Positions 1 through 64,000 of a stretch of 64,000 bases of DNA are shown in pieces; position 1 is the stretch's first letter, and each line of letters opens with the position of its first letter. Source of the DNA: Thuidium tamariscinum (lineage: Eukaryota > Streptophyta > Bryopsida > Hypnales > Thuidiaceae). Below the pieces are notes generated by a model. The model saw nothing but the letters and a program-made list of their open reading frames with translations, ran no database searches and was not told the origin of the DNA. Both the position numbers and the translations under genes were made by a program. Location of the stretch: positions 26,595,369-26,659,368 of the forward strand of contig OX344754.2 of assembly GCA_947034885.2 (NCBI GenBank), written 5' to 3'.

Positions 1-480
1 TTTTTAATTTCTTTGGGGGAGGGAACAAGAGCATGGGCCTAAATCTTGTGTTAAAAGGGCCAATAAAATATCAACCTAGTTTCCTCGTTCTTCATCTTTG
101 ATCTTCTTTCTTGTTTGATTCCAAAATGACATTGAGGAATGGGGATCCAAAATGTCTAATGGATGACTTCATTGATCATTGTAGATTGTAAAAACAACAA
201 ATACACCTATCAATTTAATAACTGAAACATTTTGGTGTCTACTTTGGTCATACTTAGGGGTTGTGTCCTTTAAGAGTTAATAATAAAAAGGAGTTAAATC
301 TAGCCATTGGTTCCACCTTGAGATTTCCACTTTGAGATTGAAAACAAGTCTATAAAGATGGTGATGACATTGTGTGACAATGTCTAGAAAAGTGGCAGAA
401 ATTGCCAAAAAAATTTTAATTTTAAATTTTAAAATTTTAAAATTTTGTTCCCCTCCCCCCCTTTCCTTGTAATTTTTGGA
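1..480. other. AT-rich DNA, no gene seen
   Basis: No coding, RNA or clear transposon signal was found. The stretch ends in poly-A/T tracts next to a C-rich run (about 448-462). Confidence 0.4.
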
Positions 481-482
481 AA

Positions 483-790
483 CCAATTATTGTGACAAAT
501 AATATGAGACAATTCATCCATATTCATATTTGAATTCAGTATTTGTATTCATATTTTGATACTATATTCATATTTCTGTACTATATCCATATTTATGTCT
601 GTATTTGTATTCGTATCCTGTATTTGTATTCATATCTTGTATTCAATGCATATTCCCATACGGTTTTATATCTATATCTTATATTCATATATCGTATCCA
701 TATCCGTGTCAATTCCCACAAGACCAATGGCTTGTGATTTTTGAGAAATCAATGGTAATTTTTTAGGTAAGCATTTTTTTTTAAACAATC
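483..790 (+). repeat. Degenerate TATTCATAT/TGTATTC simple-repeat block
   Basis: About 170 bp (535-710) is built of variants of TATTCATAT and TTGTATTC. It is flanked by a sequence about an 'aatggcttgtgatttttgag' stretch. A block with the same repeat units and similar flanks occurs in inverse orientation at about 45080-45440, so this is a dispersed repeat with a conserved frame. The short ORFs across it are low-complexity and not credible genes. Confidence 0.6.
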
Positions 791-1378
791 AATGGCCTGT
801 AAATTTTTTGAGAGACAGGGGGCTAATTAATTGATAGGGGTGTGCAGACACATTTCAGGACATTCTGTGAAGGCACTGGGGCACTGCGGCGGAGGGCACT
901 CACGCAAGACCTCGGCAAGCATCGACTGAAGCTCCTCCATTTCTACACCGCAAACCCAGGTCCGCCGCTTTCTTTTCATTTTTATTTTAGTTTTAAACTT
1001 GTTTCCTTCTTCGCAGCCTCCCTGATCCTCATTTTGTGCATTCATCAGTGTTGCCGCCTGCTGGAACTGCTGCAACCTGAAGCAGGAGCTCTGACAAAGA
1101 CAAAAGTTCGTTCGCTCGTTCTCATCCACGGAGGCTCTCATTTCTCATCCAAGGCCGCTCATTCACCATCCAAGGTGCCTCTTTTCTCATTCATCGTCTC
1201 CAAAGTGCTCCCTTTCTCATTCATCCTCTCGTCCCCCCACCAGCAACAGAATGGGACGCTGCAACCAAGGCCTCTCCGCGTTCCTGGGTCAGCAACTTTG
1301 ACCAGCCGGTCAACACTCGAGCCCACGGCACGAGACTCCATGCGTCGTCCATGGAACCCAAGCTCGACGCCCACCCCA

Positions 1379-1385
1379 TATAAGG
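1379..1385 (+). promoter_or_regulatory. TATA box (TATAAGG) upstream of the GDGG-repeat gene
   Basis: TATAAGG lies in a moderate-GC stretch about 380 bp before the ATG at 1764. The intervening sequence has several stops in all frames and would be a 5' UTR, possibly with an intron. The transcription start is inferred, not seen. Confidence 0.4.
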
Positions 1386-1763
1386 CCCTGCACTGGCCTC
1401 CATTCTTTCATTCACAATGCATTACAGCTCTCAACATATTCATCACTCAGTCGTCTAGCTACCTCGCATTCAATCGATTCGAGTTACCAGCCAATTCGAA
1501 GATCAATCTCCAGTCACTAGCTGCTTCGCTAATTCCGAAGGGAACGGAGAAGCGAAGCTAGTTAGCGTGAGTTCCGGCTTGAGTATTAATTCTCGCCAAA
1601 GGGCAGCGCGTGCAAGTTTCGACCCGTTCAGAGATCATCCCAGTTTCTATCTATCTAGTAACGAAGTGAGTACTACATAAATTTGTAGTACGACTTCACA
1701 GTGAAGTTCAGCACACACTTAATTGACAGAGGTTCTTCGTGAGCCAGCAAGACATTAATTGCA

Positions 1764-1997
1764 ATGGGTGCGGAAGGTGATGGAGGTGGTTCGAAATGGA
1801 ACGCGTCCTGCTACGCTGAGGACCACGAAGACTGCGAAGGAGATGGCGGATCCTCAAGATGGAGACCACCATCGCACCACGTGGAAGGCGATGGAGGCGC
1901 TTCTCGATGGAGGCCGCCCTCGCACTGCTGTGGTTGCGACGACGACTGTGAAGGGGACGGAGGATCTTCCAAGTGGAGACCCGGGAAAGGGTTCTGA
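1764..1997 (+). CDS. Small protein of four EGDGGSSKWRP repeats (77 aa)
   Basis: I do not recognise a named family. The 77-residue product is four tandem units beginning EGDGG(G/S/A)S(K/R)W, the middle two continuing RPPSH. Cys/His/Asp-rich linkers (such as CCGCDDDC) separate them, which could bind metal. The frame is supported by the repeat units. They differ mainly at third codon positions (GGA/GGC/GGG, GAT/GAC, TCC/TCT, CGA/AGA/AAG) while the peptide is kept. An overlapping longer frame lacks this pattern. There is no signal peptide or membrane segment. A TATA box lies 380 bp upstream. A related gene with the same peptide repeat lies inverted at 3815-3976. Expression and function are unknown. 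Confidence 0.6.
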   Translation: MGAEGDGGGSKWNASCYAEDHEDCEGDGGSSRWRPPSHHVEGDGGASRWRPPSHCCGCDDDCEGDGGSSKWRPGKGF

Positions 1998-2762
1998 AAG
2001 AATCCGACTTCCCTCTTTGCTTGGAAATCAAGAGCCAACTGAAGTTCAACAATTTTGTACATACAACGATCAATACAAACACCGAGCAATGGTAGTCACC
2101 CCGAGTGACCAGTTGCTCAAGCTAGATAGAAATGCGGAGGCGATGGTTCTGAATCTCGAGAGAGAGTATTTTTCCCCGAGGCTTCATCCTTTCGGCAGAT
2201 CTGCCAAAAACATTGGTGTCAAATTAGTTGACCCGCTCGTTCCGACATTCGGAATCGTTGATCATTCATACAAACATTCTTCGGGACTCCGTTTTTGTAG
2301 AGCACGAGGCCTGGCGTAGAGTAGCTGCAATTCTTTGGTCCGAGCCAATTCTTGATTGGCAATGTACAGGAGACCTCAAAGTGAAAAGGAACTTATCTTA
2401 AGCATCCCCTTCCGATCAAACGTGTCTATCTTGTACGTCTATCAAGCGACTCGTGAGATTGTCATGCTATGTGCCTCCGGACCATCTGCATTATTTTGCA
2501 CTCTATGAAGCTAGTCTGAATATGTTAGAGGACGCCGCTAGGCGGCACTGCTGATTGGTTGACGTGTCGGTTGCATTCGCTTCAGTTGAAACTACGCGCT
2601 TGACACGGCACAGTGCACCTGCATTATTTTGTTGATTCACTACTTTGGTTCAACTGCGCGCACTGGAGACATACTAATTAACAGGCACATACAGACAAGT
2701 GTAAAGCGTGCCCATCTGTATTCTAGAGAAGAATGCAGACACACACGGCCGCCTGATTCTTT

Positions 2763-3496
2763 ACTCACACATTGTAACAGTTTACAATCTGATGTTGAGA
2801 CTTGAAGACCGGCGACGTTCAGTTTGGGGACTTTTCAGCTTCCCAACTCACGAGCTAATACAATCCAGATCGAATCCATGATCGAACCGCAGTCCATTGG
2901 ACTGTGCAGGAGCTCGATGAAGCGCACTCCAAGTGGAACCAACCGTGCATTATAAAAGCTGATGCAGAGCAGAAGCGATTCATGTGGACTGGTTCGAATG
3001 CCTGATTCCCGTGTCCATAATTTCGTTAAAGATATTGGAGATAATCCATTACTTTGGTGCGGTTGAGGACTTGAGGTCTGAATCCCAAATCCAGTTTGTG
3101 GCCTCACGGGCCTGGAATTAGACCTATTTGTAGCACTTTTTGGCTCATGGAATATCGCCAATTTGACGACGAACTTGACGTTTTATGATCATGGAACTTC
3201 AAGTCAAATTCTTTCGTGCCAAAGTATCTCGTTGACTAATTATGAACGTAATGTCAAGTGAAATCTGTGCAAGGAGTGCATCAAGAATTTTACATTGTAC
3301 AATCAATATGATGTAACAGTCAGGGCAAAGTCAATACTGAATTACTGATGTCCAAGAACCAATTGAAACACGCACACAAGGCACTGAAGTGTAAAGTCTT
3401 TCATGCAGTTCATCAGTCGCGTGTACAGTGATTGTCTAACGAGTGTCTGAGCAGCTTCAAATCTTTTCAAATTGTAAACTGTTACAATGTGTGAGT
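2763..3496. mobile_element. 734-bp segment bounded by 26-bp perfect inverted repeats
   Basis: The 26 bases at 2763-2788 (starting ACTCACACATTG) recur exactly as the reverse complement at 3471-3496. This gives a 734-bp element with terminal inverted repeats and no credible ORF. No clean target duplication is visible. Most of its left two thirds (2787-3265) is directly repeated at 4992-5492, so the segment contains or captured a duplicated unit. A TATAAAAG motif lies at about 2953. It may be a non-autonomous transposon or a duplicated promoter. Confidence 0.6.
2787..3265 (+). repeat. Direct repeat copy 1 (pair with 4992-5492)
   Basis: Long blocks match copy 2, including ggggacttttcagcttccca, the aatccagatcgaatccatga block and cctgattcccgtgt, with small indels between them. 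The indels fall out of register for every reading frame, so the ORFs on the minus strand of both copies are not conserved proteins. The two copies lie 2.2 kb apart and bracket the second GDGG-repeat gene. Confidence 0.75.
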
Positions 3497-3814
3497 TACA
3501 ATCAGTATCTTACTACTTTAATCTAAAATGAATCTGTACAACCGGAAAGGACGTTTCAGTTCGAGCTCATGAATTGTAACTATTAGAATGATCGAGATCT
3601 CCGTGATACCGGTATTTCCACGTTCTTGCCGGAGTCCGGATAGCTTTCACTTGCATTCACTTGCAATGAGTTCTTCAATTGAAACTTATCTCACAAAGGA
3701 AAGAGTTGACCCCATCCAGAATTGGTCAGGAAATCCTTGCGAAGGCTCGGTGCAATCGTCCACAGTCGACAGTGATCTCGAGCAGTTGTCATGATCGCCA
3801 TGGTCGAGCTACTT

Positions 3815-3976
3815 TCAATGACGCTTCGAGGGAGGTCTCCACTTGGAAGAGCCGCCATCTCCCATGGGACAAGACTTGGACGGAGGCCTCCACTTGGACG
3901 ATCCTCCGTCGCCCATGGGAGAAGCCTTTGAGGGAGGTCTCCACTTCGATGATCCCCCATCGCCCATCACGGCCAT
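3815..3976 (-). CDS. Small protein of three MGDGGSSKWRPPSK repeats (53 aa)
   Basis: Reading from the ATG at 3976, the protein has a three-residue lead (MAV), then three copies of MGDGGSSKWRPPSK separated by ASP and SCP, and ends RH before a TGA at 3815-3817. An in-frame TAA directly precedes the ATG, so the start is fixed. Across the three copies every nucleotide difference is synonymous (Gly, Asp, Ser, Arg, Pro codons), which is strong evidence of selection on the peptide or of recent protein-constrained expansion. It is related to the four-repeat protein at 1764-1997 but lacks the Cys-rich linkers. The product would be basic, hydrophilic and probably disordered. No family is recognised. Confidence 0.65.
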   Translation of the reverse strand: MAVMGDGGSSKWRPPSKASPMGDGGSSKWRPPSKSCPMGDGGSSKWRPPSKRH

Positions 3977-4991
3977 TTAAGGAAGCGCTCCAACGACTGA
4001 ACCAGAATTCTGATGCTCTCGGCAAGCTCGTGCTGGCCGCTCTCAAAGCTTGGGTGATCAACTGAATCGCTTCTGAAAAGGAATGCCTCTGAGGTGGAGA
4101 TTAGCGCTAACTCCGCCCCGTGTGTGAAGTTCAATTCTTGCTGTGGGTGTCAATTCGATGTATCACTTGCTGCTGCGTCTTCAGATTTGATCGATCGAAA
4201 ACTAGAACGAGATTTATTGTTCTGGCAGAATGAATGTGTGATGCTCTTTAATACTTTTTGATTCATACTGGAGCGTTCTCTATTCAAATTACGCGGACGT
4301 ACTTGTCCAGCGGACACCTGATCTTGACAGACCCAACGTTTGATCTTCTCAAGCGGAGCTTCGAATCACATTCAGAGAAGTGGGTATTGATCCGACAGCC
4401 AGTGGCATGGAAGAACATTCGCGTTGAACGGCGCCGGCGAGGGCAACGCGAAGTACGGGAAGTACGCGATGAAGACCCGAAGTAGAAGCCGTTAGTAAAA
4501 TTTGGTCGCACGAGATCGAACTACCTCCAAGAAAGAGTTGGAAGTCAGAGGAGTAGTTCTTGTCGGGGTTTCCGAAGAAGATTCAACTCGACGGTCTCTG
4601 ACTAATATTATTTGATCAATTCGACAGCCACGTGTAATTCTGGGTGATTGTGTTCACATTGAAAGCAATCGGCACTGGTGGTTGATGACAAAAAAATTTC
4701 TTGGCGGGGTCCCGCTGCAACACCCACGGGGTTCAGCATGCGCAGCTGTCGCCTGTGGCGGACTTTCAGTTTTTCAGCTTTTCAGTGGGACCATGCGCGC
4801 AGCCTTGGAAGACATTCTCCAATTCAAACGAATTGAACAGGAGAATCCCAGAATGAAGTGATATTATTGTCGCAATATAATAGAAGTCGAAACTTATTTA
4901 GTGGATTCTAATTAATTACCGCTATCAAGAAATTAATTAGGCTCTAACTAATTTTTCTATTAGTGAAGATCGGACGCACTCGCCCGCATAT

Positions 4992-5492
4992 TGCAATCTG
5001 ATATTGATCGTTGAGATTTGAGACCGGCGAAGTTCAGTTCGGGGACTTTTCAGCTTCCCAACTGACAAGCTAATACAAGGCCCCGGATTAGAACTAGGTT
5101 ACAATCCAGATCGAATCCATGATCGAACCCCAATCCAATGGGCTGTGCAGGAGCTCGATGAAGCGCACTTCCAAGTGGACCCCACCATGCATTACAAAAG
5201 CTGATGCAGCTTGAGCAGAAGCGATTCATTTTGACTGGTTTGAGTGCCTGATTCCCGTGTTCATAATTTCGTAAATTGGAGAATTGGTGAATTGGTGCGA
5301 TTGCGGTCTGAAGCCCTAATCTAGTTTGTGGCCTGGAATTAGATTTTCGTGTGAAGATTTTCATTACAATTTTTGGCTTGTGGAATATAACCAATTTGAC
5401 TACTTAGCTTGGCGTTTTATGATGGAAGTCAATTTATTCAATCGCAAAGTATCCCACTGACAGGTAATGAATTCACTGTCAAGTGAAATCAT
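4992..5492 (+). repeat. Direct repeat copy 2 (pair with 2787-3265)
   Basis: This is homologous over its length to 2787-3265, with one extra block of about 25 bp near 5077-5101. The TATAAAAG of copy 1 is TACAAAAG here. It could be an LTR-like or segmental duplication. No polyprotein, primer site or polypurine tract was recognised between the copies. Confidence 0.75.
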
Positions 5493-5499
5493 TGATAAG

Positions 5500-6180
5500 T
5501 CCCCGCGGACTTTCAGAGTGATAAATCAGCAACAAACGAATTCCGATTCGAAAGTTGATCCACTCATTCTGTAATTAACTTGGCGGAATTTCTGGAAATG
5601 GGTACATTTTTCTGTCGCCCGCCTGGAATTCCGATCGGATCATTACCCGTCCTAGATCTTGCAGAGCAATGCTCTGGAATGTCACGATGTACGTTGGGAA
5701 TCTGAAATGCACCTGTAGTTTTAATGAACATCAGTACATCACGTAGTTTTTTCACTTGGAATAGACAATTCTATCTCATGTCCTACCTAAGACGATTGTC
5801 AGCATGGAGGATAAGATTTGTGAAAATCAGTCGTTGCTTCTTCTGATTGTCTAGCAACCGATCATAATTGGAGGCAGCTAATTGTAACATACTGAAGTTA
5901 AATAATAGAATGCCAAGCGTTGACTTCAAGACTGGGTTTCTAGCAGAGTGTTCGAAGTAACACTTCAATTTGTCATAATAGATCTTCATATTCGGTAATT
6001 AGAGGTATACTAGTAGTAACTCGTGACAATGATCGAAGACAGATCTTTTTGCTTCAGGTCGATTGACCACACTGACACTCAGATGCAGCTCACAAGTGAG
6101 CCCGACAATGACGAGATCAATTGAAACGCACATTCGAGTCAGCTAGTGAAGTTTAAAAGCATTCTTTCTAATTACTACGA
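5500..6180. other. Unassigned intergenic DNA
   Basis: Only short ORFs without recognisable domains are present. GC content falls from the moderate value of the 840-5500 block to the AT-rich background at about 6180. Confidence 0.4.
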
Positions 6181-6434
6181 ACGTAGTGAAACCCTAATTC
6201 ACCCAATTTGTGACAAGAACACAAAATTATTCTCAAATACAAAAAGTTTTTTCCAAAATTTGGAAAAAATATAGAACCATGTAGTGTGAAGTTAGCTATC
6301 TCCATTGAAAATTTCAAAGTCAAATCTTTTTAAATTCAAAAGTTATACTACAAGAGAAAAAGGTCACTCCCATTGTGACAACAAATAGGAGTGGTGTTTC
6401 TTGCAATGACCCTTAGTCTTTACAATGTATCAAT
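6180..6434 (-). mobile_element. Partial copy of the GGGTCATTGCAAG MITE family
   Basis: The segment ends in GTGTTTCTTGCAATGACCC, the terminal inverted repeat of the 4-bp-duplication MITE family seen complete at 36851-37584 and 58786-59516. The other terminus is missing. Confidence 0.55.
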
Positions 6435-6491
6435 TGGGACATTATGTGGATGCTTTTAAAAACTTCATGAATGCATATTTTTAGCATCCAA

Positions 6492-7425
6492 TTAACCCCT
6501 AAGTTACCAAGGCATTTTCTGGCTCTGAAACCACTAAAAACTGCCATTTCTGTTGCAATCACTCAAGAAACCTAAAAAAACTTTTTTCTTAGAATCTAAC
6601 TGTAGGATCGTGTACTTCATTTGTCTCAAATCATGTGGTAAGAATTTCATGAAGTTTGACCATACGGATTGGAAGATATTAGCATTTGAAGTTGAAAAAA
6701 AAGTTTTTTTCAACTGCGGTTTGCAATTTCAGGTGACTTTGATGGCCATTTGTGGATTTTTTTTGCACTACACACCATAAGGTTAAAATTTTTTATCTTG
6801 AACATTTGAGTTGAGAGTTGAGGAAAAAAATTTCAGAATGTCAAAACTTGATTTTTACATATAAAAAAATTGTTAAGTAGAAGTAGGTTCAAAGTTGAAC
6901 AAAATACTAAATTGTTAATAGCCCTTAGATGGAATTAAAAAATCATAATCCCAATGGTGGGATTGTTCTTGAAAACAAACTTAACCTTGTCAAAAAAAAA
7001 ATTGAAAAAAATTGAAAATTGCATTCAAAAATGAATTCTATAAGTTGTTTTTTGAAGAAGATGCTTAGATTGCCCAAAAAACAAGATTGTCTATAACTTT
7101 TTCATTATTAGTCCAAATAGGATGAATCAAAGCTTCAAATGTAGACAAAAACATAATTTTTCAGGAAAAAAATTGAAATTTTTTTTTTTTCATTTTTTTG
7201 TGGTTTTTTTTTCCTGCCCACCGAACTGCTTTTTTGACTTTGGATGGCAAAACTTCTGCTCCCAGGCACCGATTGAAAAAAAAATTATATTTTTAGAAAG
7301 TTGATGTGATTCCCTATCTTCAAAAAAAGTTTCAAAAAATCAAGTCAAAATTTCAAGTCACACGAGCCTGCCCGAAGCCCCGAAATCCCAAGTGTCCCCC
7401 GAGGATTTGGGACTTTAGGGGTTAA
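6492..7425 (+). mobile_element. piggyBac-like MITE, copy 1
   Basis: The ends are TTAACCCCTAAG and TTAGGGGTTAA. Internal blocks (gaagtttgaccrtacggattggaagatat and others) recur at 13378, 24453, 27150, 32047, 35750 and 52668. A TTAA target and a CCC start fit the piggyBac superfamily. No transposase is encoded. Confidence 0.7.
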
Positions 7426-7757
7426 TCAATTTCTGAAATGACATGTTCTATTCAAACACATGTGTTCATTGATTATTTGATTATCATTGTAGCCTATGCA
7501 CTAGAAATCTAGAATAGTGCCCTATGGGTGAATACAAGAAACACTTATACTATTTGTTGTGTTTTTTTTGCTTCATTAATAAGGCTCTAAATTTTGAATA
7601 ATAAACTCAATGCAAAAATCTAAAAAATACATTTCTAGATATCTTGATTGCAATTGTTACTCTTATTTTTCAGAAATTTTAAAAATTCATTTCATATTTG
7701 AAATTCAATTTGATTAATTTGGCACAAATTCCATTGAATGGGGTTTTTAGTATTATT

Positions 7758-7868
7758 GGGTCATTGCAAGAAACGGCTTTCAAAAAGCGTAGCATTTTTC
7801 ACAATACTCTTGTTTTTTTCCGGGGTACTTTAAAATTAGAAAAATAACTTTTTTTTTAAATTAAAAAA

Positions 7869-7919
<51 letters not shown>

Positions 7920-8005
7920 ATTTAATTTAATTTTTTTATATTTAAAAAAAAGGTACCTTTAGAAGGAAAAGTCTAGAAAAATTTTCTAAGTAGGTGAACT
8001 AGGAA
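7758..8005 (-). mobile_element. Left part of the MITE split by the giant hAT element
   Basis: This starts with GGGTCATTGCAAGAAAC at 7758, after the target duplication TATT (7754-7757), and follows the family consensus to CTAAGTAGGTGAACT. It then stops at the hAT terminus. The rest of the same element resumes at 30096 and ends GCAATGACCC|TATT at 30987-30991. It includes an (AT)n tract at about 7872-7914. Confidence 0.85.
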
Positions 8006-8039
8006 CAGGGTTGACGAATCGCTACGTCCAGGGCAAAAT

Positions 8040-8205
8040 TACGTCCAAAATCCGGACGTCTGGACGTTCGGACTTAGTGGACGTAGTGGATGCTGTCCTC
8101 GGCGACCGGCGGACGGAGTAGCGGACGGAACTGCGGACGGCCAAACGGGCGGACCAAACTGCAGACGGGCGGTCGGCCAGCGGACGGGAGGATGGATGAG
8201 TGGGC
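8040..8205 (+). repeat. GGACGG subterminal array, left end of giant hAT
   Basis: Repeated GGACGT then GCGGACGG units in a GC-rich patch immediately inside the left terminus. The right-end array (29337-30085) carries the same unit in inverse orientation. That is the arrangement of transposase-binding subterminal repeats in hAT elements. Confidence 0.7.
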
Positions 8206-9390
8206 GGTTGATTGCATTTCTGGATTTAGGGTTTTCAAATAACATGTAAAGTAGATGGCTTGAAAAGCGACCCTTTAAGGGCTCTTTGGTTTTTTTGATG
8301 GGTTGAAGATGCCCAAAAATATTTCCCCTTATTTTTCATTTAAAGAACCATTGATGCGAAATCTAAACCAAATGGTTTCATATTTTTCCAAGCATTCATA
8401 AATTACTTATGTTTTCAAAGAATTCTAGCATAGGTATGTATTTGTGATTCTAGGTCTTGCAAGTTGCAAAACCCACACATGCGCAGTATGGAGAAAACCA
8501 TGGCTTGACCAAAAACAAGCAATGAAGTGCTGAAAAAGTAATACTTCAGGTTCCTAAATGTGACCTTTCCTAAAATTAAGCCCTAAAACCAACATTGTCT
8601 TCATATACTTTTAAGTCCAATTGAAAGTGCTATAACTTTTGTATCCGATTTCCAAATTCAACAAAACTTGTTGGAAAATTTGCACACTCTCTTCTAGTTT
8701 GTGTGATAAAATTTTTAGAACAATCTCAGTTATACACTTATACTGATTTCTTGGGAGTCAATCAAAGTTCACAAATTCAATTTGAATTCACCAAACTGCA
8801 TTGAGATGGCTTCAACTTCAGGGGCCTGTATCTTTTTCATCAAATGTTAGTTTTCAAAAAAATGTGTTGGGTTATGTTTTCCTTGAAGCCTAATTATTGT
8901 CGTAAAATTTTATGGATTTATTTATTTTTGAAACAAATGGAATTCCATTCCAAAGGTCGATTTTTGAGCTTTTTATAGGGATGCTTCTAAATAGACTGTC
9001 GCAATTCGAGCCACCTACCTTATCATGTTTCGTCCATGTGACCATATCCACGAACCAAACATTGTCACAATTTAATTTTTGTTCATTATTTTTGAATACC
9101 ATGAAACCAAAAAATCAAAAATCAATAAATCATAGTGACGTTTCCAACATGCGCATGAAAACTTATATTACTTTCAAAGGTTCAAACAAACCATTTCCAT
9201 TACAACTTACAAGCTCCATGCTACCATGTACCATGAATATCTAAACACCTAAGTCTACATTCCTTTAATTTCTAAGGCTTGTAATCAACGTCTCCTCTCA
9301 CCTCAGCTCCACTACTATGACCTCTTGAATCCCATTCCGAGTCTTCTTCATCACTTGTGCTTTCCATACTATCGGATGAAGACTGTAGAG
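8206..9390. other. AT-rich spacer in the giant element
   Basis: No credible gene. ORFs at 8890-9244 are short, overlap on both strands and lack domains. The 3' end of the transposase gene lies to the right. Confidence 0.4.
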
Positions 9391-9391
9391 C

Positions 9392-12300
9392 TCACTCTTT
9401 TCTTCCGGATATTTGCTTTGATGCAAGCGATCTCTTGCGTCTACCCTTCTTTTGCTCTTTCACCATGTCTCTAACTCCTAATGTAGACTTCCCAATCCCT
9501 TTTTCGAGACCATTAACTGGTTTCACTTTGCTTTGTGAAAAAGGTTCACATACATCAAGGGGGGTTCGACCTAGACTTTTCCGCTTCGATGGTGATCTTG
9601 CAAAGGCCTCCAGTATTCTTTTATTTTTAGCTTTCTTGGACTCTTTCATTGCTGGTTGTCTTGCTTTTGATCCGCTTGGAATGATGATCTCATTTGCGCC
9701 CAAAGAAAGTGATCGATCCGATGACTTCAGCGAACGTGGACCAAACATGGACTCCAACGTTTCATCTTCTTCTGGATCCTTATCTCGGTAGCGTAAACTA
9801 CCGAGACCACCTAAACTTGCATTGCCGCTTTTGAACAGTATGCGTGGAGGACCGCTACGTGAGGGTTTAGTTGGATCTCGTGCGAGGGGCTTCTTGCCTT
9901 TGCCATTCTCAAATGACATGGGGCTCCCAAACTCCATCATACCTACATCTACATGTGTTGCTACTCCCCTTGCTTTACCTTTCTCGGTACTCGCAAGACA
10001 GCTTTTCTTACACGCCAATACTTCAACAAATGCAACACTTGTATCACCTACATTTTTGTCCACCTTCACTCCACTGTCTCCCAAGTCATTTTGTTTGCCA
10101 AGTTCTTCTGCTTCGACCCCTATTGGCGATGGACATTTAGAAATTGGAATCAATTCATCCGGGGTCGAAGTCCCACCGATGTTCATCGTTGCCCCATTTC
10201 TCTCTTCCATTGCCACATTAGTGTCCTGGCTATGTGCTCGAACATTCTCACTACTCAATACTGTAGTTCCATCCATAAATTTAGCTTTTGATGGGACACC
10301 CTCATCATAGTCGTAATTCTCCTCGTCCGCTTCAAAATTGAAGACATCCAATGGATTGTCTTCAAAGTCTTCATCATTATGATGAGGGTCTTGGGATGGT
10401 TCATCAACCAAATTAGTCACATTGTATTCCACATCATATTCATCATCAAAGAGGGGATCTCTCTCTTCACCATCGCCATGATCTTCACCACCCTCATCCT
10501 CTGACATGGACTCTTCCATATCCACATTCTCGAATTGCTCTTCGTACCACTTCTTCTCATCATTTTCTTGAGATGCGGAAAGGACTTTAGTATTGGTGTA
10601 CACATACACCAAATCTTGTGCTCTCTGTGGCGTCAACTTGTTTCGAGATTTGTTGTGAACAAATGAATAGCTACTCCAATTTCATTCACATGAAGAGGAA
10701 GATACCGGTTGGGCCAAAATACGCTTGGCAATTGGAGCAATGAACTTCCCGCACGCGCCCTCAAAATCCCACCAAGCATGCGCCGACAATTGTTATTCGT
10801 CGGGGTTCAACATATTGTGGAAAGGGGGGTCCCCATGTCGAAAGGCTACAAATTCCTTCACAACAGCATCATACTCTTCTGTGGTACATACTTTCATTAA
10901 AACACGCTTGCATGCATCCATTGCATCTTGATCATCAGCAAGCTCTTTGTCGTGAAGAAGATAGGGATTCAACAAAGCCCCTGCATAATGTAGATCTGTC
11001 TCTACCATCGCTCGCCGTTCGTGAAAGGCTTCTTGTAGTTGGATGGCTAAATCCAAGGACAAACTAAAAGGTGCTTCGTCCAACGACAAAACGTGCTTCT
11101 GTATTTTCTTCATGATATGTAGCACCTTCCCCATACATGGCCTTTTTGCATCCAAATCGCGTAGACCATGTACCACCGGAGCCGATAAATCCTTGAAATT
11201 TTGACAACGCCGCCAAAAATGCTCGTTCAAAATGATGTCCTTCACCCTTCGGCACACACTACGAGCATTAGTATTCCGCCCTAATGTTTTCACGTATTAT
11301 TCCCACTGTGGGTCCGTCACCGTTTGCTGTAATTTCCCCTTCACCTTCAACATACGGTCCACCATGTTGTAATTCGAAGCAAACCGAGTTTCCACCGCCA
11401 TCAACAACATGCAGTCCGGCGAGTACCTTCGAAATATTGCAAGAGGCATGTGCCTCTTTTTGAAGAATTTCACTACGTTACGGGCATTGCCCACGACCTC
11501 CTCAATCCACCATTCGTTGCCCCAATCTTTCACTAATAAATTCAAGGCATGGACCACGCAACCCTGGAAAAATATATGAGGGTACTTTGGAGATATCAAC
11601 TTGTATGCGGCTTCATTCACAGGCGCATTATCTGCGCTTATTTGTACTATTTTGGAAGGACCCACTTCTTTTATGAATTTTTCCAAAATGGAGGCCAAAT
11701 AGGCGGCATTCTTCTCTTTTCCTGTTGTATCCTCCGATCCTAGGAATTGCTCGCCCGTAGAAGACTCGAGCATTGCATTTACCAATGGGCGATTTGCCGC
11801 CGAAGTCCACCCATCAATAGACAATGTTGCTCCAAACTTCCTGATGCTGTCTTCTGTTCGCTTGTTGATATTCACTTTAATGTCTGCCTTCGCTTAATCA
11901 AGCAACTTATGTCGTAATTCATGGTATGACGGTGGGGTATAGGGTTTGTGAAACTCAACCGTTTTCTTCACCGCTTCTTTAAATGCTGCATTCTATGCCA
12001 CCGAAAATGGTATGTTCGCAGCATAAAAAAAATTAGCCCACACTGCATGCAATTTCCGTCTATTCGCTTCTTCAAAGCCATCTCCTATCCGCCTCTGCAC
12101 CAAAGGCCTATTAGTTGATCCTACCGCTGTGTCTCCTTCATCAGATGCTTGAGTACTTGCAAGTGCTCCAGAAGACACACGGACAATTTCTTTTGGTATT
12201 GTACAAGAATCTTCCGGTGTAAGACGTATTGACGGTGTCAAGGGTCTCTCATTTGCTGCATCATTTACAACCGTGGCCTCCACTGTCCCGTTTCCACCCA

Positions 12301-12538
12301 AATTCTCGTTTTCACCTCTTCGTGGGATTACCCCCTTGCACTGACGAAATAGCTTCTGAACTTGGGATGTGAGTCGTGGACATAGACTGATTCCTCAATC
12401 AGGAGACCCCGATGCACCTTCATAACCAAGATGGCTAAACATACGGCATGTTTTTTTGGCAAACACTAGGTTGCAGGCTTTGCATTGTACTTTCCTAGCT
12501 GAAGAGGCGCCATACCAAGAAGACCAATCCTTGCTCAT
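9392..12538 (-). pseudogene. hAT transposase pseudogene (BED, DUF659, hAT dimerisation) with long acidic tail
   Basis: One frame runs 1049 codons from ATG 12538 to the stop at 9392. It is broken only by stops at 12395-12397, 11993-11995, 11894-11896, 11297-11299, 10793-10795 and 10682-10684, with no frameshift. Order: a BED-like zinc finger (VQCKACNLVF, then the SHLGYEG region); DUF659 (LSIDGWTS, then the ISADNAPVN and VVHALNLL blocks); and the C-terminal hAT dimerisation region (WWDFEG, then CE*NWSSYSFVHNKSRNKLTP), where the stop replaces the usual Arg of CERNWS. After the dimerisation domain comes an unusual tail of about 380 residues. It is first strongly acidic (SEDEGGEDHGDGEE) and later basic (KKGRRKR near the end). 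This is probably the original transposase of the giant element, now dead. Confidence 0.88.
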
Positions 12539-12795
12539 AATGATGAATTTTTAGTGCTTCTTTGGAACTTCAAATTTCAAGTGTAACCACAAAAAGGGTG
12601 AAGATCTCCGCAGGAATAAAAATCGTCAATAAAGTAACCGATACAGTTAGAATGAAGCCTTGGAAACCAAAGCCCCCCTGACCACTGAACTATGCATTAC
12701 CAAGCAAGGGACACAACCGAAATTGCAGCGCCTAGCCCTTGGAAATCTTAGCATTCAGCTTTACAGGAGTGCTTGCAAATGACAATTTCTGGAGA

Positions 12796-12801
12796 CTTAT
12801 A
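12796..12801 (-). promoter_or_regulatory. TATAAG upstream of the hAT transposase
   Basis: TATAAG on the minus strand lies about 258 bp before the transposase ATG. It is not embedded in GGACGG units, unlike the boxes of the other three genes, so support is weak. Confidence 0.3.
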
Positions 12802-12836
12802 ATCCTCAGTTCTAAGGTTGCTCTTTGTGACCGTTG

Positions 12837-13078
12837 CAACGGACGGGAGACAATCTCGATTGACAATGCGGACGGAACAGCGGACCGAACTGCAGACGGC
12901 CCGACAGGGTACTCCGATCGGCGGACGGTGAGACGCGGACGGCCAGCGGTCGCGGACGGACCCCCAGTCGGATGCCAGCAAGAGGCGGACGGCCCCCGAT
13001 CGGACGGCCTTCCGTAGCGGAAGAATCGCGCGGACAACGGCGACTGGCGGACGGCCCCGACAAGGCGGACGCATCCAC
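12837..13078 (+). repeat. GGACGG array behind the transposase gene
   Basis: A GC-rich patch of GCGGACGG and GACGGCCC variants that sits 5' of the transposase, with the unit in antisense orientation to it. It adjoins a fragment resembling the variant piggyBac-like MITE (about 13100-13370). Confidence 0.7.
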
Positions 13079-13377
13079 AATTCCAGATTAGTAATTTCTA
13101 CCATTTCAATGGACATATATCCTTTTTTTTACCCTGACAAATTCAAACACCTCCACTTCATGATGTCACATTTGTATGAAAAAATGTTGAAAATGTTGGT
13201 TACTCTTTACATTTATTTCGCAATGGAAGTTACTTATGTGATTGAAGAACTTCAAATCATTTGGAATTGTACAAATAATAGAAAAAAAATAATAAATAGA
13301 AAGAAGAATGAAGTGCTTCAAAATAATGAAATGTGAACAATTCATTTTCGCAAGTGAAAATTACCGGTTTCAGTACT

Positions 13378-14292
13378 TTAACCCCCAAAGGACCAAGAGT
13401 CCACTTGGGGGACTTCAAGAATTTGGGCAAGTACTTGTCACTTCAATTTTGAATGAATTTGCTTGAAATTTTCACATAACTCAGATAGAAAACTTCATTA
13501 GCTTTGTGGGAATATTATTCTTTTCCAATTGGTGACCATGAGCCAAAGTTATGCCATCTTTAATATCATTTTCATGTCGCCGGGAAGAAAAAAAATCATA
13601 AAAAACTTCAGAATTAAAATTTTTTTATTTTTTTTATTGATTTTATTTTTGTCTACAAGTGAAGCTTTGATTCATTCCATTTGGATTAGTGATGTGAAAG
13701 TCATGAACAATCTTGTTTCGGACAATGTAAGCATGTTTTTGGAAAAAAAAAATTTAGGATTAATTTGTGAATGCAATTTCCACAATTTTCAATAAAAAGT
13801 TGTTGGACAAGGTTGGTTTTGCTTGCTAAAACAATTTCACCATTGGGATTATAGTGTTTCAATTCAATGTATGAAATATTTGCAATTCACTTTCTCTTTC
13901 AATCTTGAACCTACATCTACTTCACAATTTTCTAAAGAATGAAAAAAAAAACTTTATTTTCTGAATTTCTTTTCCTAAGCTGTTACCCCAATTTCTCAAT
14001 AGAAAAAAGTTTAAATTCAAAGTCTGTAGACTGTAGTGCAAAAAAATTACAGAAATGGAGGACAAAGTCATTTGAAGTTGCAAACTCAAGTTTAAAAAAA
14101 CATTGTTTTCCAACTTTGAATGCTCATATCTTCCTATCTATACGGTCAAACTTCATGAAATTTCCACCACATTGGACAGTGGACACATCTTGTGTGAAAA
14201 TCTGAAAGACAAACCCTAAAAAAAACCCATTCATAATGAGCTGCTCGATATTGCTATGTTCCAAAAAACCGAGTTTGGTCTTTCAGGGCTTA
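13378..14292 (-). mobile_element. piggyBac-like MITE, copy 2 (diverged)
   Basis: It starts TTAACCCCCAAAGGACC and ends in a decayed TTGGTCTTTCAGGGCTTA. The internal block with 'cttccatttggattagt' and the phrase near 14100-14170 (caactttgaatgctcatat) match copy 1 in reverse. It lies inside the giant hAT, so it inserted after that element formed. Confidence 0.6.
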
Positions 14293-14856
14293 CAATTATA
14301 CTGAAATTGTTATTACAACTGGACTTCAAACATCTAAAACTTTGTTTTAGAGACAACAAATCACAAATGACTTTCTTGTAGACTAAATTGAACTTGGTTT
14401 CTTTAAACTCTTCAAGATCATGGTAATTTCAAAAAGATTTGGAAAAAAATATGGAATGATCAAAAATGAATTTATAAAGTTCTGTAGTGAACACAATAAT
14501 TTTATTTTTTTCCCTGCATAGAAGAAAACCTTGATTCACATATCCCATTCTCTTCTGGAATTAAAATTAGCCTTTTGCATCATCAAACAAAAACATCTTC
14601 ATATATGATCAATTGATCATATGATGGTGCATGTCAGACTTCAACTAAAATAAAATTCTTGAAATGTATACACATTTGCAACTCTGTATTTCACACATAT
14701 TTTCGTATTGATAAAAAAAATACAAACCATACTATAGCTACTATGAATGATTTGCAATGAATCTCTGAAAGATTCAAAGTTAAAACAAATCCTCTGTAAT
14801 ATAATATCTAACAGCTAATAAAAGATTCACTTCTACTATATCTTTTCACGAATACC

Positions 14857-17800
14857 CTACGGTGTAACATGAGATGGACCCTCTCTATCCCTAAGTCTTG
14901 CACTTGTACGGCGAGTGTGAGGACCGGGGCTTCCTTCGCCAGTGGACCCTCTCGAAGCCATTGCCATGTCAACCGCACTGAATTGTCTTTTTGTTTTTGG
15001 AGAGAAGTCATCCTCATCTTCCACCCTCCGCTTATTCTTTCGCTTCTGAGGCAGATCCACTTCATGTGCCTTTAATGCTTCCAAGGCATCATCTATTGAA
15101 GATACCATCAAGTTTAGTGTTACATTGACATCTCCAACGGAAAACCAGTGCGGGCCGGGGCCATCTCCTCCCACTAAAAATTTTCAAAAAGACATTACGG
15201 CCTCACTCATCCTCCTGTCAAAAGCCCCTGCCACTTCCACAATTGACTGTGAGGAGTTGGAATCCCCGTCTAACTCTACAAGAGCTCGAACCTTGGCAGC
15301 TTCTTCCAACTTTGACAGGAAGAGGGCCCTCCCTATCAATGTGTGATTGTACCCCTCGTATCGCTCTTGCAACTCTTTTGTATGCTCCACATCCACCCAA
15401 TTGCCATCTGGTCCTTTGTTCACTTCCTTCTCTGGAAATCGAAAGAACTTGTGATGGTCTATGCTCCAATGTCCACCCATGCCACGGCAAAACAATTCGC
15501 GAGCTTCGGCATCTTCAATACCCCTTGCTCGCAATTCCACGTGTCGATCTCTGGTCATCCACACAAAGGGATCCAGTGGCACCATTGAGTCTTCATACAA
15601 CCCATGCTTGTCTTCCAATGAATCCCACGTGAGAGGTTTTCCCCAATGCATATAATTTTGGAAGTAAAACGGGGCTTGATCAAGTGGAAGGGTCCATCGA
15701 TTGTATTCATGACTAGGGGGCATACATTCCAAGGTCCCAACCATTTCGTAGAACCTAGAACTCAAAGGAGAACGACACTCCGGACAAACCGAGCGAACGA
15801 GTGAGGCTTTGATTATGCACGTCACATGGAAAGTGTGACGACATTAGCCCATAGTTAGGGCTCCCTCGGGACCAAATGGACCTTGACAAATGCTGCATTT
15901 ACCTTCCAAGATCCCTCGAGAAGTGTGAGAAGCATGCACCACTGTCTTCTCATTGTCCTTGATGTGTGTCGAAAGAGTGTTGTACGGAACCCAACCTTCT
16001 TCTACCTCCAAGGCCCAATTGATGTGGGGTGATTCTTCTTTCTTTGTATGGTTCAACCGCTCGAACATCGCGTCCATGTCTCCCCAACACGTGATTTCTG
16101 TAGTCCCCTTTGGATGTGTTTCAAACCTCTTCCTCAAACTCATCAGTGAAGATTCTACTATTTGTTGTTGCTCATCCGATTTTCCTGCCAATTTGAGAAG
16201 CCCTTTCATTGCTCGCGAAACTACGGTTGGTTTGTCTTCTAGTTTTTGAATCCATGCCAACCATCGATCGTCTTTGCTACTCTTTGGAAGGTAGTCATCC
16301 AATCGAACAACATGCTCTAGTCGTTGCAATTCACTCTGCAAAGACGCGTTCTCTTCGGTGAGCTTATCCACTTTCTGCTTCAATTCATCAACTTCATGGC
16401 ATTCTGTTTGAATGGAAGCATCTTGAAATGAAGATGCGCGATTTTCAATGGCGACTACAGGTGTCACTTCCTGTATCTTGTTTTTCTCATTGCCACTGAA
16501 ATGCTTAGCTCCATCTTTTTGCTTAGCTTTGGGAAACTCAGCTTTTTTGATTACGTCCTTCAATGTCCCAACTTCTGACTCCAAAGCTTCAATACGCTCA
16601 GTTTGCCATTTCACTATTGCAACCTGAAAGTGTGCCTCATTCTTGGAAATCCTCAATTGCTCTACCATTTTGTCTGAGGTTTCCTTGAATTCTTCCTGCA
16701 ACGCCACGAACTTCGTATTTTCTTCCAAGAAGGCCACCAATTGGCGCTTGTCCTCGAAGCGCTCGTCCAAAAATGGAAACAAGGACTCCGTGAACTTATG
16801 AAACGTCAATGCACTTGCCAACAATTCAGGTGACAATTTTGCAAAGTCCTGTGCCACCTCTGTAAGTTGCGGAGATACTTCAGCTACAAATCGACCTAGA
16901 TTTGCCAATGTCACTTGGATTTCAGCAACACTTGCCCAACTGCAACGATTGGCTTCACCTTGGGTTGCATTGCTTGTGGTGGCCTCACTTGTCTCTTCCG
17001 ACCGGTTTAGGTCAAGAAGGTGAGACCGAAACATAACTGAAGCCTCCAACAACCGTTCCAGATCTGCGGCATTCGGCATGTTCGAAAGAGCCTCCAATTG
17101 TGATGTGTTCAAGGTGGACAAATGCGGGTATTGGTTGGGGATGACTTCAACATCGATGACTACTTCTTTTCCTTTTCCCTGAGATGCCTCTCCATTTTTT
17201 TTGGCAGTAGCTGCTTCAATTGTTGCGCTCTGTACGGGGCTGGAAACGCTCGGTTTGCTCAAACATGATGGTTTCGAATGTACAAGCCCGAAGATGTCGA
17301 GAGCATTACTGTCAATAATATCATGAATTGTAGCATTGGCCTCTGCAATTTCTCCCTCGGCTACCTCTTCCGTATCTTCACTACCTTCACATTGAGCCAA
17401 TGGGGGCCCACCTTCTTTCTTCCCACTCTGTATATCTTCAAGAATGCCCTGTTCAGCCACCGTCGTAACATTTGGAGTGCATATTAAATCTGTAGGAGGA
17501 GTTGCAAACACTTCTCCTTCCACACCTTCACCTTCAGTATCTTCCATTGTCCTCAAAGTGTGTGTAGGCTGTAAGCGTGGTCCATCACTTGGTACCTCTG
17601 AGACTTTTGTTTCAATTTTTCTAATATTTTTTAATACTCTTTTGGGCTTCAGTACCTCACTTGGCCCTCCTTGAGGATTGTACAAATCGGGAATGTCTTT
17701 TCCATTCATTTCTTGTACAAATGGAGTTTGTGCTGTCGCCGGATACGTGCTCCAATCCACCTTGCGTTCCAATATCAATTCTGCATACACCATAGAAGCC

Positions 17801-18168
17801 AAGCTGTAGTTTATGTACCCTTTACTCATTGCTTTCTTTCCAAAGAGGGCCCGCCAAACCTCCAAAGCGCGATGCACAAAATGAGCGTTATTGCAGTTGG
17901 TGGGTTTGCAAGCAAAACCACGTGTATGAAGTTCATGGGCCTCCCTAGGCCACAACTTGTCAATGTGGTACATTTTCACGTATTTTTTGCACATTTTCGA
18001 AGACCAATACGGTGCTGCCTCCTCCTCCCATCCGTTTTCCGCTTTGATGTTTGGATCATCCAGAATCTCATAATGTAATTCGTGGCTGGCGCCCTTTGGC
18101 TTATGCCTTCGATTGCCACCACCCGCTGCATTTATTCCCCCACCACGTTCATCACCCTCACTTGCCAT
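14857..18168 (-). pseudogene. Large coiled-coil RING-H2 protein with CKKYVKM N-domain, broken by two stops
   Basis: From ATG 18168 (good context, gtcATGG) one frame runs 1104 codons to 14857, interrupted by TAA at 15844-15846 and TGA at 15184-15186. The N-terminal ~130 residues (GWEEE, CKKYVKM, HFVHR, NYS, VDW) match the protein at 28089-29162. The middle is long, acidic and Ser/Thr-rich. It is followed by heptad-rich coiled coils (ELKQKVDKLTEENASLQSEL). Next is a RING-H2 finger (CSIC, then CRHTFHVTC, then CPEC; 15775-15897), and the TAA falls inside it, just before CRHTF. RING fingers usually mark ubiquitin ligases. A C-terminal region with KRKNKRR follows. With the stops it is probably dead, or makes an 774-residue form lacking a complete RING. 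Confidence 0.75.
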
Positions 18169-18311
18169 GACTTCGAGTCCACGAGTGTCGTGAAATAAAC
18201 AATCAGTTTGATCACCCAACTCTCCACCTCGTAGGAGCAACTGGCACAATGAAGCAATAGTAGAACCTCCGACAAGGTTGAACCCAATAATGGAGAGAGG
18301 AGTGAAAGAAA

Positions 18312-18535
18312 TCCGTCCGCCGTCCTCCCTTATACCTGTCCGACCCCGAACCTAACTTGAATCGGCACTGACCGTCCGCCCAAACGACGCGAAGCGGCCA
18401 CGAGGGCGGACAGTCCGCCGCCATTCGCTCCCGACCCTAAAAGCGCTGCCGAAGCTCCCGTCCGCGCACCCAAACCTAGTCCGTCCGCGCGTCCGCAGGT
18501 GCCGTCCGCGCGTCCGATGGCTCTGTCCATGCGTT
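18312..18535 (-). repeat. GGACGG array and promoter of the RING gene
   Basis: On the gene's sense strand the patch reads GCGGACGG, GCGGACGC and related units. It ends about 150 bp before the ATG at 18168. Confidence 0.7.
18329..18334 (-). promoter_or_regulatory. TATA box within the GGACGG array (RING gene)
   Basis: The sense-strand sequence is CAGGTATAAGGGAGGACGGC, about 165 bp before the ATG. The same GTATAAG-then-GGACGG layout precedes the kinase gene and the 28089 gene. Confidence 0.55.
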
Positions 18536-18735
18536 AAAGTCTGGGATTCTCCTCTGCGTGTGTCCTCGGATTCGAAGTCCGCCAGCAAAGCAAGCAGCGT
18601 GCAAAGAGGAATTCAGGATAGGGATCCAATGTTGAAGTTATTTAAATTTAGTTCTTGTAAAATTATTTAAGGAATTTAAAGCAAGCAATGGTAATATGTA
18701 CAATTTTTTAATATTTCTGAGACTTTCTGAAGGTC

Positions 18736-18788
18736 GAGGGTTTAGGGTTTAGGGTTTAGGGTTTGTAGGGTTTAGGGTTTAGGGTTTA
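18736..18788 (+). repeat. Interstitial telomeric repeat (TTTAGGG)n
   Basis: Seven near-perfect TTTAGGG heptamers with one TG insertion, inside the giant hAT element. TTTAGGG is the plant-type telomere unit. The tract is short and far from a chromosome end signal, so it may be a break-repair scar. Confidence 0.85.
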
Positions 18789-18799
18789 TTGTTTAGTGG

Positions 18800-20090
18800 A
18801 AATTTTCATATTTCATGACATTCTATTGAAAAAGAAATTTGTATGCCAAATATCATCATTATATAAATGATTAAAGTGAATATCCAATAATTTAGAAGAG
18901 AGACACAACGACACATTTATGAATTTGCTTTTGAATGCACTACTTTTATATTGTCATGTACTCATGTCACTAATCAAAATAGAATGATTTGAACTTTACA
19001 TGTATATATTGGGCAATTCTTGGTCTATTCTAACTAATTTTTCATCGTTATAGGGAATCCCTTCAAGCATTCTATGAATACTCTTTTTTGTTGTTTTTTA
19101 CCAAGCTAATTCTAAAATTGAGCAATAAGCAAAATAAATAAAATTTCAAGGATTAGGTGGAACTATAGGATTTACAACATCCAATACTTTTACTACTTAG
19201 TCCACAATGTCCTCTAACTTATGTTTGACAAAAGCCATTGTTGGACACAAGGTAATTCGTAGTCATTCATGTTTGACTTCACTAGGTCTACATTACACAT
19301 GTTTAGCCACTTTTCGTACGATTGTACCCAAAGGGTCTTATATAAATACATAATATAGAGCATACGTGAAATTTTTAGGAAATTTTACTTGCCCATATAA
19401 AGTTTTGGCAAATTTGTTTCACTATGACTACTAGCACTCATGCCCCCAAGGGATGTAAAACACATTAGTTATATCCAAACAAACCTCCTAAAGTATTTGT
19501 ACCCCAACCCCATGTATACCAACCCTATACACTTCAATCTTATCTGACGCAATCATATCTGTCTGTTTGTCAAAACCTTAATTATTGAGGCACCCTTCTG
19601 CTCACCTATTTAACCGGATTTCCTTCACCGTCCAAGCTCTTGTCTTACCTGACTCCATCCACTAAGAGCAAAAGACCCCATCTACCGTGATGTCTAGGTC
19701 TTATCTATATTACACTATCCATTTGTTCAAAAATTGAAAGTCCTTTGCACAAACATTGGATTTTGAACTGTAGATTTTTGCTTTCAAAAATTGGTATTAA
19801 TGGATCAAATACCCAATAGAGCATTAATGTATGAAAAGATAATTATATATATGTTTTTATTCTTAGAAAAAGAGAATGGTGACAATGTTGGTATAGGTAA
19901 TATACTAATATGCAAACGGAATCTAAAATTCAAAGTCTAGAACTTTGATTTGTACATTCATCAATTCTAAAATATTTTTCCAAATAATATGGGATGATGA
20001 TTTTTTTCCAATCTTCTATTTTTGAAAAGATTATAAATGTTTAAATAAGGGATTACTAGAAAATAATGAGGAGTTTGGTGCAGATACAAA
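18800..20090. other. AT-rich spacer, no gene seen
   Basis: No ORF with domain content or complete TIR element was found between the telomeric tract and the second hAT remnant. Confidence 0.4.
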
Positions 20091-20094
20091 ATTT

Positions 20095-20593
20095 GTGGCA
20101 CATTTCTTGGACATTTCTCGAGGTGGTAAAATTCAGTTCCAAGACTCCACAGGAGTTGTAAATTCAAATATATTGCATTATGCACCATTGCCGCATGCAG
20201 TTGAATTTGGTGGTGATGGCACCTTACACGCGTGTACAGTGATTGCACAGGCTTATGTGCTCAAAGTGTTAGAGACGTTGCGACAACGATTTCCAGATTT
20301 GAAGATCTTCAATGCAACTACAATCTATTTAGCCCCATTTCTTTTTCAGCAGATTTTGGTAGCCTCACATGTCCAAGCTGTGGCAAAGTATTCTTGTAAT
20401 TCCCTCTAGCACAGCTTCTTGTGAGAGGGGATTTTCTACTCAAAATCATATTAAGTCTAATTTACGTTCTAGTTTAGTATTAGAGACTTTGGAAGGAGAA
20501 ATGAGAGTTGCAATGGCAAAAATTCATATAGAAGCCATTGACTTTGAACAAGTTTGGGTGAAATGGTGTGCCATGAAAGGTCGCGGCTTGTAG
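20095..20593 (+). pseudogene. Remnant of a second, ZMYM/DUF4371-type hAT transposase (C-terminal end)
   Basis: The first part (frame of 20095-20409) ends with a region including VLETLRQRFPDLKIFNA. A frameshift at about 20345-20400 leads to ILVIPSSTASCERGFS followed by QNHIKSNLRSSL, the hAT C-terminal dimerisation signature of the class with a TTF/DUF4371 N-terminus. It ends FEQVWVKWCAMKGRGL before TAG. The catalytic core upstream is absent. It is a different hAT lineage from the BED/DUF659 gene at 9392-12538. It is a fossil insertion, or the edge of one. Confidence 0.7.
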
Positions 20594-20619
20594 GTTTGTT
20601 TTCTTTTGTACGCTATGGT

Positions 20620-21985
20620 ATATAGTGACTCTTTTCATTTGTAACAAAAAATTCATATTGATATTACAAATTTTTCAAAATTGAGAATAATCAGAATATT
20701 CTAACTCACCAAAAAAAATGTATGGAAAATTTGGGACACACAAAAATTGGACAAGGGTGTCCTTTTGACACCCAAAATTTTGACCAGGGTGTCCCCTAGA
20801 AATTTGGCTAGGGTGTCTAATTTATGCCCTGAGTGTGAGCTTCTAAGCCTCAAAGATGATGCACCTATAATGTAGTTGTTTATACTATAGAAACCTTTTA
20901 TAATAAGAGTGTATTTATATTATAGGGCCCTATATTATAGGTATTAGGACTATAAACACCTTCTTAGGTGGAAGTATAAGTACTTATATACATATTAGGA
21001 GTTCACATGCTTGTGTTCATGCTCATTTACTAGCATCGTTGCACTATTTTATGTTCAAGTTTTCATGAATTAGAATCCCATCTACATCAAAAGAAAGTGA
21101 AATAAGTTTTAGTCAATCACTCCATCCATGAAGTTCGCACTAATTTATGTTCAAATTTTTATAAGTTGTTTCAATTTTTTTGCCGTTGTTTAGAGGTTAT
21201 AGATTGAAATTTGTAGACATAATAATATTTGAATTGACATTTTCAAAATAAACATAATAAAGGACTAATGAGACCACATTGTTTTATTTTACACATGAAA
21301 ACATAAGTGTTCATAATGGATTTGTGTATTGATATTTTTTTTCAAACATATTCTACGCATAGTCATACAATTTAAAGGTTAATTTTTTTAAAGTAGTAAA
21401 TACTATTACACTACAATTTTTTCCAAATTCTACAAATAAAATATTATATATAAGAAACTAAGATACTAGGAATATAATAAGTACTCCTGTTTTTATCATA
21501 ACAAATGTTTTATTCACAATTCTAAAGACTTAAAAATGCTCGTACAAACATGTTGTGCAATCACTAAATGAGAGGAGGTCCTAAAAGTGCTCAAGATCCA
21601 AGACCACCCACTTCTTCAAATGTAAATTATTTAAACATGTTGTTTTTCTGTACCCTTGAGCAATGTGCAAACAATGTACATTTTAGGAGGTGGGCGATTT
21701 TAGGTCCCCATGCCATTTCAACTCCAATAAATCATAACTAATTTGACATAGTTCCACAAAGTTCCAAAGAACTTGGTTTACATGCTAATTGCACATATCT
21801 TTCAAGGACAATTGACCATTGAAGCCTTGAAGGATTAAAAGTAAATAATAGGTAGGTAAAACTTCTTTGAAGTAGTTCTCAAAAATATTCCCTTAAAAGA
21901 CAAGTGGAATTGATGTGTACCCCATTTGGTTTTATATTTTTTAAAGCTTTGTAGAATTAGTTATGAAATTTTGAAGTTGAAATGC
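20620..21985. other. AT-rich spacer, no gene seen
   Basis: Low-complexity AT-rich DNA without a credible ORF, between the hAT remnant and the kinase promoter array. Confidence 0.4.
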
Positions 21986-21989
21986 CATA

Positions 21990-22210
21990 AGGCCCCGATC
22001 AGACGGCCACACTGATCGGACAGCCCCGAGGACGACGAGGCGGACGGCCCCGATCGGACGGCCCTGACGAGGCGCGGCGGACGGATCGGACGGACCTGAT
22101 CGGCGAGGCGGACAAATCGGACGGCCACTTCGAGGCGGACGGCCCCGACAAGGTTGCGGACGGGTCGGTCCGTTCGCAAGGTATAAGATGGGCGGACGGC
22201 CCGTCCGCAA
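21990..22210 (+). repeat. GGACGG array and promoter of the kinase gene
   Basis: About fifteen units of CGGACGGCC, many as CCCCGATCGGACGG, in sense orientation to the gene. They end about 195 bp before its ATG. The surrounding DNA is AT-rich, so the patch is a sharp GC island. Confidence 0.75.
22182..22187 (+). promoter_or_regulatory. TATA box within the GGACGG array (kinase gene)
   Basis: The sequence is CAAGGTATAAGATGGGCGGA, about 220 bp before the ATG at 22404, with GGACGG immediately after it. The layout is the same as at 18329 and 29376. Confidence 0.6.
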
Positions 22211-22403
22211 CCGCATTCCTATCTTCCCCCTTGTGTTTCACAAGAGAGAGCGGAGAGCTTGGTGGTTAATCCTCCATTGGCTCCTTTCTAAAGGAAGTTA
22301 GGAGTGGGATTTGGGGCCAAGTTGTTGCCCTTTTTTTGTACGTCTTTTCTGCTTTGTGCTTGAAATCAAGAGTTTTTAAACTCTTATCATTGATTTGATC
22401 ACG

Positions 22404-23900
22404 ATGCCGAAAGGAAAGAAGGTAGCAAAGGCAAGACCTGTGGTGCTAGAGTCGCTAGACATTGAGGACATGCCCTCGGATGATTGCAAGGCATATCTCA
22501 TCCGTATCATAGTGCAGTTTTATGAGGAGGAGAGCACTGCATCCCTTGATAGCAAGTACATCCGATATGAAGAGGAGTGCATTGAGAAGTTCAAATCGGA
22601 TATGATGAAGAGGATGACGGATGCTCTCTACGTTCCAGGATGGATTCATGAAACGGAGAAGAGGGGCTTTCAAAGGTTTCTGCAGAACAGGGTGCAAGAT
22701 TCATTGTGGAATGCCAAAGTGGTATTGGCAAAGTATGGGAAGGAACATCGTGTGGATGATCCCACATTTGAAGAAGTCGTTTTGAAGGCGGACTTGTTTG
22801 TACAACGATGTGCTCCATTTACAAAGAATGCAAGGAAACGGAAGGGACAAGGATCATTGGGTTGGTGGAACACGGATGAAGGAGCTGTAGAATTGCAACG
22901 TGGGCGGCGGCATCTCGTGGCATTGCCCATTACCGCAAGGGTGATTCCACAAGACAGTACAGTGTTGAAGGGGGGCTATGCAACAATCCAGAGGGTGCGA
23001 ATTGAAGGATGTGCTGAGATACAAGCATCTTGGGAGTTTGCAACGAAGGTATCGCATCAACAACGCATGAGGCCTCAACTCGCAAAGTTGGAACACCAGA
23101 ACGAGTCAATGGCAGTGCGGATTCCACATGACGAAGTTATACGATTTGCAGCTGTACATGCAACAAATAATGAAGGGTACATATATTGGTGGAATGGCGG
23201 AACGTTGAGGCAAATGTTGAATATGGATAGGGACTATCCAGATGACATTCACATTCGATTGGCTTATTCCAAGCCATCACCCGAAGAGGTGAATCGAGCA
23301 TTCTTTCTAGGTCGATGGAGAAAGAAACGTACGGAGCTCGCATGGGCATTGGTGCACATTTTGCATGCGGTACATCAAGCTGGGCATCTACACAACGATC
23401 TCTCGCCGGACAACATCATGTTTCACTTTTCGGATGATGAGTCACGTGTATATATTGGGGTTTGCGATTGGGGCATGACTACCGTACATAGTGATCCACC
23501 CAAATCCTTGTACACTTTCACATCTGAAAGTGAGAAGAAAGAAGCTTTACAAAGAAGATGGTGGGTGGATCCGTCTATTGTGTATGTGCATAGAAAAGAT
23601 GCAGATGTGGAAACGATTCCACATTTATCATGTAAATCAGAGGAGTTTGCGGTTGGTAAACTAGCTCAACAGATCAACAGGCAATGCATGTCCAAGGAGT
23701 ACGCGGCGCTTCATCGTGATAACAGAGGACATACAAAGTGGAGCCACCATCAGTTAGGACTTGTGTTTCATAATTATTTGGAACTTCTGTGTTCTACAGA
23801 TGTAGAGAGGGCAGTAAGTTTGACTAAAATCGTCCAACGATTTACTGGCCCAGGTTACAATTGGCCTATCCCAGATGAACATTTCCGCCATTCATATTAG
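22404..23900 (+). CDS. Protein-kinase-like protein carried by the giant hAT (498 aa)
   Basis: The first ATG of the frame (22404, CACGATGCC) gives 498 residues and an uninterrupted frame. The C-terminal half is a protein-kinase fold. There is a glycine-rich-loop-like LKGGYATIQRV (about residue 190) and an FATK with the likely ATP lysine at K215. The catalytic loop is HNDLSPDN (H330, D332, N337) and DWG replaces DFG at D355-G357. All key catalytic residues are present, so activity is plausible. The N-terminal ~185 residues are charged and match nothing I recognise. The promoter has the TATAAG/GGACGG layout shared with the other non-transposase genes of the element. The substrate is unknown. It could act on the transposase or on host factors, but that is inference. 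Confidence 0.8.
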   Translation: MPKGKKVAKARPVVLESLDIEDMPSDDCKAYLIRIIVQFYEEESTASLDSKYIRYEEECIEKFKSDMMKRMTDALYVPGWIHETEKRGFQRFLQNRVQDSLWNAKVVLAKYGKEHRVDDPTFEEVVLKADLFVQRCAPFTKNARKRKGQGSLGWWNTDEGAVELQRGRRHLVALPITARVIPQDSTVLKGGYATIQRVRIEGCAEIQASWEFATKVSHQQRMRPQLAKLEHQNESMAVRIPHDEVIRFAAVHATNNEGYIYWWNGGTLRQMLNMDRDYPDDIHIRLAYSKPSPEEVNRAFFLGRWRKKRTELAWALVHILHAVHQAGHLHNDLSPDNIMFHFSDDESRVYIGVCDWGMTTVHSDPPKSLYTFTSESEKKEALQRRWWVDPSIVYVHRKDADVETIPHLSCKSEEFAVGKLAQQINRQCMSKEYAALHRDNRGHTKWSHHQLGLVFHNYLELLCSTDVERAVSLTKIVQRFTGPGYNWPIPDEHFRHSY

Positions 23901-24452
23901 TATTTTAGTGTTATACGTAGAAGTATAGAAGTATTGAATAGATGTACCGGCAAGGAAATATATCCCTATGTACCTCAACTATGTCATAAAAAGATGTGTG
24001 CATCACAAATTTTCCCAAATATATGTGCAATTCACTTCTATCTCACATTTGTTTTTGCATGTTTTGGTCTTTTGGAACCCCTCATGATGAGTTCACCCTT
24101 GAAGTATTTCTACGAGATTTGGTGTTTTTGAACCTGTCATGATGAGTTGACCCTTGAAGCCTTGAAGTATTGGTTCTTTAGATTTTGATCTACTTAGAAA
24201 GTTTTGAATAATTCCATTTTGATTTGTAAGATGAACGTTATGGCCTTATGGGACTTACTAATTTTTCTAAAATTTTGTGTACATCTTCCCCAAGACCCCA
24301 ATTTGTGCACTAGAAGATCTTAAGGTTACATGTGTCACTTCTAGTTAAAAATTTTGAAGCATGACCCATGGTTACAGCCATATCGATAACTCTATTGCTA
24401 TATCAATTACATTTAAGAAAAAAATTGAACATTAATAATTGGGAAATCCTTC

Positions 24453-25241
24453 TTAACCCCTAAAGGACCAAGGCCTTTTTTCTGTCAAAAAACTCTCAAA
24501 ATTGCCAATTCTGTTGCATTCATCCAAGAAAACAAAAAACAAAAAAATTTAAGAATCTAACCGTAGGATCTTGTACTTAACTTGGTTGAGATGAAGTGGT
24601 AAAAATTTCATGAAGTTTGACCGTACAGATTGGAAGATATGAGCATTCAAGGTTGGAAATACAAGTTTTCTTGAACTGTGGTTTGCAATTTCAGATGACT
24701 TTGACTGGAATTTGTATTAAAAAATTGCACTATAGACTTTGAATTTATAATTTCTTGTGTTAAGAAATTGATTTGAGAGTCTAGGCAAAAAATTTCACAC
24801 AAAAAACACTTGATTTTCATTCTTTAAAAAATTGTTAAGTAGATGTAGGTCCAAGATTGAAAGAAAAACTAAATGGTTAATAACCCTAAGATGGGATCGA
24901 AATACAATAATCCCAATGGTGAGATTGTTTTAGAAAGTAAACATAACCTTGTCCAACAATTTGTTTTGAAAAATTCTGAAAACTGCATTAAAAAATGAAT
25001 CCTATAAGTTATTTTTTCAAGAAATTGTAAAGTTCAGCCCGCCAAATGAAAATTTGGCCTTGTTGTGGTATAACTTTTTCTCCCGGTCACCAATTGAAAT
25101 CAAATTTACATTCCCATGAAGCTAATCAGTTTTCCTATCTTATGAGAAAGTTTCAAAAAGATTCATTAAAAATTGAGGTCTACGGACCCTGCCCGAACTC
25201 CAAATTGTCCCCCGAGGGGACAATGGTCCTTTAGGGGTTAA
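24453..25241 (+). mobile_element. piggyBac-like MITE, copy 3
   Basis: Bounded by TTAACCCCTAAAGGACCAAG and GGTCCTTTAGGGGTTAA. The terminal inverted repeats match over about 18 bp. No ORF. Nested in the giant hAT. Confidence 0.8.
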
Positions 25242-25744
25242 ATTGATTATAGATTTTTTATTTTTTTTTTGAAACAAATGGATTGATAATAGATTGAATG
25301 TTCATAATGTTCATAAGGTTTCTTCTTTGAAATTCCTTCGAAATTGTGAAATACATTGGAAAAAAATAAATTATTTATTCATTTCTTCAATAGATTGAAG
25401 AGGATAGGTTTTAAAACTTTGGAACAATCTTCTACATTAACCCCTAATTGCTCAAACGATCATTTTCCGAAAGTTCTTCTTTACTTTGGGAAAATTTACT
25501 AAACCCAAAAAAAAACTTTTTTGACCTTTTTTCTTCCCGGTTTTGAAAAAATTAGGTTTCATTTGAACATTGATATTGAAAACTAAGATCAGTACGATCA
25601 AACAAAAGGTATAGCCAAAAAAAGGAGAAATAGTACAAAGTGTCTAAAATTGCTTAGTGTTGAGGAACGTACTATTTGGAAGAAGTACTAAGGCTCTCAT
25701 TGATAAACACTATTTATTTTTCAACAAAGCAATAAGAACCACAG

Positions 25745-26600
25745 TTTTGACCAAAGTAAAAAAATTTCAAACCCTAAGAATGGAAATTGTATTTTTGGTG
25801 AATTTTTGAAGTTATATCTTCAGAAATCATTTAAAGAGAATGTATGAATATTTTTTAATTTTGACCATATGGGTACTTTCTACTTTTGTGCTTTACATTG
25901 TCTTCTTTGATGCTAACTTCAAAAATGTTGTAAATCTTATATTTCATAACGCATTTGTATTTTGTCTTAATACGTTGGGCTTGTAGAGGTTGAATTTCTG
26001 GCATTTCTTTATAAATCAATGAAAAACAGAATTTTGACCAATGAAAAAGAATTTCAAACCCTAAAAATAGGAATTGTATTTTTGGTGAGTTTTTGAAGTT
26101 CTATCTTGAAAATTCATTTGAAGAGAATCTATAAATATTTTTTGATTTTGATCATATGGGTACTTTCTACTTTTTGTGTTGTACATTGTCTTCTTTGATG
26201 CTAACTTCAAAAATGTTGTAAATCTTATATTTCATGACACATTCGTATTTTGTCTTAATACCTTGTGCTGTTAGAGGTTGAATATTTTGCATTTCTTTAT
26301 AAGTCAATAAAAAACAGAATTTAGACCAATCAAAAAGAATTTCAAACCATAAAAATAGAAATTGAATTTTTGGTGAGTTATTGAAAATTTATATTCAACA
26401 TTCATTTAAAAATAATCTGAATTTTTTTTTACTTCGACTGGATGGATAGTGTCTATTTTTTGTGCTTTACATTATCTTCTCATTCTTCTTTGATACTAAC
26501 TTCAAAACAATCGTAATGTTTATATTTTATAACATATTTGTGTTTTGTCCTAACCCGTTGGGGTTATAGGGTTCAAAATGCATCGGCCTTTTGAACTTGT
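25745..26600 (+). repeat. Three tandem copies of a ~287-bp unit
   Basis: Units begin near 25747, 26033 and 26320, each with tttcaaaccctaaraatrg, a 'ccatatgggtactttctac' block and 'tacattgtcttctttgatgc'. Divergence increases toward the third copy. Non-coding. Confidence 0.75.
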
Positions 26601-27149
26601 TCATTATTTAAAAACAACAACAATGTGAAGATCTACTAAAGTACTAATTCCATGAGTCTGAGGAGTCCTATATATTCAAGGACTTTTGAAGGTTTGGGGT
26701 ATTGAAGTATTGAAGAAGTACACTTCAACTAAGTTTGTGGCAACAAATTTTGGGCCTTTTTTCTGTATGGAAAAATTGATTGGGTTTTTGCCTTTTTGGT
26801 AATATAATTTTATTTCAATTGTATTTTGAGAGAAAATTTATTCCCCCTAAGGCCCAATGTAGGCAATAGAAAGAAAAACATGAATGATTTTTAAAATTCC
26901 TTTTTTTTTTAAAATAGCATTTTTTTCTACGTAGAGAAACTTAATTTATTTTCATTGGATAAGACGTTGTGATGGCTATGAATCTTCTTGTTTTTCAAGC
27001 AAATCACAGTAAACTTTTGAGAAGGAGATGCATTACATCCATTTTAATAGTTGAATAGAGAATTGCATAAGGTTTAGTTCTTTTTTTTCAAAACGGTTTC
27101 ACCATTGGAATTAATGTGTTTCAATTTGATGCAAGACCTATTACCAATT

Positions 27150-27812
27150 TAGTTTTTGTGTACATTTGAAGCTTTGATTCATCCTATTTGGACTAAAAAT
27201 GAAAAAGTTATGGACAATCTTGTTTTTTGGGCAATCTACGCATCTTCTTCAGAAAACAACTTGTACAATTCATTTTTGAATGCAATTTTAAATTTTTACC
27301 AATTTTTTTTTAAAAGCTTAAGTTTGTTTTCAAGAAAAATCCCACCGTTGGGATTATGATTTTTTAATTCAATATAAGGGCTATTAAGAATTCAGTATTC
27401 TGTTCAACTTTGGACCTACTTCTACTTAACAATTTTTTTTTATGTGAAAATCAAGTTCAAGCATTGTAAAATTTTTATCCCCAACTCTCAACTCAAATGT
27501 TCAAGATAAAAAATTTTGACCTCATGGTGTGTAGTGCAAAACAAATCCAGAAATGGCCATGAAAGTCACGTGAAATTGCAGGACGTAGTTGAATAAAACT
27601 TTGTTTTCCAACTTTGAATGCTCATATCTTCCAATCCGTACGGTCAAACTTCATGAAATTTTTACCACATGTTGTTAGAGAAGTGAAGTACAAGATTGTA
27701 CGGTTAGATTCTAAGAAAAAAAGTGTTTTTAGGTTTCTTGAGTGATTGCAGCAGAAATGGCAGTTTTCAGTGGTTTCACAGCCAGAAAATGCCTTGGTAA
27801 CTTAGGGGTTAA
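27150..27812 (-). mobile_element. piggyBac-like MITE, copy 4 (truncated)
   Basis: The right end is CTTGGTAACTTAGGGGTTAA, matching the left end of copy 1 in reverse. The left terminus is missing, and a rearranged internal fragment lies at 27080-27150. Confidence 0.65.
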
Positions 27813-28088
27813 TTTGTTTTTGGGGCAAACATAATGAACACACAAACTCACAGCTTTGTAAATAAGGAGGCAGCATAGAAGCTTCACAAAGAAAATGGGA
27901 CATAATTGAATCGGAATTTACAAATAGGCGTACTCAAAATTTGTATTCAAAAAATGGCAAACATCCTCATATCGTCCTTATGCCAATCTGTATCCTATGG
28001 CAAGAACATACAAAAATCGATTGCTAATTACTATATTTCTATTTTAAAGCAAGCATTGTTTCGCTACAATCTTCCAAATTTTTTTCCC

Positions 28089-29162
28089 TCACTCAGATTC
28101 CGAATCGGTGTCATCTTTGCGAGTTGGGCCAGTTGAACCAGATCCAAAAGTCCCGAGAAATGGTCCACCACCCCACATGTCTCCAGATCCACTTGATGCA
28201 CCTCCATGCCCATAATTTCCATAGTAAGGTCCTCCAAAAGTTGGAGGAGGAATTGAATCATCACGTTGAGATCCCTTGTGCCGTGTATCATTATAAGAAC
28301 TACTTCCAGAGAATCCAGGATAGTACTGAGAACTACCTTGGTTGGAACCATAATCATGTGTGGTTCCTTGGCTGCCTTGGTAGTTGCCATAGCCACCTCG
28401 AGGGTCATTACTGTAGTATGGATCAGTTTGGCGATTTTGTGTCCCATAAACACCATGGTCATGTTGATACGATCCATGAAACCCATGTGGTCGACCACGA
28501 TCCTCGAGACTTCGTTGCATTGCATCTCGCATTTCTTGCTGGTATTGGATGTCTTCGCGTTCTTGTCTACGCCCAGGTATCTCTCCAAATGACACAAGCG
28601 TTGAAGCATCCTTCTCCTCCTCCTCCTCCGACCAATCATCCTCAGCATCCGGCAATACAACTGGTGCATATCCAAGTTGGCCTCGGTTAGACCACTCTGG
28701 CATACAATCACTTATACCAGTCCAACTCGTATAAATAACAGCATCAGTACGATGCAGTTGGTGGACATTTTTGCCGTAAATTGTGCGCCAATCCACATCT
28801 TTGTGGAGCACAATCTCAGCCCAGACCATGGCCATGTTGGAGTAGTTCATCACATTTGGTTTGGAGTCACGTATTTCAGCTGACCGTGTGACTTCCTCAT
28901 ACCGGTGGACAAAGTGCTTGCTTAGGCACGTCGAAATTTGTCCCTCCCAACGACGAACTTGTTGTTCAGCACGTTCTCTTGACCACATTTTTGAAAGGTG
29001 CGTCATTTTGACGTACTTCTTGCATGTTGTGCAGTCCCAAGATTTCTTCGGCTCTTCCTCCCATCCAGGTTCTGCTACACACAAAGGGTTTGCCCAATCC
29101 TCCCAATTCATGTCTTGGGATTTGCCCTTGGAACTGGATTTTGGTTTATCATTGCGAGGCAT
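28089..29162 (-). CDS. Protein with CKKYVKM domain and Gly/Tyr/Gln-rich tail (357 aa)
   Basis: ATG 29162 (ACCATGCC) opens an intact 357-residue frame. Residues ~30-150 match the start of the RING pseudogene at 14857-18168: GWEEE, W, CKKYVKM, H, K-W-RE, HFVHR, EV-R, NYS, WAE, VDW. CTTC plus later Cys/His suggests possible metal binding. A strongly acidic patch (DWSEEEEEKD) follows, then an R/Q-rich helix. The last ~140 residues are a low-complexity Gly/Tyr/Ser/Gln/Asn tail (GGYGNYQGSQG, GGPYYGNYGHGG) of the kind that forms condensates in RNA-binding proteins. The gene lies just inside the right end of the giant hAT, with a TATA/GGACGG promoter. No named family is recognised. Confidence 0.75.
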   Translation of the reverse strand: MPRNDKPKSSSKGKSQDMNWEDWANPLCVAEPGWEEEPKKSWDCTTCKKYVKMTHLSKMWSRERAEQQVRRWEGQISTCLSKHFVHRYEEVTRSAEIRDSKPNVMNYSNMAMVWAEIVLHKDVDWRTIYGKNVHQLHRTDAVIYTSWTGISDCMPEWSNRGQLGYAPVVLPDAEDDWSEEEEEKDASTLVSFGEIPGRRQEREDIQYQQEMRDAMQRSLEDRGRPHGFHGSYQHDHGVYGTQNRQTDPYYSNDPRGGYGNYQGSQGTTHDYGSNQGSSQYYPGFSGSSSYNDTRHKGSQRDDSIPPPTFGGPYYGNYGHGGASSGSGDMWGGGPFLGTFGSGSTGPTRKDDTDSESE

Positions 29163-29336
29163 GGTAATAAAATTACCCCACAGTTCAAAATTAGGGTGAT
29201 GGGAATTTTGGGGCCCGCAAAAGCAAATAATAATTAAAACTCAATACTATGAAAGTATTCAAGTTTTAATCACAACCATCTCACCAAATTGAAAGGGGCT
29301 CACAGAGCTCGAGGCACTGGATTACCCACTTCGGAA

Positions 29337-30085
29337 GGCGGACGATTGTGCCTCAATGAGCCGTCCGCGATGCTACTTATACTCGCGGACAGCGGGCGAC
29401 GTCCCATCAAAATCCGACGGCATTCAGCGCGGACGGACTCACGGAAGATCGTGCGGCCAGGATTGATCGCCAGTCGGATTCGGTGGTGCAGACGGACTGC
29501 GGACGGAGTGTAGACAGACTGCGGACGGGCTGACGGACTGCGGACGTTGTGCCGGCGAACTGCGAACGGCCTGCGGACGCTCTCCGCACCATCCGCCCGT
29601 CCGCAATGCGTCCGCAATCCGCCCTAAACCCGTCCGCGCGTCCGCAAGCCGCGCGATCGGGGCCGTCCGCGCGTCCGCAACCCGGGTAGAACCCGTCCGC
29701 GCGATCGATGCCGTCCGCAGTCCGCCTGCAACCCGTCCACAAGCCGGCAGCAACCCGTCCGTGCGATCGGGGCCGTCGGATCGGGGCCGTCCGCGCGTCC
29801 GCAACCCGGCTGGAACCCATCCGCGCGATCGGTGCCGTCCGATCGGGGCCGTCCGCAGTCCGCCTGCAACCCGTCCGCGCGTCTGCAAGCCGGCTGCAAC
29901 CCATCCGCGCGATCGGGGCCGTCCGCGCGTCCGCAACCCGTCCACGCGACCGCACTCTGTCCGTCCGAAATGCCGTCCGCGGAAGTGTCTGGTCGTCCGT
30001 CCGCTGGACGTACGCAAACAAAATTTCAAATGTCAATGGACGTCCGTGGGTTAGCGTCTACGTCCCGTGGACATCCGGACGTCCC
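29337..30085 (-). repeat. GGACGG array, right end of giant hAT and promoter of the 28089 gene
   Basis: This is the largest array (about 750 bp). On the minus strand it is built of GCGGACGCGCGGACGGG and TGCGGACGG units, with longer higher-order repeats around GCGCGATCGGGGCCGTCCGC. It runs from the gene's promoter to the transposon end. Its six-frame ORFs are artefacts of high GC. Confidence 0.8.
29376..29381 (-). promoter_or_regulatory. TATA box within the GGACGG array (28089 gene)
   Basis: The sense-strand sequence is CGAGTATAAGTAGCATCGCG followed by GACGGC, about 215 bp before the ATG. It is the third example of the layout. Confidence 0.6.
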
Positions 30086-30095
30086 GTCATCCCTG

Positions 30096-30987
30096 ACTAA
30101 GAAAGTGTATAAGAGGATTTTTGGGCCCCCAGAAGACCATTTCAAGGGTGTTCCCTGAAATTGTTCCCACTGTTGCAGACCCGCCCCCTGCTGGTCTGAA
30201 TTTTTGAATTTTGAAAAAAAAAATTAAAAATTTTTTTTCAAAAAACTTCAGAATGTATTAAAGAGAAAAAAAATTGATTTAAAAAAAAAATAAAAATTTA
30301 TATTTAATTAAAATTAATAAATTATTATTATTTCTGACGTGGCAGTCGCTCGACTACATCATCATTGCGTTCCCACTGTTCCCAATGCGTTCCAAGCGTT
30401 TGGGAACTCGCAATCTTATACAGCAAGTGAAAATCCTCTTATGCAAAATCTCATTAAAGCAGTTTTGTCATTGTAATTTCACATTTTAATTTATATAAAA
30501 TAGAAAAAGGAATTTTTTAAAATAAAAATTATCCATTTAGGAAGATTTGATATTGATGACATTTCACTAAAAAAAAAGATCCAAGAACCATCTTCAATGT
30601 TCAAAAATTGTTCGCAACAGAAGTGTTGTTTGTACTCATGTGGAGGACTTAAAATAATGTATTTTTAGATTTTTTTTGGGTAGATATGAGATTTTTTTTA
30701 TGCAAGTAGACCATGAAAGTTTCAACTCCAAATATTTAAATTTAGGGGCTCATAACGTAGTGAAAACCCCTAAACCTCAACTTGTGACAAATTAATAAAA
30801 ATAGTTTTAAAATATAAAATGATTTTTTTAATTTCTAAAAAATAAGAGATGTGAAAACTTTAAAGTTACACATCTTCAATAAAAATTTCATGTTCATTCA
30901 ACTTGCGCTGCAAAAGTTATTGTAGACAATGAAAGAGTATGTCCAATTGTGATAGCAAAATAGTACCACTGTTTCTTGCAATGACCC
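30096..30987 (-). mobile_element. Right part of the MITE split by the giant hAT
   Basis: It resumes the family consensus at AGAAAGTG, is interrupted by a 335-bp element (30108-30442), continues CAAAATCTCATT and ends CTTGCAATGACCC at 30987. TATT (30988-30991) then matches the TATT at 7754-7757. Confidence 0.85.
30108..30442. mobile_element. ATAAGAGGATTTT-terminus MITE, copy 1
   Basis: Inverted ends ATAAGAGGATTTTTG and GAAAATCCTCTTAT. Inside are several GTTCCCA/TGGGAAC motifs and an A/T-rich core. It interrupts the split MITE exactly between AAAGTG and CAAAATCTC. A homologous, inverted copy lies at 48941-49243. Confidence 0.7.
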
Positions 30988-31929
30988 TATTTTGAACCCC
31001 AAAAAAAGGAATTTTAAGATGAAATTTTGAGAGGATGGTTTTCTAGTATGTTTGTTTCTATTTACTAAAGGAATTTTGAAAATAGTTAATTTTGTGTGGT
31101 GTAGAAGTCCACAAAGGGATGTTTTTGTTGCCTCTATGGGGTTTTCTTTTTGAAACTTAAAAAACATTATTTTGGTATTCTTTTTGTTCAAATTTCATCA
31201 CCAAAAAGTCTTCTCAAATGGATAATTTTTAGATTTTCTTAAAAAAAATTCCTATTTTTTATAAATTAAAATGTCAAAGTTGTATTTTTCTTCACTAGAA
31301 TTTTAGACATAGGAATCCAGTGAAGAAAATAGATACTTCAATGTTTAAATTAATAAAAAATAAGGATTATTTTTCAAAATAAAAATAAAGATTGTCCATT
31401 TGAGAAGGCTTTTTGGTGATGAGATTTGAACAAAAAAAATATCAAAATAATGTTTTATAAGTTTCAAAAAGAAAACACCACAAAGGCAACAAAAATGTCC
31501 ATTTGTGGACTTCTACACCATACAAAATTAAATATTCTTAAAATCCTTGTTGTAGATGTGAGTGTGGTTCCTATAAATTTATAGTCATTCAAAGCTATAA
31601 CACAAAAGTTATAGCCAAAAAAGTAGTCATCAAAAACGTATAAGTGAAAATAATACAAGTGTTTCTTACATTCACCCCTATACACCTTCTACTTCCAAAA
31701 ATTGCAATTAATTCATCCAATGTTCAAAATTTATAATAAAAATCTCTACTACAATGTTTCTAATTTTTCTTTCAACCAAAAATTAAAAATTAAAAATTAA
31801 ACCAATAAATTTTTCCAAAAAAGGCTACTTTCCCTTAGATGGACAATTTTGTGAGCCTTCTACCTTATTAATAATGGAACTTAAAGGCAATTGGAAGAGG
31901 AGAGTTGATCAATTACTGTCATCAATAAA

Positions 31930-33793
31930 CATAAAGGACCAAACTGCATTTTTTTGCAACATAGCAATTTTTGGCAACTTACTACAAATGGAGTTTTTGT
32001 TTTATTTTTTTGAAATTTTCACAAAACATGTATCCAAGGAGTAACTTTAACCCCTAAAGGACTGAGGCATTTTCTGGCTTGAAAACCACTCAAAACTGCC
32101 ATGTTTGCTACTTCCTCCCAAAAAAACAAAAAAAACAATTTTATTAGAATCTAACCGTAGGATCTTGTAAATTACTTGTCTGAGATCATATGGTAAAAAT
32201 TTAATGAAGTTTGACCGTACCGATTGGAAGATATTAGCATTCAAAGTTGGAAAAAAAAGTTTTTTTGAACTCTGACTTGCAATTTCAGATGACTTTGATT
32301 GCCATTTGTTGAATTTTTTTGCACTATAGACCATGAAGTTAAAATTTATTATGTTGAACATTTGAGTTGGGAATTAGGGAAAAAAATTTCCAAAAAAAAA
32401 CTACTTGATTTTCATTCATTAAAAAATTGTTAAGTAGCAGTAGGTCCAAGATTGAACAAAACACTAAGTTGTTAATAACTTTAAGATGGAATTGAAAAAC
32501 CATGATCCCAACGGTGAGCTTGTTCTTGCAAACATCCTAAACCCTACCAAAAAAGAAAATTTGAAAAATTTGAAAAATTGCATTCAAAAATGAATTCTGT
32601 AAGTTATTTTCTGAAGAAGGTGCTTAGATTGCCCGAAATTCAAGATTGTCCGTAACTTTCTCATTATTAGTCCAAATAAAATGAACCAAAGCTTCAGATG
32701 TAGAACAAAAAAAAATCTTCAAGAAAAAAAAAGAAAAAAGAAAAAAATAATTTTTTTTGTGTTTTTTTTTTCCTGCCCGGCGAATTGCTTTTTGGACATA
32801 GAATGGCATAACTTTTGCTTCCAAGCACCAATTGAAATAAAAATTATATTTTTGGAAAGCTAATCTGATTTCCTATCTTCAAAAAAAGTTTCAAAAAATA
32901 ATATAAAAAATTCAAGTCACACAAGCCTGCCCGAAATTCCAAGTGTCCCCCGAGGGGACTTCAGTCCTTTAGGGGTTAAGGCCCAAAAATTTCATAACTT
33001 TTGACTACATAGTAAAAAAGCTATTGTATGATATGTAGTTTTCTCTACTATGTAGGCAGCCCGGGCAAAAAAAAAACTTCTTCAAAAATCACTTTTTTTG
33101 AATTTTCAAATTTCAAATTTTTTCTTTAGATTTTTATCTACTTAGAAAGATTTGAATCATTCCATCTTGATTCATGAGATGAAAGTTATAGGAGTTTTAG
33201 TTAGGGGTAGTTTATGGGTACTTATGGAATCTCTACACTAAAATAAACTTTAAAGTCATTTATTTTATTCAATTTTTAATATTTTTGAATTAAAAAAAAT
33301 TGGGTGTATATTGTTTATTACAACATTACAACCATTGGGATTGGCATTTTTCAATCCTATAAAAAAATAATTAACAATTTAGTATTTTGGATCATTTTCT
33401 ACTTCTTTCTACTTATTTATTTTTCCTAAATCTTGTACAATTCCAAATTATTTGAAAATTTTCAAGCATGTAGACAAATTGAATTGAAGAATGAATCAAA
33501 GAGCTATAAACATTTTGGATATTTCTTCATATAAATGTGAGCTACTGAAATGCAACTGCTTGGATTTTTGCAAGGTCAAAAAATGTTTTTTTGACAATTC
33601 AAACACTAATATCTTGCAATCTACACAGTGAAAATTTCTGAAATTTTTTCCACATCTTCTTGAATTAGTGTAATACAAAATCCTATGGTTACAAATGTTC
33701 AAAGATGTTTTTCTTGAAATTTTGTACTTGCTTTAGAAATGGCAGTTTTGGAGCATTTCTGGTGAAAACATAGTCAAAAACCTTTACAGGTTA
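31930..33793 (+). mobile_element. Variant piggyBac-like MITE interrupted by copy 5
   Basis: The left part (aaaggaccaaactgc, gcaacatagcaatttttggc) and the right part from 32980 (cataacttttgactacat) together match the complete variant copy at 52668-53601. The right end has decayed to CCTTTACAGGTTAA. The element at 32047-32979 sits inside it. Confidence 0.7.
32047..32979 (+). mobile_element. piggyBac-like MITE, copy 5 (nested, TTAA target visible)
   Basis: Bounded by TTAACCCCTAAAGGACTGAG and AGTCCTTTAGGGGTTAA. Excising it with one TTAA restores the variant MITE around it, which supports TTAA as the duplicated target. Confidence 0.8.
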
Positions 33794-34048
33794 ATTACTC
33801 ACCATTTGTGAAATCTTCACTATTGATTTATCCTATAATTAGAGAGGCCAAAATATTGGATAGAGATTTAGTGTCGACAAGATTTTTTGGAAGACATAAA
33901 AACAATATTGTTATATTTTGGCCTATACTAGAGTGATTTAGAAAAATTAGTGTCATATCCATTAGTTGGCAAAATGATTTAATTGCTTGAATTGATTTGT
34001 ATCAAGAAGTAATTATTAGAATACAAATTTCTCTCATCAGCTAAGTAT

Positions 34049-35167
34049 ATGGCAAATTTTGTTAAAATGGCGGTATTCTATATGTCATTTTTGAGATTGT
34101 GTGGTCTGAACTAAATACTAACATTTAGTATAGGTATAGATTTTCAAGCATCTAGGATACATATAGATTTCAAATATCTATGATAGGTTTAGATTTCAAA
34201 CCATGTAGTCTGAAATATCCTAGACCAGTATAGATTTCAAACATCTACAATACATATAAGATCCCAAATATCTATGACAGGTTTAGATTTCAAACTACAT
34301 GGTTTGAAACATCTTAGACAAGTATAGATTTCAAAAATCTATAACAAGCTTAGACAGTGATTGCAACAAATAATTGTACTATTTGTTGCATTTTGCAATA
34401 ATATTCACAAATCATGATTTTTTCTTGAGTACTTCAAGATTAGAAATCTAATTTTTTCTTAATTTTAAAAATATGACTTTTGTATACACCTTTAAAATGA
34501 AGGTACCTAGGGAAGGAAATGCATAGAAATTTTTTCTAAATACAAGAACTTGAAAAGTGCCAAACTTCAAGAAAATAGATACTTTGATGTTTAAATTAGT
34601 TAAAAATAGTCAAAATAAGTGAATACAAAAAATAAAAATTGGACATTTTTAGCAACTCTATAGAAATGGTCATTCACCAAAAAATCCACCAAAGTAACAT
34701 TTCATATGTTTCAAAATACAAGCAGAAAGAAGCTCACTTTGTAGACTTCCACACCACACAAAATTTATTATTTTTAAAATTCCTTCAGTCATTAGCTACA
34801 AGTCTACTATAAGACCACCTCATCTAAATTTCACCTCAAAATTCATTTTTTGGGGTACTAAATAGTACTAAAAACCTCCAAATTGGTAATTGTGACACTC
34901 AATTGGGGTTTATTTTTGGAAAGTATATTTTTTTTTTAATTATGAAAAAAATATATAAAGTGTATGATAGTTGTAGAAACCTTTTATATAAGTTTTGATT
35001 CATTTGGAGCCAAAACAAAAAATTATGGCCAAAAATAGATCAGTATGTGACCTATGACAAAATAGTACAAGTGTTTTTTGCAATCACCTTAGATTTTAGA
35101 CCATGCAATTTGAATTGTAAGAAGTGTCAAAATAATGGAGTGTTGCCAATTTAATGAAATTTGCCAT
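34049..35167. mobile_element. ATGGYRAATTT-terminus element containing a nested MITE
   Basis: The ends are ATGGCAAATTTTGTTAAAAT and the inverse TTTAATGAAATTTGCCAT, flanked by GTAT on both sides. A short complete relative is at 40733-40951. A copy of the GGGTCATTGC family (about 34363-35090, ends GTGATTGCAAC and TTTTTTGCAATCACC) lies inside. Confidence 0.65.
34110..34350 (+). repeat. Tandem ~120-bp repeat with TATAGATTTCAAA units
   Basis: Two diverged ~120-bp units, each containing several TATAGATTTCAAACATCTA variants, within the element at 34049-35167. Confidence 0.6.
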
Positions 35168-35749
35168 GTATGTGATATATATAGCATGCCTTTGAAATCA
35201 TTTGTGATTGCAATACAAATTTCAATTCAATCAATACAATTAAGGTTCTAAAATCTAATTAAGTTTTTGTCAAACAAACAAATATGAAGCTCAAAATCTA
35301 CAAGACATACAAGTTAGGTATTTTGAAGTTGTGTGGTCTCAACCTAAATTCCAAAAGGATACGTATACAAGAACTTGACAAGAAAAATTAGGCCTTGTCA
35401 CATTAAACGGGGGTTTCTACTAGTGTTAATGTTAGATTTGTTGCATTTACACAATTCTATAGAAATGGAATGATGGACCATCAAGCACACAAGGAATGCA
35501 ATGTGTACTGAGTCTAGAAGAGGGATGAAGCTCAAATCTAAGCTTAATTAGTAAGCACACTACAATATTGCAAATGAAAAGCAATTGGCATACTAATTAG
35601 TATATCCTCTAACTTATACAATTGGTTGTGGCCAAAGTACTTTTGTTCATCACTATAGAACAAATGAGTGATAAATATCTTATGGATATTATTTTATAAT
35701 ACAAAAAGTGAAAGTATAAAGAATTTGGGAATTTTTGAGCTTTGAACAA

Positions 35750-36501
35750 TTTGAAGTCATGTAGTAAATTTTTTATGAAGTTTAACTATAGATTGAGAGA
35801 TATTAGCATTGGCATTCAAATGGAACAAATTTTTTTTTGTAAACACTAGCTTGTAATTTCAAATGACTTTGATCACGATAAATAGAAAAAATTTCCATTG
35901 TATATAGTTTTAAATTAAAAAAATTGTCTTCAAGAATTGAGTTGAAAGTCTAGGAAAAAAAAACATTAGGATTTCATTCCTTAAAAAATTATTAAGTAGA
36001 AGTAGATCAAATATCAATGAAAAAGTACATCATTAAATAGCTCCGATAGGATGAGATTGAAACGTTATAATGCCAATGGTGAGATTGTTTTAAAAAGCAA
36101 ATGACTTCACCTTGTCAAACAATTTTTTTTGAAAAATTGTGAAAATGAATCTTACAAGTTATTTTCTTAAGAAGATGTCACATTGCTTGAAAACAAAATT
36201 GTTCATAACTTTCTCATCATTAATTCAAATGGAATGAATAAAAGCTTCAGATGTAGACAAAAATATGATCTATAAGAAAAAAAAAATTAATGTCAAATTT
36301 TTATAGAATTTTTTCCACCAAATGAGAATTTGAAAATTTAAGGTATAACTTTTGTTCTTGGGCACTGATTGGATTACAACTAATAAGTTCTTCTATCTCA
36401 TAAGAAAGCTTCAAAAAATTTTACTAAAAATTGGTGGCATTGGAATGAATCCAAAATCAATTTGGTTTCCTAATAGGACAATGGTCCTTTTGTGGTTAAA
36501 A
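35750..36501 (+). mobile_element. piggyBac-like MITE, copy 6 (decayed)
   Basis: Internal blocks (gaagtttaactatagattgagagatattag, tttgttcttgggcactgattg) match the family in order. It ends ATGGTCCTTTTGTGGTTAA. The left terminus is not recognisable. Confidence 0.55.
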
Positions 36502-36648
36502 ATCACCACGAGAAGCTATATAACTAGTGATAGAAATACAAATGACCACATATATGGACACATAGACATCAAGAATTGTCTAGTGTTTGAAAAGTATTTT
36601 GTTGATAAAAATTCAAGCTTGAAAATTTCAAATTTTAAGGCTCCGTTT

Positions 36649-36850
36649 GGGTGATTGCAAGAAATACTAAAACTATTTTACATCACTATCCAATCTGGAA
36701 TGATAGAATTGTCATTTACTATAACTTTTGAAGTATAAACCCCAACTAATTTGAAGTTTTTATTGGAGATGTCTAATTTGATAATGATTAAAGATTTCTT
36801 ATTTTCGAAAAAAAATTCAAAAAAAAAATTATATTTAAATTTAAATTTAG
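36649..36850 (+). mobile_element. Partial GGGTGATTGCAAG MITE
   Basis: It begins GGGTGATTGCAAGAAATAC and runs into the complete copy that starts at 36851. No right end of its own was found. Confidence 0.45.
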
Positions 36851-37584
36851 GGGTCATTGCAAGAATCACCTGTCGATTTTGTTGTGTTTTGCAACAATAC
36901 TCATGATTTTTTCAGGAGTACTATAAAATTAAAAAAATAATTTTAAAAAAATAAAAAAATATTAATAATGTACAAACCTCTAAAATGAAGGTTTTCATCA
37001 AAGGAAATTGATAGAAAAATTTTCTAAGTAGGAGAACTTGAAAAGTGCCAAATCTCAAGAAAATAGGTACTTTGATTCAAAAATTAGAGAAAAATAGTAA
37101 AAATAAGTATTTTCAAAAAATGAAAAGTGACAATTTGCAACAACTTTATGGAGATGGTCATTCACCAAAAAAACCACCAAAATCATATTTTATATGTTTC
37201 AAAATACAAGTAGAAAGAAGCTTACTTTGTAGACCTCCACACCACCTAAAATTAAATATTTTTTAAAAAATCCTTCCCTGAAAAGCTAGAAGTCTGTTAG
37301 AAGACCATCTCATACAAATTTTATTTCAAAATCATTGAAAAAAGGTATTCCATAGTACTGACAACCGCTAAACTGCAAAATGTGACATTCAATTGGGGTC
37401 TATTTTTGGATAGTAAAATATTTTTCAAAATTATGAAAAAATCAAAGAAGGTGTATAATAGTTATGAGTACCCTCTCTATAAATCTTGAGTCATTTGGAG
37501 ACAAAAAACGAAAGTTATGGCCAAAAAACAGATCAACATGCAACGAGTGACACAAAATAGTTCAAGTGTTTCTTGCAATAACCC
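36851..37584 (-). mobile_element. GGGTCATTGCAAG MITE, complete copy (734 bp)
   Basis: Starts GGGTCATTGCAAGAATCAC, ends TTTCTTGCAATAACCC, flanked by TTAG on both sides (36847-36850, 37585-37588). No ORF. It is the reference copy for the 4-bp duplication of this family. Confidence 0.8.
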
Positions 37585-37691
37585 TTAGATCATTTATTAC
37601 ACTTTGAAGTTTGAAGGATTTTAGTACTGGAGAGTATTCAAAATTAATGATATATAGAGCTGAAAGTTTTGTAGTCTATTCCTACACTAGA

Positions 37692-37844
37692 CACTACAAG
37701 AAAATGGGGGTATAAATGACTTGCCCACAATGACCTCACCAACAACAATAACTACAAAATAGTCATTTTGGAGTCATTTTGCAATAATTGTTGTCGGTGT
37801 AGTCATTGTGGACAAGTCATTTACACCCCCATTTTCTTGTAGTG
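37692..37844. mobile_element. CACTA-type MITE (153 bp)
   Basis: Termini CACTACAAGAAAATGGGGGT and its inverse ending CTTGTAGTG, flanked by the 3-bp duplication AGA. CACTACAAGAAA is the typical plant CACTA (EnSpm) end. Inverted pairing extends over most of the element. Confidence 0.9.
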
Positions 37845-37849
37845 AGACA

Positions 37850-40730
37850 TGAATGCATCTGCCAAAGGAAATTTAAAAAGACATTATTTTATTTCCTCTA
37901 TGTATGTACAAATAGGGATACTTTAAACGCACTCTTTTGAAAATTCAAAACATTAGAGAAATTTTGAACCCTCAAAGAGGCCCTTAAGAATTGACATGCA
38001 AAGCTATTTATTGAAGGCTAGAGTTGATAGCCTAAGTACACAATATGTGTCACTACCTTGTGTGAATCTCATCAAGTACTTTTGAATTTGTCAATGTAAA
38101 AAATTCACTTATAGTACCAAGGACTTGAATGACAAAAAGTATCTATTGTTCTATTGTCCAATAAGAGGCATTTCATGGTGCAAACATCATGAGTGTGAAG
38201 TACCCATAATCTTATTAAAAAAAAGTCTCATTCATAGTACTAAAAATACATGAGTCATTAGTACTTAATTGCACCAAATTTGTCCTTCTCCAAATAAAAT
38301 AATCCCTCAATGTACTTAAAATTTGAATGAAGTATCTAATGTGCCATTATCCAATAAAAAAACATGTACCTTTACAAACATCATAATGTCAAAATGGGTG
38401 GAAATAGGGGAAAAAATTTGTACTTTCTTTGATAAGTACACATTTAAATCCAATTGAAGACTTCAATTGAGGCCATTTTAGAGGCCTCTTTGAGGGCTCT
38501 GGGAGATCACTCTTGGTTTCTTAGAAATCTACGTGAGTTAAAAAATAGGGTCCATTTAGTTCAAAGGAAAAAAATTTATATAATATGTAGGACTACTATA
38601 GGGTCTATGAAATGCTATACACTCTATTATATGTAAATTAGAATGTGTAAAAACATCATGTAGTAGAAATTTTTATTAATAAGATAGTCTTGACAAATAG
38701 AAGTTGTATAATTTTTCATTGTACAATGTGTATAGATGTAGATAAATAATTTCATGTAGATGATAAAAATGGACACAATCAAGCTTAAGGGATCTACAAT
38801 GAAGGGTGATATACTAAAATTTTGCTATGATATTAATAGTATACATAATTAAAAATTAAATATAAGTGTAAGACATTGACCATAAGTGATAGAAATTGCT
38901 TCATTTGGCATGGATAGGGAGTTTATTTTAGGGGATTCAACAAACTAAAAATTATACAACATGTGTACAAAATTTATAGTCCATTTGATTTCAATCTTTG
39001 AAGCTAAATATGTTATACACAATCATAATGAATAGAATGTTTATGGGATAGTTTCAATGGAGATTCTAGAAGTATTTAGTGTTTAACTTCTTATTTTCTA
39101 AAGCACGGAGGGTATTTTGGAAGAAGAAAAGTGCAAATAGCCAATTCTAGATGCATTTACCAATTTAAAAAAAATTTAATCATACAAATTTTTTATTAAA
39201 CAAGGCAATGTTTAGGAAAACATTAAGCCCATTTGTCCTTGTGGATTGAAAGATTACAATGTGTAAGGTGAGAATTTTCTTTTATTCCTACAAAACAAGG
39301 GCAATGAACTTCAAGCCTTTTAAGAGTATAATTTTTTGACCGTTCACAAGTATATGATATTAGGTTTATTTATGAAAAATTTCAAAAGCAAATATGGAAT
39401 TTACCTTATTCTAAATCAATTTACAATGAAAAGAGGTTAATTGCATTGGCAATACACTAGTCATTTTTTGATGTTTTCTTATGCAATGAAGAAGTTTTTC
39501 ATTTGTAATATGTGGTAAAATTTTCATGAACTTTGATTTCATAGGTTGCAAAATAATAGAACTTGAAGTTAGAAGAAAATGTTTTTCTGAAGCTACTCCA
39601 AAATAGCTAACAAATTTTGAATTATCTTAGAATGTGCATTGAGAACCAAATCTTTTTAGGACACTTGAATGCCATATTTTATTAGTTGCACATATGCCAA
39701 ATTTCAAAATTGATGAATGTTTTTTGCAAAAGATGTACCAAAGATGGCTAAATTGTCTAGCCTATCGAAAAAATTTAGGAGAGCATAACTTTCATTTGGA
39801 TCCCCAATTTAAAAAATTTATATTTTTACTAAAAGATATACATGTTCACATCTTCTAACAAAATTTTATGAACATCCAATCAAAATTCACTTCATAAGAA
39901 CTTACCTAGATTTGCAATCGTTTGTTCAGTGATCAATTGACCTTTAGAAGTTAAAAACTACCATTTTGTCAATGGAACTTGAATTGAATTGGTAGTTGTT
40001 ATTTTCATCCATGGTGTATATCATGTACATGTATGTAGGTGAATGAATTTTTTTTTTATAAATAGAGTTGGAGGTAGGAAAAAATTAGACACTTGATTTT
40101 TAAATGTAAGGTATCCCTTTGTAAAAAATAAAAATCCTACAAGAATGAATTTACAAAAACTATAGGGTATTGGAAACATGCCCTTTGTAGATTTTTATGT
40201 AAAAATACGGTCATCTTAAATACTAAAATGAAGGTAAATAGCTCCACATCAACTAATTTCTTAACTTAAGTGTATACCTTAAATTACAAGGAGTGATCTC
40301 CCCAAGTTTGAGGGTTCAAAATTTCTCTAATGTAGTTTAAGTCAGATCATATTTTTAGTGAAATCTCTTCCCCATAAGTTCTCTCAAATTGCCAATTTAT
40401 AGTTTCTTTGAAAATTCTTTTCTTTGTTCTTTACAAATTAAAATGTTAAAGTGCCTACTTTCATGTAATTTTGCACTTTTCTAGATTTCCTCCTTAGAGA
40501 ATTTATCTATGCTTTTCCTTTCTAGGATACCTTCTCTTTAAAGATGTACTTGTTAAAAACATTTCTTACATTTTTTTGAAATTGTTTTTCTAATTACACA
40601 ATATTCCTAAGAAAATCATAAGTGCAATGTAAAACACTACAAAAATAAGAGAGTGTTTTTTACAATTACTTGCTTCACTTTTGCAAAAACAATACAAAAA
40701 ATATATAATACATGTCAAGGCATTATCGAT
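37850..40730. other. AT-rich DNA, no gene seen
   Basis: About 2.9 kb of AT-rich sequence with no domain-bearing ORF and no complete TIR pair that I could find. Confidence 0.4.
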
Positions 40731-40732
40731 TT

Positions 40733-40951
40733 ATGGTGAATTTCATTAAAATGGCGGTATTCCATTAGTTTGACACTTTTGACAATTCAAACCGCTTGGT
40801 TTGAAATCTACATCTGTCATAGGTTTTAGAAATACATATAATTCCTAGATGTCTGAAAATGTACATATGTCATAGATGCCAGTTTTCAGTTTAGACCATG
40901 CGGTCTGAAAAATGGTATTTGCAATACCGCCAATTTAACGAAATTCACCAT
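40733..40951. mobile_element. ATGGTGAATTTC-terminus MITE (219 bp)
   Basis: The ends ATGGTGAATTTCATTAAAAT and ATTTAACGAAATTCACCAT are inverted, and the pairing continues through GGCGGTATT/AATACCGCC. ATTT flanks both sides, a 4-bp duplication. Confidence 0.75.
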
Positions 40952-41557
40952 ATTTATTTGCATGAGCATGTAAAATATTTTCAATAAAAGAATTTATGTC
41001 ATGTACAAAAGTCAGCAATATAATTTTAAAAAGATTAATGTTTTAACAAAATATTTTTAAAGGATTTTACCAAATTTATAAGATTAAAGGTTCTAGGGCT
41101 ACTTCACGTAGCTACAAATTGTATATATGAATAAGATTAAATCTGGTAATTTACAAACACATAAGTACATGATTGCCAAAGAAAAAAAATGAGGAAATTG
41201 GATTGAGATTGTTCTATGTCTTTTTAACATGCAATGGGTCAATGAAATTGTTTCTTCCCTCCCCTAATTCCATAATAGAAAAAGGATCTATGTCATTTGA
41301 TTATATTTATTGTAGTTTGAAGAGGAAAAACAAAAAAGAAAAATACACACTATTCATAAAAATTAAACTAAAAATATAAAGGATGTGAGGCTTTGAAATG
41401 GGTGTGTGCTCCTATCATCATGATAGTCTAAAATGGTGATCATGGCTTCCAAAATATTTTAGTCCCTAAAGAATATTGGATGATAGATAGGAATTATTTC
41501 CTCTTTGAGCAACATAACTTTGGCTACCTCAATTTATTTTGTCCTTAGTACACATGC

Positions 41558-43003
41558 CAGGGTTGTTATTTTGTGAGCTTGTGAGCCTATGAGCCTGCAA
41601 GCCTATACAATTTTTTGAAGATTCCATTTAAACTTTTGGCCAAACTTGATTAACTTTGGTAAATTTTAGTACCTATTACCGTAGAACTATTATCGTGGAC
41701 CTATTACCGTGGTCCCTTGAATAACTTTGTTTTATTGTTTATTGTAATTTGCTAGATTTTATGAAGAAAAAAAATTAGTGACTAATTATAATTTTTTTTG
41801 AAATCAAATGAGGTTATTTCACAAATTTAGATTTTTGTGAACGCTCTCCTTACTCCTTAGTCTTGCTTCTTGATACCCCTTAGCACTAAGGAGAGTCCCA
41901 CAGCTTTGATTACAAAAAATTCTTTTTTTTCCTGCAATTGAAGGACTCCCCTCGGCGCCAAGGAGAGCCACTCGACCCAACCAAAAAAAAAAAAAAGTTT
42001 TTTTTTTTTTCTTGCAATAATAATTTTATCGGAGCTGTGGGACTCTTCTCGACGCCGAGGGGTACTAGGAAGCAAGACCAAGGAAAGTGTTCACAAAAAT
42101 TTAGCAAAGCTTGACAAATATTGTTTCAAGATGATAAATAAACAACCATTGGATGAACAAGAGGATAATGAATCAATTAATCAGTCATCTTGTGTAACAA
42201 AGTTCATTATTTACAAAAGTAATCCCTATCAATCAAATATTTTTTTTTAAATCTTAACAAGTTCCATTATTGTTATATTAAGACAAAACTGTAGGTGCCT
42301 ACATTGGCCTTTGAGAAGACCTACTCTACTATAAAATACTCATAAACAAAATGAAATATGGTGCAACTAAATTCTTTCCATTTATAATGAAATCGTACAA
42401 ACAAATTTTTTTCTAAAATTTAAACAAGTCCATTGACTTAAAAATGAAGAGGGAATAATTGATGCCCTCCTATTGGCCTTGAGAAGACTTATAATGCTAC
42501 AAGACATGATAAACCAAAATAAAATTTAGTGTAGCAAAGATTTTTATCAACAAATTTTCTTTCTAAAATCTAAACAACTGTAATAATAATATATCAATAA
42601 AAATCATTAGTACCTTTCCCTAGGCCTAAAAAAGATCTACATTATTATAGGATAATGATCAACCAAATACTCTATATTAACTTAATTCCATCTTTATTTA
42701 TTTTTCATATCAATTGAGTTCTTCATTTTTGTAATGTATACTTTTAAGTAAGATTGAAAATTAGAATCTTCACCCAATTTCAACATAACCACAGTAGTAG
42801 GTCCACAGTAATAGGTCTATAAAAATAGGTACTAAAATTTATTAGAAATAAAAAAATTTGATTCAAATTTTAAGATGGAATCAATTTTAATGAATAAAAT
42901 TAAGTTTTATAATGCTTCTTCAAATTTTTATGCTCTGTACTCACAGAATCCGTGCTCTACGCTCACAGGCTCACGCTCACAAGCTCATAGAATAGCACCG
43001 CTG
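41558..43003. mobile_element. Non-autonomous hAT-like element with layered inverted repeats
   Basis: The left end CAGGGTTGTTATTTTGTGAG and the right end, as reverse complement CAGCGGTGCTATTCTATGAG, both continue with TGAGCCT-type repeats. A second inverted pair (TAAATTTTAGTACCTATT with GGACCTATTACCGTGG) lies at about 41664-41720 and 42787-42840. No transposase ORF and no clean 8-bp duplication. Confidence 0.6.
41832..42105. mobile_element. Foldback MITE with ~70-bp arms
   Basis: The arm from TTTTTGTGAACGCTCTCC to GAGTCCCACAGCT pairs with the inverse at 42030-42105. It is nested in the hAT-like element. A flanking TTTAG on both sides is a possible duplication. Minus-strand ORFs here follow from the arms and are not genes. 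Confidence 0.65.
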
Positions 43004-43009
43004 GTTGGA

Positions 43010-45080
43010 AAGGTAATAATTTAGAACCTCTATTTGTTTTGCATAGGAAAGATGGTTGTTGAAGATTTGTTGGACAATTGCTATTACACTATATTGTACG
43101 TGAGTTTGGCCAATGATGATGAAGGGATGATTTTAGGGCATGACTATTGAATAAAGTCATGTGGACTTCATGTTATAGATTAGCATCAATTACCCTATAA
43201 CTAATCACATAAGCTTTTGGACTATACTTGGTAATATTATTTTAGGTACAACTTTATTTTATGTAAGAAACTAGATTTACACTAGAATGTCTAAAAATTG
43301 GTTTTTGAATTGGTTTTTCCCAAGTGTAGATAAATTTTTTGAACAAAAAAGTATTGTTAAATCTCTTACTAAGTAAATATATGGACTTTCCAAATTTTCA
43401 AATAACATCTAGACTCAATTGCAATGAATCTAATACCTACACTAATCAATTACAATATGCATTCCACCATTCTCAATGTCAATGTGACACCTAGAAATCC
43501 TATCTTGCTACTTACAAAACTCCTAGCTATGAAACCTGAATTAGATTTTGGTACCCTACTACTAATTTGGTGATGGGGTTTTCATTAGAAGTAGATGTTT
43601 CAAGGTTACCTAAGTTGTTTGTTGTTCCCAAAGAGCCCTATTATTTTTAGTCAAAATTAGAGACATCAATCTTTGAGACATTGTATCTCTACCATTTAGT
43701 TGATTCACAAATAGTATGATTATTGAAAATAGTGCCACACTTGATTAAAGATTTGGAAGCAACTTGCCTAATTTGGAAATAATTTCCTAAGTAAGAATGT
43801 CCCGTTAATTGGATTATTAATAAATGTATTCTTACTTATGTTTTTTGATGCAATGGTCATCTTTTCTTGGGAAAAAAATGAAGGACAATTTACCATGAGA
43901 TACAAGAGATCATAAGTTTTGATCAAATTGGATTTCCAATCTATGCATAAATTCTTTTGGTCAATTGCAAATGGGGCACTTATGTAGGGGTTAAAGAAGG
44001 ATATGTGTCTTTTCAAGTTGGCTTTAGCTTGATAGTTTGTCTAATTTGTCTAACACTCTAACTAAAAACATCCCCATAGCAACTCACCAAGGGGAGTTCA
44101 CCTACTTAGTATCCACGTCTAGCCAATACATGTTCCCCACAACAAATAGAGGGAAGATGAAAACGTAAACGGCCTTGGCCAAATTTGCTAATTGCCAAGT
44201 TAAGTGACTCAGTATATTCTATAATCCACTTTTAGAAGTAGGTGTGCAAGTTTTCTAGCATTAGTAAATGCAAAAAAAAAGAATCATAATTGCACTAGCC
44301 AAGTAATCAATACCTATAGGATGGACAATCATATCAATATGTCTTTAATTTGTGCAACACATCTATAATTTGAATGTCGACAGATTAAATACTCTATATA
44401 CACTATCAAAACAATTGTGTGGCAAAATGTCATAAATATTAATGCACAAATCCTAAATTTAGGGGGATCACACACTAAAACACCCTTTCATTTACATATC
44501 ACATGTAATGATGGAGTATTTAATTGGAAAGTTGTTATGTGTTTTCAAGTATTTTTTGCCTCTTTATTTTTACATAAAAAGCTACTAACAGTCTGACAGG
44601 TATTTTTCAACACCTTATTATTTTATTTTTTTTGTAAAAGGTGAAGGAGGATAATTTTTGACACCCTACTTTTTTCAAACAATGTGGGATTACAAAATAT
44701 TGAAAAAAATATGATGGAACATTGCAAAACTAAGCATTCAACAAATTCAAAAACAAAATAAAATTTCATTGTTGTTCTTTTAGGTAGTCACTTACGCCTA
44801 CTTTGACAAACGACAAATTTGGGAAAACTCAAATGATCAAAACTATTGTGGAATTGCCTTGGATAAGGAATTCAAATTAGGTCTATACACAATGTTTTTC
44901 CTATAAAATGATAGTAGATACAAGAAACTCCTCTAGGGGGGACAAGAAGGTTTAAGAAATTTCAATTACTTATTCAATTTTGAGCTCAAAAAGCTCAACA
45001 GAATTTCACTTGCTTTGAGTAATGAAGATGGCTAAGTTCACTATCCACTAAAAGACGCATCACCTCCTTGGTGTACCCCC
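43010..45080. other. AT-rich DNA, no gene seen
   Basis: No domain-bearing ORF. The longest frame (43768-44016, minus) has no recognisable motif. Confidence 0.4.
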
Positions 45081-45440
45081 TTCCCCTGTTTAAAAATCAC
45101 AAGCCGATGATTTTAAATTAAAAAAATGTTCATAGTCCAAGTGTAGTCAATTTCTCGAAAAATCACATGTTGTTGCTCTTTGGAAGATTTAAATACGAAT
45201 TCAAAATACAAATATTATGTGCATACAATATATATATGATACCAAATATAGATACGATAGACATACTATATAGTATGGATATGGTATAAATATGGTATAG
45301 ATATGAATACATGAACAAGAATAGATATGAAGCGGATATAGATATAGGTATGGGAGGGGATATAGGGTATGGGATACAATCAATATGCTATATTGATTGT
45401 TTGATGAATTGGTTTTCAAAATTATGAAGAAGGGATGGAG
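45080..45440 (-). repeat. Degenerate ATATGAATAC simple-repeat block (inverse of 483-790)
   Basis: Variants of ATAGATATGGTATAAATATG, flanked by 'aaaatcacaagccgatgatt' and, on the other side, a G-rich run. The order is reversed relative to the block at 483-790. Confidence 0.55.
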
Positions 45441-47025
45441 GGGGGGATTGGGGGGTAATTAATTTCAATGAATGAATTAATTAATTAAAATCTAGGGGGA
45501 CTCTAGCGGTTAATAAAAAAAATTAAAATTAAAATAATTTTTTTGTCATTCTATTCCTTAAAGACTATGTGGCCTCTCTTGTGAGTGGATAGTGAAGTAT
45601 ACATAGAAATGTATTACTAACAAAAATTTATTGACAAATACATATTTCAATAGTTGTAGGGCAACCTTGTCCTTAATCTTTTACAAATGCAAGTTCACTA
45701 CATTACATGAACCACCTTCTATTTTTGTTTGCATCCAAAGTCAACATGCTAAAAAAATGAAGGCAAAGTAACTACTACATTAGATGAAATTTGACTTCTT
45801 AAAGGGCCGTTTCTAGCCAATTTCCCCTATTGTTCCCCCTACAAGGAAGGAACGGCCGATAGTAGTCAACTGTTATAAATACCAAAAATAAAAATAAAAT
45901 TTGGGCAACTGAAATTTTTTTTTAAATTTAAAAAAAATCAAATGAAATTTGACATGGTTGTTGCCCAACCACATCATCTTTTTGTTGTTCTATAGTTCCC
46001 ACAATTCTCCATTGCACTAGATTTTGTACTCTTCTTTACATTGGCATCTCTTCTAATGCTTGAGATTTCATATAAAAAACACTACAATAGATTTGTGACA
46101 ATCATTGCACAAATTAATACTAAGAGCTACAACTAAAACAAGAACAAAAATATGGAAAGCAGAAAATGAAATTTACTAAGCTCTAATACAAGCTTCAAGT
46201 GTAATCTACAAATGCTATTTTGGATGCAAGGCACTATTGCATGATCACTCTACACACTTGTAACCATCCTCTAAGGCCATGTTGAGACCTTTGTAGATCT
46301 CTTGCAAAAAGATTTCCAAATAGTGCCTCGTACCATTTATCTTTAGGCAATAGATGCTTCAACAACCAATACAAACAAAAGAGGGTTTGGTGTTTTTAAA
46401 AGTATTAGAGAACAAATTCTTCCTCCTCTGTTTACACATTGGGAACTTATAGATGAAACTTTTGTCAAGCCAATGTCACATTATCACTACCTCCTATTTT
46501 GTTGTGCCTTCCACCAAATCTCACCACAAGTAGCACATCTTCTATAGATTCTCCAATGTCAAAGACCTACTAAGGTCCAACTCTAAACCCTACACACCCA
46601 AAAATATAAATCAACTCTAAAACACGGGTAAAGATTGGTGCACCTAGATTGCAAAATTCAAAATTTTTCAAAGAAAAAAAAATTAACAACATCCTATTTG
46701 ATCCTAAATCTTTTTGATAATAGACAAAGATGTAATTGAACAAAATCCAAGAGTAACATCATTCAAAATCTTTGTGCCAAGTTTCACTAGTTCACTACTA
46801 AATACTAATTGACCAACGTTCCATGAAGGTGTTGTTGTAGATGAAGTAGCCTCTCTAAACACCAATTCAAATTGTTCTCAACAATCCTAAATTCAGTAGG
46901 AATACTCTTGATTGCAAGCCCACTAGTACAATAATAAAGATGACACAATCTTAATTGTAATCTTTAGCTGAGTGAGAAAAAATAGGAATATGAAACCATG
47001 TGCACTAAGAAAATCATAGAATATA
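45440..47025. other. AT-rich DNA, no gene seen
   Basis: No RNA gene, coding region or full transposon was recognised. Confidence 0.4.
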
Positions 47026-47778
47026 GGTGATTGTAAGAAACGCTTCACATTTTTGTCTCAAAAATGTAGTTTTTACTTTTTAGCCATAAGACTGGCTACA
47101 CTGTGCAATTCTACTAATATTGCGCATCAGCACTGCGCTTATAAATCTCAACCGTCAGATTAGGGCACCTACAGATTTAGACCATCTATTAGTACTATGT
47201 AGTACTGTAGAGTGTAGACTACTACAATGTACCACAGAGGCCTTTTGTAGCAAAAAAGAGGACTATGGACCTTTTCATTTTTAGTAATTCAAATTTTATT
47301 TTTTTAATTATTTTAAGAAATCAATTTTTTTAGACAAGATTGTACTCACATTGCAATAAAAAATATTTCTAGGAAATTTTTTCTCTCTTCATAGCCTTTG
47401 CACATAGGAAGGTTACTTTGACCCCACGTGTGCAATAGATATGTTGCTAATTTCATAAAAACTCATTGTCAATCCTTGTAATGTTAGTAGACCTCCAACT
47501 TGTCCAATTTGCAGCTTCAAATTCAGATTTTTGGATAAAAAATAGGACTAAAATCCCCCCCAAATGGCCGAAGTAGACATCCAATTAGGGGCAGTGTAAA
47601 AATAGTAAACTAAATTTAAAAATTTTGAAAAAATTACTCAACATTTAAAACTTTTGTGTGCACCTTCATTTCAGATTTCAAACCAAATAAACAAAATATG
47701 TAAAAGTTATGTATTAAAAACTACCTATTGGAGGTCAAGGGGACAAAAAATAGGACAAGTGTTTCTTGCAATCACCCC
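47026..47778. mobile_element. GGGTCATTGCAAG MITE family, diverged copy
   Basis: Starts GGTGATTGTAAGAAACGC, ends CAAGTGTTTCTTGCAATCACCCC. Length and internal blocks fit the family. No clear duplication. Confidence 0.65.
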
Positions 47779-47779
47779 T

Positions 47780-48935
47780 ACATTCAAAGTGCAATACACA
47801 CTAGTGAAATCCTAATGCCGTAGAAGAAGCCATTGTTCAAGTCCTCCACCTAAAAACAAAAAATTGAATGTCCCTCCATGGGCTTCATTCAAAACTAGAC
47901 AAAAAGGTTGCCAACTGTTTACCAAATTAGATCACATGGTTATAATTAAATTAAACCTATTAAACAAGTTAGTATGGATTTCATGTTTGAGTTGGAATTT
48001 TTTTCTATTGAAAAAAGAAATAGAATAATTAATTAATTAAATAGGACCCTATTCTATATAATCATCCTAGATACATTTTACTAGTGCTATAGTAGATCTA
48101 AAGAAGGTATAAACTTTTGCTCCAACAAATTAAAATAATAAATTGACCCTATTTTTTTAATTTTACATAAATTTTTAAGAATTTTCATGATTTCCTTCCA
48201 AAATGCTAAAGCATCAATACAGAAATTAATGTTGTCAATACAATACTAAAGTCATACAATTAATATTATTGGTGGGATTTTCTAAGAAGATAATTAAAGA
48301 ATACAAGAACTTAATGATATAAAAAAGATAGGAGGTTTGATTGTTGATAGTTGCCCTCTCCTTGAAAAAAATTCATATTGTTAATTCTTAAAATGACTTT
48401 TGACTTTTCAATGCCCAAAACTATAAAGATTGATTGAAAAAATCATACCTTTTGATTCGTTTCAATGTCTATACTACTATTATATTATAACCTATGTAAC
48501 ACAAAATGAATTTTTTTTCATGAATTAAAGATGGGAGAAAGCACTTGCATGCCTTTTTGCCTTGGTATTGTAAGCTGATTCTTCACATCTTTAATATACT
48601 TTATTATGTGGATGTACCACCTTGCTTATTTTGAAAGATTGGTGACTATGTAAAACTTCTTTATACAATGAAACTTACAAAATTCACACACATGTTGTGC
48701 AAATTTTGCAAATCATTTACAATATTTTTTAAGTGGGCTCTTAAGATCCAAGCCTTCCTTGAATTTAGAACCAACTACACTAAATAGTATATTTAGTGTT
48801 AGCAACACCCTTTACAAACTATGACACTAAATATCATTAAGCCTACTAAAGTAAGTAACATTAAATCTCATTTCTAACACTAAAAATATTCTACGGTAAA
48901 TCTGAAATCTGAAGAGGTTTACATTTAGTGTTAGA
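47780..48935. other. AT-rich DNA, no gene seen
   Basis: No credible feature beyond scattered TTAGTGTTAG motifs near 48780-48935. Confidence 0.35.
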
Positions 48936-48940
48936 ACAAA

Positions 48941-49243
48941 AGTTCCCAAATGATGGGAACATTGGAAACTCTATGCTGATGTTGTCGAGCGATTGCCATG
49001 TCAGGTAATTAATTTTTAATATTTTTATTAATTATTAAATATTTTAATTAATTATTAAATATTTTAATTTTTTTTAAATTAAAAAAAAAATCTTGATTTT
49101 TAATACATTCTTAAGTTTTTTGGAAATTTAATCTAAATTTTTTTTTTTCAAAATTCAAAAATTTAGACTAATAGGGAGCTAGTCTGCAGCATTGGGAATA
49201 GTTTCAGGGAATTGTTTGAAATTGGCCCAAAAATCCTCTCATG
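48941..49243 (-). mobile_element. ATAAGAGGATTTT-terminus MITE, copy 2
   Basis: Aligns with the inverse of 30108-30442 (gatgttgtcgagcgattgcc, then the AT core, then the ttcaaaattcaaaaattya block). It ends GGCCCAAAAATCCTCTCATG. The left terminus is lost or diverged. Confidence 0.65.
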
Positions 49244-49579
49244 TTTAACACTACACTAATTCCTCTAAAGTTAACATCATATTCATTAATTTGGTAGATG
49301 AAGGACCTCCCAAAATAATATTATCCATTAGCAAGGCCAAAAAATCATCTATAGTTGTATTCAATTTAGTTTGAATGGATCTCATTTCATTAGTTAGAAA
49401 TTGTAATTTCCATTAAAATGGTAGTTTAAAGTCGTGGAAATATAGCATCCCCAATATTAATTTCGTGTTTCTATTCAAATGTAGAATATTTCATACCAAT
49501 TAGTACCTACTGAATGTTGGGCTTCACCTATTAATATGTGAATCTTTCCTTTTGGTAGTCACCCTATTTAGTTAAAGTA

Positions 49580-49650
49580 TATTGCAGGAAGCGATTTAAG
49601 AGACTGACTGTTGTATGATTGGAGGTCCGGGTTTGAATCCTGTTGACCTC
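49580..49650 (+). other. Possible tRNA-derived SINE head (A and B boxes)
   Basis: AGCGATTTAAGAG resembles an A box and GGTCCGGGTTTGAATCC a B box, with about 37 bp between them. GGAGGTC/GACCTCC brackets the B-box arm. A full cloverleaf with an acceptor stem was not found, so this is more likely a Pol III retroelement than a tRNA gene. Confidence 0.35.
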
Positions 49651-50577
49651 CATCTTATTAAGCTGTAGGTGCTATCCTGATACTGAGCTAGACTAAGGTT
49701 GTATTTAGAACTCGGACTCAATTGTTGGTAATTTTTTATATCTTAAGTGAATGTATTTAGACATGATAAATGAGTTCTGCAAATTATAATTGACAATAAA
49801 ACTTATAAAATAAGGCTTCAAAGGTTTTACAAATGGAAAGTGGAAATTTCATCATTATATAGAGTGAAAATAGTATTTTCTTCTATAATTCAATAACTGT
49901 ACTCTAAAACCTTTGTTAATAGCACAGAAAACACCTATCACCATTATTTAAGAATAAGTAAAATAATTATCTCAAAAATTCTAAAACGTTTCATCAATAT
50001 TAGAAAGGGATATGCCTATAAAAGAAGCTTATTGAAGATCCAAACTTGATATTGATGAAATGTATTGATATTAATGGAATTGTATAATACCTGGATTCGC
50101 TCATAATTAAGGCACGAGTAGTAGTCTATTGTCCGCGATAATATAGGTGCTGCGCTTTGCGCCCCAGTGACTTGGGCTCGCTACGCCTGATTTTCAGACC
50201 AATGTCCATCACCGCCGGTGAGTTCTATCTCCCAAAACCAGAATGATTATCCCTGTTCAATGGGTTTACATTCATCCCTGGATATGGCAGAAAAAAAAAG
50301 CTGTCGAATTTTAATAATTAGCACGAAATGGTCCATATTTTTTTTCTAGCCGGGCCATTGATGGACTATTATTTCATGATAAAACGTTAGAAAATCCCTA
50401 TGTATTTCGAAATACTACGACCTTCTTTGATCATGTCATGCTTTTTTTCCCAATGCGGAGTTTTGTTCCACACAGCACTTTTCTCGTTTCTGAATATAAT
50501 AAAGCGCATGGCGTTGAGGTCGAAGACCCCCGAGTGAAGCGCTAAGGCTTCCGGGCTAAAATATTTGCTGCGAAAAG

Positions 50578-50904
50578 TTAAAAACCATTTTTTTCGCTTT
50601 CTTGGGGTGCAAAGCTAATCAAGAGCTTGCTACTACGTCCTCCTACGCTTCTCTTCTTATCATGTAAAAGGAAGGCATAACAGCCTGCTATTTCTGAATC
50701 AGATAGGGGACAGTGCTTATATTCGTTTCCACCTGAAATTAAAAAAAAAGCAGCTCGGTAGACGGTAAGACCCCGTGCACCTTTACTATAGCTTTGCAGT
50801 GACAACCTTGATTGAATGTGTAGGATAGGTGGGAGGTGGTGATGTTGCATGTCACCATCAATCTTGAAATACCACTTTTTCATCCAAGGATGTCTAACTG
50901 CCAA
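50578..50904 (-). CDS. Unassigned ORF in the mitochondrial insertion (108 aa)
   Basis: A 108-residue frame without a domain I recognise (contains HPWMKKWYFKIDGD and GGRSSKLLISFAPQESEK). Its setting in transferred mitochondrial DNA suggests an organellar ORF or gene fragment that is not expressed from the nucleus. It could be an intron-encoded or intergenic frame. Confidence 0.3.
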   Translation of the reverse strand: MAVRHPWMKKWYFKIDGDMQHHHLPPILHIQSRLSLQSYSKGARGLTVYRAAFFLISGGNEYKHCPLSDSEIAGCYAFLLHDKKRSVGGRSSKLLISFAPQESEKNGF

Positions 50905-51361
50905 AACAGAGGCGGGACACTACATGGTGGTTAGTTCACTTCATAATATTGTCCTACTTGGCGCTTACTGTGGATTGGGCACCTTTATTCTTCATTCCCA
51001 TTTGGTTGACCTGCGCGTAAATTTGTGGTCACTTCGGGATTCAACTGCCATTAGTTGAATATGACGGGTGCGGCTCGACAATCTACCATAGCCGGTGGCA
51101 TACTATCTTAAGAAGCAGTATTAACATGGCGGGCTTGCCTTCTAGTCGGGTCATTTACTGGAGCAGGTGCATTCAAGCTTGACGACGAAGGTTTATGCAT
51201 TTTGTGCATATTTTTTCAAAAAAGAAAAAAATAAAGAACATCTAATGGAAAAAAAGAGGCCATTTTGTGTTGAGATGTCGTTTAGTCTTTTGTCCCCATT
51301 ACTTTGGGTAATCTGCTCCCTCGTGCAGGCTCTGTAATATCCGCCCATAGGGTTTTTTTTT

Positions 51362-51590
51362 CCACTTAAAGGAAAGTCTTTTCGTAATGGATGACCCTCA
51401 AAACCATAATTTGTTTATATACGGCGTAAATCGGGATGATTAGAAAAATAAACACAGAACATATCCCAAACTTCTTACTCCCACCAGCCGACTGACGGAA
51501 ATATATTGACTACCGAACAAATTGGAGTTATTTTGTCCACACTAGTTTGTGTACGAATGCATGAGTTATATTGAATACATAGAGTCAAAA
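51362..51590 (-). pseudogene. nad9: nad9 exon fragment (NADH dehydrogenase subunit 9)
   Basis: The minus strand reads YNSCIRTQTSVDKITPICSV, then VNIFPSVGWWE*EVWDMF, then FSNHPDLRRI*TNYGFEG, then HPLRKDFPLSG. This is the conserved C-terminal half of mitochondrial NAD9, a peripheral subunit of complex I. Two stops replace residues that are Arg and Leu in WEREVWDMF and RRILTDYGFEG. The frame is otherwise kept. It is preceded by a group II intron 3' end, so it is a genomic (not cDNA-derived) copy. Non-functional in the nucleus. Confidence 0.85.
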
Positions 51591-51649
51591 ATTCCATCGT
51601 AGAGCCGCAGTTTCCCTACGCATTCTCTCAATATAATAAAGTGCTCTCT

Positions 51650-51683
51650 GAATCGTGCGAGATAGTTACCCATCACACGGTTC
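51650..51683 (-). ncRNA. Group II intron domain V, upstream of nad9 exon
   Basis: The 34-nt hairpin has arms GAACCGTGTGA and TCGCACGATTC around a GGGTAAC loop, the canonical domain V shape. A domain VI-like hairpin (CGTAGGGAAACTGCGGCTCTACG region) follows before the nad9 exon. The 5' part of the intron is missing, being joined directly to cox3. Confidence 0.75.
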
Positions 51684-51698
51684 TCCAACTCAAATTCC

Positions 51699-51824
51699 AC
51701 TTCCCATAAAAGAGTGCATATACATAACACCACCGATGGTGCTTGCCAAAGCTCCCAATGAACTCAAAAGAGGCCATGGACTTGGATCTACTAAATGATA
51801 AGGATGCTTTTGAGAGACACTCAT
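51699..51824 (-). pseudogene. cox3: cox3 5' fragment (cytochrome c oxidase subunit 3)
   Basis: ATG 51824 begins [20 protein letters not shown] and continues through [17 protein letters not shown], the N-terminus of mitochondrial COX3. After 42 codons it breaks off into intron sequence of nad9. It starts 19 bp after the cox2 stop, which suggests the donor had cox2-cox3 in tandem. Confidence 0.92.
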
Positions 51825-51843
51825 AACTCGTCCTATTTGCTTT

Positions 51844-51903
51844 TTAGTCTAATTTATTTGATATCCAAGAAACATAATCATCTAAAGAAACAGATTCTAC
51901 AAC
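51844..51903 (-). pseudogene. cox2: cox2 last exon (cytochrome c oxidase subunit 2)
   Basis: [19 protein letters not shown] and TAA match the C-terminus of plant mitochondrial COX2 (family form [20 protein letters not shown]). The exon starts exactly at VVE, the known site of the cox2 group II intron near codon 231. The preceding minus-strand bases (GGCTCCCATACTGTTCGGAG region, 51904-51990) look like that intron's 3' end. Confidence 0.8.
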
Positions 51904-52667
51904 AATAGATAGGGGTCAGGAAAAGCCCCTGCCCTCCGAACAGTATGGGAGCCTTTCAGCTCGAAAAATCCCACCACCTCTATTTTTATTTGTTGTTCCG
52001 CCTCGCGCTTTTTGGCGGTTGCAGCACACAGTAATTTCTTTTATAAAATAGAAAATTTGTTTGCTTTTCCATTCTTCGACCACTAAAATGTAAAGTAGGA
52101 CTTAAGTCGTCTGCTCCGGCATACGTCAAAAAAATCTATATTTTTGTATTTACCTTTTCTTCTTTTCGCTCTATATTTATTATTGGCTTTACGAAGGACT
52201 TTAGTCCCAGAAAACCTTAGCTTTTTTTTTTATAATATAAAAACTAGTTTCTAGTTTTTATAAAAACTATTATAATTATTTATTAAAGCCAATTACAACT
52301 AAATGAATTTGAGCCTAGGGTTCTATTCACTGAAACATCATTTAACAAAGGTAATATACCATTTTCTGTTCCTTACTAAAAAATTTCCATTAAAATTGCT
52401 TTACTAGAACTCAATCCATTTCAGATACAATATTTTTGCTATAATGGAATTTAGTAGTTCTTACACTTCAGTCATTTTTTTAAAGAAGTAGATATATGAA
52501 CACTAATACAAACCTAAATTATTTGACTGTGAACACAGTGAAATTGTCATCATCCTCTTCAAATTAGAAAACGAAATTTCTAACAATGGATAGAGCCAAA
52601 CTAAATTCTTTAAAAAAAAAATTAAGCCCTCCAAAGTGTAAACCGAGCACATTGTACAATAGGGGTT

Positions 52668-53601
52668 TTAACCCCTAAAGGACCAACATGCCTTTTTTGG
52701 CAACATAGCGATTTTGGGCAGGTACGTGTGGCTACAGATTTCCATATTTTGGAACCAAAATTTAATAGAAGGTGTGGACAAGGAGTATCTTCAAAGCCCA
52801 ACAATTTTCGTGACTTTTGACTACATGGTTGAAAAGTTATTGCATAAAATGTTGTTTGTTTCTCAACTCGGGCAGTTTGGGCAGATCAGAAAAAATCACT
52901 TTTTTTGGAAATAAAAATTTGAAATTGGTTTTATAGATTTATATATACATGTAAAGCTTTGAATCATTCCATTTGGATTAATGAGTCAAAAGTTATGAAG
53001 GATTTTAGTTTGCGGGTAGTTATGGATTCTCTTCTCTAAAATAAACTTTGAAGTCCTTTATTTTACTCAATTTTCAATATTTTTGAAAAAAAATAAAAAA
53101 AATAGGGTGTAGATTGTTTATTACAACATTTAAACCATTGGGATTGGCATTTTTCAATTCAATAAATAAATTGTTACCATTTTTGTATTTTGAATCATTC
53201 TCTACTTCTTTCTTCTTACTATTTTTTTTGTACATGTTGTACAATTCCAAATGATATGAAAATTTTCAAGCATGTAGAAAACTTGAATTGGAAAATAAAT
53301 CCAAAGAGTTGCAACCATTTCGGACATTTTTGCATACAAATGTGACCTTCTGAAGTGCAGCTGCCCGGATTTTCGCAGTGGAAAAAAAATGATTTTTGTA
53401 ACTTCAAACACTAATATCTTGCAATCTACATGGCGGAAATTTCTGAAATTTTTTCTACATCTTCCCAAACTAGTGCACTAAGAGATCTTATGGTTACATG
53501 TGTCAAAAAACGTTTTTTTTCTGAAATTTGGTAGCTCTCCTAGAAATGACAGTTTTGGAGTAGTTTGGGTGGAAACATAGTTGCGGTCCTTTAGGGGTTA
53601 A
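52668..53601 (+). mobile_element. Variant piggyBac-like MITE, complete copy
   Basis: Bounded by TTAACCCCTAAAGGACCAAC and GGTCCTTTAGGGGTTAA. The interior differs from copies 1-5 but matches 31930-33793. It abuts the DUF7869 element to the right. Confidence 0.75.
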
Positions 53602-53639
53602 GTCTTCATTTAAACTAAGAAAGTCTTATATATTGAGGA

Positions 53640-53955
53640 CGACTGAACCTAAATTGCAGAGATGAAGAAACACATTCCATTTAAGCGGAATGCACTAAAA
53701 AGAATAAAAATAAAATCTATTCTAAGAACGAACTCCCATTAATCAATTACCGTAGATAAAATCATGGCGGCTTTATGAAACGAAAACTAGCACTTAAATA
53801 GCCTTTTAGGTCGACTCAACCTAAATCGCATCCTCTTCCAGAATATAACCAAAAAATGCACTGTTGTTTAGTTGGAATCAATCTAACTTGATTCCACCTC
53901 TAAGAAACAAGTGTATACAAGTTGCAATTTAGGTTGACTCAACCTAAATCGTAAT
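53640..53955. repeat. Left palindromic repeats of the DUF7869 element
   Basis: TTTTAGGTCGACTCAACCTA at about 53805 and ATTTAGGTTGACTCAACCTA at about 53928, plus a half-site (GAACCTAAATTGC) at about 53647. The same motif flanks the other side of the gene. Confidence 0.7.
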
Positions 53956-54324
53956 TCTTCACTGAATAAAAAATTGATCCATTAATTTATGGATTCAATC
54001 AAAACAACATCTCCATCAAGCACTCATACATCAAATGCAAGAATTCGTTGGAAATACCAAGCAGTCAATGAAAACCTGCAATAAAGATTGCATTCGCTAC
54101 AAAAATATTTTTTATTAAAAGTACTTAGAAAAACCAAAGCAAATGAACTAACACCTTATGCAAAGGTTTGATAGAAACCAATATGCAACGAAAGACAATT
54201 TCTAGCAAAGACAAATCAACACCAAATCCAATCCAAACCAACTGCTGTAATAATAACATTCGACGGCATATATGATGCAACTTAGACACTACCACAGGAA
54301 GTAGGTCTTCATAACTATAACACC

Positions 54325-57169
54325 TCAAGTGAACATTTCAAGGCTCCGGTTTATCACTTCAATTTGAATAGCCGGAATCTTCAACAAGCACTGTCGAGTA
54401 TCTTTTTTGATTTGAGACTTCCATGCTGTCATCAAAGCATTAGTATGCTCCCAAATTGGAGGGTCATTTATATCCACCTTCCAACGCAGACCTCTTGCAC
54501 TATCCCAACCAGTATAGTAGTCTTGCACATTCTGGTCTCTTGATGTCAGACGGAAGTACTGGATGAGCACACAATTTGGATGCTCTGGGTTGCAATCCGG
54601 ATTAGACAATGCCCTTGCAATCCAAACTGGCCATGTATCACCATCTGTAGGACGAACTGCTACAAAATAACCTTCAAAGAGATCATGACCAACCCTGAAA
54701 GATGGTTGTGGACGACCACGCAAAGGCCCAACATAAGCATCGTCCTCCCCGAACTCCTCTAGTTCATCACCATCTTCTCCTAATTGATCAGCTTCAATAG
54801 CTTCAACTCTAGTACTTGGCCAGAAACCGTCCTTCAAAAACATGGATGGAAGTAGTGGTTCTTGCAAAGCATTCTTCACATCACGCCAATAGTGTACCAC
54901 ATGCTCATAGTGCCTCCGACTCTCTCCTGTGACATCTGCATTGCACAAGTTCTCCCAATACTTCACGAAGCCTCCAATGCCTTTTTCAATGTCCTCCACC
55001 CCTCTCATTGGTTTAGGGTGAACTAGCAATGGCACTCTACGAGGCCACAAACTACGCCCCTCAAAATCTTCCTTCCACAACTTGATACAATGATACCTCT
55101 ACCATCTTCTCCTAACCATTCAAGATTAGTGCAAAGCAATTTGTACTTCATGATTGGAACCCCATTTGAATCCAAGTAGAACTTCACTTGTTGTGGCTTT
55201 GTATGTCCAACAAGGATCTCATCACCATCAACAAATGAACCTGCTATAAATCCCTTGAAGTTTGGCACCTCCTCAATGAGGTGGAGAATAGTTGGAATGG
55301 ATTCCACGTCCATGAACGACTTCATGAGTGCTGGAACTGTTGGGAAGTTCTCCTTCTTCAATAGCATGCTCCATCTCCCAAACAATGCATCGATGTCATC
55401 GTGTGTGTGCCCAACTATCATGAAGTTCACGTAAACCTCTTGGAAAATTTTGTTGGCTACTAGAAGAGACCAAAAACAAAAAACATATCGATTCTTGTTG
55501 TCACCCATGGCATTATCCATCTGTACATTAAGAATCAGAGGCAATGGTGTTCCGAAAACAAAGGTTTGTGGTGGCGGTGGTAGTGCTGCTTCATACATTT
55601 CCGCACCCTTCAAAACCTTTTGAAATAAGTTGGTGGACCTTGACCCCACAAACAACATTCTTGAAGAAGACTTTGGTGGTTCTTCTAAGTCTCGTAACAA
55701 CTTTGCCATGGAGCGGATTGTGTAGTTTGAATAATGGGGAAAGATATCCAAGCCATAATGGGCATACCGGACATTACCATGACCGTGGGCAATCATACCT
55801 GTGACAGAAATTGGCAACTTCACTAAGCCATCGGTGTTTTTACTCTTGTGTGAGAAGACAGGGAAGCCGTCTTGGCATGATCCATCTTGTCGTGCATGAT
55901 CGTGAGACACTCGTGTGGAGAATTAAAAGAGCGATATCGATTAGCGTAATAGTACTCTCTATGAGCACGAGCAATAGCTAGATGTTTGTCCAACATTCGT
56001 GACCACTTCAAAGCGCTGACAGATCTAGCCAATGCGCTCTTCCGCAACTCTTGCAACTAATCACAAGTGGCACACCGAGCAAAATTGTCCCCTGGCTTTC
56101 TTACTTCAAATTCAGAGAACTTCTTCGACCTTATTTTACTCAAATTGGAGAGCGAGATATCTCTCAAGCCGAAGGCAGCATTGCTCTCATTGATTGTTTT
56201 CATCTGACCCTTCCATTGAAAGGTAGATGGAAAAATCATAGAGACAACCTTTTCTCCAGACTTGGTACTTTGTGTTTTATGTGGCATGTGGTTTGCCTCC
56301 TTCTCGAGGATGCACTTCAGTGTAGCAGCTGCCTGCTCATTGTGTCCCCTTGGCTTCAGCAACCCAAAGTTCCCATGGTCCCTTGCTTTGTGTTTGTCGT
56401 TCGCATATCTTTGGTAGCGGTAGAATGTTGCCTCTGGAATTCCAGAAATGAGCATCCACGCCCTCATGCACACATTGATCCCCTCCACGACAACCATTTT
56501 CCTCCCACCCGAGTCACGATGAACGGACCTATGAACTTCCGTCTTCATATGGGCCCTGAACTTGAACGGTGAACGTTGGTACATGCGTTCTCGAAATGCT
56601 CGTATCTTCTCCTTCGGAAATGGCTGAATGCAATTTCTGGTGCAGCAAATTTTGCAGGAGACAACGTTGATGGACTCTTGTATGAGAAGTTCCTTCGCTC
56701 TCAACCCAACTTCACGTGGTGGATTTCGAACAACATTCGTGTACGGTCGAGCAGAAGTCAATGATGGCGGGTTTAGAATATTTGCTTGGAGGCGGTTGAA
56801 ATTATCCCGGGCTTCGTGGTCGCGAAGACTAACACCTCGACAATGCACGTAATCAATTGGCCAGGCCATCAATGAATAGACCCGCTCTTGGGGGATGTCC
56901 TCTTCAGAATGAGTCTTTGAGATGTGAATTGCAACATGGGTGTCCCCGAGAGGGCCATTTGCACCCAAGACGAGATCTGAGGTTACGCTATGATAAGTTC
57001 CTTCCCCAACGAGCGTTCCCTGAATGTTGTACAATGTAACACACATTGTATTCCAAAGTTGTCGAGGTAGTCCTTCGCACTCAGGAATGCCAATATTCAT
57101 TCCCTCAAGAACCTGGAATTCATCGTCTGAAGAGTCCATAGAACCCCCTTGAATGAGCGAGGAAGACAT
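54325..57169 (-). pseudogene. DUF7869-like transposon protein, broken in three places
   Basis: From ATG 57169 (MSSSLIQGGSMDSSDDEFQ) the protein runs about 940 residues. The frame is disrupted by TAG at 56057-56059, a frameshift at about 55823-55910 and another at about 55023-55085. The central part has the DUF7869 hallmark blocks: LTIMHDKMDHAKT, VQMDNAMGDNKNRYVF, then VNFMIVGHTHDDIDALFGRW. This Asp-rich core resembles a DDE/RNase-H-like nuclease. An upstream CCTRNC with distant Cys/His may bind zinc. The C-terminal part has an acidic linker and VLIQYFRLTSRDQNVQDYY. Palindromic repeats on both sides support a mobile element. The shifts could be unrecognised introns, but the in-frame stop argues for decay. 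Confidence 0.7.
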
Positions 57170-57239
57170 TATATCTGAATAAGAACATCAGACTCACTGG
57201 TTAGTTATAATTGAAAAGAGAACAAAGCGAAGAAAAAGT

Positions 57240-57865
57240 ATACTTCCATAAACCAATTAGGTCGAGTCAACCTATTTTTCCATTCCCATATTAGAAATTT
57301 ATGTCGTTCAGTCAACAATAATGCCCGTGCGCCAATTCATTTTAATTTAATTGGAAATCAGAGTTTCTTTCGGAAGTCAAGGATATTATAGTGTGTCGTG
57401 AAAATAGTTCCAGGGTACAAGTAAGGTCGAACCGACCTAAGTTGATCAAATCAAGAAGTATCAATCCTTATTATTTAATCATTACAGATGACCTCATGTT
57501 TTCAAGAAAATAGGTGTATTTGTAAATATTAGAAAGTTATGTTCATAAAAAATATCCAAGAAGTTTCACCAAACTTCAGATAGGTCTTTCTTTTAGGTCG
57601 AGTCGACCTAAATTGTTCAACCTTTTCTTCTTTTAAATTTTGAAAATGATCCTATCTGAGAATCATTCAATTATTCATCCCATAATAAAGATTTATGGAG
57701 TAGTTCAGAAGATATTCAGTTTAGGTCGAGTCGATCTAATCCGTAGTCGTCTGAGATTTATTAGTAATGTAGGGTTCATTTAGGTCGACTCAAGCTAAAT
57801 GGGTCCTTCTGATGTGAACTCGGACAAGACATTTGACTACAGTTAGGTCGAGTCGAGCTAAATGA
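57240..57865. repeat. Right palindromic repeats of the DUF7869 element
   Basis: Six copies of a palindrome with arms TTTAGGTCGA and TCGACCTAAA and a 1-bp centre, at about 57257, 57423, 57592, 57720, 57778 and 57843. The 57592 copy is perfect. They lie 5' of the gene, spaced 60-170 bp. Confidence 0.75.
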
Positions 57866-58780
57866 ACCCGTATTTTGCGAAAGCCTTGCTTTGTAATCCA
57901 ACACTTCTCTGTTCCGGGTTTTACGGCGAGAAAGTAGGAACCCTCTCACTGTCGCAGAGATTGTCAATAGCACCATCGAAACACATGACGATGCATCGCA
58001 ATATGCACCAGTGGAGTTTGAAATGCTAGTATAAACAATGAACAAGCAAATGCATCTGTCGACGAGGAATGCTGTGCGACTCCAGTATTTGATAGCATAT
58101 TAATGTTGACAGTGAACTACACAGAATACCCTGCAGAGACTACAAAAATCTTGTATTCCATACCCAAAGTCACCGAAGCTTTCCTCCACAACCTTCGACA
58201 CCATGGTCCTCTACAACGTACTGAAAACAAACTTTGAAATGCACAGAACACCTAACGTTCGCAGAACACACTGCACGCAAACAAAAGAGTAGCAGCAGAC
58301 CTCAAGAATGTGTTACCGAAAATGAGAGAAGCTCGCCCTCCGCAAGGCGTTGGAACAAAGGTCGAATGACGACCATTTCTTGGCGGGAGGGACAAAGGCG
58401 GCAAGTACAATGGAGACGTTTGAATTAGGAAGTAACCGTTGCAATTTCTTAGTCGCTGTTCGGAATTTGCTGTCTTCCTTTCTTGTTTTTAGAAAAAGGC
58501 AGACGCGGGATAATGGCATTTAATGATTTCGGCTCCTTTCTAAAACTGTGAGACACTTCATGGCTACACTCAGACATTAATAGTATTCCGTTTCACTTGT
58601 GTCCCAAAAAAAATTAATAGTATCTCGAAGTTACAGTATATTTTTGAACAAGTACTTCTAAAACAACATTCTATTGTAAAGAAGAGGGCACACATCCACT
58701 TTGCCGCACCTAGCGAAGGGTAAAAATTCCATTCTTTCTTTGGCCATCAGATGAGGTTATCGAGGATCATCTTCGTTGTC
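57866..58780. other. Moderate-GC DNA, no gene assigned
   Basis: Short overlapping ORFs on both strands with no domains. It may be the outer part of the DUF7869 element, whose terminus I could not place. Confidence 0.35.
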
Positions 58781-58785
58781 CTGAG

Positions 58786-59516
58786 GGGTCATTGCAAGAA
58801 ACACCGGTCCTATTTCAAGTCACAATGAAAACCACTTTTTTGTTGTTTACTATAACTTTTGGAGAATAAGTCCAATGAACATGAAATTTTTATTGAAGAT
58901 ACCTAACTTGAAGGTTATTAGATCCCTTATTTTTCAGAAATTAAAAAAAATCATTATATATTTAAAAAACATTTTTGTTGAGCTGTCACAATACTACATT
59001 TATGGTTATCATTACGTTCGCAGTGTCTAAATTTAATGATTTGAAGACAAAACTTTCATGGTCTATTTACATAGGCGTAAAATCTATAAATTCCAAATAA
59101 AAATCTAAAAATATGTTTTTTTATGTCCTCCACATGAGTACAAATTTTTTCCCGTGGCATGCAATTTTTGAACATTGATGATGGTTCTAAGATCGTTCTT
59201 TTGGTCAAATCTCATCAAAATCAACTTTCCTCAAATGGCCAATTTTTAGTTTTTCTTAAAATTGATTTTCCTATTTTTTACAAATTAAAATGTGGAAGTA
59301 CTAATTTTCATGAGATTTTGCACTTTTCTGGATTTCCTACTTAGAGATTTTTCCTATGCATTTCCTTTCTAGGGTACCTTCTTCTTAAAGGTTTATACAT
59401 GAAACATATTTTTCACTTTTTTTTAAACTTTTTTTTCTAATTTTAAAGTACTTCCGGAAAAAAAGACTACATTCAAAAACGCTACACTTTTTGGTCGGTG
59501 TTTCTTGCAACGACCC
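58786..59516 (+). mobile_element. GGGTCATTGCAAG MITE, complete copy (731 bp)
   Basis: Starts GGGTCATTGCAAGAAACACC, ends GGTGTTTCTTGCAACGACCC, flanked by TGAG on both sides (58782-58785, 59517-59520). In inverse orientation it aligns through the junction of the split copy at 7758/30987. Confidence 0.85.
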
Positions 59517-59520
59517 TGAG

Positions 59521-60059
59521 CTTCACTATCCCTTCTTCAAATTTTGTATCCAAATTTTAATCTTTGCTTTATTCCCTCCTTGTCAGGCTTTTCCTTTTCT
59601 CCGTTTTCATTATGGCATGAATTCTCTCAAGAACTTCAATTCACGTTTCGTACAATTATTGGAATAAAGCACAATTATTCTTTCTACTGTATATTGTCTT
59701 GCCACTCAATTCAGGAAAAAGTCCACAATCCCAAATTTTAAAAGAGACAGTACATTAAGTTAAGAGAAGAATCTTCTTGTTAGATTTTGAGCCTCCAGAT
59801 GCTTAGTGGCTAAAAAAGGATATTTTTAAGCCTTTTGCTTTGGAGTAAAAATTCTATTTTTTGCGTGGTAATGGCCAATAATTAGGGGAAATATGACTCC
59901 TCTTCCTATGAAACAATTGGATTTAGGATTCAAAATTTAGGGTCTCCTGTTCAAGGTTTTTAAGGTTCAGCGTTTGAAGATAGGATTCCAGGGTTAAATT
60001 TTCAGGGTTTAGGGTCTTCAAATTCTTAGTTTGCACATAGTTAATACACTCTCCTGCAA
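59521..60059. other. AT-rich DNA, no gene seen
   Basis: Nothing recognised. A degenerate run of 'ggtttagggt'-like words near 59990-60015 is too irregular to call telomeric. Confidence 0.4.
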
Positions 60060-60068
60060 TTGTAAAGC

Positions 60069-60364
60069 CTGGGGAGGACACTTCTTGAGTATTTGGGGGA
60101 CCCACGTGCGGCGGTGGGGTATTTTTAGGGGGGCTATCAATTTCTTGTAATCATTACTTGGCAACATTAAAAGAGCCCCTATTTTACCATAAAGCGGAAA
60201 AATCATCCATATTATCATCCCTATTTTATTTTTAAAACACTTTGCCTTTTTAATGCCCCTATTTTATATATAAATTTCTTATAAATTTTACCCAAGATAA
60301 TTTAAATGTACCCTATCTTCCGCCGCACGTAGGTTATCAAAAAACGGGAAGTGTCCTCCCCTAG
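60069..60364. mobile_element. MULE-like MITE (296 bp)
   Basis: The left arm CTGGGGAGGACACTTC, later CCACGTGCGGCGG, pairs with the right arm ending GAAGTGTCCTCCCCTAG. The flanking 9-mers ttgtaaagc (60060-60068) and ttgtaaagt (60365-60373) differ at one base. A 9-bp duplication fits Mutator-like elements. Confidence 0.7.
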
Positions 60365-60374
60365 TTGTAAAGTC

Positions 60375-61540
60375 TAGAAGTAGTCATCTTTAAGCCATAG
60401 AATTTCATAAGGAGAAAACTTTTAACGCTTAGAATATAGACGTTGTTTCAAATTTAATTTTGCCATAAAATTTTTAAGTTCTCAATTTAGCGTCTTCTGC
60501 CCTTTGTTTAAAAAGATTATGAACCAAAATGAAGAACAATTGTAGGCCCCATTATTTTCTTCTGCTCCCACATTTACTTCATCCCCAAAAAATAGAACAT
60601 TGTATCTTATAAACAAAAATCCATTAAAGGACATTTCTGTCAATGCAAAAGCATAGGAAAAAAAACGGGCAAGTAAAAAATATTTATATACCTCCTAAAA
60701 CAAGTACAGAGGAATTATAATTTGTACAGCTTGCCCCTAGAAAATTATTTACGAACAATTGAAATAAAATTTGAAGTGCTTCTTCTTTGAAGAAACTAAA
60801 TTGTTCAAGTACTTTGATTAGTATGAGTAAACATGCCTAAATTAAATTATTGTAGAAGTTGCAAATGTTTAATGAAATTCAAATGCATATGAAAAACAAA
60901 ATTGTAGGCTTCAATAACTTTGACCTCTTAAGGTTCATTTAATTTCAATAAGCATCCTAAACATTTAGAAAAAAAATTAAATTAAAATTAAAATTATTTG
61001 ATTGGAACAATAATACATGTTATTTCCATGAACTATTCTTATATACACATAATTGCTACAAGTTGGTTTCTTATTGAATATAATATTCTTATAATATACA
61101 ATTAGAATGAGAACCAAACTCTGATAATCACATTCTAGAATACCGTATGCATTTAATGAAATTCTCAGAAAAAAAAATGGTTGAATATAAATTATAAAAT
61201 TCCAATGTACGATTTTTGCATATGAAAAATTGGTACCATTACTTAATCCTTTGATATGTTTATCATCTAATACACCTAGAATTTAAATGAAGTTTTCTTA
61301 AATTTATTTAAAATGAAACTCATTCTAACAAAATAAAAAGGAAATGCAAATGAGCTACTAAAAAATAATCGAAACTCCTATGTATGATTCATATAAATTC
61401 AAATAACATTGCAATGGGCAACTAGGCACAAGAAAATAGTAGAACTTGTATTAATAATATTTTAGGATTGAAAATAGTGTCCACTAGTTCTTAGACATTA
61501 AGCAATAGGATATTGTGCATTTAATTTGAATACAGAAGAT
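60375..61540. other. AT-rich DNA, no gene seen
   Basis: No coding or transposon signal found before the diverged satellite units begin. Confidence 0.4.
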
Positions 61541-62400
61541 TTGTATTCTATAACATTCGACATCTACATTTCTTTTGGCTTCATGCAAGTACATTTGAAA
61601 AACATTCACATGCGATTTCTATTTAATAGAAGAAGTATGCCAAAGTAACTCAATTCCAATTGAAGGATTAAATAGCAATGAAACACTTCGGAAGTATAGA
61701 ATTCCAAATGGATCATACAACATGAATGTCTATGGCATTCCAACTCACACATATTTTTTATTGCCTTCTATGCACGTGAATTTCAAAACATTAGCAAACT
61801 TTTGCGGTTTCCTTTAGAAATGCTTGGGTTGCTCTTTATGTTGCGTTAAATAAGAAAAGAGCAACAAGCATGAAGGAAATTAAAATGGGCCATAGAGCAT
61901 GAAAATTCAATGGCATTCCAACTTACACATTCTTCATCTTGGCTCCCATGCACGTGAATCTTAAAACATTAGCATGCTTCTACGGTTTCCTTAAAAAATG
62001 GCAGGGCTGCCTTTTGTGTTGCATTCGATGAAGAAGGAGCAATACAATCAAGAAAATTTAAAATGCATCATAGAACATTAAATTTCAATGTCATTCCAAC
62101 TTACACATTTTTTTTTACTTCCATGCACATGAATTTCAAAACATGTGAACGCTTTTGCGATTTCCTTCAAAATAGTAGGGTTGCCAGTTGTGTTGCATTA
62201 AATGAGAATGGAGCTATAGGTCGAAGAAAATTTAAATGGGTCATAGAACATGAATGTTCAATTATGGCATTCCAACTTACACTATTATACATTGTTTTTG
62301 AATTCTATGCACATGATTTCAAAACATTCGCATGCTTCTATAATACCATTATCAAAAAATGGCACAAAGGTACATACTTCTAAATCAAATAGGGCTAAAA
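61540..62400 (+). repeat. Diverged ~176-bp satellite units
   Basis: Units with 'catagarcatgaa...ggcattccaacttacacat' and 'catgcacgtgaat' recur at about 61712, 61890, 62070 and 62240 (spacing 170-180 bp). They are older relatives of the array at 63130-64000. The short ORFs in them are not genes. Confidence 0.7.
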
Positions 62401-63129
62401 CAATAGATTTCATGAAGACTAAATTAATCCTAGAATAATAAGGGGTGGTGAAAACAAGAGCAACTAGGCATTTGCAATTAAAGTAACTAATTTTGTGAGA
62501 TTGCACGGCTTTTTACTATGACCAACAAATAATAATTTTCAGAATGGTCATTATTTTCTTCAAAGAAGTAGCTCCAAGACGTTTAAAATTGTTTTTAGAG
62601 AAGCTTCATACAGAAGAACATTTATAAGTTGCATCTATTATAATTCTCAGTTTGGATTGAAAGCAAAATTCTTTTTCAAGCACTTGGATATGACATTTTA
62701 GTACATCATGAATTTCAAATCAAAAATTAGGCAATGCACTTTGAATTGAGATTAACTTTGTTTAACTAAAGGTTTCGTACTGAAAAGTACGCTTGCCCTA
62801 AAGCATTGATGATAATAAGAGAGTTTAAAAAAAAAAAGAGGCACTACAATTTAAAAGCGTGTATGTCATGTTCGAAGTAATGAGTAGAATTGACAACTAA
62901 GATCCATGTGATGGCAAGCATTATGATGGCAGGCATTATGATACCATTATTCTTGTAAGGAAAAGCATTGATGTAGCTTCAATTGTGTCATATTATTAAT
63001 CCAAACCATCCATTCAAGAGATATCAATTAAAAGGCCATTGTTTCCAAAAGTAAGAATGTTTTCATTTTTCTTCTATTTTTATTTATTCCAATGAAATAT
63101 TATTGATTTCATCTTAAAAAAGGATAGAA
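62401..63129. other. Non-satellite interruption
   Basis: About 730 bp between the two satellite blocks, without ORF or recognised TIRs. It may be an insertion or fully decayed units. Confidence 0.35.
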
Positions 63130-64000
63130 CATTAGTGGAAATATGTCATAGAACAAGAATGTTCTATGACATTCCAACTACTCCATAATTTTTTTGGTCC
63201 CCCCTTCACGTTGATTTTCAATTCTAGAGGTCATTCCAAATTCAACGCAAGAAATGGCAGGGCATCCTATTTTTTGAAATTAAACAAAATATAGACAATT
63301 TCAAGTTTGTAAGGGAATTTGTCATAGAACATGAATGTTCTATGGCATTTCAACTTCTCCATATTTTTTTTGGTCCCCCTTTTACGTTCATTTTCAATTC
63401 AAGAGGTCATTCAAAATTGATTGCAAAAAATGGCAAAGCAAACTATTTTTTGAAATTAAATAAAATATAGACAATTCCAAGTTTCTTATGGGAATTTGTC
63501 ATAGAATATGAATGTTCTATGACATTCCAACTTCTCCATATTTTTTTTGTCCCCCCTTTACGTTCATTCTCACTTGTAGAGGTCATTCCAAATTGATTGC
63601 AAAAAATGGCAGGGCAAACTATTTTTTGAAATTAAACAAAATATAGACAATTTGAAGTTTGTAAGGGAATTTGTCATGAAATATGAATGCTCTATGAAAT
63701 TCCAACTTCTCCAAATTTTTTTTGGTCCCCCCTTCACGTTGTTTTTGTATTCTAGAGGTCATTCCAAATTCAACGCAAGAAATGGTTGGGCATCCTATTT
63801 TTTGAAATTAAACAAAATATAGACAATTTGAAGTTTATAATGAGAATTTGTCATAGAACATGAATGCTCTATGACATTTCAACTTCTCCATTTTTTTAAT
63901 TCTCCATTCACGTTGTTTTTGTATTCTATAGGTCATTCCAAAATGAACCCAAGAAATGGTAGGGTAGCCTTTTTTTGGGAAATTGAACAAAAAACAGACA
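63130..64000 (+). repeat. ~176-bp satellite array running off the window
   Basis: GTCATAGAACATGAATG recurs at 63145, 63321, 63498, 63673 and 63849, so the period is 175-177 bp. Each unit holds an inverted repeat (TCATAGAACAT/ATGTTCTATGA), a 'ggtcccccctt...acgtt' block and 'ttttttgaaattaaacaaaa'. The array continues past the end of the window. Confidence 0.9.

Follow-up and report, generated by a model that had tools for sequence, protein, structure and literature searches.

The window analysed here, a stretch of 64,000 nucleotides from the moss Thuidium tamariscinum, almost certainly contains at positions 8006 to 30095 an old copy of a giant hAT element that moves by cut and paste. Complete copies of the family have four genes: a transposase gene, ORF A, KIN and gene D. 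The features and their coordinates can be seen in Table 1. The element is a member of the hAT superfamily, having the dimerisation domain, the 8-bp target-site duplication and the short terminal inverted repeat (TIR) by which that superfamily is recognised.

Table 1 Features of the giant element and of the DNA around it. Positions are those of the window.
Feature	Positions	Strand	Description
Left piece of interrupted MITE	7754..8005		TATT flank 7754-7757
Left target-site duplication	7998..8005		ACTAGGAA
Whole element	8006..30095		22,090 bp; based on ends, duplication and other copies starting at or near base 8006
5' terminal inverted repeat	8006..8016	+	CAGGGTTGACG
5' subterminal array	8006..8220		CGGACGG and ACGTCC words
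hAT transposase gene	9272..12538	-	One frame, 1,088 codons, 7 internal stops in the window copy; DUF659 and hAT dimerisation domains
CGGACGG array	12820..13090		Upstream of transposase gene
ORF A	14857..18168	-	About 1,103 codons, 2 internal stops in the window copy; RING-H2 finger and long predicted helices
CGGACGG array	18345..18535		Upstream of ORF A
CGGACGG array	21985..22215		Upstream of KIN
KIN	22404..23900	+	Open 498-aa frame, no internal stops; protein-kinase fold
Gene D	28089..29162	-	Open 357-aa frame, no internal stops; N-terminal domain in common with ORF A, low-complexity tail
CGGACGG and ACGTCC array	29330..30095		Upstream of gene D and also the 3' subterminal region
3' terminal inverted repeat	30085..30095	-	CAGGGATGACG; 10/11 to the 5' one
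Right target-site duplication	30096..30103		ACTAAGAA; 7/8 to the left one
Right piece of interrupted MITE	30104..30991		TATT flank 30988-30991; small element inside
Small element nested in right MITE piece	30108..30442		

A preliminary description of this DNA had placed the element at 8006-30103 and reported CAGGG(T/A)TGACG ends, an imperfect 8-bp duplication and ACGTCC-rich subterminal DNA. The start and these three features were borne out, whereas the end had to be moved, as position 30103 takes in the right duplication. No sequence in the window other than the two TIRs matches CAGGGWTGACG perfectly. Identity as high as that of the two duplications (7/8 or better) was found with a frequency of 0.0006 between random 8-mer pairs from the window flanks. 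The ends of the element and those of a second family described below, CAGGG(T/C)TGTGCGG, both have the form [T/C]AGNGNNG, which is the short-TIR consensus of hAT elements in PMC6027215.

Read through its stops, the window transposase matched PF05699, the hAT C-terminal dimerisation domain (E 1.6e-9, 37.9 bits, cut-off 21.4), and PF04937 (E 5e-34). The dimerisation domain is also present in its relatives P0069 and P0070. The number of transposase homologues in the protein search is a lower bound (7,990 candidates scored). Residues D242, D303 and E618, candidates for the catalytic DDE residues, are invariant across 9 aligned transposases. Cys and His residues are visible at the N-terminus, where Pfam shows no BED match at E 0.01.

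The insertion can be read from the MITE that it interrupts. Exact copies of the MITE TIR GGGTCATTGCAAGAAAC stand at 7758-7774 and 30971-30987, and the window has 13 matches to it at three or fewer mismatches versus 0.27 expected. When the flanks are rejoined, they are collinear with the intact copy at 58786-59516. The aligned blocks have 74-76% identity, and one of them spans the junction, in keeping with the proposal that the MITE is continuous once the giant and the small element are taken out. The small element described in the right piece is likewise present, with a relative of 76% identity at about 48954-49211 of the window. Further repeats are nested within the giant element itself (13.1-14.2, 24.4-25.2 and 27.1-27.8 kb), and a fragment at 20026-20600 resembles the C-terminus of another hAT.

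To test whether the element is one unit, we searched the host genome (363 Mb), which has dozens of copies. Of the 40 non-self matches to the 5' end, 37 start no more than 4 bp from base 8006, and 25 of these start at that very base; as 40 of 941 candidates were scored, this number of copies is a lower bound. On the same 5'-end sample, 37 of 41 ends have KIN downstream on the same strand within 40 kb, at a distance of 13.8-15.7 kb in 29 cases, compared to none of 41 for the opposite strand downstream and one of 41 for placement upstream. The remaining four ends are without a KIN match downstream, and two pairs of 5' matches in this count have one kinase in common. A divergent KIN lies within 20 kb of 40 of the 42 ORF A matches (at least this many, with 42 of 1,398 candidates scored), and two have no KIN nearby. 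These neighbour counts used 78 of 87 kinase matches, omitting eight at 57-61% identity and the short fragment C2:828955. There are at least 78 similar KIN sequences on 11 contigs, 42 free of internal stops and 36 with stops, the kinase count being a lower bound too (86 of 666 candidates scored).

The occurrence of the transposase, gene D and the 3' end was assessed on individually read loci. At six other loci the transposase, ORF A and KIN were all present in the same order, and gene D was present at four of the six; two loci yielded no 3' end in the stretch of DNA that was read. Both ends were seen in 14 copies of this family (family 1), and in 10 of these the 8-bp duplications are exact and all different from one another; for nine of the 14 the ends alone were read. 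Exceptions are copy C5, which has unlike flanks, and two copies whose duplications match only when shifted by 2 bp. Three other complete copies measure 21,320-25,662 bp. In the 30 kb read at one locus, C11:3057127, the kinase is present while transposase and ORF A are absent; the locus has in common with C2:29175811 about 13.5-19.3 kb of the stretch, corresponding to KIN and the 3' part of family 2, and we read it as a truncated family-2 copy. The preliminary description had treated the region as one unit and expected other copies with these termini, the same genes between them and distinct duplications, all of which were found. Neither ends that always belong to separate short elements nor internal genes at fixed loci without the ends were observed.

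The claim of at least three extra genes was confirmed, with ORF A, KIN and gene D being real frames beside the transposase. In ORF A, the zinc ligands C758, C761, C776, H778, H781, C784, C795 and C798 are invariant in 13 aligned proteins, PF13639 scores 31.5 bits (above its cut-off of 27.3), and RING proteins are among the matches in a search against the PDB. The structure model of ORF A was too weak for a fold search (mean pLDDT 47); the number of its homologues in the protein search is a lower bound (7,994 candidates scored). By these features, ORF A encodes an E3-ligase-like protein of the RING-H2 type. For KIN, a fold search against structures matched the protein-kinase fold, and K215, D332, N337 and D355 are invariant in 24 aligned sequences (alignment A1 has 23 of 54 homologues), so that KIN has the fold, the lysine, the catalytic aspartate and the DFG-type aspartate of a kinase. 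When the kinase profile was run against PDB sequences, nothing matched at E 0.001. The N-terminal domain that ORF A and gene D have in common has no Pfam match above cut-off. The helper functions of the three genes are predicted. Scans that work from a few short peptide patterns confirmed no relative in IMG/VR viral contigs, whether run with the kinase by itself or with alignments of kinase, ORF A and transposase, and one such scan of contigs from prokaryote genomes, run with the kinase alignment, also confirmed none.

Each of the four genes is read as one frame, and in each the mean dN/dS is less than 1. The mean values, derived from pairs that are not independent of one another, are 0.54 for the transposase (nearest control frame 0.65), 0.44 for ORF A (0.57), 0.30 for KIN (0.38) and 0.36 for gene D (0.41). 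For each gene this is the lowest value of the six reading frames. The gap to the nearest control frame is small for all four genes.

The same genome has a second family (family 2), of which one copy was examined, with a length of 22,248 bp and the exact duplication ACATGAAA. Its proteins are 48.5% (transposase), 39.6% (ORF A), 58.2% (KIN) and 56.9% (gene D) identical to those of family 1, and gene D is relocated and inverted relative to family 1. Moreover, the ORF A homologue P0058 and the transposase homologue P0070 are both from contigs of 17,649 bp, probably one contig of another organism. Because the same four genes are found in a strongly diverged second family, and because P0058 and P0070 probably lie together, the three extra genes seem to be a conserved core of the element and not incidental or variable cargo. 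The term 'cargo-carrying', taken up in the preliminary description, is thus not the most fitting one.

In both families, arrays of GGACG words occupy the two ends and the DNA in front of the four genes. Of the GGACG/CGTCC words, 72 of 82 in family 1 (window copy) and 72 of 90 in family 2 lie either close to an end (within 350 bp) or in the 700 bp preceding a gene, and those upstream versus downstream of genes number 49 to 3 and 43 to 0, respectively. The array before the transposase gene is thin, with 3 words in family 2 and 2 words in one family-1 copy. The end-specific word GGACGT lies at the ends in 11 of 15 occurrences in family 1 and 6 of 12 in family 2, and is well concentrated in family 1 only. 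The GC-rich DNA before the genes could reflect promoter composition instead of putative binding sites.

Several other explanations were weighed against a single unit with its own core genes. Pack-MULEs are elements with captured host genes, and the extra genes here could be incidental host genes that one hAT lineage captured and amplified as passengers; both kinase and RING families are common in hosts. Multi-gene hAT-type units are also known, such as ToxhAT with about 14 kb and eight genes (PMC6737239). Capture is nevertheless unlikely, given that family 2 has all four genes, at protein identities of 40-58% and in changed order, that the contigs of P0058 and P0070 are equally long, and that all four genes are single frames under a mean dN/dS of 1 with motif arrays kept before them. 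A benefit to the host, with the helper genes as domesticated or beneficial cargo under selection for that benefit, would agree with KIN having the lowest mean dN/dS of the four and with the 42 of 78 KIN sequences free of internal stops. However, 78 similar sequences over 11 contigs, 36 of them with stops, are the pattern of an element and not of a fixed host gene, and we regard this explanation as very improbable.

The extra genes might be those of another, older mobile element or virus that lies inside a plain hAT and was carried with it, in line with the other repeats inside and the hAT-C-terminus-like fragment noted above. Against this, no second set of ends enclosing the three genes was noticed in an unsystematic look, gene order varies between the families with the genes still within hAT ends, and the arrays before the genes use the words that are found at the hAT ends; there is little chance that this explanation is right. 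That the two ends are separate short hAT elements flanking unrelated genes by chance has a negligible probability: although subterminal DNA is repetitive and the internal arrays are similar to it, this is refuted by the exact duplications that pair far ends in 10 of 14 copies, different each time. In addition, 29 of the 41 5' ends have the kinase at a distance of 13.8-15.7 kb.

Work on the hAT superfamily, from Ac onwards, has treated its elements as having one gene. The moss element resembles Ac/Ds and other plant hATs in its transposase with a dimerisation domain, its short TIR, its 8-bp duplication and its repeated subterminal words, but not in size and content, an ordinary Ac-like element having a few kb and a transposase only. 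MuDR and En/Spm are autonomous plant elements with a second, non-transposase helper gene and are similar to the moss element in encoding such a protein, but they belong to other superfamilies and have one helper versus three. VANDALs are MULE-type elements, which is another transposon class. They resemble the moss element in combining an element-encoded helper (VANC) with dense short motif arrays in their own non-coding DNA, but binding and methylation loss were demonstrated there (PMC5735166), whereas we infer them for the moss element. According to PMC3260210, Ac is 4.6 kb long with one transcript and one transposase, and its subterminal word is AAACGG. As the preliminary description held, known plant hATs are for the most part much smaller than the moss element, with a transposase as their sole gene. 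In one survey of 276 plant hAT sequences the longest had 7,144 bp (a green alga), and none came from the moss Physcomitrella (PMC6027215). ToxhAT of cereal-infecting fungi also has a hAT-like transposase gene in a long multi-gene unit with TIRs, but its eight genes are of mixed kind, some being separate repeats, and the accessible text describes no helper set conserved across families (PMC6737239). Starships are large, have many genes and move as one unit, but they are fungal tyrosine-recombinase elements with accessory cargo (PMC12134995). The moss element has instead a hAT transposase and a small recurrent gene set, with transposase, ORF A and KIN at all six loci and four genes in family 2. 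No multi-gene hAT of a plant or moss was found among the literature titles and abstract openings listed, from a library with few subscription papers and no bioRxiv preprints.

We tentatively propose, with somewhat less than even confidence, that this plant hAT lineage has a private control system consisting of a kinase, a RING-type ubiquitin ligase, a small companion and one motif placed at the ends and before the four genes. The transposase would bind the element ends, and the ORF A and gene D proteins would bind the CGGACGG-type arrays at the ends and before genes via their common N-terminal domain, by which the element could recognise its own copies and turn them on. The kinase and RING protein might modify the transposase or host silencing and repair factors. 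A regulatory or anti-silencing role of the helpers, to which we give slightly under an even chance, would be comparable to that of VANC proteins, which release VANDAL elements from silencing. If the lineage does have such private control, its core genes would include machinery of its own for phosphorylation and ubiquitination, probably for silencing evasion or transposition timing, and it would to our knowledge be the first DNA transposon with such a set. The lineage would also be old enough for the families to have split within one genome and across mosses. Since many copies have open frames and the arrays are compact, how a plant DNA transposon may act on its host via post-translational modification can be tested directly here. 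The repeated four-gene architecture and family 2 show that a constant complement of helper genes, and not random cargo alone, can persist in cut-and-paste elements of eukaryotes.

The end motif CAGGGWTGACG has only two perfect matches in the 64 kb of the window, CAGGGTTGACG at 8006-8016 and CAGGGATGACG at 30085-30095 on the reverse strand. The 8-mers flanking the element between them, ACTAGGAA and ACTAAGAA, are identical at seven of eight positions, and such agreement arises between random flank pairs with a frequency of 0.0006. The preliminary description had proposed a 22-kb hAT element splitting a MITE, and end motifs, flanking 8-mers and MITE collinearity bear this out. The interrupted MITE is real, with exact terminal inverted repeats (TIRs) at 7758 and 30987 and TATT on either side. 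When joined across the element, the flanks align collinearly with the MITE copy at 58786-59516; the aligned blocks have 74-76% identity, and one spans the junction. The element proper occupies 8006-30095; the right limit of 30103 in the preliminary description takes in the second duplication.

We searched the host genome (363 Mb in 19 contigs) for copies with a 201-base probe spanning the left end, which returned at least 41 matches (40 scored of 941 candidates). Among the matches listed, 25 of the 40 non-self ones start at exactly base 8006 and 37 lie within 4 bp of it, and the window and the seven other loci compared each have different flanking sequence. Other copies with the same termini and gene set, which the preliminary description had proposed to look for, were found: in all six loci for which 30 kb was read, the transposase, ORF A and KIN genes are arranged and oriented as in the window, and nucleotide identity within the main collinear blocks is roughly 90-97%. 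Gene D is present in four of the six within the DNA fetched. At C3:10197766 neither gene D nor the 3' end was found, even in 6 kb of additional DNA, and C6:11174573 consists of two overlapping copies, the fetched stretch stopping before the position of gene D. Among the matches listed, a same-strand kinase gene lies within 40 kb downstream of 37 of the 41 5' ends (at 13.8-15.7 kb for 29 of them), a downstream kinase on the opposite strand for none of the 41 and an upstream kinase for one; a divergent kinase lies within 20 kb of 40 of the 42 ORF A matches listed. The remaining 4 of 41 5' ends and 2 of 42 ORF A matches may represent copies with deletions or have partners outside the matches listed. 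From end to end, three complete copies measure 21,320, 22,013 and 25,662 bp.

Target-site duplications were scored in 14 copies of family 1 (the window's element and its close copies), with both ends examined. Distinct 8-bp duplications are indeed present, being exact and mutually different in 10 of the 14 copies: TCTATGAC, ATTATAGG and AATACAAC in the first three, and CTCATAGA, GTGGACCT, TTCCTATC, CTCACACC, GTTACATG, AGCACACT and AATTTAAG in a further seven. The window copy agrees at 7/8, the flanks of C3:10143925 and C3:10733799 match only after a 2-bp shift (then 8/8 and 7/8, respectively), and those of C5:93820 are dissimilar. C3:10143925 (-) and C3:10197766 (+) are inverted copies 54 kb apart that share the flank GTTATACA, the first having it at one terminus (3') and the second at the opposite terminus (5'), as would be expected if the intervening DNA had been inverted by recombination; alternatively, C3:10143925 can be read by its own flanks, which agree with the 2-bp shift.

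A diverged family 2 is represented by one complete copy, around C2:29175811, which has all four genes between CAGGG ends over 22,248 bp and the exact duplication ACATGAAA at both sides. Its protein identity to family 1 is 48.5% for the transposase, 39.6% for ORF A, 56.9% for gene D and 58.2% for KIN; the transposase match has 5 stops, ORF A 2, and KIN and gene D none. Gene D here sits between ORF A and KIN in reversed orientation relative to family 1. The same four genes have thus remained together between hAT ends despite deep divergence and a rearrangement. Kinase relatives of 60-61% identity with several stops each occur at C11:3372901, C11:12187302 and C11:2628005; they may represent a third family. 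Outside the host genome there are 54 kinase homologues, two of them named Ceratodon purpureus (a moss), one of which is a cluster of 126 member sequences, together with at least 12 homologues of ORF A and at least 8 of the transposase, one of these distant (22% identity). An ORF A homologue (P0058) and a transposase homologue (P0070) are each on one contig of 17,649 bp, taken as one and the same. The kinase homologue P0004 carries the label of a Bacilli bacterium MAG and is probably contamination by moss DNA in the bin.

The kinase search of the host genome gave at least 87 matches (86 scored of 666 candidates), of which 79 listed are at 88% identity or higher and eight at 57-61%. There is no internal stop in 42 of the 78 used, and 38 of these cover at least 489 of 498 residues. 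For ORF A, 42 of 1,398 candidates were scored, giving at least 42 full or nearly full-length matches; 20 of those listed lack stops. Transposase, ORF A and KIN are all open at one or more other loci. Mean pairwise dN/dS among family-1 copies is 0.54 for the transposase (28 pairs), 0.44 for ORF A (21), 0.30 for KIN (21) and 0.36 for gene D (10), the pairs being non-independent and individual ones reaching 0.99. The five wrong frames give 0.65-0.77, 0.57-1.15, 0.38-1.09 and 0.41-1.26, respectively; the true frame is lowest for all four genes, with a small gap to the nearest wrong frame in each. These values are a blend of constrained history and decay after insertion, and a stronger case is made by the conservation between families.

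Features in the window (internal stops refer to the window copy)
Feature	Position	Strand	Remark
Transposase	9272-12538	-	7 internal stops
ORF A (RING-H2)	14857-18168	-	2 internal stops
KIN (protein kinase)	22404-23900	+	0 internal stops
Gene D	28089-29162	-	0 internal stops
MITE copy	58786-59516		TIR GGGTCATTGCAAGAAAC; apparent 4-bp duplication TGAG
MITE copy	36851-37584		TIR GGGTCATTGCAAGAAAC; apparent 4-bp duplication TTAG
MITE copy	47025-47777		TIR GGGTCATTGCAAGAAAC; no clear 4-bp duplication seen
Interspersed repeat family, flanks	6492-7376, 32047-32935		
Interspersed repeat family, inside element	13139-14172, 24453-25241, 27146-27814		
Short telomere-like AGGGTTT run	18737-18796		Inside element
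Decayed gene with DUF7869 (PF25273)	54325-57187	-	E 3.9e-41 and 8.4e-39 for the pair with L029
Satellite, 176-178-bp units	61706-64000		Right edge

The interspersed repeat family occurs three times inside the giant element, which has therefore gathered nested insertions. Between ORF A and KIN, 20026-20600 (+) looks, by eye, like the C-terminal end of another hAT transposase; the ORF at 20026-20409 has no Pfam match, and the surrounding DNA is also in other copies. A second DUF7869 gene (L029:6-2920) lies close to a truncated family-2 copy, and we read this gene as of mobile-element type, distinct from the giant hAT. Repeats with BLAST offsets stepping by about 176 bp are also seen at a C11 locus (L028, about 5524-7618).

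The regions considered for GGACG/CGTCC words were the outermost 350 bp at each end and the 700 bp upstream of each gene. These regions hold 72 of the 82 words of the window element (49 upstream versus 3 downstream of genes), 72 of 90 in family 2 (43 versus 0), and 81 of 89, 70 of 78 and 53 of 73 in three more complete copies. The array upstream of the window's gene D fuses with the 3' end array, and gene D is preceded by an array in both families despite its move and inversion; the array before the transposase is sparse, with 3 words in family 2 and 2 in the C6:5199320 copy. The arrays of the window's element contain 43 CGGACGG words, and the DNA of the window beyond the element has none. No GGACGT is present in the 700 bp preceding transposase, ORF A and KIN in family 1 or preceding any of the four genes in family 2; 11 of its 15 occurrences lie at the ends in family 1, against just 6 of 12 for family 2. 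Separate end and promoter words are suggested by family 1, and family 2 agrees only partly.

Cut-and-paste through the terminal ends is established for hAT elements and is shown here by the 8-bp duplications; the transposase most likely moves the unit via its CAGGG ends. The Ac transposase binds AAACGG repeats within the terminal 200 bp of its element (PMC3260210), and by this analogy the words close to the ends are the likely transposase sites. VANC binds dense arrays in its own element's non-coding DNA and causes methylation loss (PMC5735166); by this second analogy, the word common to ends and promoters is the likely helper site. ORF A and gene D are candidate helpers binding it because they have one domain in common, and the RING-type ligase and the kinase might then act on the transposase or host factors. 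We treat both analogies as leads.

Of the 276 plant hAT sequences in one survey, the largest reached 7,144 bp and none came from a moss (PMC6027215). No report of a comparable element was found among the papers listed in searches of an open-access library. ToxhAT of fungi is likewise a hAT-type multi-gene unit, of 14 kb, although its genes are of mixed kind (PMC6737239). The Thuidium tamariscinum element has the defining hAT features that were open to testing, and its size and content are beyond the range found for known hAT elements.
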